Positions 1 to 64,000 of a stretch of DNA of 64,000 nt are shown here, in pieces. The notes beneath the pieces are model-generated. The model was not told where the DNA came from. It saw only the letters and a list, made by a program, of their open reading frames with translations, and ran no database searches. Source of the DNA: Mesostigma viride. Lineage: Eukaryota; Streptophyta; Mesostigmatophyceae; Mesostigmatales; Mesostigmataceae. The stretch is from positions 3,964,430 through 4,028,429 of the forward strand of contig RPFO01000175.1 of assembly GCA_009746045.1 (NCBI GenBank), in the 5' to 3' direction. The position numbers were made by a program, and so were the translations under genes. The first letter of the stretch is position 1, and each line of letters begins with the position of its first letter.

Positions 1-217
1 GAAGGATTCGATAGAGCACCCTATGAAGGATTCGATAGAGCATCCTATGAAGGATTTGATAGAGGAGCACCCTATGAAGGATTTGATAGAGCACCCTATG
101 AAGGATTCGATAGAGCACCCTATGAAGGATTCGATAGAGCACCCTATGAAGGATTCGATAGAGCACCCTATGTAGGATTCGATAGAGCACCCTATAAGGA
201 TTCGATAGAGCACCCTA
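1..217. repeat. 24-bp tandem repeat
   Basis: About nine head-to-tail copies of a 24-bp unit containing GAAGGATTCGATAGAGCAC. One copy has extra bases and a few have single changes. It lies just beyond the stop of the secreted binding-protein gene and runs off the window edge. I see nothing coding in it or in the next 200 bases. Confidence 0.95.
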
Positions 218-433
218 GAACAATGCGGTATCATTAAGACTGTGCTAACATTTTGATAGAGAACCTTATCCATTTTTCATAAAGAACAACGTGGTATCAA
301 CCTGATTCATCACATTACAATATCTAACGAGCTAATCACCTACCCTTGAGTGCATGTGAAGACGTGACGTACGTGCAGAAGTGAGTCATCAAGTGTCATG
401 GCCTCAACAACCCTGCCCGTATCTTACTGTCGA

Positions 434-10138
<9,705 letters not shown>

Positions 10139-12149
10139 ATTGAAGATGCGTGGGACTTGGCTTGTGGGAGAATTTCGGGGATACCCGGCGTGTGGCTTAG
10201 CGAACTCGCCTGGTTAAGGACACCGCTGCCCTGGTCGTTGATTGCAGCCCGCTCGCACACGTTGTGTATCGTAAGAAAGAAAGGATAGTCCTTGGTGTGA
10301 TACCTTGGCAGTCTCACTGGCTTGTTATAAAAGCCCATTGATGCTGAATGGGGGCGTGCATCGCTTCGGCCATCATCCATCGACCAGGTGCCAGGCAAAA
10401 CTGTGTATTGTGTGCAAAGCGGCAGCAACGGTTCCATCCCGCGCCATGCTCGAGTCGTCTCCGTTACCACCGTGTGCCTTCATCAAGCGCCCGCGAGCTG
10501 AATAGCTTTATTTTCTGGGGAGAGATGTACATTGTCTTAGCGGCGAATCCGAGCAAGACCTCATCGGATTATTAACCGGCCTGCAGTACTACCGCATGGC
10601 ATGGCACGTCCAGCCAGCCTATACACATAGTAGTATCACTAGTTCACTATATGTGCCCTCCTTCAACGGAACGTGTACGCCGAGTATACTATAAATACAC
10701 CGGTGGAGATGAACGCTAGCACCGGTGGAGATTGATAACGCTTAGTTATCGTGCTAACTACGTATTAGCGGGCACACGACATTGGCACAACGCGAACATA
10801 CTCGGCACTCCATATTCTGCCACCCAGAAAGCGATCCGGCGGATTTTGCAGAAACCTCAGAGCGATGTACTAGCCATTCACGAATTTCGTCTCTGCAAGC
10901 TCAGAGAAGACAGACAACCGCGGCAACGAACCGGCTGGCCGTCTGAAAGGGTGGCAGCGCTCAATCCCTTGCACATGCTTGTTAGCTACCGTATCTACTG
11001 GTTGTTGTGGCTTGTGACTGTAACTCGCCTGTGCACCATCGACTGCGTTGTTGTTCAGCGTTGCTGCAACGTTGTAGCGGTGGCAGCCGGGCTTCTTCGG
11101 TGGACGATCCCTGGCACTAATTACAACCGGCTACAGTATCACTCGCAATTTTCGTGAATCACTCGGGAATTGTGACGTGCAGTGCTTGTGCAGTGTGCTG
11201 TTCAGGTCTGTAAAAGTACAGCGTCATGCGTCAGTCAGTCAGTTGAATCCCACGCCGAAAAGTACAGCGTACCTCCATCCAAAATTGAAAGTTGCAAACA
11301 CTCGGTTCAGTCAGCAGGCTGTATGTAGTCGGTGCTGCTACGTACGCTAGAGACCCCTCCCCCATGTTTAAGAATTAAGAATACTAAGTTTAGATTCTGA
11401 AAACCTGGATTTTACCTCTACTATGAATTACAGGTGTGGTAGATAGTAGTAGAGTCGAATCAAGGTGCTATTATAAATTTATAATAGGATAATCTGTAGA
11501 CTAATAATCTAAGATCGTGACTCGTGAGCCCTGGATCGGTCGCATCCCAGTACTCTTAAACCTGGGGGGGCGTTGTGGGCTCTGGCCAAGGGGAGAGTTC
11601 TTTTCAGCCAGTTGATGAGAGTTCATGACTGTGTGCATGTACATACTCACAACCCTGATCTCCGTGGTCTGCAATAGCTGTGCGAAGCTGAATGCATCTG
11701 CGCATGCCAACTTGCCAAGTGGCTATCGCTTTTCCTATCACCATTCATTGGACTTCCCTATCAAACTTCCCAGCCGTTACTGTACGATGCTGAGTGCTCC
11801 CGATCATCCCGATCAACCGATCGGGTGATTGAGGTACATGTACCGATCCCGATGCATAATATCTTTTTGACTTTGGAATAATATTATGCTAACCCTGCTA
11901 CGTAGCAAGCCTGGCTGTTACCGCTACCATGGCGTTGAAGGATGACATGCAGTTTATAATATAGACCGCGCGGTACTGCAGGGTTGATCATCCGACGAGG
12001 CCTTGCTCCGTCCCACCCGGAACGCGGCCGCCTGTAGCTATTGTGACAGACAGCACCTGCTCATTACGGCAAATGCGAATGTTCTATACATTTCGTTCTG
12101 TAGAATTTGCCACTTCATTTGCCTTCCTTTCAGGTGCGGAAACTGCACC
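10139..12149. other. Upstream region of the binding-protein gene
   Basis: 10139-10543 is one arm of the inverted duplication and presumably holds the promoter. 10544-12149 shows no convincing gene: short frames only, AT-rich patches and no RNA gene that I recognise. Confidence 0.5.
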
Positions 12150-12975
12150 CGCTGAGACAGTATACATTTCTCCCCAGAGAATAAAGCTATTCAGCTCGCG
12201 GGTGCTTGATGGAGGCACACGATGTTGCCAAAGCGGTTCGAGCATGCGCCGGTTGGGCCCGTCGCTGCCCCTTATTCGCACACAAGAACGATTTCTTCCT
12301 GGCACTTGAACGGCGGGTGGCCACTAGAGGATTGCGCGCCCGCATGTATGTAGCATATATGGGCTTTTTAGCAAGCAGGTAAGACCGCCGAGGAATCACA
12401 CCAAGGACCATCATGCTTCTAAGACAATACACAACGTGTGCAAGTGGGCTGCAATCAATGACCAGGGCTGCGTCTGCGCACATGGGGTCCCCCATCGTCC
12501 ATAAGCCACGCATCTGCAATATGGGCCGAGTCAACCGCACCAAGGCTTTATCAAGCCCCCAATTCATTCGATCGCTCCTTCTTCTCCTGCTGGCCTGTCT
12601 CAACACTGCGGCAGCACAGACGTCGAACCATACTGCATTTTTCTGCCCTTGCCTGGACCGCCGCGCCATCTCCTTCACCTTCGCCATGCACTATATCTAC
12701 ACCAACACAAGCTCGGGCGCGCAGCTGCGTGCCGTGCGTGGAGCAGGCGGCGCGGGATGGGGGGCTGCGGCTCCAGGAATACCTGTCCGCGCGGGTCTTC
12801 AGCGTAAGAGATGTGTCGCCATAGAATTATGCTTCGCAACCGTGCAGCTGGGCTTCGGCGTGAGTGCATAATTAGTAAATGTAATGTCGGTAATATACTT
12901 AGCAGGCGTGCAGGTCTTCAGCATGAGCGATTTGTCACTACTTAATACACATACTTAGCAAAGCGTGCTGGTGTT
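12150..12975 (+). repeat. Inverted duplicate of promoter and exon 1 of the binding-protein gene
   Basis: This arm matches the reverse complement of about 9640-10543, covering upstream DNA (CGAGCTGAATAGCTTTATT edge, TGATTGCAGCCC, CACACGTTGTGTAT), exon 1 and the first part of intron 1. The arms lie head to head with a 1.6 kb spacer. Confidence 0.85.
12523..12812 (+). pseudogene. Decayed copy of binding-protein exon 1
   Basis: It reads MGRVNRTKALSS, the Leu-rich core LLLLLLACLNTAAAQ and AFFCPCLDRRAISF like the true exon. A one-base insertion after AQLRA then shifts the frame, so GVEQAARDRG becomes VRGAGGAG. A donor-like GTAAGA remains in the same place. No matching downstream exons exist on the plus strand, so it is a dead fragment unless used as an alternative transcript start. 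Confidence 0.85.
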
Positions 12976-13019
12976 TGGCAAAATGAGTGCCGCCTGCTTG
13001 ACAGAGGGCCGCGTTTTAC

Positions 13020-13340
13020 CTAACGCGGGTAAAGCATTTTGGGCGGGTAAAGCATTTTGGGCGGGTAAAGCATTTTGTTAGATAAATTATGAAATTGCTC
13101 TGCAAATGTTCTGGTTGTTGGCAAGCGTCCCTGGCCTTGTTCTGGTTGTTGGTGAAACAAGACGTGCTGGGATTTTTCTGGTTGTCGGTGAAACAAGCAT
13201 CGCTGGCCTCGTTCTGGTTGTTGGCGAACAAGAGTTGCTGGGATATTGTTCTGGTTGTTGGCGAACAAGAGTTGCTGGGATTTGTAGAACTGGTTGTTGG
13301 CGAACAAGCATGCATCTGGTTGTTGGTAAAGCGACAGTCG
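13020..13340. repeat. Tandem repeats of 18 bp and ~33 bp
   Basis: Three GCGGGTAAAGCATTTTGG units are followed by about seven diverged units of the type GTTCTGGTTGTTGGCGAACA. The short frames they open in several phases are not genes. Confidence 0.85.
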
Positions 13341-13349
13341 CTGGGACTC

Positions 13350-13465
13350 AGCGCTTCGTTTACTGCCGGATCCGGACGGATCCGGCTGTGGGAAAAAGTG
13401 CCTGGCGCGGCTTCGGCCAGACGGGTGGCCCTTATCAGGGCCGGCGCGGCGAATACAGTACTGAT
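13350..13465 (+). repeat. Dispersed GC-rich repeat (partner of 4383-4530)
   Basis: Opens CAGCGCTTCGTTTACTGC and ends CCGGCGCGGCGAATACAG. It is in inverted orientation to the copy at 4383-4530. Confidence 0.6.
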
Positions 13466-13526
13466 GTACTTGTCTAGAGAATAAACAATCTTTATTAATA
13501 AACTTAATTATATACTTCGAACCCCC

Positions 13527-14140
13527 CTATATCAGATACCCATGATCTTGTCCCGGAGCTCCACAAAAGGTGGCTCGGCCAGTGGCTTCGTGAGCATGTC
13601 TGCATGCAAGCATCTCAACCCCTGGGAGCTGAGACACCTGGATGGTGCCATCAGCGACCTTCTCCCGGATGTAGTGGAACTTGACATCAATGTGCTTTGT
13701 CCTCCTGGGATGGACGGGGTCCCGTGTCAGGGCGACCGCAGCGGTGTTGTCACAAAGCACCTGGATCGGCCCGCTGGGGCCGGATCTCCCAGCTCCTTGG
13801 TGATGGTGAGTAGAGGGACCACCTGCTGCGTGACACCGCACACGGCCATGTACTCGGCCTCGCAGGTAGACAGGGCGATGGTAGGTTGCTTGCGGCTGGT
13901 CAAGTCCACTCGCTGCATCCCGGTACATGACCACATTCCCAGTGATCGACTTCCAGTCCACCTTGTCCCGTGCCCAGTCCGCGTCGGAGTAGGCCACCAG
14001 TCCTCCCTATCCCTTGCATGTAGGTCAAGCCCAGGTCCTTGGTGTGTACCAGGTACTGGAGCACCCGGCGGGCCAGAGCTAGGTCGTTCGTGTCGGGCTT
14101 CGACTTTGGTGCTCCGTGATTGGACCCCAACGGGAGCACG
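13527..14140 (-). pseudogene. Ty1/copia retrotransposon remnant (RT end and RNase H)
   Basis: In three broken frames it reads RVLQYLVHTKDLGLTY (end of RT), AYSDADWARDK, RKQPTIALSTCEAEYMAV, VLCDNTAAVALTRDP and RTKHIDVKFHYIREKV. These are the standard order and motifs of copia RNase H. Frameshifts separate the pieces, and integrase, protease, gag and LTRs are not seen, so it cannot act alone. Confidence 0.9.
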
Positions 14141-14821
14141 AGTTTAATTAATTACGCTGCCTTATCTCGTCCGAAACGTGAGGCATACCCTGATACAAAG
14201 ACTCTAATGACCTATGTGTGGAAAACCCTACCGATTCAGGACTGTGGCATGCCTTCGATCAATGGATGTTCACGCAATTCCATACTTAGTATGGAGTGGA
14301 CTGCAGAGTCTTGCGCTGCATGCCGAAGGCCGGAAGTGTGCCTTATCCTCTGGGGAGTCAACTGAAATATGAGCAGAACTGGTGGGGCCGGGAACCTTCT
14401 TGTCCTCTGCGGGAGTTGGGAAGACGATACTGCCCAGGCTCGCGGTGCCGGCGACGTCACCTTTGCCCCATGCATGCGGGTTTACAAGTCGAGCTACTAG
14501 CGTACGAGCCCGCCAGCTTGTCGTCAAGAGACTCGGCACCCCCCATCATCCCCATGCAGACCCCATGCAAGGTCCATGCATGGGGAAATGACGCAGAATC
14601 GCGCGGCCGGCAGCTGCGCGGCGTTCTCGCTCGGTGGCCTCCCTCCGCTGGGCATCCAACTCCGGTGTAGCTTGGTGGCGCCATGGCGTCGGTGGTTTAA
14701 ACCGAGGCAGCCTTACGTTAGGGTCTTCAGTATACAGGTTGATCCACCCATGCAGGTGTGCATGCACGGGGAGGACCTCAGTCCCCCTCCAGCGCCCAGC
14801 GGCCAGGGCGGCGATGGTGGC

Positions 14822-17810
14822 CATTAAATTAAATTAAATTAAATTATAACATGCATATTTATGACTCCGTTGGGAGATCATCATGTAGCACGTATTCCCT
14901 TGCTTGATGGATGGAGGTGGGCGAAGCCGCGAAACCTTATATAACCGACTAAGCTACTTAACTCTAAGCTGGTGGCCATGTGTGTGCATATATATATTAA
15001 AAATATAATTACTTACAACAGAGTGAAATCACTCAAACCAAAGCAAACGCCCAGCTATAAACCTATATACAGAGCCATGTCAAAGCTCTATACTACGATA
15101 AGACCAATGGAAACGCCTAACGGGAGGACCCTAATAGCCCTGCTGCACCGCAAAATCAGCCCGCGTACGGCGGAGCATGATGTCAGCCATGGCCCGAGTC
15201 AGCGCCACCGACAAGCGCTGACGCCAATACTGACGTCCAGGTCCGCGCCGACCATGGGGCCCGCTGGCCCTCCATATATATCTATCCATTTAAACATTAA
15301 TAACATTGAAGCCAACCGAGTAACAAGAGATTAACCACGACAAAATAACTACTGAGCCGGCATGGGACACTCGATCCACACCGCGGAATGAAGTAAAACA
15401 GCTTAAATTAATAACCGACGTGCTGCGCCACAAAGTCAGCCCGCGTGCGGCAGCTGGCGGAGCAAGATGTCAGCCATAGCCCGGGTCAGCGCTACCGTGA
15501 AAGGCGTTGGCGCCAGTACGAAGTCCAGGTCCGCGCCGACCAAGGGGCCCGCTGGCCGGCCCTCCATGGGTCCAGGCGGTCCTCCCGGAGCTGGTAGTAC
15601 TCCTTAATATTAAAGAAGCCGGCGATCATCAGGGTTCCCATGGTCCCGACCTCCTCCAAGGGCAAAGGGCACCACACGACGGGCCGGGCGCCATAGGCCG
15701 TGAGCTTGGCCCCGCGCTCAGGCCGATCCGCCGTGTAGCCCGCCGCCTGGGATCATCATTGCACCAACCATGCATCAGGCTATAAGGGCCGGCAAGGGGC
15801 CGGCGAGCCGGCACAGAAACGTCAGTGACTGCAAGTGCCGGCCGCCTCCCTCAAAGTCCAGAACCACGATCGATGTCAGGTCGGTGGTTGGGGGAGTAGA
15901 ATTAAAGCCGCGCCGTCCGCATCCTCATACCGGATGTTCACGTACGTGGGGGAAAACGGACCGGACCATGGCGAGCACCACCGTCATGCAGGAGGACCAT
16001 GCATGTGCAAGCAGTACCACAGTGGTAGCTGTGGCAATGATACCTTTGGCATGAAGGAGAATGGGGGTCTCTGCCCTTTCTCCTGTTGTGCACACACAGG
16101 GATTAAAAGCACTTTGGTGCTCTGCATGAGAGAGCACGAGTTTAATGTGCAAATTTTTTCAAGTACCAATGAGCTGGTTCTGTTGGCCTCCCATGCGCCT
16201 GACACGGGTAGTGGGTCCCCGACTCACTGGGGTACGTCCAAGGCCTGCCCGCAGCTACCACAGGGCTCAGGCCCTCAGTGACAGTGGGAACAAGAGGTTG
16301 CAGGGCAAACAGTTGCCGTGTCGCAGCGCCACCGGATAGTGACCGGCATGGGCGCTGCAGGATCGACAAATGGGGCCAGGGCCATGGGGAGAGCACGGAG
16401 CCGACCGAGCCGTAAGCCGAGCCCACACGTACTGAGTCCGCAACAAGAGTGAGCTAGAACAGCCACGCACGACCCTGGGCATTGAGGTAATCAAAAAGAG
16501 CCATCCAATCCGCCGCGTGCAGAATACCCGCGTACTAGTAGGTTTTCTGGTGTTCATCGATCAGATGACGCGGGCAGGGAATGCTGCGGGGGATACTGAC
16601 GGTTGCTTAACCCGGAGGGAGTGCCCCGAGGAACGGAAGGGGCCGTTGGGCGGCCTGACTAGCGGTGCGGACGGTAGTGCAGGCCACCGATGCCAGTGCT
16701 GGATCTCAGCATCAGTATAAGCATCCTGGATGGCGGTGATGCAAGGGTAGGGGCTGGCGGGGTCCAAGAAGAGGTCAGGCGCTGCCGTAGCCAAAAGGGG
16801 AAGGAGCCGACAGATTTCCGCTCACGACTGAGCGACAGAGCCCAAAAACGCCGCCGGTGCCGGCAGCCGGGCTGCGCGAGTCAGAGTCCCGGCAGCCGCC
16901 CATCCGATCCGGCCGGGCAGCGGGGAAGCGATGCGGATAGAATGAGCCGGGAGATCGGGGCCGGGAACCAGCTCAGTGTGCCATGCAAGGCGCGCCAACT
17001 GGATGCGTTCATCGCGGGCCTCGGCGGCCAGTCAATGGACCTGGGCGGCCGGGCCGGAGGCCCGGGGCGCCCCGGAGCCAATAAACGACGCGAGGGTGCA
17101 CGCAAAACCAGAGATCAAGCAGCCCGCGTCGGGTCTGCAAATCATGCATGCAGGCGAGCAATCAATGCAATGGGCACTGGCAAAAACTCGGCGGTGCACT
17201 CGATCCTCATTCCTCAATGGCGGCCCGGGGAGGGCGTCGATGACGAAATCGGGGTCGCCGACTGGAACGCCGAGGACGTCCAACCCACAGAGACGTTCGT
17301 TCCGGCCCAGGAGCTGCATCCGGCGGAAAGCCCGAGCAATCAGTGACCCTGGGGCGAGTACACCGCGCATTAGTTGGCCATGGTCAGCTTGAGTTTGATG
17401 TCAGCCGGCCACGGCCGTCTGCAGGGCCAGAAGGGCCGCGTTGGTGTCGACCTGCACGGTGCCCCCCCCCCCCAAGAGGAGGGGGCGCTTTGCTGAGTAG
17501 AATAGTTAGGGTTTTCTAGATTAGAATAGCTCAGAGAGTACTTCGGTTGCGCGGCTTTGCCCACCTCCATCCATCCAGCAAGGGAATATGTGCTACATGA
17601 TCTCCCCACGGAGTCATGTTATTCTGATTTTCTGATTTGGCACGCCGCAAATAGTGAAAACCATTTGCGTTCAGTGTGTTATAATTTAATGAGATTATTA
17701 GCATAGTACTCCATGGCATGCCTTTGCGCATGACACGCAAGTACTAACTAACTTACTTACTTACTTACTTATGTTTTAATTTAATTTAATTTAATTTAAT
17801 TAATCACACG
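14822..17810 (-). mobile_element. Degenerate non-LTR retroelement block (copy A) with inverted flanks
   Basis: 15130-17350 on the minus strand has the same fragments as the copy at 53.4-55.2 kb, such as RKPTSTRVF..TRRIGW against NKRPTRVYYTVPTGW, and LRALPM. It has many stops and shifts. Two diverged 3' tails lie in tandem (15130-15270 and 15420-15580). The flanks 14822-14950 and 17500-17790 are inverted copies of each other: AAATT repeats, CTCCGTTGGGAGATCAT, TGTAGCAC, GATGGATGGAGGTGGGC. No intact frame remains. Confidence 0.65.
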
Positions 17811-18840
17811 CGGTGCAGGCCGCTGGCCGGTGGCGCGCGGATCCGCCGTCTTTGCTGCACATGCATCACGAAGCTTTATTGCACCTATGTAGTAGTACTG
17901 CTAGCTAGACTGTGAGCGCTGAGGTTGATAAATTGAATATACGTGGCCTGGCACTGGTGGCGTTTTCCGCGGCCTGGCACTGAACGCAAAGGTTTTCACC
18001 TTTGCGGAGTGTCTGATCAGAATACGTGGCCTGGCAATGAGAAAAGGCGGTGGTCGATCCCTGCCCCCATGCACGCGGGTCCCATTGAAGAGCCGTGGAT
18101 CGAGCATTGGATATGAATTGCCCCGGCAATTAATTAATTATTTAAAAGCGCGCGACTGCATCACGTGGGTACCAAGAAAGCTGGATTGAACCTTCAACCC
18201 CTATACACAGTTGAGAAGGAGAAAGGGCCGGCCCTAGCTTCTCTCGCTGCCTCAAGTGGGCAGGCCTCAGAGTCCTCTCTCTGGATTATGGTGCAGGCCT
18301 GGGCAACTGTGGGTGCAATTTATAGCTTAGACATAGCAAAAGCATAGTGGCATGCAGTAAGGCTGCCCCATGTTCCAGAGCCCAAAAATACACTAGCTTG
18401 AAATGCATTTATAGGCGCCCGTTTGGTTTTCATCAATCAGGGATGAAAGGTGCCTACTCAAAATTATAGGTTGTATCCCGTGACTCTCCCAATGGAAGCG
18501 CGTGAATGAAGTGAGACAACTATGCCTGGACGCATGGCGATCCAACGCCGTGGAAGGACTAGGGTAGTTGTCTGAGAGGAAAGACGCGAAGGCCGCGGGA
18601 GCCGCGTGGCTATCTCTAGGTAGACCTGCATGGAGGGAGACAGAGGGTAACAAGAAAGGTTGATAGGGGAAACACACATACACACACACACACACCACCA
18701 CCACCACTACCAACACAAACAACCAAAACTGCTTCAAGGAAAAGAGGGAACGCATACACACATGCACGAAGGGGCTAAAAGAATAAGTAAGGAGTATACA
18801 TTACAGGGAAAAAGAAAAAAGAAAAAGAAAGAAAGAAAGA
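17811..18840. other. Intergenic, short repeats only
   Basis: Holds AATT repeats near 18128, a (CA)n tract at 18673-18694 and an A/G-rich stretch at 18805-18845. I see no gene. Confidence 0.5.
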
Positions 18841-18841
18841 A

Positions 18842-19965
18842 GAATTAATTAATTAATTAATAGACACGTGACTGCGTCACGTGAGCATAAGTCCTCAGTG
18901 GGAGGGGAACATGGGATGGAATGGATGGTATAAGCTATCTAGGTCCTAGTTACAGGGGTGTGGGCACCGCGGCCCGAATCGCTATGAATGCCATACTTGG
19001 TCACACGCGGAGCCCCCACAGGCTTGGGGGTGGTCTCCTTCATCACTACTTGCCATCTATCCTTGCGCACCATCTGCCTCCATATTACAGACAAACCAGG
19101 AGGCTGCCCGGGGGTGAGCCCGTCACGTCTAGTGTAGCACATGTCCATGCCGAGTCTATCACGAAAAGTCCACGGGTGGCGGCCCTGCCGCGCGCGGCCG
19201 GGGGCACGCCAGGTGAGGACATATCGCCCAGGCTGGGCGGGCTTGGTGCCAGCTAGTCTATCTGATGTATCTACCTGATCTGTGCGGGCCAGGTGCCCGG
19301 CTAGGCCCAGGCGCCTGTGCCTAATAATGTGGGAAACATAGGGCAAATCAGCGTACAAATCCTCATTACTAATGTGCAAACCAAAGGGGATGTTAAGGGC
19401 CTTGCGCAGCATCTTGGTGACGGCGCCGTCGAGTCGTTGCTCCAGCTCCTGCATCAGTGTCCACGTCTCGGCGCCGTAGGTCAGGATCGTCAGAATGACG
19501 ACCTTGAAGAGGTCACGCTTGACGATCCGGGGTAGGGCGGGGTTGCTCCACCAGCGGCGGTGGTCATGGAGGTGCGCCCACGCCATGCCGATCCGTGTCG
19601 TCATGTCGTCCTCGCAGTCAGGAAGCCAACTGCCGAGCAGCTTGAAGCGGCCTGAAGTAGGGTAGTTGACCTCGGCATCGTCTAAGAGGCGGAGTGTGGG
19701 TGGGGGCCCTGCCATGCCGAGGGCCAGGGCCTCCGTTTTGGGGCTGATTTCTAGACCAACCGCCCGAGCCTCGAGCGCCAGGCAGTCCAGCCAAAGTTGG
19801 GCAGACTCCGGCTTCTCGATGAGCGTGATGTCGTCGGCATAAATGAGGTCAGCTAGTAAATTCTGCTTGTTAGTCGGCCCCCCTTCCCCAAGCTCGTTCG
19901 TGATCGCTAGGCCAGGGGCACGGCCTGCAATGCTAGCAAAGCGAGCACGTGCCTGGCGCATAACA
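18842..19965 (-). mobile_element. LINE-type reverse transcriptase fragment, 5' truncated
   Basis: An open frame ending at 18939 reads LADLIYADDITLIEK (the YADD catalytic box), then GLEISPKTEALAL, FKLLGSWL, ILTYGAETWTL and RRLGLAGHLART. That is the usual order of the C-terminal half of a non-LTR RT. The N-terminal RT and endonuclease are missing. The frame continues upstream into low-complexity sequence that is not part of it. A (TTAA)n tail at 18842-18862 marks the 3' end. Confidence 0.9.
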
Positions 19966-20154
19966 TAAGAAAGAAGAAGAGAAAACGTAAATGGTAATAA
20001 TACGAACAATAATAAATAAAGACAAAGTAAAGAGTGATAATAATAACAAAAACAAAAATGGAATAAAGGGAAGGTCATTGCTGGGATGTGGTGAGGCACA
20101 GGCGATGTTGGAGTATGGGTCAGGAGTTCGATTTTTTAGCGCCCATGAACAGAC

Positions 20155-20470
20155 GAATATTGGACAGACGTGCGGACGGACCCGGACGAACGGATGGGCG
20201 GACGGGCGCGGACGGGCGTGGTCGGGCGGACGGGCGAACGGATGCACGGACGCGCGAGCGCATGCACACATGCACGGACGCACGAACGAACGAACGAACG
20301 AACGAACGAACGAACAAGCGAGCAAGCGAGCGAGCGAGCGAACGAACAGACGGACGGAAGGACGGATGGGCGGGTGGGTGGGCAGACGGACAGACAGACG
20401 GACGCACGGCCGCGTGATCGACCGCGCGCCCGCGCGCCCGCGCGCCCGCCCGCCCGCCCGAACGAACGAA
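20155..20470. repeat. GGAC/GAAC/GAGC tetranucleotide tract
   Basis: A mosaic of CGGA, CGAA and GCGA tetramers with (CGAA)n at 20282-20315 and a GCCC-rich end. All frames read as Arg/Thr/Asp/Glu-rich low complexity. Confidence 0.9.
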
Positions 20471-20528
20471 TGGTAATGTTATGAACAAATTCCTATCAAG
20501 TTACGTCAATAACATGAGTACAAGTTAT

Positions 20529-21391
20529 CAAAGAGACAACCAGCGCAGGCCAGAAATCGGGAGAATCCGGACCATGGTAGCTCGAGCCTGCCGTTATCTT
20601 TTCCGCGTTTTCGAGTCGTTCAGGATGATGAAGATGAATGGTGATGGAAATGTGTATCCTTGTGCATTGAAATTGTGGCTGGCTTACGTGTGGAGCGACT
20701 AGATGACCTAGACGGTGGGGCCGGAAACAGCATGCTTGATCAGGGCGTGTGTTTCTAGCCTAGCTGGCCGGGAGTGTCTAGTGGTGAGCACCAGTTGCTG
20801 CGATCGCTCTCCCACCATTTACGAGGAAATACCCGCAAATGGAAAACCACTGAAAAGGTCTAGCTAGTCAGTCATCACGTTAGCCATGCCATGATTCCAA
20901 ACGTCCAAGAACTGCACACGGTGCAAAGGCAAAAAGCCGGAGGACAGCACTTTCAAATGTGCGGCGGGAACCAAAAGCCCGCGGATGCCAGAAAACATCG
21001 TGTTGCGGCAGCGACGCGACGATGTGGACAACGAATCCAGTGCCAAGCTTGGAACGGCCGCAAAGGAGATCTGGCATCACAGGGTTCAGATGTGCGGAGA
21101 TACTATGCGATCCAGCCGGTCCACGACCTGTTTGTAGAGCTTGTGCCAAGGGGCAGCACCGAACAGATGTGGGTGACGTTGCAAAAAACATCGGACTTGA
21201 CGGAGCATAATGGCTCGGTCATAGTCTTTGACCAATAAACGCTGCAAGAGTTCAACAAGAGTCGTGATGAAATCAACACGATAAGAACAAAGACGGGAAA
21301 AACGATGTAACTGAGAAAGAACAACACCATATTTTGCTGTGTGGGAAAGGAGACTGTGAATATCGGGGTAACGAATAAAAGGAATTTGCTG
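20529..21391 (-). mobile_element. Short retroposon, longest copy (863 bp), with 15-bp target duplication
   Basis: Flanked by ATGAGTACAAGTTAT at 20514-20528 and 21392-21406. Its low-coordinate end (CAAAGAGACAACCAGCGCAGG) is shared by all other copies, so it is the 3' end and the element lies on the minus strand. About 525 bp are nearly identical to 47581-48105. No intact protein frame is recognised. 21407-21934 holds nothing that I can identify. Confidence 0.85.
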
Positions 21392-21934
21392 ATGAGTACA
21401 AGTTATGTCAAAAGATGCAAGATGATATTGAAAAATACATAAATACGCATGAACCCTTATTCAAAATCAACCCTTATTAGTAAACAATCTATATGCCACG
21501 AGGCGATAGTGCTCATTTGGCACCCGTGTTTATTGGACACCGCCCTAACATATCCAATATCACACAGGAGATACAGCGTTCAGCTGAATTGTCCATACAA
21601 GTACCTCCACCTCCACCTTAACACCCTTGTGAAAGGTGGAAATAGACACCATGGTAAGCTGCTGCCATGATGGCAAGAATAATAAAAACAAGCCCCTTTA
21701 CCGACAGCTTTTTTGGTAGACCACCCAAACGCACGCAACACTATTTTCAACCATGCCAAACGAATAGAACAGGCAACCTGCCAGCGGTTCTCAGAGCGGG
21801 AGAAGGGCCTTGCGATTTGCCCAGAGATCGAACGGCACGACCTTTACCCAGCTCCTCCACAACAAACCCCATGGAAAACCACTTTGGCGGCCTGCAACCG
21901 ACTTGGATGACCGGATGTAGGCCCATCCCTTAAT

Positions 21935-22103
21935 CTATTCTTTGTACACCGATGCATGCACGGCCACCAGCGCCTTGGTCGCGTCCTTGCTGGCAATCAC
22001 AGCGGAGATGTTGCGCTCGGACGACCCCTGCGCGATGGCGATGACGTTCACCTTGGCGGCGCCCAGCGCGCTGAAGAACATGGCGGCCACGCCCGTGGCT
22101 TCC
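21935..22103 (-). CDS. ASADH/AK gene, exon 8 (ACT 2, stop)
   Basis: EATGVAAMFFSALG, VNVIAIAQGSSERNIS, KDATKALVAVHASVYKE, then TAG. In kinase-homoserine dehydrogenases the dehydrogenase would begin right here. Confidence 0.93.
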
Positions 22104-24581
22104 CTGGAGGGCAGAAGTACGTAGATGTGGCAAGGGACCGTGGTGGGGAAGTAGCGGGCGATATGATGCGGAGTCAAGGGGAATAAATACCTTCTGTCAA
22201 GGGGGGCACAAGGTTGAGCAGAATCGAGAGTGGGGGCTGGGTGCCTTTGAGACGCAGAGGGCGGCACACACAAGCCAAGTAGAGCAAGTGGCAGGGCCAT
22301 GGCCATGGCGATTGCAAGCCATGGTAAGGCGGGCGGCAGGGGGAACGGTATGGGCACAGACAGGGGAAGGCCACCTGCACATTTGGGAGCATGGTGAAGC
22401 AAGTACCACGGACACGAGCAGTGGGGGAGAAGGCCACAACCACATTTGGGAATGGACAGAAGCTGGCCTCATGTCACGTCAGCATACAAGCACAAGGTCT
22501 TCTCTTAATCATTTTCTCGAAACAGTTTCTCCTGAACTATATTTAAAAGCTGTGCCATCTCAGAGCCGCTACCCTCTCTCCCATCCCCCCCCCCCAACCC
22601 TTATCTATCTCCCCCACGCTTATTTTTGCTGCCTCCCCAACCAAACCTTTGACTATCGCCTACGCCACGAGGAGTGACGGCAGCACAGCTGCCCACCTGT
22701 CAAATAGTTTGAAACTTCCCTTTCTCAACTACAGGATGCCACGATGGCGGCGCCCCGCACAAGAAACCAGCTCCGTTCAAACCGGCCCCATCACACGACC
22801 TTGGACCTGAACCCGGCAATGCTAACTAGCACCGGCTTCTAAACGACGTCCTGGAACCCCTGCCAACCCGTCCCCGTGCCGGCCCACTCACCTGACAAGG
22901 GTCTGCAAGCACCAGAATGCCGCACACCTCCATTCCCTCACGCTCGGATTGCACATAGCAAAGCACACTGTAATCCCACTGTGCCCACTTCAGGCCGAGA
23001 GCTCGCAGCATAGGCAGCATTTTCGGCGTCAAGTGGGACAAGTATAGCACACTGTAGCGGTGGGACAAGTACACCATAGTGCAGCGGCGCGCTCACCTCA
23101 TGCCGTCGCCGACGACGCCCAGGATGGCGCACTGGGGCATGATGAGCACGGGGTTGACCATCCCCTTGTGCATCTCGAGCGCAAACGCGTCCTCCACCGC
23201 CGCCTTGGAGCGCGCCGCCTGGTCCTCGGGCACGGCGAAGCAGATCGAGTGCTCGGACGAGGCCTGCGAGATGAGCACGACTGAGACCGCCGCCTGGCGC
23301 AGCGCGCCAAAGCACCTGAGAGGAGGGGGGGGGGGGCAGGAGAAGGCCAGCAAAAGGGGGGGGGAGCAAGGGAGAAGCAGCAGCAGAAGAAAGTAGCAGA
23401 GCGGGGACAAGTTGGCAGGGAGAAGTGGTGCGGGCCATTAGGGGGGGGAAGCATGGTACTCCGTGACATGCCTCTGCGCATGGCACGCAAGCACTTACTT
23501 AGTTATCATGGGGGAAGACTGTTTGCGGGAGTTAAATGTGAAAAAGCTGCCGAGCCGTGTGGCCCTATGCACTTCCCCTCTATTAAGATCATACATCTCC
23601 GCGATAGGCCCCTACACTCCGACCACCTGCGACTGTCACCTGTGCGATGCCCCTCTCACCATCTTACATCACAAACGACCGTCTCATATCACAAACGACC
23701 GTCTAATATCACAAAAAACGTCTTATACCAAAAACAAACGTCTTATATCACAAACAAACGTCTTATATCACAAACCACTGTCTTATATCACAAACCACTG
23801 TCTTATATCACAAATATCTCAGCAGCCCCTGGTCTCACAATGCTGATGACAACCCTTTTCCTCGTGACGCAGTCTACGTGCTTTGAAAATTAATCCTACC
23901 TGTCCGCGATACACGCCCATCATGGCGTTGCGGACCCCATCCCTCCCACCCCATCCCTCCTACCTCTCCGCGATGCCCGGCACGCCCATCATGGCGTTGC
24001 GGACCCCATCCCTCCCACCCCATCCCTCCTACCTCTCCGCGATGCCCGGCACGCCCATCATGGCGTTGCCCGAGAGGTCCAGCAGCGCGAGCCCCTTCAT
24101 GAAGCTGATGCCCTTGACCACCAGCTTGGCCGAGGCCGCGGTGGGCGCCACGTTCGCGCAGATCTTGGTGCCGGGCGCGGACGCGTCGAACGTGCAGCGG
24201 ATGCGGATGGGGATGTTGTGCTGCACGGCGGGCAGCATGGTGAGCGGGTGCAGGATGGATGCGCCGAAGAAGGACATCTCCATCGCCTCGTCGTACGAGA
24301 CCTCGTCCAGGACAAAAGCGTTGGGGACCTGAAGGGGTGGTGGTGATGTGGGGGGGGGTGGGGGAAGGGTGGCAAAAGGAAAGAAAGAATATGCCATGGA
24401 GGATTGTTGGCGCTAGCAGACATGCACTAGGGACAATCGCGGGGGCCACGGGGAAGACAGGAAAGACAGGAAGACATAGGGAAAAGAAGGAACGTGCGAT
24501 GCGCGGAGGTTCGTTGAACGTTGGGATGTGATCAAGAAATGCAATAATGCCAGAGAGCGTTGGGGCCTGTGTGTGGTAGCC

Positions 24582-24627
<46 letters not shown>

Positions 24628-27600
24628 GGTGTGTGTCGGTGTGTGGGCGTGGGCGTGTGTGGGAGAGGGGGCATAGGGTGGTTTGCAACGGGAACACAAA
24701 GGGCTGGAATTAATTAATTAATTAATTAGGAACATAGCTCCGTTGGGAGTATATGTAGCACATAGCCCAGAGAAGGGGCATATGGCCTATCATACATTCT
24801 AAGCTACTTCCTGCAAGGGTGGGAATGTAAACGACCCTTGCTCTAGGTGCACCAGGGCACTTGCAGCCCCATGATCTTCAAGCTATGCCCAGCAAAGGGC
24901 TGGAATCACAATGTGAAATATATTACTACTATAGTATCCCCTTATCAGAGAGAAGGGGGCATTAAGTTTGACAAATACATAACCAATTGAATAACACGTT
25001 ACACGTAGATGAAGTACGGCACAAAGGGGATACATGGGAGGGGAAACGAGCAGGGGGGACCGAAATAATCGACAAACTTGCATGAGTGCGCGCATGCACG
25101 CGCTCACAGAGACACACACCGGGCAAAGACGGAGATTAGGTGCTAGCAGGCAATCGATGGAGTCATTTGATAAGAGCAGTACAGGCCAGCCACAAAGGAG
25201 GGGCACTGGCTTAATTGTACTGTACTGACGAACAGTACAATTTACTAGCCACAAAGGAGAGGCACAGGCTTGAAACGTACAGTACCATAAGTTATAAGGG
25301 ACACACATTAGTTGTACTGACTGTGTGTCCAGCGTATCATTAATCGACTGTGTGTCCGGCGTATCATTAATCGACTGTGTGTCCGGCGTATCATTAATCG
25401 ACTGTGTGTCCGGCGCATCATTAATCGACTGTGTATCCAGCGCCCACCTTGGTCGGGTCAGCCGACATGACGCCCTTGACCTCCTTCCAGATCTGCATGC
25501 TGTTGGCGTTGAGCAGCGCCGCGAATATGGACGCCGAGTAGTCGCTCCCGTTGCGGCCCAGTGTGGTGGAGTTGCCTTCCAGGTCCTTGGCCACAAAGCC
25601 CGTCACCACCATCGCGTCCGCGCTACGTGCGGAGGCCGCCAGCCAGGAGGAGAGCCGGGAGCGCGACACCTGGCGGCAGCAGAGGGGGGAAGGTTTGAAG
25701 GGAACGGCATCGCAGGCGCACGAGCACGTGTTCCAGTCAACGAGGAAGGGGTGTTAACACGCTGCCAGCCGGGAGGAGAGCTGGGAATGCGACACCTGGC
25801 TTCGCAGGAGCGCGGTCCTAAAAATAGCACGTCACAGCCTTGAGGGAAGGGGCAGGTGAGCAAGGTTCAAAGTGGATGGTGTTACAGGGGCACGTGTCCC
25901 AATCAACAAGGAAGGAATCTTGACCCAGCACGGCAGGTCTGTAAAGCCTGTTGTCCTAGGGGCCAGAAGTCCCAACGTTCATCAACCGGCGGAGGTGATT
26001 GCCTGCCACTGCCCAGGGGAGGGTCGCCCCGCCTCGTCCACTCCTTCACTCCTGCACTCTGTATTGGGAGAGTCACCGTGGAAATAAGAATCACCCGGTA
26101 TACTATCTTGGTCTCCTGGCCAGTAGCTGCTAGCCACACTCACAAGCCAGACGGGAACCCGCCATAGGTGAGAGCAAACGCACCCAACCCTGCCCCATGC
26201 CGCCAATCGCCAACCCTGCTAACAAGGCCCCCTCGAGGTCTGCAAATGCGGCCGCCCCGTTCTATCGCACGACCCCCTCGACGTCTGCACGCGCTGCCGC
26301 CCCGCGGTATCGCCGGATACATTCATCATTCTGGCCTTCTCTGGTTGTCTCCTTGACATATCATGTGCGTTTGTATCATGCTATCCCCCTACCATCACGT
26401 GCGCTTGTATCATGCTATCCCCCTACTATCATGTGCGCTTGTATCATGCTATCCCCCTAATGTCATGTGCGCTTGTATCATGCTATCCCCCTACTATCAT
26501 GTGCGCTTGTATCATGTGCGCTTGTATCAAGCTATCCCCCTAATATCATGTGCGCTTGTATCATGCTATCCCCCTACTATCATGTGCGCTTGTATCATGC
26601 TATCCCCCTAGTATCATGTGCGCTTGTATCATGCTATCCCCCTACTGTCATGTGCGCTTGTATCATGCTATCCCCCTACTATCAAGTGCGCTTGTATCAT
26701 GCTATCCCCCTACTGTCATGTGCGCTTGTATCATGCTATCCCCTACTGTCATGTGCGCTTGTATCATGCTATCCCCCTAATATCATGTGCGCTTGTATCA
26801 TGCTATCCCCCTACTGTCATGTGCGCTTGTATCATGCTATCCCCTACTATCAAGTGCGCTTGTATCATGCTATCCCCCTACTGTCATGTGCGCTTGTATC
26901 ATGCTATCCCCCTACTGTCATGTGCGCTTGTATCATGCTATCCCCCTAATATCATGTGCGCTTGTGTCATGCTATCCCCTACTGTCATGTGCGCTTGTAT
27001 CATGCTATCCCCCTACTGTCATGTGCGCTTGTATCATGCTATCCCCCTACTATCAAGTGCGCTTGTATCATGCTATCCCCCTACTGTCATGTGCGCTTGT
27101 ATCATGCTATCCCCCTACTGTCATGTGCGCTTGTATCATGCTATCCCCCTACTATCATGTGCGCTTGTATCATGCTATCCCCCTACTGTCATGTGCGCTT
27201 GTATCATGCTATCCCCTACTATCATGTGCGCTTGTATCATGCTATCCCCCTACTGTCATGTGCGCTTGTATCATGCTATCCCCCTACTGTCATGTGCGCT
27301 TGTATCATGCTATCCCCCTACTGTCATGTGCGCTTGTATCATGCTATCCCCCTACTGTCATGTGCGCTTGTATCATGCTATCCCCCTACTGTCATGTGCG
27401 CTTGTATCATGCTATCCCCCTACTGTCATGTGCGCTTGTATCATGCTATCCCCCTACTGTCATGTGCGCTTGTATCATGCTATCCCCCTACTATCATGTG
27501 CGCTTGTATCATGCTATCCCCTACTGTCATGTGCGCTTGTATCATGCTATCCCCCTACTATCATGTGCGCTTGTATCATGCTATCCCCCTACTGTCATGT

Positions 27601-30600
27601 GCGCTTGTATCATGCTATCCCCTACTGTCATGTGCGCTTGTATCATGCTATCCCCCTACTGTCATGTGCGCTTGTATCATGCTATCCCCCTACTGTCATG
27701 TGCGCTTGTATCATGCTATCCCCCTACTGTCATGTGCGCTTGTATCATGCTATCCCCCTACTGTCATGTGCGCTTGTATCATGCTATCCCCCTACTGTCA
27801 TGTGCGCTTGTATCATGCTATCCCCCTACTGTCATGTGCGCTTGTATCATGCTATCCCCCTACTGTCATGTGCGCTTGTATCATGCTATCCCCCTACTGT
27901 CATGTGCGCTGGTATCATGCTATCCCCCTAATGTCATGTGCGCTTGTATCATGCTATCCCCCTACTATCATGTGCGCTTGTATCAAGTGCGCTTGTATCA
28001 TGTGCGCTTGTATCATGCTATCCCCCTAATATCATGTGCGCTTGTATCATGCTATCCCCCTACTGTCATGTGCGCTTGTATCATGCTATCCCCCTACTGT
28101 CATGTGCGCTTGTATCATGCTATCCCCCTACTGTCATGTGCGCTTGTATCATGCTATCCCCCTAATGTCATGTGCGCTTGTATCATGCTATCCCCCTACT
28201 ATCATGTGCGCTTGTATGAAGTGCGCTTGTATCATGTGCGCTTGTATCATGTGCGCTTGTATCATGCTATCCCCCTACTGTCATGTGCGCTTGTATCATG
28301 CTATCCCCCTACTGTCATGTGCGCTTGTATCATGCTATCCCCCTACTGTCATGTGCGCTTGTATCATGCTATCCCCCTACTGTCATGTGCGCTTGTATCA
28401 TGCTATCCCCCTACTGTCATGTGCGCTGGTATCATGCTATCCCCCTAATGTCATGTGCGCTTGTATCATGCTATCCCCCTACTATCATGTGCGCTTGTAT
28501 CATGTGCGCTTGTATCATGTGCGCTTGTATCATGCTATCCCCCTACTATCATGTGCGCTTGTATCATGCTATCCCCCTACTGTCATGTGCGCTTGTATCA
28601 TGCTATCCCCCTACTGTCATGTGCGCTTGTATCATGCCATCCCCCTACTATCATGTGCGCTTGTATCATGCTATCCCCCTAATGTCATGTGCGCTTGTAT
28701 CATGCTATCCCCCTAATGTCATGTGCGCTTGTATCATGCTATCCCCCTACTATCATGTGCGCTTGTATCAAGTGCGCTTGTATCATGTGCGCTTGTATCA
28801 TGTGCGCTTGTATCAAGTGCGCTTGTATCATGCTATCCCCCTACTGTCATGTGCGCTTGTATCATGTGCGCTTGTATCATGCTATCCCCCTACTGTCATG
28901 TGCGCTTGTATCATGCTATCCCCCTACTGTCATGTGCGCTTGTATCATGCTATCCCCCTACTATCATGTGCGCTTGTATCATGCTATCCCCCTACTATCA
29001 TGTGCGCTTGTATCATGCTATCCCCCTAATATCATGTGCGCTTGTATCAAGTGCGCTTGTATCATGTGCGCTTGTATCATGTGCGCTTGTATCATGCTAT
29101 CCCCCTACTGTCATGTGCGCTTGTATCATGCTATCCCCCTACTGTCATGTGCGCTTGTATCATGCTATCCCCCTACTATCATGTGCGCTTGTATCATGCT
29201 ATCCCCTACTATCATGTGCGCTTGTATCATGTGCGCTTGTATCATGCTATCCCCCTACTATCATGTGCGCTTGTATCATGCTATCCCCCTACTGTCATGT
29301 GCGCTTGTATCATGCTATCCCCCTACTATCATGTGCGCTTGTATCATGTGCGCTTGTATCATGCTATCCCCCTAATATCATGTGCGCTTGTATCATGCTA
29401 TCCCCCTACTGTCATGTGCGCTTGTATCATGCTATCCCCCTAATGTCATGTGCGCTTGTATCAAGCTATCCCCTACTATCATGTGCGCTTGTATCATGCT
29501 ATCCCCCTAATGTCATGTGCGCTTGTATCATGCTATCCCCTACTATCATGTGCGCTTGTATCATGTGCGCTTGTATCATGCTATCCCCCTACTATCATGT
29601 GCGCTTGTATCATGCTATCCCCCTACTGTCATGTGCGCTTGTATCATGCTATCCCCCTAATATCATGTGCGCTTGTATCATGCTATCCCCCTACTATCAT
29701 GTGCGCTTGTATCATGCTATCCCCCTAGTATCATGTGCGCTTGTATCATGCTATCCCCCTAGTATCATGTGCGCTTGTATCAAGCTATCCCCCTACTATC
29801 ATGTGCGCTTGTATCATGCTATCCCCCTAATGTCATGTGCGCTTGTATCATGCTATCCCCCTACTATCATGTGCGCTTGTATCATGCTATCCCCCTACTG
29901 TCATGTGCGCTTGTATCATGCTATCCCCTACTATCATGTGCGCTTGTATCATGTGCGCTTGTATCATGCTATCCCCCTACTATCATGTGCGCTTGTATCA
30001 TGCTATCCCCCTAATGTCATGTGCGCTTGTATCAAGCTATCCCCTACTATCATGTGCGCTTGTATCATGCCATCCCCTACTATCATGTGCGCTTGTATCA
30101 TGCTATCCCCTAATGTCATGTGCGCTTGTATCATGCTATCCCCCTACTGTCATGTGCGCTTGTATCATGCTATCCCCCTACTATCATGTGCGCTTGTATC
30201 ATGCTATCCCCCTACTATCATGTGCGCTTGTATCATGCTATCCCCCTACTATCATGTGCGCTTGTATCATGCTATCCCCCTACTGTCATGTGCGCTTGTA
30301 TCATGCCATCCCCCTACTATCATGTGCGCTTGTATCATGCTATCCCCCTACTATCATGTGCGCTTGTATCATGCTATCCCCCTACTATCATGTGCGCTTG
30401 TATCATGCTATCCCCCTACTGTCATGTGCGCTTGTATCATGCTATCCCCCTAATGTCATGTGCGCTTGTATCATGCTATCCCCCTAATGTCATGTGCGCT
30501 TGTATCATGCTATCCCCCTACTATCATGTGCGCTTGTATCATGCTATCCCCTACTATCATGTGCGCTTGTATCATGCTATCCCCCTACTATCATGTGCGC

Positions 30601-33600
30601 TTGTATCATGCTATCCCCCTAATATCATGTGCGCTTGTATCATGCTATCCCCCTAATGTCATGTGCGCTTGTATCATGTGCGCTTGTATCATGCTATCCC
30701 CCTACTATCATGTGCGCTTGTATCATGCTATCCCCCTACTGTCATGTGCGCTTGTATCATGCTATCCCCCTACTGTCATGTGCGCTTGTATCATGCTATC
30801 CCCCTACTATCATGTGCGCTTGTATCATGTGCGCTTGTATCATGCTATCCCCCTACTATCATGTGCGCTTGTATCATGCTATCCCCCTAATGTCATGTGC
30901 GCTTGTATCAAGCTATCCCCCTACTATCATGTGCGCTTGTATCATGCCATCCCCCTACTATCATGTGCGCTTGTATCATGCTATCCCCCTAATGTCATGT
31001 GCGCTTGTATCATGCTATCCCCCTACTGTCATGTGCGCTTGTATCATGCTATCCCCTACTATCATGTGCGCTTGTATCATGCTATCCCCCTACTATCATG
31101 TGCGCTTGTATCATGCTATCCCCCTACTATCATGTGCGCTTGTATCATGCTATCCCCTACTGTCATGTGCGCTTGTATCATGCCATCCCCCTACTATCAT
31201 GTGCGCTTGTATCATGCTATCCCCCTACTGTCATGTGCGCTTGTATCATGCTATCCCCCTACTGTCATGTGCGCTTGTATCATGCTATCCCCCTACTGTC
31301 ATGTGCGCTTGTATCATGTGCGCTTGTATCATGCTATCCCCCTACTGTCATGTGCGCTTGTATCATGCTATCCCCCTAATGTCATGTGCGCTTGTATCAT
31401 GCTATCCCCCTAATGTCATGTGCGCTTGTATCATGCTATCCCCCTACTATCATGTGCGCTTGTATCATGCTATCCCCCTACTATCATGTGCGCTTGTATC
31501 ATGCTATCCCCCTACTATCATGTGCGCTTGTATCATGCTATCCCCCTAATATCATGTGCGCTTGTATCATGCTATCCCCCTAATGTCATGTGCGCTTGTA
31601 TCATGTGCGCTTGTATCATGCTATCCCCCTACTATCATGTGCGCTTGTATCATGCTATCCCCCTACTGTCATGTGCGCTTGTATCATGCTATCCCCCTAA
31701 TGTCATGTGCGCTTGTATCATGCTATCCCCTACTGTCATGTGCGCTTGTATCATGCTATCCCCCTACTGTCATGTGCGCTTGTATCATGCTATCCCCCTA
31801 CTATCATGTGCGCTTGTATCATGTGCGCTTGTATCATGCTATCCCCCTAGTGTCATGTGCGCTTGTATCATGCTATCCCCCTACTGTCATGTGCGCTTGT
31901 ATCATGCTATCCCCCTACTAACATGTGCGCTTGTATCATGCTATCCCCTAATGTCATGTGCGCTTGTATCATGCTATCCCCCTACTATCATGTGCGCTTG
32001 TATCATGCTATCCCCCTACTATCATGTGCGCTTGTATCATGCCATCCCCCTACTGTCATGTGCGCTTGTATCATGCTATCCCCCTACTATCATGTGCGCT
32101 TGTATCATGCTATCCCCCTACTATCATGTGCGCTTGTATCATGCTATCCCCCTACTATCATGTGCGCTTGTATCATGTGCGCTTGTATCATGCTATCCCC
32201 CTACTATCATGTGCGCTTGTATCATGTGCGCTTGTATCATGCTATCCCCCTACTATCATGTGCGCTTGTATCATGCTATCCCCCTACTATCATGTGCGCT
32301 TGTATCATGCTATCCCCCTAATATCATGTGCGCTTGTATCATGTGCGCTTGTATCAAGCTATCCCCCTACTATCATGTGCGCTTGTATCATGCTATCCCC
32401 CTACTATCATGTGCGCTTGTATCATGCTATCCCCCTACTGTCATGTGCGCTTGTATCATGCTATCCCCCTACTATCATGTGCGCTTGTATCATGTGCGCT
32501 TGTATCATGCTATCCCCCTACTGTCATGTGCGCTTGTATCATGTGCGCTTGTATCATGCTATCCCCCTACTATCATGTGCGCTTGTATCATGTGCGCTTG
32601 TATCATGCTATCCCCCTACTATCATGTGCGCTTGTATCATGCTATCCCCCTACTATCATGTGCGCTTGTATCATGCTATCCCCCTACTATCATGTGCGCT
32701 TGTATCATGCTATCCCCCTACTATCATGTGCGCTTGTATCATGCTATCCCCCTACTATCATGTGCGCTTGTATCATGCTATCCCCCTACTGTCATGTGCG
32801 CTTGTATCATGCTATCCCCTACTATCATGTGCGCTTGTATCATGCTATCCCCCTACTGTCATGTGCGCTTGTATCATGCTATCCCCCTACTATCATGTGC
32901 GCTTGTATCATGCTATCCCCCTAGTGTCATGTGCGCTTGTATCATGCTATCCCCCTACTATCATGTGCGCTTGTATCATGCTATCCCCCTACTGTCATGT
33001 GCGCTTGTATCATGCTATCCCCCTACTGTCATGTGCGCTTGTATCATGCTATCCCCCTACTATCATGTGCGCTTGTATCATGCTATCCCCCTAGTATCAT
33101 GTGCGCTTGTATCATGTGCGCTTGTATCATGCTATCCCCCTACTATCATGTGCGCTTGTGTCATGCTATCCCCCTACTGTCATGTGCGCTTGTATCATGC
33201 TATCCCCCTACTATCATGTGCGCTTGTATCATGCTATCCCCTAATATCAAGTGCGCTTGTATCATGCTATCCCCCTACTATCATGTGCGCTTGTATCATG
33301 CTATCCCCCTACTGTCATGTGCGCTTGTATCATGCTATCCCCCTACTATCATGTGCGCTTGTATCATGCTATCCCCCTAATGTCATGTGCGCTTGTATCA
33401 TGCTATCCCCTACTATCATGTGCGCTTGTATCATGCTATCCCCCTACTATCATGTGCGCTTGTATCATGCTATCCCCTAATGTCATGTGCGCTTGTATCA
33501 TGCTATCCCCCTAATATCATGTGCGCTTGTATCATGCTATCCCCCTACTATCATGTGCGCTTGTATCATGCTATCCCCCTACTATCATGTGCGCTTGTAT

Positions 33601-36600
33601 CATGCTATCCCCCTAGTATCATGTGCGCTTGTATCATGTGCGCTTGTATCATGCTATCCCCCTAGTGTCATGTGCGCTTGTATCATGCTATCCCCCTACT
33701 ATCATGTGCGCTTGTATCATGCTATCCCCCTACTGTCATGTGCGCTTGTATCATGCTATCCCCCTACTGTCATGTGCGCTTGTATCATGCTATCCCCCTA
33801 CTATCATGTGCGCTTGTATCATGCTATCCCCCTACTATCATGTGCGCTTGTATCATGCTATCCCCCTACTATCATGTGCGCTTGTATCATGCTATCCCCT
33901 ACTGGCATGTGCGCTTGTATCATGCTATCCCCCTACTATCATGTGCGCTTGTATCATGCTATCCCCCTACTGTCATGTGCGCTTGTATCATGCTATCCCC
34001 CTACTATCATGTGCGCTTGTATCATGCTATCCCCCTAATATCAAGTGCGCTTGTATCATGCTATCCCCCTACTATCATGTGCGCTTGTATCATGCTATCC
34101 CCCTACTGTCATGTGCGCTTGTATCATGCTATCCCCCTACTATCATGTGCGCTTGTATCATGCTATCCCCCTAATGTCATGTGCGCTTGTATCATGCTAT
34201 CCCCCTACTATCATGTGCGCTTGTATCATGCTATCCCCCTACTATCATGTGCGCTTGTATCATGCTATCCCCCTACTATCATGTGCGCTTGTATCATGCT
34301 ATCCCCCTACTATCATGTGCGCTTGTATCATGCTATCCCCCTACTGGCATGTGCGCTTGTATCATGCTATCCCCCTACTATCATGTGCGCTTGTATCATG
34401 CTATCCCCCTACTGTCATGTGCGCTTGTATCATGCTATCCCCCTACTATCATGTGCGCTTGTATCATGCTATCCCCCTAATATCAAGTGCGCTTGTATCA
34501 TGCTATCCCCTACTATCATGTGCGCTTGTATCATGCTATCCCCCTACTGTCATGTGCGCTTGTATCATGCTATCCCCCTACTATCATGTGCGCTTGTATC
34601 ATGCTATCCCCCTAATGTCATGTGCGCTTGTATCATGCTATCCCCCTACTATCATGTGCGCTTGTATCATGCTATCCCCCTACTATCATGTGCGCTTGTA
34701 TCATGCTATCCCCCTAATGTCATGTGCGCTTGTATCATGCTATCCCCCTAATATCATGTGCGCTTGTATCATGCTATCCCCTACTATCATGTGCGCTTGT
34801 ATCATGCTATCCCCCTACTATCATGTGCGCTTGTATCATGCTATCCCCCTAGTATCATGTGCGCTTGTATCATGTGCGCTTGTATCATGCTACCCCCCTA
34901 ATGTCATGTGCGCTTGTATCATGCTATCCCCCTACTGTCATGTGCGCTTGTATCATGTGCGCTTGTATCATGCTATCCCCCTACTATCATGTGTGCTTGT
35001 ATCATGCTATCCCCCTAATATCATGTGCGCTTGTATCATGCTATCCCCCTACTATCATGTGCGCTTGTATCATGCTATCCCCCTACTATCATGTGCGCTT
35101 GTATCATGCTATCCCCCTACTGTCATGTGCGCTTGTATCATGCTATCCCCCTACTATCATGTGCGCTTGTGTCATGCTATCCCCCTACTATCATGTGCGC
35201 TTGTATCATGCTATCCCCCTACTATCATGTGCGCTTGTATCATGCTATCCCCCTACTATCATGTGCGCTTGTATCATGCTATCCCGTTTCTCCTCACCTC
35301 CCACTTGACATGGCATGCGCCGGCTGAACCCCTGCCCCACCCCCCTTCTCCTCCCCTCCCACTTGACATCGCATGCGCCGGCTGAACCCCTGCCCCACCC
35401 CCCTTCTCCTCACCTCCCACTTGACGTTGCACATGCCCGCCGAGTGCTCCACCACCAGCACGTCCTGCGCGTTGAGGCCGATGGCAGCCCAGCCGAGGGA
35501 GCGCAGGTACGCGCTCAGCAGCTGCATGGACCAGACCTCGCCTGTTTCACGATGACGCAGATGCGCAAGGGGAAGCATGGACACGAGGACACGCATGGAC
35601 ACGAGGACAAGCATGGACACGAGGACAAGCATGGACACGAGGGCGAAGGGGGGGTGAAAGGGAAGGTGAGCACGCACGGGGGGAAGGGGAGCGAGCATGA
35701 GCGCGCACAAGGACGGGAGAGCGAGGGTGTGGACAAAGGGGTGTTTGGGGGGGTGGCTAGGCAGCAATGTTGCGTTATTGCTCTTGACGAGATCAGCTCG
35801 TGATGACATCATTCAAACTCACACCCTGTCATTCATACTCAACCAGCACACAAAGAGCAGTGCGGCTCACCATGACCCGCCACCAGCCCCTCGATCGCGT
35901 CCGCGATGGTGGACACGAGGCTGCACGCGTGCAGCATCTCCTTGACGTGCACCTCGTCCAGCTTGAGCGCCGCGCAGTACCCGTCCCTGTCGGTCGCGCT
36001 CGATCCATCCCTCGACTCTGCCTCGGACGCCGCGCCGTCGCGCGCGTCGCTTTCCGAGGCGTTGGCGTCGTCGAGCGGGGCGGCGGGCAGCAGCTCCTTG
36101 GCGGCGACCTCGTACTTGGACACGGCGGTCCGGAGCGACGCGCGTGCGGCCTCGCGGTTGTGTAGCTTGGCGTGGCGCACGGCGTCCAGGAGGAGATCGG
36201 TCACGCCTTTCATCGCGGACACAACCACCTGGCGAGGGGGTACGCAAGGAAGCCATTATTATAAGAATGGGGTGGCGAAGCCAAGTGTATTTTAGTACTA
36301 GTATGTTGAAGCCATTATTATAAGAATGGGGTGGCCAAGCCAAGTGTATTTTAGTACTAGTATGTTGAAGCCATTATTATAAGAATGGGGTGGCGAAGCC
36401 AAGTGTATTTTAATACTAGTATGTTGAAGCCATTATTATCAGAATGGGGTGGCCAAGCCAAGTGTATTTTAGTACTAGTATGTTGAAGTCATTATTATAA
36501 GAATGGGGTGGCGAGGCCAAGTGTATTTTAGTATAATGATCTTAGAATGGCGTGGCGAAGCCAAGTATAGCCAGAGGGGCTGATGAAGCCAAGCATAGGG

Positions 36601-39600
36601 TATGGGCGCCATCAACGGTGACGGGCCGATGCCATGCCCTTTACTGCTGACACGACCACCTGCGAGGGGGTGCGAGTGTCGGAAAATGGTAAGAGGAAAT
36701 GCCTCCGTGACCAAGCTGTGACAACATGTTCCTAATCCAACCCATCCTATGACGAGATGATAATGATAGATAGAGTAATTCTGCACGATTATTAAAAATT
36801 GGTCCTACATAGGGACGACGATACATAGGGAGGGGGATGGTTTTACATTTCAAGGAATACAACATTTGCATGCCCACCCTCAACCCTGTGTGCCTATCCG
36901 TGCCACCCTTCTACCGTGACATGACCCGCCCACCCCTGCGTGCGTATGCATGCCCCCACTCTATCGTGACATCACCATGGGCACAAAGGAGTGCACCGTG
37001 GCATCACCATGGGCACAAAGGAGTGCACCGTGGCATCACCATGGGCACAAAGGAACAGAGGAGTGCACCGTGGCATCACCATGGGCACAAAGGAACAGAG
37101 GAGTGCACCGTGGCATCACCATGGGTACAAAGGAACAGAGGAGTGCACCGTGGCATCACCATGGGCACAAAGGAGTGCACCGTGGCATCACCATGGGCAC
37201 AAAGGAACAGAGGAGTGCACCGTGGCATCACCATGGGCACAAAGGAACAGAGGAGGAGTGCACCGTGGCATCACCATGGGCACAAAGGAACAGAGGAGTG
37301 CACCGTGGCATCACCATGGGCACAAAGGAACAGAGGAGGAGTGCACCGTGGCATCACCATGGGCACAAAGGAACAGAGGAGGAGTGCACCGTGGCATCAC
37401 CATGGGCACAAAGGAACAGAGGAGTGCACCGTGGCATCACCATGGGCACAAAGGAGTGCACCGTGGCATCACCATGGGCACAAAGGAACAGAGGAGTGCA
37501 CCGTGGCATCACCATGGGCACAAAGGAACAGAGGAGTGCACCGTGGCATCACCATGGGCACAAAGGAACAGAGGAGTGCACCGTGGCATCACCATGGGCA
37601 CAAAGGAACAGAGGAGTGCACCGTGGCATCACCATGGGCACAAAGGAACAGAGGAGTGCACCGTGGCATCACCATGGGCACAAAGGAACAGAGGAGTGCA
37701 CCGTGGCATCACCATGGGTACAAAGGAGCAGAGGAGTGCACCGTGGCATCACCATGGGCACAAAGGAACAGAGGAGTGCACCGTGGCATCACCATGGGCA
37801 CAAAGGAACAGAGGAGGAGTGCACCGTGGCATCACCATGGGCACAAAGGAACAGAGGAGTGCACCGTGGCATCACCATGGGTACAAAGGAGCAGAGGAGT
37901 GCACCGTGGCATCACCATGGGCACAAAGGAACAGAGGAGTGCACCGTGGCATCACCATGGGCACAAAGGAACAGAGGAGGAGTGCACCGTGGCATCACCA
38001 TGGGCACAAAGGAACAGAGGAGTGCACCGTGGCATCACCATGGGCACAAAGGAACAGAGGAGTGCACCGTGGCATCACCATGGGCACAAAGGAACAGAGG
38101 AGTGCACCGTGGCATCACCATGGGCACAAAGGAACAGAGGAGTGCACCGTGGCATCACCATGGGCACAAAGGAACAGAGGAGTGCACCGTGGCATCACCA
38201 TGGGCACAAAGGAACAGAGGAGTGCACCGTGGCATCACCATGGGTACAAAGGAACAGAGGAGTGCACCGTGGCATCACCATGGGCACAAAGGAACAGAGG
38301 AGTGCACCGTGGCATCACCATGGGCACAAAGGAGTGCACCGTGGCATCACCATGGGCACAAAGGAACAGAGGAGTGCACCGTGGCATCACCATGGGCACA
38401 AAGGAACAGAGGAGTGCACCGTGGCATCACCATGGGCACAAAGGAACAGAGGAGTGCACCGTGGCATCACCATGGGCACAAAGGAACAGAGGAGTGCACC
38501 GTGGCATCACCATGGGCACAAAGGAGTGCACCGTGGCATCACCATGGGCACAAAGGAACAGAGGAGTGCACCGTGGCATCACCATGGGCACAAAGGAACA
38601 GAGGAGTGCACCGTGGCATCACCATGGGCACAAAGGAACAGAGGAGTGCACCGTGGCATCACCATGGGCACAAAGGAACAGAGGAGTGCACCGTGGCATC
38701 ACCATGGGCACAAAGGAACAGAGGAGTGCACCGTGGCATCACCATGGGCACAAAGGAACAGAGGAGTGCACCGTGGCATCACCATGGGTACAAAGGAGCA
38801 GAGGAGTGCACCGTGGCATCACCATGGGCACAAAGGAACAGAGGAGTGCACCGTGGCATCACCATGGGCACAAAGGAACAGAGGAGTGCACCGTGGCATC
38901 ACCATGGGCACAAAGGAACAGAGGAGTGCACCGTGGCATCACCATGGGTACAAAGGAGCAGAGGAGTGCACCGTGGCATCACCATGGGCACAAAGGAACA
39001 GAGGAGTGCACCGTGGCATCACCATGGGCACAAAGGAACAGAGGAGGAGTGCACCGTGGCATCACCATGGGCACAAAGGAACAGAGGAGTGCACCGTGGC
39101 ATCACCATGGGTACAAAGGAGCAGAGGAGTGCACCGTGGCATCACCATGGGCACAAAGGAACAGAGGAGTGCACCGTGGCATCACCATGGGCACAAAGGA
39201 ACAGAGGAGGAGTGCACCGTGGCATCACCATGGGCACAAAGGAACAGAGGAGTGCACCGTGGCATCACCATGGGCACAAAGGAACAGAGGAGTGCACCGT
39301 GGCATCACCATGGGCACAAAGGAACAGAGGAGTGCACCGTGGCATCACCATGGGCACAAAGGAACAGAGGAGTGCACCGTGGCATCACCATGGGCACAAA
39401 GGAACAGAGGAGGAGTGCACCGTGGCATCACCATGGGCACAAAGGAACAGAGGAGTGCACCGTGGCATCACCATGGGCACAAAGGAACAGAGGAGTGCAC
39501 CGTGGCATCACCATGGGTACAAAGGAACAGAGGAGTGCACCGTGGCATCACCATGGGCACAAAGGAACAGAGGAGTGCACCGTGGCATCACCATGGGCAC

Positions 39601-42600
39601 AAAGGAGTGCACCGTGGCATCACCATGGGCACAAAGGAACAGAGGAGTGCACCGTGGCATCACCATGGGCACAAAGGAACAGAGGAGTGCACCGTGGCAT
39701 CACCATGGGCACAAAGGAACAGAGGAGTGCACCGTGGCATCACCATGGGCACAAAGGAACAGAGGAGTGCACCGTGGCATCACCATGGGTACAAAGGAGC
39801 AGAGGAGTGCACCGTGGCATCACCATGGGCACAAAGGAACAGAGGAGGAGTGCACCGTGGCATCACCATGGGCACAAAGGAACAGAGGAGTGCACCGTGG
39901 CATCACCATGGGCACAAAGGAACAGAGGAGTGCACCGTGGCATCACCATGGGCACAAAGGAACAGAGGAGTGCACCGTGGCATCACCATGGGCACAAAGG
40001 AACAGAGGAGTGCACCGTGGCATCACCATGGGCACAAAGGAACAGAGGAGTGCACCGTGGCATCACCATGGGCACAAAGGAACAGAGGAGTGCACCGTGG
40101 CATCACCATGGGCACAAAGGAACAGAGGAGTGCACCGTGGCATCACCATGGGCACAAAGGAACAGAGGAGTGCACCGTGGCATCACCATGGGCACAAAGG
40201 AACAGAGGAGTGCACCGTGGCATCACCATGGGCACAAAGGAACAGAGGAGTGCACCGTGGCATCACCATGGGCACAAAGGAACAGAGGAGTGCACCGTGG
40301 CATCACCATGGGTACAAAGGAACAGAGGAGGAGTGCACCGTGGCATCACCATGGGCACAAAGGAACAGAGGAGGAGTGCACCGTGGCATCACCATGGGCA
40401 CAAAGGAACAGAGGAGTGCACCGTGGCATCACCATGGGCACAAAGGAACAGAGGAGTGCACCGTGGCATCACCATGGGCACAAAGGAACAGAGGAGTGCA
40501 CCGTGGCATCACCATGGGTACAAAGGAACAGAGGAGTGCACCGTGGCATCACCATGGGCACAAAGGAACAGAGGAGTGCACCGTGGCATCACCATGGGCA
40601 CAAAGGAACAGAGGAGGAGTGCACCGTGGCATCACCATGGGTACAAAGGAACAGAGGAGTGCACCGTGGCATCACCATGGGCACAAAGGAACAGAGGAGT
40701 GCACCGTGGCATCACCATGGGCACAAAGGAACAGAGGAGTGCACCGTGGCATCACCATGGGCACAAAGGAACAGAGGAGTGCACCGTGGCATCACCATGG
40801 GCACAAAGGAACAGAGGAGTGCACCGTGGCATCACCATGGGCACAAAGGAACAGAGGAGTGCACCGTGGCATCACCATGGGCACAAAGGAGCAGAGGAGT
40901 GCACCGTGGCATCACCATGGGCACAAAGGAGCAGAGGAGTGCACCGTGGCATCACCATGGGCACAAAGGAACAGAGGAGTGCACCGTGGCATCACCATGG
41001 GCACAAAGGAACAGAGGAGTGCACCGTGGCATCACCATGGGCACAAAGGAACAGAGGAGTGCACCGTGGCATCACCATGGGCACAAAGGAACAGAGGAGT
41101 GCACCGTGGCATCACCATGGGCACAAAGGAACAGAGGAGTGCACCGTGGCATCACCATGGGCACAAAGGAACAGAGGAGTGCACCGTGGCATCACCATGG
41201 GCACAAAGGAACAGAGGAGGAGTGCACCGTGGCATCACCATGGGCACAAAGGAACAGAGGAGTGCACCGTGGCATCACCATGGGTACAAAGGAACAGAGG
41301 AGTGCACCGTGGCATCACCATGGGCACAAAGGAACAGAGGAGTGCACCGTGGCATCACCATGGGCACAAAGGAACAGAGGAGTGCACCGTGGCATCACCA
41401 TGGGTACAAAGGAACAGAGGAGTGCACCGTGGCATCACCATGGGCACAAAGGAACAGAGGAGTGCACCGTGGCATCACCATGGGCACAAAGGAACAGAGG
41501 AGTGCACCGTGGCATCACCATGGGCACAAAGGAACAGAGGAGTGCACCGTGGCATCACCATGGGCACAAAGGAACAGAGGAGTGCACCGTGGCATCACCA
41601 TGGGCACAAAGGAACAGAGGAGTGCACCGTGGCATCACCATGGGCACAAAGGAACAGAGGAGTGCACCGTGGCATCACCATGGGCACAAAGGAGTGCACC
41701 GTGGCATCACCATGGGCACAAAGGAACAGAGGAGTGCACCGTGGCATCACCATGGGCACAAAGGAACAGAGGAGTGCACCGTGGCATCACCATGGGCACA
41801 AAGGAACAGAGGAGTGCACCGTGGCATCACCATGGGCACAAAGGAACAGAGGAGTGCACCGTGGCATCACCATGGGCACAAAGGAACAGAGGAGTGCACC
41901 GTGGCATCACCATGGGCACAAAGGAACAGAGGAGTGCACCGTGGCATCACCATGGGCACAAAGGAACAGAGGAGTGCACCGTGGCATCACCATGGGCACA
42001 AAGGAACAGAGGAGTGCACCGTGGCATCACCATGGGCACAAAGGAACAGAGGAGTGCACCGTGGCATCACCATGGGCACAAAGGAACAGAGGAGTGCACC
42101 GTGGCATCACCATGGGCACAAAGGAACAGAGGAGTGCACCGTGGCATCACCATGGGCACAAAGGAACAGAGGAGTGCACCGTGGCATCACCATGGGCACA
42201 AAGGAGCAGAGGAGTGCACCGTGGCATCACCATGGGCACAAAGGAACAGAGGAGTGCACCGTGGCATCACCATGGGCACAAAGGAACAGAGGAGTGCACC
42301 GTGGCATCACCATGGGCACAAAGGAACAGAGGAGTGCACCGTGGCATCACCATGGGCACAAAGGAACAGAGGAGTGCACCGTGGCATCACCATGGGCACA
42401 AAGGAACAGAGGAGTGCACCGTGGCATCACCATGGGCACAAAGGAACAGAGGAGTGCACCGTGGCATCACCATGGGCACAAAGGAACAGAGGAGTGCACC
42501 GTGGCATCACCATGGGCACAAAGGAACAGAGGAGTGCACCGTGGCATCACCATGGGCACAAAGGAACAGAGGAGGAGTGCACCGTGGCATCACCATGGGC

Positions 42601-45600
42601 ACAAAGGAACAGAGGAGTGCACCGTGGCATCACCATGGGCACAAAGGAACAGAGGAGTGCACCGTGGCATCACCATGGGCACAAAGGAACAGAGGAGTGC
42701 ACCGTGGCATCACCATGGGCACAAAGGAACAGAGGAGTGCACCGTGGCATCACCATGGGCACAAAGGAACAGAGGAGTGCACCGTGGCATCACCATGGGC
42801 ACAAAGGAACAGAGGAGGAGTGCACCGTGGCATCACCATGGGCACAAAGGAACAGAGGAGTGCACCGTGGCATCACCATGGGCACAAAGGAACAGAGGAG
42901 TGCACCGTGGCATCACCATGGGCACAAAGGAACAGAGGAGTGCACCGTGGCATCACCATGGGCACAAAGGAACAGAGGAGTGCACCGTGGCATCACCATG
43001 GGCACAAAGGAACAGAGGAGTGCACCGTGGCATCACCATGGGCACAAAGGAACAGAGGAGTGCACCGTGGCATCACCATGGGCACAAAGGAACAGAGGAG
43101 TGCACCGTGGCATCACCATGGGCACAAAGGAACAGAGGAGTGCACCGTGGCATCACCATGGGCACAAAGGAACAGAGGAGTGCACCGTGGCATCACCATG
43201 GGCACAAAGGAACAGAGGAGTGCACCGTGGCATCACCATGGGCACAAAGGAACAGAGGAGTGCACCGTGGCATCACCATGGGCACAAAGGAACAGAGGAG
43301 GAGTGCACCGTGGCATCACCATGGGCACAAAGGAACAGAGGAGTGCACCGTGGCATCACCATGGGCACAAAGGAACAGAGGAGTGCACCGTGGCATCACC
43401 ATGGGCACAAAGGAACAGAGGAGGAGTGCACCGTGGCATCACCATGGGCACAAAGGAACAGAGGAGTGCACCGTGGCATCACCATGGGCACAAAGGAACA
43501 GAGGAGTGCACCGTGGCATCACCATGGGCACAAAGGAACAGAGGAGGAGTGCACCGTGGCATCACCATGGGCACAAAGGAACAGAGGAGTGCACCGTGGC
43601 ATCACCATGGGCACAAAGGAACAGAGGAGTGCACCGTGGCATCACCATGGGCACAAAGGAACAGAGGAGTGCACCGTGGCATCACCATGGGCACAAAGGA
43701 ACAGAGGAGGAGTGCACCGTGGCATCACCATGGGCACAAAGGAACAGAGGAGTGCACCGTGGCATCACCATGGGCACAAAGGAACAGAGGAGTGCACCGT
43801 GGCATCACCATGGGCACAAAGGAACAGAGGAGTGCACCGTGGCATCACCATGGGCACAAAGGAACAGAGGAGTGCACCGTGGCATCACCATGGGCACAAA
43901 GGAACAGAGGAGTGCACCGTGGCATCACCATGGGCACAAAGGAACAGAGGAGTGCACCGTGGCATCACCATGGGCACAAAGGAACAGAGGAGGAGTGCAC
44001 CGTGGCATCACCATGGGCACAAAGGAACAGAGGAGTGCACCGTGGCATCACCATGGGCACAAAGGAACAGAGGAGTGCACCGTGGCATCACCATGGGTAC
44101 AAAGGAACAGAGGAGTGCACCGTGGCATCACCATGGGCACAAAGGAACAGAGGAGTGCACCGTGGCATCACCATGGGCACAAAGGAACAGAGGAGGAGTG
44201 CACCGTGGCATCACCATGGGCACAAAGGAACAGAGGAGTGCACCGTGGCATCACCATGGGCACAAAGGAACAGAGGAGTGCACCGTGGCATCACCATGGG
44301 CACAAAGGAACAGAGGAGTGCACCGTGGCATCACCATGGGCACAAAGGAACAGAGGAGTGCACCGTGGCATCACCATGGGCACAAAGGAACAGAGGAGTG
44401 CACCGTGGCATCACCATGGGTACAAAGGAACAGAGGAGTGCACCGTGGCATCACCATGGGCACAAAGGAACAGAGGAGTGCACCGTGGCATCACCATGGG
44501 CACAAAGGAACAGAGGAGTGCACCGTGGCATCACCATGGGCACAAAGGAACAGAGGAGTGCACCGTGGCATCACCATGGGTACAAAGGAGCAGAGGAGTG
44601 CACCGTGGCATCACCATGGGCACAAAGGAACAGAGGAGTGCACCGTGGCATCACCATGGGTACAAAGGAGCAGAGGAGTGCACCGTGGCATCACCATGGG
44701 CACAAAGGAACAGAGGAGGAGTGCACCGTGGCATCACCATGGGCACAAAGGAACAGAGGAGTGCACCGTGGCATCACCATGGGCACAAAGGAACAGAGGA
44801 GTGCACCGTGGCATCACCATGGGCACAAAGGAACAGAGGAGTGCACCGTGGCATCACCATGGGTACCAAGGAACAGAGGAGTGCACCGTGGCATCACCAT
44901 GGGCACAAAGGAACAGAGGAGGAGTGCACCGTGGCATCACCATGGGCACAAAGGAACAGAGGAGTGCACCGTGGCATCACCATGGGCACAAAGGAACAGA
45001 GGAGTGCACCGTGGCATCACCATGGGCACAAAGGAACAGAGGAGGAGTGCACCGTGGCATCACCATGGGCACAAAGGAGCAGAGGAGGAGTGCACCGTGG
45101 CATCACCATGGGCACAAAGGAGCAGAGGAGGAGTGCACCGTGGCATCACCATGGGCACAAAGGAGCAGAGGAGGAGTGCACCGTGGCATCACCATGGGCA
45201 CAAAGGAACAGAGGAGGAGTGCACCGTGGCATCACCATGGGCACAAAGGAGCAGAGGAGGAGTGCACCGTGGTATGGCCTATAGGGGGTGTATGCCGCGA
45301 GCGGCCACCCTGTGTGCCCTGTGTGCCTTCTATCCATGCCAACACGCAGTAGGGATAGTACGATCGCATCGTCCTTGCTACCATCCTATGGCATGGGGGC
45401 TGGTGCTATGACAGGTACAAGGAGGGAGACGAGCGCGCTGTCCTAGAAGGCACCCACCGTGCGCGACCACCCCTGTGTGCCTATCCATGCCAACACGCAG
45501 TAGGGATAGTACGATCGCATCGTCCTAGCGACACCCACCGCGAGCGGGCGCCCCTGCGTGCGTGCCAGCTCGTGCTTGAGCAGCCCCGCCACGTTACGGA

Positions 45601-47266
45601 AACACTCGGCGTCCGCGAGGCTGCTGCCGCCAAACTTGTGCACGTTCGGGCGCACCATCGGCGTGGCCGCGCCCGACAACGCGGCAACAGCGTCGTCCAA
45701 CACGTCCCCCGTCGGTCCACCCTCGCCCTCCCGGACCCGATGCAGCGACCAGTCCCTTGGCCGGTCGCCCGGGTTGATGGTCACCCCGCCCCCGATCATT
45801 GCCGCCTTGGCCGGTCCCGCAGCGGCTAATGCTGGCACGCTGAGCAGGGTCACGTGGCCCGCGGCGACCGCCAGCTCAGCGATGTAGAGCGCTGAGCGGG
45901 CTGATGCGGCGCTCGTGTCGGCCCACGAGGCGGTGAACCCGAACCGGGTGGTCGGGGCGGTGGGCGTCGCGGGGGGCGCGCCAGCAGGCAAGGTCGATGA
46001 GTGGCCACGGGCCGATACGCGGGAGACGATGACGCTGGCGTCCGCCCCCGCGAGCAGTTGGCTGGAGGAGGAGGGACCCTGGACCAGGCGGATGTAGCGG
46101 CTGCTGCTGCTGTGGGTCTGCCACGTGGATGAGAGGTCGGCGGCGGTCGTGGCGCCGTGGATCGTGCCGGACACACTCAGGAGTGCCTGCGAGGAGGACA
46201 TGTCGTGGTAGCACTCGGAGGTGAGCTCCAAGGGGAGCGGCTGGTGGGGGCCGCCGGGGTTGGCGCTCACGCCCAGGAGGTTCCCGAGTAGGGCGTGGGA
46301 GGCGGAGACCTCGCACTCGCACGGCTTCTCCGGGTCGGCGTTCTTTTTCGACCCGTTGCGCATGCAGACGACGTGGACGTCACGTACGTCAAATCCGTCC
46401 ACGAGGGGCCGTAGGGCGATAGAGAGGGTGAGCGCGAAGCTCTCGCCGCCGCAGCCGACGACCGGGGATCGGCCCTTGGGGGGGCAAATGCACGCCGAGA
46501 GCGGGTCGGAGAGGGACGGGCGTGCGAGCGTGAAAACCGGGCGGCCGGACGCGGACAATGCGTCCTCGATCGGGCCAGCGACGCTAGCAGGGAGCGCGCT
46601 GAAGACAATGTCGCACGAGGTGAAATTCTCTGGCGAGCTGGATTGCAGCTTCATTTGCCATGCTGAAGTGTTTTCGGCAATTTTGTTGCCGTTAGCAGCG
46701 TCGCGCAGCGTCTTGCCGGTGGACGCGGGGGATGCAGCTATCGTGGCGATTTGGAACGAAGGATGAGAATCAAGGTAGTATATCAGCCATTGACCTACAC
46801 GGCCGGTGGCGCCCAGCACGCCGCATTTCAGTTGCCTGGTCTCCCCTGCCTGCGGCGACAATTGAAGGACAAAGTCGTGATACATCCGACGAACAGGAAA
46901 TGTGTGATTAATGGGGGAGGAATAATCATGTTTTAAAAAATGCTAGGACGCCGGAATGTGTATGTCATCTAGGTTAAATCTAGAACATAAGATGCATTGC
47001 AAGAAAAAGAAACTAACATCCATGGGGACGAAAGCTCCGCCGACTCGATTACGCTGTCGTTGCCCAGGCAGCCATTGAGGCAAAGGCTTTATTGTGCGAT
47101 TACAGCACATGTTCGCCAGAATAAGTTTAGAATCAGTATATTTGTACGATCTCGCAGGAACACCGTACGATTTCCTTGTGTTTCCTCCATTCATATGGTA
47201 AGAGACTGGGGAACTAGCCGCGACGTAACGTCCTAGTGACGTCCTTGCTGCGCCTAGCGACGTCAT
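21935..47266 (-). CDS. ASADH-like domain fused to aspartate kinase with two ACT domains, 983 aa
   Basis: Eight exons join in phase: 47266-47018, 46849-45539, 36228-35871, 35541-35414, 25669-25448, 24328-24033, 23315-23097, 22103-21935. Residues 1-~83 are Ser/Ala/Arg-rich, a likely plastid transit peptide. Residues ~90-400 resemble fungal/archaeal-type aspartate-semialdehyde dehydrogenase: GATGRVGQ 96-103, AASPASTGK, IVFSALPASVA, IALRPL, RVSARGHS 360-367. The catalytic NxCS box reads GGES, so Cys is probably replaced. Residues 486-~800 are aspartate kinase: KFGGSS 488-493, VVVSAMKGVTD 521-531, LGRNGSDYSAS 719-729, SYDEAMEMSFFGASILHP 767-784. Two ACT domains follow (VSVVLISQASSEHSIC; VNVIAIAQGSSERNIS), as in ThrA-type kinase-homoserine dehydrogenases, but a TAG ends the protein at HASVYKE with no dehydrogenase. 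Role: first step of Lys/Thr/Met synthesis, with feedback binding at ACT. Exon 1 is the least certain. Confidence 0.85.
22997..23096 (-). repeat. Donor-proximal ~30-bp tandem repeat, intron 7
   Basis: Starts about ten bases into the intron. Two clear units share GTACTTGTCCCACC / ATACTTGTCCCACTT and a weaker third follows. The rest of the intron (22104-22996) shows no gene. Confidence 0.6.
23097..23315 (-). CDS. ASADH/AK gene, exon 7 (ACT 1 end, ACT 2 start)
   Basis: CFGALRQAAVSVVLISQ, ASSEHSICFAVPE and CAILGVVGDGM. The acceptor follows a long pyrimidine tract (C/T-rich on the minus strand). Donor GTGAGC. Confidence 0.93.
23660..23816. repeat. ~22-bp tandem repeat, intron 6
   Basis: Seven units of the type CTTATATCACAAACCACTGT. 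Confidence 0.9.
23921..24060 (-). repeat. 78-bp tandem copy of exon 6 end plus donor
   Basis: The segment CCCATCATGGCGTTGC...CTACCTCTCCGCGATGCC occurs at the true exon end and again directly downstream in the intron, with a third truncated copy. The full intronic copy keeps the exon sequence and the GTAGGA donor. Confidence 0.9.
24033..24328 (-). CDS. ASADH/AK gene, exon 6 (kinase end, ACT 1)
   Basis: Starts VPNAFVLDEVSYDEAMEM, continues through HNIPIRIRCTF and APGTKI, and ends GVPGIAE plus two bases at donor GTAGGA. The last ~50 bases plus donor are repeated in tandem at 23921-24045. Confidence 0.93.
24580..24660. repeat. (GT)n microsatellite, intron 5
   Basis: About 25 GT units and imperfect continuations. 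Intron 5 (24329-25447) also holds AATT repeats at 24709-24728 and a ~70-bp two-copy repeat (AGCCACAAAGGAG, 25190-25290). Confidence 0.95.
25317..25445 (-). repeat. 27-bp tandem repeat touching the exon 5 donor
   Basis: Four to five units containing ACACAGTCGATTAATGAT. The first unit begins about 3-5 bases after the exon boundary. Confidence 0.9.
25448..25669 (-). CDS. ASADH/AK gene, exon 5 (nucleotide and aspartate binding)
   Basis: 74 codons with MVVTGFVAKD, TTLGRNGSDYSAS and KEVKGVMSADP, the most diagnostic aspartate kinase block. Donor AAG/GTGGGC. Confidence 0.93.
26350..35285. repeat. 34-bp minisatellite array, 8.9 kb, in intron 4
   Basis: About 260 units, each built of two TATCATG-headed halves: a 19-bp half with CTATCCCCCTAC and a 15-bp half with TGCGCTTG. 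Many places have extra 15-bp halves or one C fewer. Variants recur at 442 bp (13 units): GGCATG at 33901 and 34343, and AATATCAAG at 34036 and 34478. Frames up to 686 aa arise because 34 is not a multiple of three. They are not genes. Confidence 0.98.
35286..35413 (-). repeat. ~58-bp tandem copies of exon 4 end plus donor
   Basis: CCTCACCTCCCACTTGAC occurs at the true donor and twice more toward the satellite. The farthest copy keeps the GT, the middle one has GG. Between copies lies CCGGCTGAACCCCTGCCCC. Confidence 0.9.
35414..35541 (-). CDS. ASADH/AK gene, exon 4 (kinase)
   Basis: Reads GEVWSMQLLSAYLRSLG and LNAQDVLVVE, the helix and strand before the aspartate site. Ends KWE at donor GTGAGG. 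The exon end and donor are copied twice more in the next 125 bases of intron. Confidence 0.9.
35565..35660. repeat. 18-bp tandem repeat, intron 3
   Basis: Five units of GGACACGAGGACAAGCAT type within the 329-base intron between exons 3 and 4. Confidence 0.9.
35871..36228 (-). CDS. ASADH/AK gene, exon 3 (kinase)
   Basis: Opens VVVSAMKGVTDLLLDAV right after acceptor TCGCCAG and ends AGH plus one base at donor GTGAGC. It includes an Asp/Ser/Glu-rich insert (DDANASESDARDG) not typical of bacterial kinases. Confidence 0.9.
36241..36545. repeat. 59-bp tandem repeat beside the exon 3 acceptor
   Basis: Five copies at 36249, 36308, 36367, 36426 and 36485, containing GAAGCCATTATTATAAGAAT and GGGTGGCGAAGCCAAG, with GCGAAG/GCCAAG alternation between copies. 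Confidence 0.95.
36622..36676 (-). pseudogene. Ghost copy of the exon 3 start and acceptor
   Basis: On the minus strand CCCCCTCGCAG is followed by GTGGTCGTGTCAGCAGTAAA, reading VVVSAVKG against VVVSAMKG in the true exon 430 bases further on. The match then fades. It flanks the 59-bp array on the far side from the real exon. Confidence 0.7.
36962..45270. repeat. 40-bp minisatellite array, 8.3 kb, in intron 2
   Basis: About 205 units containing CATCACCATGGGCACAAAGG, with 43-bp (extra GAG) and 32-bp (8-base deletion) forms. Variants GTACAAAGGAGCAG at 37718/38948 and 37881/39111 are each 1230 bp apart, so blocks of ~30 units were duplicated. No stop occurs in the plus direction, leaving all three frames open for 8.4 kb (about 2800 codons each). 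The minus strand has one TGA per unit. Confidence 0.98.
45285..45538 (-). repeat. Tandem copies of exon 2 donor region
   Basis: TATCCATGCCAACACGCAG followed by TAGGGATAGTACGATCGCA occurs at 45331 and 45481. A donor-like CACCCACCG with CCCCTG(C/T)GTGC occurs at the true junction and again at 45450. A weaker third piece joins the 40-bp satellite. Confidence 0.75.
45539..46849 (-). CDS. ASADH/AK gene, exon 2 (ASADH-like domain, start of kinase)
   Basis: 437 codons. Residues 84-485 hold the dehydrogenase-like domain, then KFGGSSLADAECF opens the kinase. Donor GCG/GTGGGT. The middle part (330-460) is Ser/Ala/Pro-rich and poorly conserved-looking. Confidence 0.85.
47018..47266 (-). CDS. ASADH/AK gene, exon 1 (candidate transit peptide)
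   Basis: 83 codons from ATG at 47266 (an earlier in-frame ATG lies at 47329). It starts MTSLGAARTSLGRYVAASS, rich in Ser, Ala and Arg with no acidic residue early on. Donor GAT/GTTAGT and acceptor CCGCAG give a 168-base intron in phase 0. If it is wrong, translation could start at 46885 with MYHDFVLQLSPQ. Confidence 0.55.
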
Positions 47267-47580
47267 GGCCACGAGCAGGCCTGCCGAGGTCGCGTGCCAA
47301 GTGCCGACGTAAGATAATATTGTGCGCATGCATTAATTTTCCAATTTCCCACTTCAGTAGCGGTGCAGTGCGCCGTGTAGTGCGCTGGCAGGTGCATTAC
47401 GCATGGAAGTATACAGGATGATGCAGTGCAAATAAAACTCTTCACGGGCTAATTACCTTAGACTAGACTTTGGTCGGTGTTAATTGACCCGCATTTCGGG
47501 TAATACCAAATTGTGCACTTATTATTGTGCGGAAGGTCTTTATTGTCTCGTTTGCCTCGTGTTAACTATTATCTGAGGTC

Positions 47581-48105
47581 GAGCTTGGCACTGGATTCGT
47601 TGTCCACATCGTCGCGTCGCTGCAGCAACACGATGTTTTCTGGCATCCGCGGGCTTTTGGTTCCCGCCGCACATTTGAAAGTGCTGTCCTCCGGCTTTTT
47701 GCCTTTGCACCGTGTGCAGTTCTTGGACGTTTGGAATCATGGCATGGCTAACGTGATGACTGACTAGCTAGACCTTTTCAGTGGTTTTCCATTTGCGGGT
47801 ATTTCCTCGTAAATGGTGGGAGAGCGATCGCAGCAATGGTGCTCACCACTAGACACTCCCGGCCAGTTAGGCTCGAAACACACGCCCTGATCAAGCATGC
47901 TGTTTCCGGCCCCACCGTCTAGGTCATCTAGTCGCTCTACATGTAAGCCAGCCATAATTTCAATGCACACGGATACACATTTCCATCACCATTCATCTTC
48001 ATCATCCTGAACGACTCGAACACGCGGACGTCAAGATAACGGCAGGCTCGAGCTACCATGGTCCGGATTCTCCCGATTTCTGGCCTGCGCTGGTTGTCTC
48101 CTTGA
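47581..48105 (+). mobile_element. Short retroposon, 5'-truncated copy with 14-bp target duplication
   Basis: Flanked by TATTATCTGAGGTC at 47567-47580 and 48106-48119. Ends GCTGGTTGTCTCCTTGA, the family 3' end. Nearly identical over its whole length to part of 20529-21391 in reverse orientation. It lies just upstream of the ASADH/AK gene. Confidence 0.9.
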
Positions 48106-48119
48106 TATTATCTGAGGTC

Positions 48120-49998
48120 AATCAACGTAGCGTTAACAGTATACTATGTAAGAGACCGGGCGCGTATATCCCTGCGCCATGCCTGTTTTCCGGAACAGCC
48201 GGGACGCTACTGTTTGGTCTACTTTGGTCGTCTCATGAAATCTGTACACTGCGTTCCAATTTCATTACAAACTACGGGTACTCCTAGGCATACCGCATAA
48301 GCTTTCCTTCTTAGCTTGCTAGTCCTGAGATCGAGCAGTACCAATGCCCAACGTTGTCTTCCCGCAAGTGCTTTTGCTGTATGAGAACACTCTAGATTGC
48401 TTACGCTGTTCAGAATAATGTTGTCCGTGCTGAACGCGCACGCACCTTTTCGCTGAAATGGTGGGAAGCTCTTTCTCTATCTCGCACTCGTTGAGATAAT
48501 GCCAAATTGTGCGGAAAGCCTCAGTTGTTAACAAGTTGTATAGCAAACCTTCCTCGCCAGGAAGCATGGCAGTCCGAAAGGTTCGGTGCCCCGGGGGAAG
48601 TCGCATCATGTCACGAGTCTAATCTGATCAATCGCCTCATGTCACGTACTTGCGTACACGTCTGATTTGACGTGCCCATGCTCATCGTTTCCTGAATCTA
48701 TGATATGCACATGTGGATCAAGGTTACAGTACATGACATGGCATTGTAAGTAAGTAAAGTACGTAATACCATGGCATTGTAAGTGCATGGCAAATGGTAG
48801 GGCATGACAAAAAAGTGGGAACTGAAGGAAGGAATTATGATCTCATACAATACTGGAAAGGAGCAGATGGAACGCGTGGAAGGTCATCGTCTTCGACACG
48901 AACTCGGTGGACAAAGAAAACACCTCAATGCAGGGTAGTGAGACACACATTGCTTGGCCACAGTTTTCCAAGAGTTTATACCGTTATGACCGTGCATAGT
49001 GAAGTTTTCTAGTAATGATCATCTGCCTCCACATCGATCAATCACAACGTAGACCTTTCCAAAGCCACCTGGTTTCCATCATGCTTGTGATCGGGCCAAG
49101 CCGTATTGGCTGCCTATGTCCAGTGTTGGTTGTCTTGTAGACCATGGTGGATGAATATTGTACAAGAAGTTATCTCTAATTTCCCTCATAATAATAAGTG
49201 TGACAACTACAAACTAATGCTTGAACATTGCATGGAATGGAGATCGGCCTAACAGCTTCGCTGCGCGCATGGCCAGTGTTACACCAATAAAAGGTTGTCT
49301 CCTTGATTAAGTTTTGGCGTTAATACCATTTATTTCAGATGCGATTGTACTTTATTAGCCACAGCCACTACTTGTCTACTAACACTGTACTAAGTGAGAC
49401 AACTATGGCCTGCAGACGCATGTCTTCACAAACACGCAGAACATCATCATGCTCGAGCTACCATGGTCTGGATTCCCCAGTATTCTGTCGCTTCAAATGG
49501 ACTCCTTCAATAGCAACGTACTAGCGTCACGTCGTGGCGTGACGGGGTCGTAAGTTGCCAAAGCTTTCAAGAATTAGTGCTGGCCGGCCATCTTCTTGTA
49601 CATCATGCAGACAAGACGAAAAAAGGACAACCACATAATAAAAGTTGTCTCACTCAACAAAGTCAAAGTCCAGGAATAGTCCGGGTGTCCACGAAAAGTT
49701 GTCTCACTTAATAAGGCAGTGAGTAGATGAAAGACACACAAGCATATCCATGAATCTGGATCTGACTTTATTGAAATAAAAAATCTTGTAAACATGATGC
49801 GAGATTGTCGTGCATCATGCAGAACCAGCATTTATTCGTCGTTGTTTCAAACTCCTAAACCTAGGGACACAACTGCTGCATCGGGAGGCCCTGCATACGT
49901 AACTCATCACATTCAGGTGTCACGTCCGATACAGCCGTCGCTTTCAAAAATGTTAGCATCCAAATGTCAGAAATAAAAATACAAGGAAAAGGTAAAAT
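48120..49998. other. Intergenic region between ASADH/AK and cytosolic PGK
   Basis: No gene seen. It holds worn pieces of the retroposon 3' end (GGTTGTCTCCTTGAT at 49297; CTCGAGCTACCATGGTCTGG at 49451) and TTGTCTCACT motifs at 49645 and 49700. The 3' end of the PGK transcript should lie near 49740-49990. Confidence 0.5.
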
Positions 49999-51198
49999 TT
50001 ATGCCTCGTCAAGCGCAGCGACACCTGGCAGCACCCTGCCCTCGAGCAGCTCCAGGGAAGCACCGCCACCGGTGGAGATGTGGGACATCTTGTCCGCGAG
50101 GCCAGCCTTCTCGACGGCCGCGACGGAGTCACCACCGCCGATGATGGTGATCACGCCCTGTCCCGTGAGCTCCGCCAAGGTCTTGGCGATGGCATCCGTG
50201 CCCACCGCAAACTTCTCAAACTCAAACACGCCCATGGGCCCGTTCCAGATGATGCTCTTGCACTCCTTGAGCTCATTGCTGAATGCCTCGATCGTGGCGG
50301 GGCCGATATCGAGGCCCATCCAGCCCTCAGGGATGTCGTCCGCGGACACGACCTTGCTCTCCGCATCAGCAGCGAACTTGTTGGCCACGTTGACATCCAC
50401 GGGGAGAAGAAGCTTAACGCCCTTCGCAGCAGCCTTGGCAATCAGGTCCTTGGCGAGATCCAGCTTATCCTCCTCGACCAGAGAGGAGCCGACGCTCTTG
50501 CCCTGGGCCTTGTAGAAGGTGAAGATCATGCCACCGCCCAGGATCAGCTTGTCGCACTTCTCCAGCAGGGACTCGATCACGCCGATCTTGGAGGACACCT
50601 TGGAGCCTCCGACGATGGCGCAGAAGGGGCGCGCGGGGTTAGCGACGGCGCCATCGAGGTAATCCAGCTCCTTCTGCAGCAGGTAGCCGGCCACGGAGGG
50701 CTTGAGGAACTCGGTCACACCGGCAGTGGAGGAGTGGGCGCGGTGGGCCGTGCCGAAGGCGTCGTTGACGTACAGGTCGGCGTTAGCGGCCAGCTTCTGG
50801 GAGAACTCCTTCACGTTCTTCTCCTCCTCGGGGTAGAAGCGGACGTTTTCCAGCAGCAGAACGGTACCGTTGGCCATATCGGCCACCGCCTTCTCGACCT
50901 CGGGTCCGATGCAGTCGCCGACCATTGTCACCTTGTTGTGGAGGAGCTCATTGAGCCTGCCGACGAGCGGGGCAAGAGTGTACTTTGTCTCCTTGCCCTT
51001 TGGCCTGCCCAGGTGAGTGGTAAGTAGGACCTTGGCACCATGGTCAATCAGGTACTGGATGGTAGGGATGGCAGCGCGGATGCGGGTGTCATCGGTAATC
51101 TTGGTGCCATCAAGGGGCACGTTGAGGTCCGATCGGACAAGCACACGCTTGCCCTCAAGGTCCTCCTTCTTCAGAGAGCTCACAGACCTCTTAGTCAT
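49999..51198 (-). CDS. PGK: Phosphoglycerate kinase, cytosolic type, 399 aa
   Basis: Converts 1,3-bisphosphoglycerate plus ADP to 3-phosphoglycerate plus ATP, and the reverse. It is one exon of normal PGK length. N-domain marks are [33 protein letters not shown] and [11 protein letters not shown]-domain and nucleotide marks are [35 protein letters not shown] and [11 protein letters not shown]. It begins [18 protein letters not shown], aligning with the mature start of the plastid enzyme, and has no leader, so it should act in cytosolic glycolysis. Both copies look like one green-lineage gene duplicated: several stretches are almost identical at DNA level. There is no ATG further upstream in frame. 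Confidence 0.97.
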
Positions 51199-52372
51199 TT
51201 TGCAACAAATAAAAAGCCCTTGCTAGGAGTGGACAAGCCTCGCAGATGAGCTGCCGACGCTCCCACACGCCGACCTCGCTCCTTTTGCACCCACGTGTAG
51301 CGATGGACGCAGGCGTTTTCGACAGAAAGAAGAACCGAAGAAGTTTCTTCCCGTGACGACTGCAAGAGCTAGCGAAAGTCAAAACATTGCTGGTGCTGCA
51401 TGCCGAGCTGTAAGCAAATGTACTTCTAAAACCTTTCCCAGTTACAAAATCATGGGCGGATATGCGGAGGTACTATACAAATGCCATTTGGCACGTTTCA
51501 AAACAATTGAATAGGAAACCGACTGTTAATTAGAGAGTCGATCGGCCACGCGTCCGGAGAGGCGCTAGCACCAGTCGAGCGCTGTGGTCACTCACCACAG
51601 CTGAGATATGTTTTCCTGTCTCCGCTTTTAGCCAAGTCTTTGCTCGGGTAGTCAAAGGAAACTGCGCAATTTAAGTAGGTAACAAAAAGGGATAGAAGTC
51701 TTGGCTTCCCGCCGGTCCGGGAAAAGAGTCACCGTGCTTTACGACTAGGCCATTTCCAGAGCACAGCAGGCATATTTCAACTAGCTCGGTGGGCCGTCCG
51801 CGATAAACGTGCCGGTTCGATTCAAGCCAAGAAGCACAGTTGCACGAGTCAGCCGGTGCTCCGGTTCTGGCAGGTTTATCTAGTTTGTGTCGATGTAATT
51901 TCTATACTCGCCTCGTGTCTCTCTTGCCACACCAAAAGTGCAAGTTGTCACGCTTCACCTGCATTAGCTTTGTTTGAGGAGTGACTCGACCTGGACCTGA
52001 CGGCGAAACAATCGAGCGTATTTATCAAGGTTTATTGATCGAATTCCCTAATTCATCAATAAAGAATTTTATAATGTCTCGTATTGCTGGATTGGGTGAA
52101 CTCTTGCAGACGACTTTCTTGTAACTGTTTACTCGCGAGTAATTACTTTCTTGTAGTTGTTCACTCGCGCACGCCACGGGCACTGGTGCTACTATTTGCA
52201 ATTTGAGCCCAGAAAGAGGCAGGACAGGGCTAGGTTTGCTGTCTGCAACACACACGCCTGAAAGGTATAAGTTTCCGTCATATTTCTGATATGGCTAATG
52301 TGACCCGCACCACAAGCAAACACATACCGATTACTCCCCTCCGGCCCCCATAATCTTTCTCAATCTCTCTTT
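51199..52372. other. Upstream region of cytosolic PGK
   Basis: Presumed promoter and 5' leader of the minus-strand PGK. No clear TATA element or other gene is seen, and only short unrelated frames occur. Confidence 0.45.
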
Positions 52373-52549
<177 letters not shown>

Positions 52550-52885
52550 GTGGGTGGGTGGGTGGGTGGGTGGGTGGGTGGGTGGGTGGGTGGGTGGGTG
52601 GGTGGGTGGGTGGGTGGGTGGGTGGGTGGGTGGGTGGGTGGGTGGGTGGGTGGGTGGGTGGGTGGGTGGGTGGGTGGGTGGGTGGGTGGGTGGGTGGGTG
52701 GGTGGGTGGGTGGGTGGGTGGGTGGGTGGGTGGGTGGGTGGGTGGGTGGGTAAGTGGGTGGGTGGGTGGGTGGCCGTGGGTTGCCGTGGGTGCAGGGCGG
52801 GCAGGTGTGGGTGTGGGCGTGGGCGTGGGCGTGGGCGTGGGCGTGGGCGCGGGCGCGGGCGTGGGAGTGGGCGTGGACTGGGCGT
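52550..52885. repeat. (GGGT)n then (GGGCGT)n tract
   Basis: About 55 GGGT units to 52772, then GTGGGC hexamers. The plus strand is a long run of G triplets with one- to three-base loops, an ideal G-quadruplex substrate. Frames reading poly-GWVG or THPP are artefacts. Confidence 0.97.
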
Positions 52886-53112
52886 AGGCGTGGGCTTGTG
52901 CATGCGTGCAAACCTTCAATGTCAGGAGGTCAGCCCTGTCTCGAGCATGCCGATGGTACTAAGGTAAACACGAGAAATCACAATACAATGTCATGTGTAC
53001 TGTCATATGTTGCACATACGTGTTCGGGCTCCACGCCATGCTTGAATCCATTATACTTGATTAATCATATCCATGAATGATGATCCTCATCATTTGAACT
53101 CATCCATGATAC

Positions 53113-53276
53113 ATCAAGGAGCTAGACAACCAGCGCAGGCCAGCGATCGGGAGAATCCGGACCATAGTAGCTCGAGCCTGCCGTTATCTTTTCCGCGGTT
53201 TCGAGTCGTTCAGGATGATGAATATGAATGGAGATGGAAATGTGTAGCCTTGTGCATTGAAATTATGGCTGGCATT
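53113..53276 (-). mobile_element. Short retroposon copy, ~164 bp
   Basis: Starts ATCAAGGAGCTAGACAACC and matches 20530-20690. CATGATAC flanks it at 53105-53112 and 53277-53284, a plausible 8-bp target duplication. AATTA repeats follow at 53285-53336, then a 25-base remnant of the same 3' end. Confidence 0.7.
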
Positions 53277-53368
53277 CATGATACTCTATTAATTAATTAA
53301 TTAAAATTAATTAGACCAATTAATTAATTAATTAATCCATGATATATCAAGGAGACAACCAGCGCAGA

Positions 53369-55170
53369 TGATATATATTCATTGAGAATGATAGATTACG
53401 GAGGTGAGATAGGCATGCAACATAAGGAAAAACCCGATAACTGGGAGAATAACCCTGAAGAAATTAATAGTAATCTGACACGGACATCCAAGGATCACGC
53501 CAGCTGCACAAGGTACAACTAACTATACATCACAAAACTTCTCGCAGCAACAGCGCTGCCGGCCCACCATGCAGGCCTGGAAGGGATCTAGACCGCACAT
53601 GTGGGTCGCGACAAAGTCGGCCCGGGTGCGGCGGAATAACACATCAGCCACGGTGCGAGTGAGGGCGAGTGACAGGCGCTGCCGCCAATACGAGGACCAC
53701 GTGCGGGCCGACCACGGGGCGGTCTGACCCTCGAGGTCGAGGCGGTCTTCACGGCGCTGGCAGCACTCGTGGAAAAACCCCGGTGTCTTGGGGCCCATGG
53801 CCCCGAACTCCTCAAGGACAAAGGGGATGACCCGGTGGGGCCCCACATTGCCGTAGGAGGCAAACTTGTCGCGCTCAGCCACAGCGGCAGCAGCGCCGGC
53901 ATCCACAGCCGCCCGGAGGATGTGGCGACCGGAGAGCGGCCGAGCCACGGAGACATCGATGAGCAGGTGGCAACCCTGCCCGGCGTAGTCAAGCACGGTA
54001 ATGTCGGGGCGGTGGTTGGGTGAGTAGAGGGCGGCCCCATCCGCGTCCTCGCACTTGATGGTGGAGTGGGGAAAGCCGAAAGACCGACCGAACCATGGCA
54101 CACACCACCCGGAGGAGAGCGGTATAGAGGAACCAGTTCTGGTTCAGTGCTGGCCACCCATGCACGCGATGTAGTGCGTCCCAGTAGTATCCAGAGCAAG
54201 CCCGCAGCTGCCGCAGGACGCACCCGCCGTGATGAGAGCCGTTGCGGGGCAAAGAGCTGGTGGCGGAGAGCGATGGCGTAAAGGGCCGGAACCAGCGTGA
54301 ACAAAGGGCTCATGGGGAGGGCGCGCAGGAATGCGGACCCCACGCTCCCCTCAAGGGAAACGGAGTGAAGCCAAGCCTTCCCCATATCGTTCAAGCTCGC
54401 ATGCAGACCCATCCAGTCGGCACAGTGTAGTATACCCGCGTAGGTCTTTTGTTGTTTTTCAGCATGAATGCAGGCAGGGAAGACACTAGGACTGACGACA
54501 GTGGACACGCCGGGTGTGCCCCGGGGCAGGCGACGGGGGACGGCCTGAGCGGGGCGGACGAGGTCGCAAGCCTGCTGGATCCCGAGGTAAGAATCCTGCA
54601 CAGCCTGCACACAGGGGAAGGGGCCGGGATGGGGTGACCAAGTCGGGAAGGCGCTGACGGCGCTGGGGACCAACCGGCGGATCTCCGCCCAGGCCGGCCT
54701 GATGAGCAACAGAGCCAAGGAAGGCGGCGGGGGCGAGGCGGGCGGCGCGGGTGAGCCCACACCCGCCCATGCGGCAGGGGAGGGTGGCCAAGCGCATGGA
54801 GTGAGCTGGCAGGCTAGGGCCGGGAAGGAGCACCTGCAAGGCGGCCTGAATGCGCTCGTCATGGCCTTCCGCGGCAAGCCGCACCAAGTGGGGGGGAGCG
54901 CCACGGAGCCAGTGAACCACCCGCGGGTGGGCGCAAAACCACAGGAGGAGCCCTTTGGTCTGGGGGATCCATTCATGAATATATCATTATCAAGCGGCCA
55001 CTGGTCAACATGCTGCGACCAATTTTCCGTGTAGGATACGCTGCCCATGTCCGCAAGGAGGACTTGTACCTCAGCAGGCCACTTATCACCAGCACCATCA
55101 AGCAGCGGCGCCTCCGCGCCTGCTGCTAGTAGGACACTTAGCTCGCACGGTACACAACCAGCCATAGCCT
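53369..55170 (-). mobile_element. Non-LTR retroelement 3' part with restriction-like endonuclease (copy B)
   Basis: Broken minus-strand frames read RLATLPCRMGGCGLTRAA (after the RT of such elements) and later HRPDITVLDY, HLLIDVSVARPL, AAVAERDKFASYGN and VIPFVLEEFGAMGPKT. The RPD...DVSV...K..Y order fits the PD-(D/E)XK endonuclease at the end of R2/Dong-like elements. The C-terminal frame 54101-53523 is intact for 192 aa, while the rest is frameshifted. The RT catalytic core is absent. The 3' untranslated end is shared with 2449-2800. Confidence 0.8.
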
Positions 55171-56763
55171 TAGCCTAGTCCTAGTACAGCCATGCTACGC
55201 CCTGGCTATGTTCAGATTACTTGCCCACGCTATACTTGTTATGCTACGCTTACATGGGTCTTATTGCACCCACAGTTTGCCGGATCGTTAGCGTGTCCGT
55301 TTAGCTAACGCGCCCGATTGCGGCTGTGGCATGCCTTTGGCATGAAGGAGACTGGGGGTCTCTGCCCTTTCTCCTGTAGTGCACACACAGGGATTAAAAG
55401 CACTTCGGTGCTCCGTGACTCCCCAACGGGAGCACGAGTTTAATTAATTAATTAATTAGCTCGCACCAACCAGGTAGACACCTCACGTGGCCCCTCTGCA
55501 GGGCTGCGCCCCGCCCAGGGCCCCTGCTCCGGGCCGGCACCTCCTCACGTGGGCCGGGCCCAGCCAGGCTAGACGCCGCAAGGCCCGCACCTTCAAAGAA
55601 CAGCTCGTAGAGGACATGGGGGGCCTAGCTAGGCCTCTCCGTGATTTGGAAAAAGATGATGGACAAGGCCAAGTGGGCCCAGGTCATTAATTAATTGAAT
55701 AAAAATCCCACGTGACTGCGTCCAGGTCGTAGGGGACAACAAACCCCCTGCAGTAGTGGGAAAAATTAAATTATAACATGCCTCCGTTCCAGGAGATCAT
55801 GTAGCACATATTCCTTGATGGATGGGTGGAGTGGAGGAAGCCGCGTAATCGAACTAACCTAACTCTAAGCTATCTAGTCTAGAAAATCCTAACTACACTA
55901 CTCAGCAAAACGCCTCCTCCTCTTGGGGGCAGGTGGCTTGCCCACAGGGGCTGGCGTGTGAGCCTTGACAATCTTCTGCCACCGCATCTTGTTCTGCATG
56001 GCAGTCCAAAGAAGCTAGCGGGGCATGTTATAATTTAATTTAATTTTTTTTAAATAACCATCAACTAATTAATCAACTAACCACGAACTCAGACCGTACG
56101 TTGGGGAGTCACGGAGCATTTGCACAGGAGTGCTTTTAATCCCGGCCCTGAGTGTGCATGCACAGTTCGGGCAGGGGCCGGGGCAGATCCAGAGACCCCC
56201 CCCTTCCCTTGATCATGCCACAGGGTGCTCAATCGCACCCGTCGAAACGATGAATAACCATACGTGCATGTGTGTTTTCGACAGACGTGCATGTGCATGT
56301 CATGCATACACACTAGCTTGATCAGTACTGCGCAACACCTGACAGCCAGCTCTTGTTTTCAATGCCATCCCGCGGACATGTGCGCATGCATTTAAAATTA
56401 ATTAATTTATGCAAAAATAGTTCATGCAAACGACACATACGTAGCATAGGTGTATAAAGGACACGATAAAAAGGTCGAAATTGAGTTTCATGCGATTGAC
56501 TAGATTGCAATAGAAGGTACAATTAGCCTTCCCACCTGCTTGTCTACATGCTGCGCAGATACAGGCCCTTAGTTTTGCACAGCCAAGCAGTAAGTTGCAA
56601 ACTGTACATGCTAAGACTCTTGAGCATTAGTGAGTTTGAAAGCTTGATATACAGTCCTTGATAATACAACACACAAGCTACAATTTGCTGCCCCCTTCCG
56701 TTCACAGGCAACCTAAAGCAAAATCTGCCCATTAGTCACTGAGATGGCACTGCAACATTGGAT
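55171..56763. repeat. Dispersed repeat ends, no gene
   Basis: 55340-55460 repeats 16050-16160 (GGGGGTCTCTGCCCTTTCTCC, GGATTAAAAGCACTT, GAGCACGAGTTTAATTAATT). 55785-55930 repeats 14863-14950, and 56097-56215 carries the first segment in inverse orientation. AATT/AAATT runs mark 55440, 55687 and 56030. These look like edges of one composite element family. Confidence 0.6.
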
Positions 56764-56779
56764 GCATGGTAACACATAT

Positions 56780-56847
56780 CAAGGAGACAACCAGTGCAGG
56801 CCAGAAATCGGGAGAATCCGGACCATGGTAGCTCGAGCCTGCCGTTA
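56780..56847 (-). mobile_element. Ultra-short retroposon insertion (68 bp) with 16-bp target duplication
   Basis: GCATGGTAACACATAT occurs at 56764-56779 and 56848-56863 on either side of 68 bases equal to the family 3' end (CAAGGAGACAACCAG...CTCGAGCCTGCCGTTA). Confidence 0.93.
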
Positions 56848-57026
56848 GCATGGTAACACATATGCTTGGATGCATATTGTCAGGCTTATCCAAGAAACGG
56901 GATATAAACCAGCAGAAGCACAATGATCATCAACACTGTGGAAGGCAAGGATCCACTCTCCCCCCAATTAAGCTTGACGTCAACGACATGGCACATGCCT
57001 GCCAAGATGCTTGTCTACAATACAGC

Positions 57027-58226
57027 CTACAACTGTGAAGTCGTGCTTCTATTCAAGGTGGCGGGCGTGGGCGCTCCCCCCAGTGCGGGCCCTGTCTCCT
57101 CCGGCGTGACACACCGTGGGGGCATCACCGGGGCCCCCGTATGAACCGCACTGCTGCCACCTGCAACAGCAGCACTGCTACCGCCACCGCCAGTATCCGC
57201 CACAAAATGGCCCATGGGCTGTGCCATCGAGACCAAGATAGGCTGCAGGGTGGCCGAATACCCTAGCCCCAGGGACCGCATCTGCCCGCGTATGTGCGCG
57301 ACCGCGTCCGTCTCGAGCTGCCTCAGGTCGTTATTGTCCTGCCACCGTATGCGCGTCTTGAGCCGGATCTCAAAGTAGACGGCCGACGCGAGCCCGCCGT
57401 TCCCGCCGAGCGCGCTGCCCCCCGAGGTCTGGAAGAAGTCGACATGCGGCATGAGCTGCTCGGGCCTCTCGGCGCAGTACTTGCGCACGGCGCCGTGGAG
57501 CAGGTCCAGGGACTGCAGGGTGGTGTCGAGGTCGACGGCGGCCTGGATCACGAGAACAGCATTCTCAGATCGGCTCAAGTTGACGATCTGGGCGTCGAGG
57601 AGGGATTTGATGGACATGCGCGACAGCTGGCACTCGTTGTCCCTGAGCTCGCAGTCGAGCAGCGACATGGCCATGACCTGGTAGCGCCTCCCGGCGACCG
57701 TCACGTACTCCCCGGGGTCAAAGGGCCGAGACCAGAACATGAACACGGCGCCCTCGACGAGACGGGAGATGGTGGATGCGGTTGCGAACGAGATGGCGAC
57801 GAGGAACGCCGTGAACGCGGTGATGAGCTGGCGGATGTCGTAGTCGAAGATGTCAGCGACCACAACCGTGGACACGACGACCAGCCCGACGCCGAGGAAC
57901 GTGTTCACCAGTGAGAGGAGGCTTGCCATGCTCGTGAGGCGTGACGCCAGGGTCCCACGCAGGGTGAACAGCGCCTTGAGGCCGCGGATGAACTCATCCT
58001 TGGACAGGGAGGGGGGGTCGGCGAGGGAGAGGCCGATGCGGGCCTGCGATGGCGGCCCGGACGCGAGCATCAGCCGCCACGCGTGCTTGGCGAGGCGAGA
58101 GGAGGGGAATCGGGCGGCCCAGTCGTCAAAGGAGAGCTTGCCGTCGATCAAGGTGGAGGAGGCATTGCGCGTGAGGTGCTGCCAGAGGATGTCGGCGAGG
58201 AGGGCCATGTCTGCCATGACCACCAG
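57027..58226 (-). CDS. MSL: MSL channel, exon 2 (pore and C-terminal domain)
   Basis: Starts LVVMADMALLADIL right after the acceptor. Contains the pore segment, FDPGEYV, and a cytosolic domain ending KTRIRWQDNNDLRQLETDAV, then a low-complexity tail. Confidence 0.9.
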   Translation of the reverse strand: MVVMADMALLADILWQHLTRNASSTLIDGKLSFDDWAARFPSSRLAKHAWRLMLASGPPSQARIGLSLADPPSLSKDEFIRGLKALFTLRGTLASRLTSMASLLSLVNTFLGVGLVVVSTVVVADIFDYDIRQLITAFTAFLVAISFATASTISRLVEGAVFMFWSRPFDPGEYVTVAGRRYQVMAMSLLDCELRDNECQLSRMSIKSLLDAQIVNLSRSENAVLVIQAAVDLDTTLQSLDLLHGAVRKYCAERPEQLMPHVDFFQTSGGSALGGNGGLASAVYFEIRLKTRIRWQDNNDLRQLETDAVAHIRGQMRSLGLGYSATLQPILVSMAQPMGHFVADTGGGGSSAAVAGGSSAVHTGAPVMPPRCVTPEETGPALGGAPTPATLNRSTTSQL

Positions 58227-61179
58227 CTGAGGGGGGGAGGGAGGGGCGGGGGGGCAGAGGAAGGGGGAGGGGAGGGGGGGAGGCGGAGTAAGGCCGGGGG
58301 GAGAAAGGGGGAAGGGACGAAGGGGGGGAAGGGGGGGGAAGTTATGGACTAGTTAGTTGAACACATGGGCCTGTTAGCGAGCCACGGAGCATGGGGGGTG
58401 GAATGCGGCGGGGCGATGGGGGGGTGGGGAAAAGGCGGGTGGGCAAATAGCGGGAAGGGAAAGTGAGGGAAATGTATACACAATATATATACTACAGTAT
58501 ATATATTAACACTACAATATATGTATATATATATTTTAACACTACGACCATGGCTAGAAACGGCACTGGAAAATCACACAGGCCATCTACACAAGATGCC
58601 TTCCCTGGTTCCTCATGCAGGTGTGCCAGATGAGCTGCAAACAGAACACACACCACGCCCAAGGCACGTACGCCGATACCAGGCGCTGCTTTACCTATTG
58701 CCAACTTGCAGGGCAAGCTGGATAACTTCGCTAGGATCAATCAATTGATTCGCATGAATCAGAAGCTCGTGACTGTGTCGCCATGGGTACCAAGTAAGGA
58801 ACCTTCAAACACTATACAGAACCAAATGGAGGGACGGCGCCCTGTCCACTGTAGCCCATCGGGGCGTTTCCACGCGTTCAGAGCAAGGGTTAGTGGAGAT
58901 GGCGAATCGTTGAAAAAGCTGTGCAGGGGTATGAATTGCCTCCCTATTATGACAGATAATACGTTGCTAGACCCACATTACCACCAGCAAGACATGGTCT
59001 TAGCTTTTGCTGAAAGTCTATACCCATGAGCAAAGCAATGGCCTTAAATATAACATAATGCTACTATAATGCTATTATAATGCTAATATAATAGTAGTAT
59101 ACTATAATTCTACTATAGGCAAATGACAGTCGCGCGAACCGGAAAAAAGATTTGATAGGTAAGCCATCGCGTGCAGACGCGGTAGTCGAATTGAAAAACT
59201 AGAGGGCAGATTCGAATTTCGCCACCCAGGGGGCAGGGGGGAATCGCTTGCCATCCACCCCCCCCTCGCAAACGCCCCAGATCTGGGTAAAATACATCAA
59301 CAGTCAGCGCACACAAGGTGCACAACGGATACGCTGGCTCTGGCACTTGCAAGTGCTGGCAATGAAAACGATCTGCTCTCGCTGCCTTCTAAGTGGTCTG
59401 GCCACAGAGGACATACTCTGCACGATGCCAGCCTTCTTGTGATGGACAATCACATTATCCATGTCATGTACGTTTTGTAGTCGGGCATTTACTGGTCCTA
59501 TGATATCGAATCGAATCCCTGTGCATAAAACAAATTTGGTTTTTATATATCTGCATATGGATGCATAAATCAAACATCAGGTGCCCTTGACATCAGGCCA
59601 TAGAGCACAAAGCTTGGGGGCACGCTCAATTTGTCATTTGAGGGTTATGAAGCAACGGCGGCGGCGGACCTAGCCTGTGTATGCAACTGACACTTGTTTG
59701 GTGACGCTGACACTTGTTTGTTGATGATGACACTAGATGGGTGATGCTGACACCTGGGTGATGCTGACACTTGTTGGGTGATCTGCCATCCGCCCCCCAC
59801 GTTGACCAATGTGGCAAACCATAGGAGGACCCAAATGCACAGCTCAAGCCTGATGCATCGCCAAGGCAAATACAGGAAAGTAAAACTGGTATGTGCCCCA
59901 CAATCCTGCCGCAGCTCCCTGCACCGTCGCCTTGGCTGAAAACGCCCACATGCATACAAGCAGGCACATATGCCTACAGAAACCGAAGTACTAGCCAGGA
60001 ATATAAGAAGAAATAAGAAGAGTAAGAACGTGATATATGATTATGGACATGAAAGGACGGCCCCACATGTACCACACGCACTGCACGATGGCCACCACAT
60101 CTGCGCGATGGCCACGATGTAAAATGTACATGTGAGCACAAGCCACCGAGTTTGTCTTCAAATAGGCGAGAAAACGAGTGTGTTACAGTGAAGCATGCTG
60201 ACGAAGCTCTTGCACACCGATCGCAACCCACCTGGACCATAGCCGTGGTCGAAAACTTCCACGTGCCGTCCGTCTTCTGCTCCAACGGCACCGTCATGCT
60301 CTTGGTGCGAATCGACTGACACATGCTGACCGTGCCCCCCCGCTGCGCGTCGGCATCCAGCATTTGCTGCAGCTGCACCCGTTCGTGAGCGTCCGTGCAG
60401 CACAGCCACTTGAGCGCGTCCTCCATGTCCCGTAGCCGCCGGACCAAGACATAAAAGGATCGACGGATGGCCAAGTATTCGATGAGCGCCATGCACCAGG
60501 ACTTGAAGACGACGAGGAGGCAGAGCGCGTATGAAGTGCGCAGGATGTAGGAGAAGTTGAGGATGAGGGGGATCGGGGCCCCTCCCGAGGTCCACAGGTG
60601 GAGGAGGAACTTCTCAAGGGAGAGGAAGAAGAGGATGAAGCGAAGGTAACGGCTGAAGATGTCCAGGAGCACGGAGACCAGCCAGGGCGGGCGCTGGATG
60701 ACGGCCGCGAAGAAGGCCAGGATCGCGCTGGTCAGGAGCGTGCAGATGAAAAACAGGCTGATCACGGCAGCGGGGAGGACCATCCAAAGGGCGAGCTCGA
60801 CGTCGGCCAGCTTGGTCGACGGTTTCAGGAAATGGAGGAGCAAGGCCAGAGACGTGCTAAGCAGGAAGACGACGATCCAGGACGCCCGCTCGCCTATCCA
60901 GACCATGGGGGTGATGAACCAGGGCGCCCCCCCGTCCAAAACGCTCTCGGAGTCCACCATCAAGTCCAGGTACATGTCGTGATTTTGTTCCTGGGGTACA
61001 ACGGGCAGAACGGCGAAGGAGGGCGTGAAATTGGTGGGCTCTAGGCGCCCAGCCCGCCGGCGTTGGGAGGAGTGGGTTGCACGGGTCCATGTTGACGAGG
61101 GTTGTGGCGGGGGTTCTTCCTCGGACGCTTGGTAAGTTGTCGGTAAGAGAGGGCGGTGATTGTCCTTCAAAACAGGCAT
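57027..61179 (-). CDS. MSL: MscS-like mechanosensitive channel, 2 exons, 715 aa
   Basis: Exons 61179-60232 and 58226-57027 join in phase 0 (donor CAG/GTGGGT, acceptor CCCTCAG after a long pyrimidine tract). Hydrophobic segments lie at about 101-118, 131-161, 166-195, 206-235 and 420-440. The pore segment AFTAFLVAISFATASTIS... runs 453-481 into FWSRPFDPGEYVTVAGRRY, the hallmark of the MscS pore and beta domain. A cytosolic loop around 340-415 holds KLSFDDW and SLSKDEFIRGL. The layout fits plant MSL4-10-type plasma-membrane channels, which release ions on membrane stretch. The last ~60 residues are Gly/Ser/Pro-rich. No transit peptide is evident, so the plasma membrane is likelier than the plastid. 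It diverges from the plastid PGK gene. Confidence 0.88.
58227..60231 (-). other. MSL intron, 2005 bases
   Basis: The 58227-58345 end is strongly G-rich on plus, so pyrimidine-rich before the acceptor. Elsewhere are TA-rich runs (58480-58540, 59045-59110) and GACACTTGTTTG repeats (59690-59780). No gene is seen within it. Confidence 0.7.
60232..61179 (-). CDS. MSL: MSL channel, exon 1 (N-terminus and first membrane segments)
   Basis: 316 codons: a polar N-terminus with a Glu/Pro stretch and a RRRAGR patch, four hydrophobic segments, then KTDGTWKFSTTAMVQ before the donor. This part alone would not identify the family. Confidence 0.85.
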
Positions 61180-62332
61180 AATGATCGAGATTGGCGAAGT
61201 CCGCTAAATTGATATCAAGCGCACACGGCCCGACGCCCCTTTTTATTTAATTTACAAAATTATAAACCGGAGGACTGACCTGACAAATATGGTTTTAGTT
61301 TCAAGGGTTTTGAAAGGGAATCTCGAAGGGCACATTTCCCACCAAGCAACCTTCCTGAAGCGATATTTACAAGGTTAATGTTATTACCTGGAATCGACAT
61401 TGCGGCAAAATCAAAGCCAGGATACACTCAGCATGGCGGAATTGGCTAATGAGTTTTTCGTCGCGAATGTTCATCCAACTGTAGATTGCACTCTCCGGTT
61501 TCAATGTATACTGGCAATAAGTACTGTAATTATTCGTGGCGCTTATCACGGGCCAAACGCCCTGTAGGCTGTCTGTAGACTGTCTAGACCGCGTCAGCAT
61601 GCGTTTTGCCAGGTGGCAGTGAGATGGTGCTCCAAACTCATGTGTTTGTTGTTGTTTCGTTGTTGTTGTTGTTGTTGTTGCACTTGTTGTTGATTCGCCC
61701 TGGTGACGCCGCACCTGGGCAGCAGTTGGAAACGGCCCTGAACCGCATGACAACAACTACTACTACTACTACAACAACATGACACCACAGACTCACCACA
61801 GACAAAGTTACTCTGTTAGTTGAATCCCACGCCGCACATGGGTAGCAGAGACAAAGTTGTTGCAGTTCATCAGTCCTTGGCGTGAGCATCGACAGAATAA
61901 ACAAATGTCCTCCATCGCTCTCGAGAGGCAACCCGCAGTCAACCCGTACATGTATGTAACTCAGCAATAGGCTCAGCAATAATTGATATCCGCGCAGGAT
62001 CCGCGTGACACTCGTAAGTCGTGAGAGGCCGTGATGAGTCACTCGTGACTGCGAGGTATGCTGGCCACAACTTCCCTGTATCGGTACGAAATATCTTGGG
62101 AAGGGTACGCCCCTTCGTGGCCTGACACGTATCCAGGGCATTTATAACGTTGCTTCCTGGAGCTTCCACGACCTCAGCTTGTCCCTCGCGCCGCGTTATT
62201 CCTGTGGCCAGACGCGCGCCAGACTGGCCACTTGGCTCTTGTGATCTTTTGCTTTGGATAAGAGCTCGTTGTGGTCCCATAGTTCGGTCCCCATCACTCA
62301 CCACACCCCATTCACTCGTCAATCAGTCAGCC
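61180..62332. promoter_or_regulatory. Divergent intergenic region between MSL and plastid PGK
   Basis: 1153 bases must hold both promoters. It contains (GTT)n at 61645-61690 and ACAACAACTACTACTACTACT at 61750-61785, partly complementary to each other. A 5' leader rich in CCATCACTCACCAC precedes the plastid PGK ATG. No canonical TATA box stands out. Confidence 0.5.
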
Positions 62333-63802
62333 ATGGCTGCCGCTGTTGCTGCCCTTTCCTTCACGGCACCAGTTGCGGTGTCCAACCAGAGCGTCTCCAG
62401 CTCTGCCACCCGCCGCTCTGTCAAGGCGTCGGCTTCCAAGGCCGCTGTCCGTGCCAATGGCCCTGCCCGCTTCTCCGGCTTCCAGGGGCTCGCCAGCTCC
62501 CGCAAGGCCGGCATGTTCGCTGCCAAGGAGGTCGACATCACCTCCGTCGTCGCTGCCACCGTCTCCCGCGCCGGCGAGATGAAGAAGGCCCCGACCGTGT
62601 GCATGGCCAAGAAGTCCGTGAGCGCCCTGAAGAAGAGCGACCTGGAGGGCAAGCGTGTGTTCGTCCGCTGCGATCTTAACGTGCCTCTTGATGGCACCAA
62701 GATCACCGATGACACCCGCATCCGCGCTGCCATCCCCACCATCCAGTACCTGATTGACAACGGTGCCAAGGTCCTGCTGACCACCCACTTGGGCCGGCCA
62801 AAGGGCAAGGATGCCAAGTACACGGTCGCTCCCCTGGTCGGCCGCCTGAACGAGCTGCTGCACGGCAAGGTCAAGATGGTCGGTGACTGCATCGGACCCG
62901 AGGTCGAGAAGGCCGTCAAGGGCATGGCCAACGGCACCGTTCTGCTGCTGGAGAACGTCCGCTTCTACCCCGAGGAGGAGAAGAACGTGAAGGAGTTCTC
63001 CCAGAAGCTGGCCGCTAACGCCGACCTGTACGTCAACGACGCCTTCGGCACGGCCCACCGCGCCCACTCCTCCACCGCCGGTGTGACCGAGTTCCTCAAG
63101 CCCTCCGTGGCCGGTTTCCTGCTCCAGAAGGAGCTGGATTACCTTGATGGCGCTGTTGCCAAGCCCGCGCGCCCCTTCTGCGCCATCGTCGGAGGCTCCA
63201 AGGTGTCCTCCAAGATCGGTGTGATTGAGTCCCTGCTGGAGAAGTGCGATAAGCTGATCCTGGGCGGTGGCATGATCTTCACCTTCTACAAGGCCCAGGG
63301 CAAGAAGGTCGGCTCGTCCCTCGTTGAGGAGGACAAGCTGCAGCTCGCCAAGGACCTGATGGCCAAGGCCCAGGCCAAGGGTGTCAAGCTGCTGCTGCCA
63401 GTCGATGTCAACGTTGCTGACAAGTTTGCCCCGGATGCCAACTCGAAGATTGTGTCCGCTGATGCCATCCCAGATGGCTGGATGGGTCTGGATGTCGGCC
63501 CTCAGACCGTCGAGGCGTTCAACAAGGAGCTCAAGGAGTGCAAGAGCATCATCTGGAACGGCCCCATGGGTGTCTTCGAGTTCGACAAGTTCGCCATCGG
63601 CACTGACGCGATCGCCAAGACCCTGGCGGACCTGTCATCCAAGGGCGTGATCACCATCATCGGCGGTGGTGACTCCGTCGCGGCCGTCGAGAAGGCCGGC
63701 CTCGCGGACAAGATGTCCCACATCTCCACCGGTGGCGGTGCCTCCCTGGAGCTGCTCGAGGGCAAGGTCCTGCCCGGCGTCGCTGCCCTGGATGACGCAT
63801 AA
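62333..63802 (+). CDS. PGK: Phosphoglycerate kinase, plastid, 489 aa
   Basis: A Calvin cycle enzyme that phosphorylates 3-phosphoglycerate with ATP in the stroma. The ATG at 62333 (context GCCATGGCT) opens a Ser/Ala/Lys/Arg-rich leader of about 90 residues ([33 protein letters not shown]) ending near VCMA. The mature part starts [18 protein letters not shown] at residue 91. Catalytic and binding marks are [49 protein letters not shown] and [13 protein letters not shown]. It is one exon of full length. The frame is open to 62150 but without an upstream ATG. It is very close to the cytosolic copy at 49999-51198. Confidence 0.98.
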
Positions 63803-64000
63803 ATGGAATCAAATTTGTACCTCTCCTTTCCCCTTATTTAAGTGCCAATTCAGCCATGTTGGCGTAGCAGGGGACTTGCCAACGAACTGGCCACCATTTC
63901 TGTGTAGAATATAGCCTTTTAAACGAAACTTGCATTGCCTTAACTGTGCTGCTACTGAAAATGTGCCATTTTCAATAATATACAGTCAGGAGACGAATCT
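63803..64000 (+). other. 3' end of plastid PGK transcript
   Basis: Sequence after the TAA is T-rich with AATAATATAC at 63975. No further gene begins before the window ends. Confidence 0.5.

Follow-up and report, generated by a model that had tools for sequence, protein, structure and literature searches.

Does one gene of the green alga Mesostigma viride carry the enzymes for two consecutive steps of the aspartate pathway? The window, a stretch of 64,000 nucleotides of contig RPFO01000175.1, contains on its minus strand (21935..47266) a gene that a sequence-only reading had taken to join the step 2 enzyme (ASADH) in front of the step 1 enzyme, aspartate kinase (AK). Our analysis points to an AK of the AK-homoserine dehydrogenase (AK-HSDH, ThrA) lineage that has no HSDH half and carries an N-terminal, ASADH-derived module predicted to be non-catalytic; we consider this the probable explanation.

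A fusion inside one exon

The ASADH-AK fusion is real at the DNA level. Exon 2 (46849-45539, minus strand) runs for 437 codons without a stop and encodes the ASADH-like module, a linker and the first 35 AK residues, with GATGRVG and KFGGSS in the same frame, as the sequence-only reading had stated; its further point, that the joint does not depend on splice prediction, also holds, because the joint lies within this single exon. The exon stayed open in 0 of 2000 base shuffles. Its GC3 is 0.70-0.90 when taken over its four parts and 0.63-0.93 when a 60-codon window is slid along it. The linker (45644..45814; model residues 429-485) has no Pfam match, and GC3 in this stretch (exon residues 346-398) is 0.87.

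The spliced model has 983 aa, seven GT-AG introns and a single, terminal stop. Exon 3 (35871..36228), exon 4 (35414..35541, with the GHGE motif) and exon 5 (25448..25669, with the LGRNGSD motif) encode AK; exon 6 (24033..24328) adds the start of the first ACT domain, exon 7 (23097..23315) the first ACT domain and the start of the second, and exon 8 (21935..22103) the second ACT domain and the stop, all on the minus strand. Together with the Pfam and NCBIfam matches given below, this model confirms that a single gene encodes an ASADH-derived fold followed by a full AK. Most of intron 2 (36229..45538) consists of about 205 copies of a 40-bp tandem repeat (37015-45259), and most of intron 4 (25670..35413) of about 261 copies of a 34-bp tandem repeat (26510-35285). 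The putative exon 1 (47018..47266, minus strand) is weak: an open frame of 83 aa with a start codon and a GT donor, possibly encoding an organelle-targeting peptide. Its composition is flat (GC 0.50, GC3 0.46; exons 2-8 have GC3 of 0.83-0.98), and since it has neither a coding signature nor a Pfam match, the 5' end of the gene is unproven. An in-frame ATG at 46885, 12 codons upstream of exon 2, could serve as an alternative start.

No description of an ASADH-AK fusion was found among the open-licence PMC papers surveyed, which agrees, as far as those papers go, with the novelty claimed earlier. A search of the genome with the exon-2 protein gave no further locus at E <= 0.001; the best other match has E 0.27. 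On viral contigs, 14 stretches matched and none was a relative by tblastn. Seven of 72,556 plasmid records matched, all annotated asd; the five from outside Leptospira were inspected and are separate genes. Each of the best 80 genome-contig loci has a single asd-sized ORF at the match; 79 are complete, with lengths of 338-380 aa counted from the chosen start, and one is truncated at the edge of its locus. At most about 185 further open codons lie upstream of these ORFs, too few to hold an AK.

The ASADH-derived module and its active site

The first part of the module (46526..46837, minus strand; model residues 88-191) matches the NAD(P)-binding lobe of ASADHs of the asd_EA class. It was recognised by Pfam PF01118 (Semialdhyde_dh; E 2.8e-18, 66.9 bits, cut-off 26), by our own profile of 79 ASADHs from the best 80 loci (2.5e-27), by a PDB sequence search, again significantly, and by NCBIfam TIGR00978 (asd_EA, the archaeal/fungal class; 5.4e-22), where its 78.3 bits lie far under the equivalog cut-off of 301.2. 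The intact ASADH of the genome itself, on C2022, belongs to a different class; it scores 399.4 bits against an asd_B cut-off of 324.2 and has both NCS and QAASGAG. For the comparison of residues, we took 40 prokaryotic asd_EA proteins from the best 80 loci and called a column conserved if it was the same in at least 36 of the 40, which gave 87 columns. The first lobe, which also has GATGxVGQ, keeps 20 of 27, and the rest of the module 15 of 60. The earlier assignment of residues 84-485 to ASADH is upheld by profile searches only for about 88-191; over residues 192-428 the ASADH match is marginal only.

Residues 192-428 (45815..46525, minus strand) form a degenerate region in place of the catalytic and dimerisation lobe. 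The codon at the catalytic Cys position (46439..46441, minus strand; model residue 220) encodes Ser. This Cys is invariant in 40 of 40 asd_EA proteins, as are five further residues changed here: Gln to Arg, the substrate Arg to His, the acid-base His to Ala, and an Arg and a Lys, which we read as putative phosphate-site residues, to Leu and Val. The motif NC[STCA], present in 79 of 79 ASADHs, is absent from exon 2, as are Q[ASM].SGAG and [CA].R[VI]...GH. A conserved Glu (E261) is kept and, from its spacing to the Lys, is taken as the substrate-amino Glu; Cys133 of exon 2 lies four residues ahead of the nucleophile position. In Table 1 of PMC3276109, mutants of a known ASADH retain less than 0.01% activity (Cys to Ser), 1.0% (His to Asn), 0.1% and 9.5% (substrate Arg to Lys and to Leu) and 0.07% (phosphate Arg to Leu), and PMC8648042 terms the Gln and the His essential. 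With all six of the invariant residues replaced, step 2 would not be expected of this protein, and the earlier proposal that the gene joins the two enzymes finds no support in that respect. The SGAG of ASADHs is also lost; because the SGxG consensus contacts the nicotinamide, according to PMC3276109, binding of NADP by the module is doubtful.

The kinase and the missing HSDH half

The AK part matches Pfam AA_kinase (9e-43) and, in two stretches corresponding to two C-terminal ACT domains, ACT_9 (6.5e-38). With 335.7 bits it clears the cut-off of TIGR00657 (aspartate kinase; 208.7 bits), and its best NCBIfam match is PRK09436 (3e-140), at 468.8 bits against a cut-off of 726 that is meant for the complete protein with both halves. 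The AK part is 36% identical to E. coli ThrA over 503 columns. An alignment that took in 28 of 30 retrieved AK loci (two were missed by the extraction pattern) has 43 columns that are conserved in at least 28 of 32 AKs; the window AK keeps 40 of these, including K488, GE 640-641 and GSD 723-725. The exceptions are Thr to Lys at 744 (Thr in 29 and Lys in 3 of the 32), Asp to Glu at 745 (Asp in all 32) and Val to Ile at 781. Positions 744 and 745 fall in what we take to be the ATP loop, so reduced kinase activity is possible. We nevertheless reject a pseudokinase as the main reading, because 40 of 43 columns are kept and several of the same changes occur in the solved chain 2cdq (ASPARTOKINASE), presumably Arabidopsis AK1; the Asp-to-Glu change is unparalleled among the 32.

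Elsewhere the same genome has an AK-HSDH and two LysC-type AKs, besides its intact ASADH. In a tree of 35 AKs, the window AK groups with the genome's own AK-HSDH on C2133 (100/97) and then with ThrA (100/97), not with the LysC-type AKs; its composition was flagged as unusual in this tree, and C2133 and C1413 are represented by joined partial exons. The C2133 gene also has an intron at DPTK/VPNA, almost at the same codon but with the phase one base off, and one near VVVSAM that is a few bases apart; the other introns compared differ. These resemblances were not counted as proof.

The stop codon follows the second ACT domain, and no HSDH was found beyond exon 8. Searched by tblastn with the HSDH of E. 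coli ThrA and the joined HSDH pieces of C2133, positions 1-21936 of the window gave nothing better than E 0.15; 20 of 500 shuffles scored at least as well as the post-stop stretch aligned by ThrA, and Pfam, with E values of up to 0.1 allowed, matched nothing in the three minus-strand frames of 9501-21935. An HSDH half hidden downstream is rejected on all three grounds.

Competing explanations and meaning for the pathway

Three other explanations bear on how the module is read. In a true bifunctional AK-ASADH, the kinase would hand its labile product, aspartyl phosphate, to the dehydrogenase part of the same protein, as the sequence-only reading implied and as in the kinase-reductase fusions of the proline and arginine pathways. 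The consecutive steps in one chain, the kept GATGxVGQ and the one conserved Glu of the active-site region are consistent with it; set against these are the six replaced residues and three missing motifs, and Cys133, near as it is to the nucleophile position, would still lack its partner residues, which makes this reading very improbable. We give somewhat more weight to an expression or assembly artefact, in which the two parts come from separate transcripts or the gene is dying, and still think it quite unlikely: exon 1 has no coding signature and tandem arrays exceeding 8 kb sit in two of the introns, but the joint sits inside one 1.3-kb exon free of tandem array, all eight exons can be spliced together with no internal stop codon, exons 2-8 keep their high GC3 and the AK core is conserved.

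The third reading, which is unlikely but the least so of the three, is that only the first lobe was captured and residues 192-428 are unrelated or new, so that the module would be a lone NAD(P)-binding lobe with a spacer. Significant profile matches do end at model residue 191-192, exon residues 164-436 alone reach only E 0.27 by hhalign against a 5-sequence profile, and the score of exon residues 125-345 was reached by 1 of 200 shuffles with HMMER, 2 of 200 with local and 100 of 200 with global hhalign. On the other side, the weak local hhalign match is in order over 169 columns and reaches profile position 235 of 237, the IAELAVAAGHV tail aligns with the ASADH C-terminus, and an alignment of the whole exon with a small ASADH profile spans 230 columns (E 2.5e-17), a score that the first lobe may largely supply. 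ASADH ancestry of these middle roughly 240 residues is marginal.

We favour reading the protein as a kinase to which a non-catalytic domain has been added, and not as an enzyme for both steps, since the ASADH catalytic residues are lost. The protein would make aspartyl phosphate, and its ACT pair would give feedback control of the kinase. The module may have been retained for a non-catalytic role, most likely in kinase control or assembly. It might associate with itself, dock a true ASADH or bind NADP(H) by the adenine end of the cofactor. More tentatively, and with some doubt, the dead module could be a built-in sensor of NADP(H) or of the product of the ASADH step, or an arm pairing with the true plastid ASADH, thereby controlling entry into the pathway; in the latter case, the kinase-dehydrogenase complex could shield aspartyl phosphate. 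To our knowledge, such control of pathway entry is found in no described AK.

Like ThrA and plant AK-HSDH, the window gene has an AK catalytic domain and two ACT domains; unlike them, it has an ASADH-derived module in front and no HSDH half. It thereby records an AK-HSDH-lineage kinase with a different partner domain from the usual one. The module shares with asd_EA ASADHs the first lobe, and differs from them in its catalytic residues. The AK-diaminopimelate decarboxylase fusions (PRK08961) also pair AK with a second enzyme of the pathway, but partner and order differ and the AK match is weaker (8.1e-58 vs 3e-140). P5CS in proline and the fungal ARG5,6 in arginine synthesis are kinase-reductase fusions, in which a single chain combines an amino-acid kinase with a domain of semialdehyde dehydrogenase type that serves the following step; here the domain order is reversed and the dehydrogenase part lacks its catalytic residues. 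No such fusion was found described for the aspartate family, and the expected third case appears here, in an early-branching green alga from close to the root of the land-plant lineage, with its reductase chemistry predicted to be lost. This loss would distinguish between two possible benefits of such fusions: handing over a substrate would be beyond this protein alone, whereas control or assembly could still apply.

The fused gene and its surroundings

The minus-strand exon 46849-45539 (exon 2) is open in a single frame for 437 codons. It begins just ahead of a lobe resembling aspartate-semialdehyde dehydrogenase (ASADH) (KCGVLGATGRVGQW) and ends at residue 35 of an aspartate kinase (AK), VHKFGGSS included, bearing out the sequence-only reading that both domains share one unbroken frame. 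None of 2000 base shuffles of this exon stays open. Its GC3 is 0.70 over exon residues 1-124, 0.87 over both 125-345 and 346-398, and 0.90 over 399-437; in sliding 60-codon windows it is lowest, 0.63, at the 5' end and reaches 0.93 at most. On the same strand, exons 3 (36228-35871), 4 (35541-35414), 5 (25669-25448), 6 (24328-24033), 7 (23315-23097) and 8 (22103-21935) join in frame, and exon 8 ends in a stop codon directly after the second ACT domain. With the exon 1 of the sequence-only reading (47266-47018), the model comprises 983 aa and seven GT-AG introns, and Pfam finds Semialdhyde_dh (model residues 92-192, 2.9e-18), AA_kinase (486-800, 9e-43) and ACT_9 in two stretches (6.5e-38). Exon 1, of flat composition and GC3 0.46, is a guess; an in-frame ATG at 46885, 12 codons upstream of exon 2, is a possible alternative start.

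Tandem arrays fill the bulk of two introns, one at 37015-45259 (40-bp unit, about 205 copies) and one at 26510-35285 (34-bp unit, about 261 copies); the former leaves about 2,800 codons open in all three plus-strand frames. Upstream of the fusion gene and on its strand lies a phosphoglycerate kinase domain (about 50035-51168, Pfam PGK 8.2e-165, one stop-free stretch). Also on the minus strand are a weak mechanosensitive channel domain (about 57570-57752; PF00924, 0.00054, barely above cut-off) and a 398-codon open frame (18942-20135) in which inspection by eye suggests the final part of a reverse transcriptase from a retrotransposon; since this frame has no Pfam match up to E 0.1, that reading is unconfirmed.

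The ASADH-like module

By sequence comparison, the first lobe is certainly ASADH-derived. Its best NCBIfam match is TIGR00978 asd_EA, the archaeal/fungal class (5.4e-22; 78.3 bits against a cut-off of 301.2), followed by argC (2.3e-9) and asd_B (0.013), and the top matches in a PDB sequence search are named as ASADHs (best 3hsk, 8.1e-17). Matched to a 5-sequence ASADH profile, exon 2 in full gives an alignment of 230 columns (E 2.5e-17), and exon residues 164-436 alone give none (E 0.27). Exon residues 125-345 score 3.0 bits against a 79-sequence ASADH profile, with 1 of 200 shuffles as high; local hhalign runs collinear over 169 columns to position 235 of 237 (2/200 shuffles as high), and global hhalign fails (100/200). 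The region past the first lobe is probably a worn ASADH second lobe.

Exon 2 was aligned with 40 prokaryotic asd_EA proteins, from 40 of the best 80 loci. Where 36 or more of the 40 agree, at 87 columns, the window protein keeps 35: 20 of 27 within exon residues 1-108 and 15 of 60 beyond. Residues present in all 40 are replaced (model numbering): the catalytic Cys by Ser220, Gln by Arg247, Arg by His298, His by Ala305, a further Arg by Leu196 and Lys by Val264, the last two being assigned by motif position to phosphate-site residues described in a review (PMC3276109). Glu261 of the EE pair is retained, its partner is Cys, and the SGAG position reads S-K-K-gap. An alignment-free motif count agrees with these losses: NC[STCA] (79 of 79 ASADHs), Q[ASM].SGAG (77/79), [CA].R[VI]...GH (75/79) and HN[TA].RGAA (73/79) are all absent from exon 2 in a motif search, and G[AG]TG (76/79) is present. 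According to the same review, ASADH mutants retain <0.01% activity (Cys to Ser), 1.0% (His to Asn), 0.1% and 9.5% (substrate Arg to Lys and to Leu), 1.2% (Glu to Asp) and 0.07% (phosphate Arg to Leu) (PMC3276109). Because several such losses are united here, the module should be inactive as an enzyme.

The kinase and the pathway elsewhere in the genome

The AK part shares 36% identity with E. coli ThrA, an AK fused to homoserine dehydrogenase (HSDH), over 503 aligned columns that stop at the end of the ThrA AK region. Among NCBIfam models, bifunctional AK-HSDH I matches it best (3e-140, below that model's whole-protein cut-off), the kinase part exceeds the general AK cut-off (TIGR00657, 335.7 against 208.7 bits), and its ACT pair matches the solved ThrA fragment 6mx1 (1.7e-40). 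Of 43 columns that are conserved among 28 or more of 32 other AKs, it keeps 40; the three changes are Thr to Lys (Lys in 3/32), Asp to Glu (Glu in 0/32) and Val to Ile. A 35-row tree (LG+C20 PMSF), in which the window row is flagged for composition and the C2133 row consists of joined partial exons, places it with the AK-HSDH on contig C2133 of its own assembly (100/97) and then with ThrA (100/97). No HSDH was found downstream of it in the window.

The own-genome searches covered 439.9 Mb in 2243 contigs. Besides the C2133 AK-HSDH gene, two AKs closer to LysC than to ThrA lie on C2022 and C1413. Contig C1824 carries HSDH exons (about 22768-35312) and no AK match in either AK search; these exons and the HSDH-less window AK could be two halves of a split AK-HSDH. 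An intact asd_B-class ASADH lies on C2022 in one open frame (399.4 bits, cut-off 324.2), with a leader resembling a transit peptide. PF01118 occurs in three places, namely this ASADH, C2011 and the window gene, and a search of the genome with the exon-2 protein gives no further copy at E <= 0.001. C2011, a 1.49-Mb contig with low GC (0.32-0.36 over four stretches) whose open frames hold bacterial-type genes, is likely a bacterial symbiont of the Rickettsiales, in agreement with the 1.448-Mb chromosome of Ca. Megaira, symbiont of Mesostigma viride NIES-296 (PMC9098888).

Proposed working and comparison with known fusions

We suggest that aspartate would be phosphorylated by the ThrA-type kinase, with feedback supplied by its ACT pair, and that step 2 would be carried out by a separate ASADH. 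The N-terminal module is probably a pseudoenzyme, retained, if selection does retain it, for control or assembly. Judging from its residues, classical NADP use is unlikely because SGxG is lost; the remaining roles would be adenine-end binding, self-association or docking to the true ASADH. Kinase-reductase fusions are known in proline (P5CS) and arginine (ARG5,6) synthesis. AK-HSDH and AK-DapDC fusions are known too, as NCBIfam family names show, and AK-HSDH fusions are mentioned for oomycetes and a diatom in PMC2705460 and PMC3901274. No description of an AK and ASADH fusion was seen among the open-licence PMC papers listed in literature searches, and such a fusion may occur in other algae as well.
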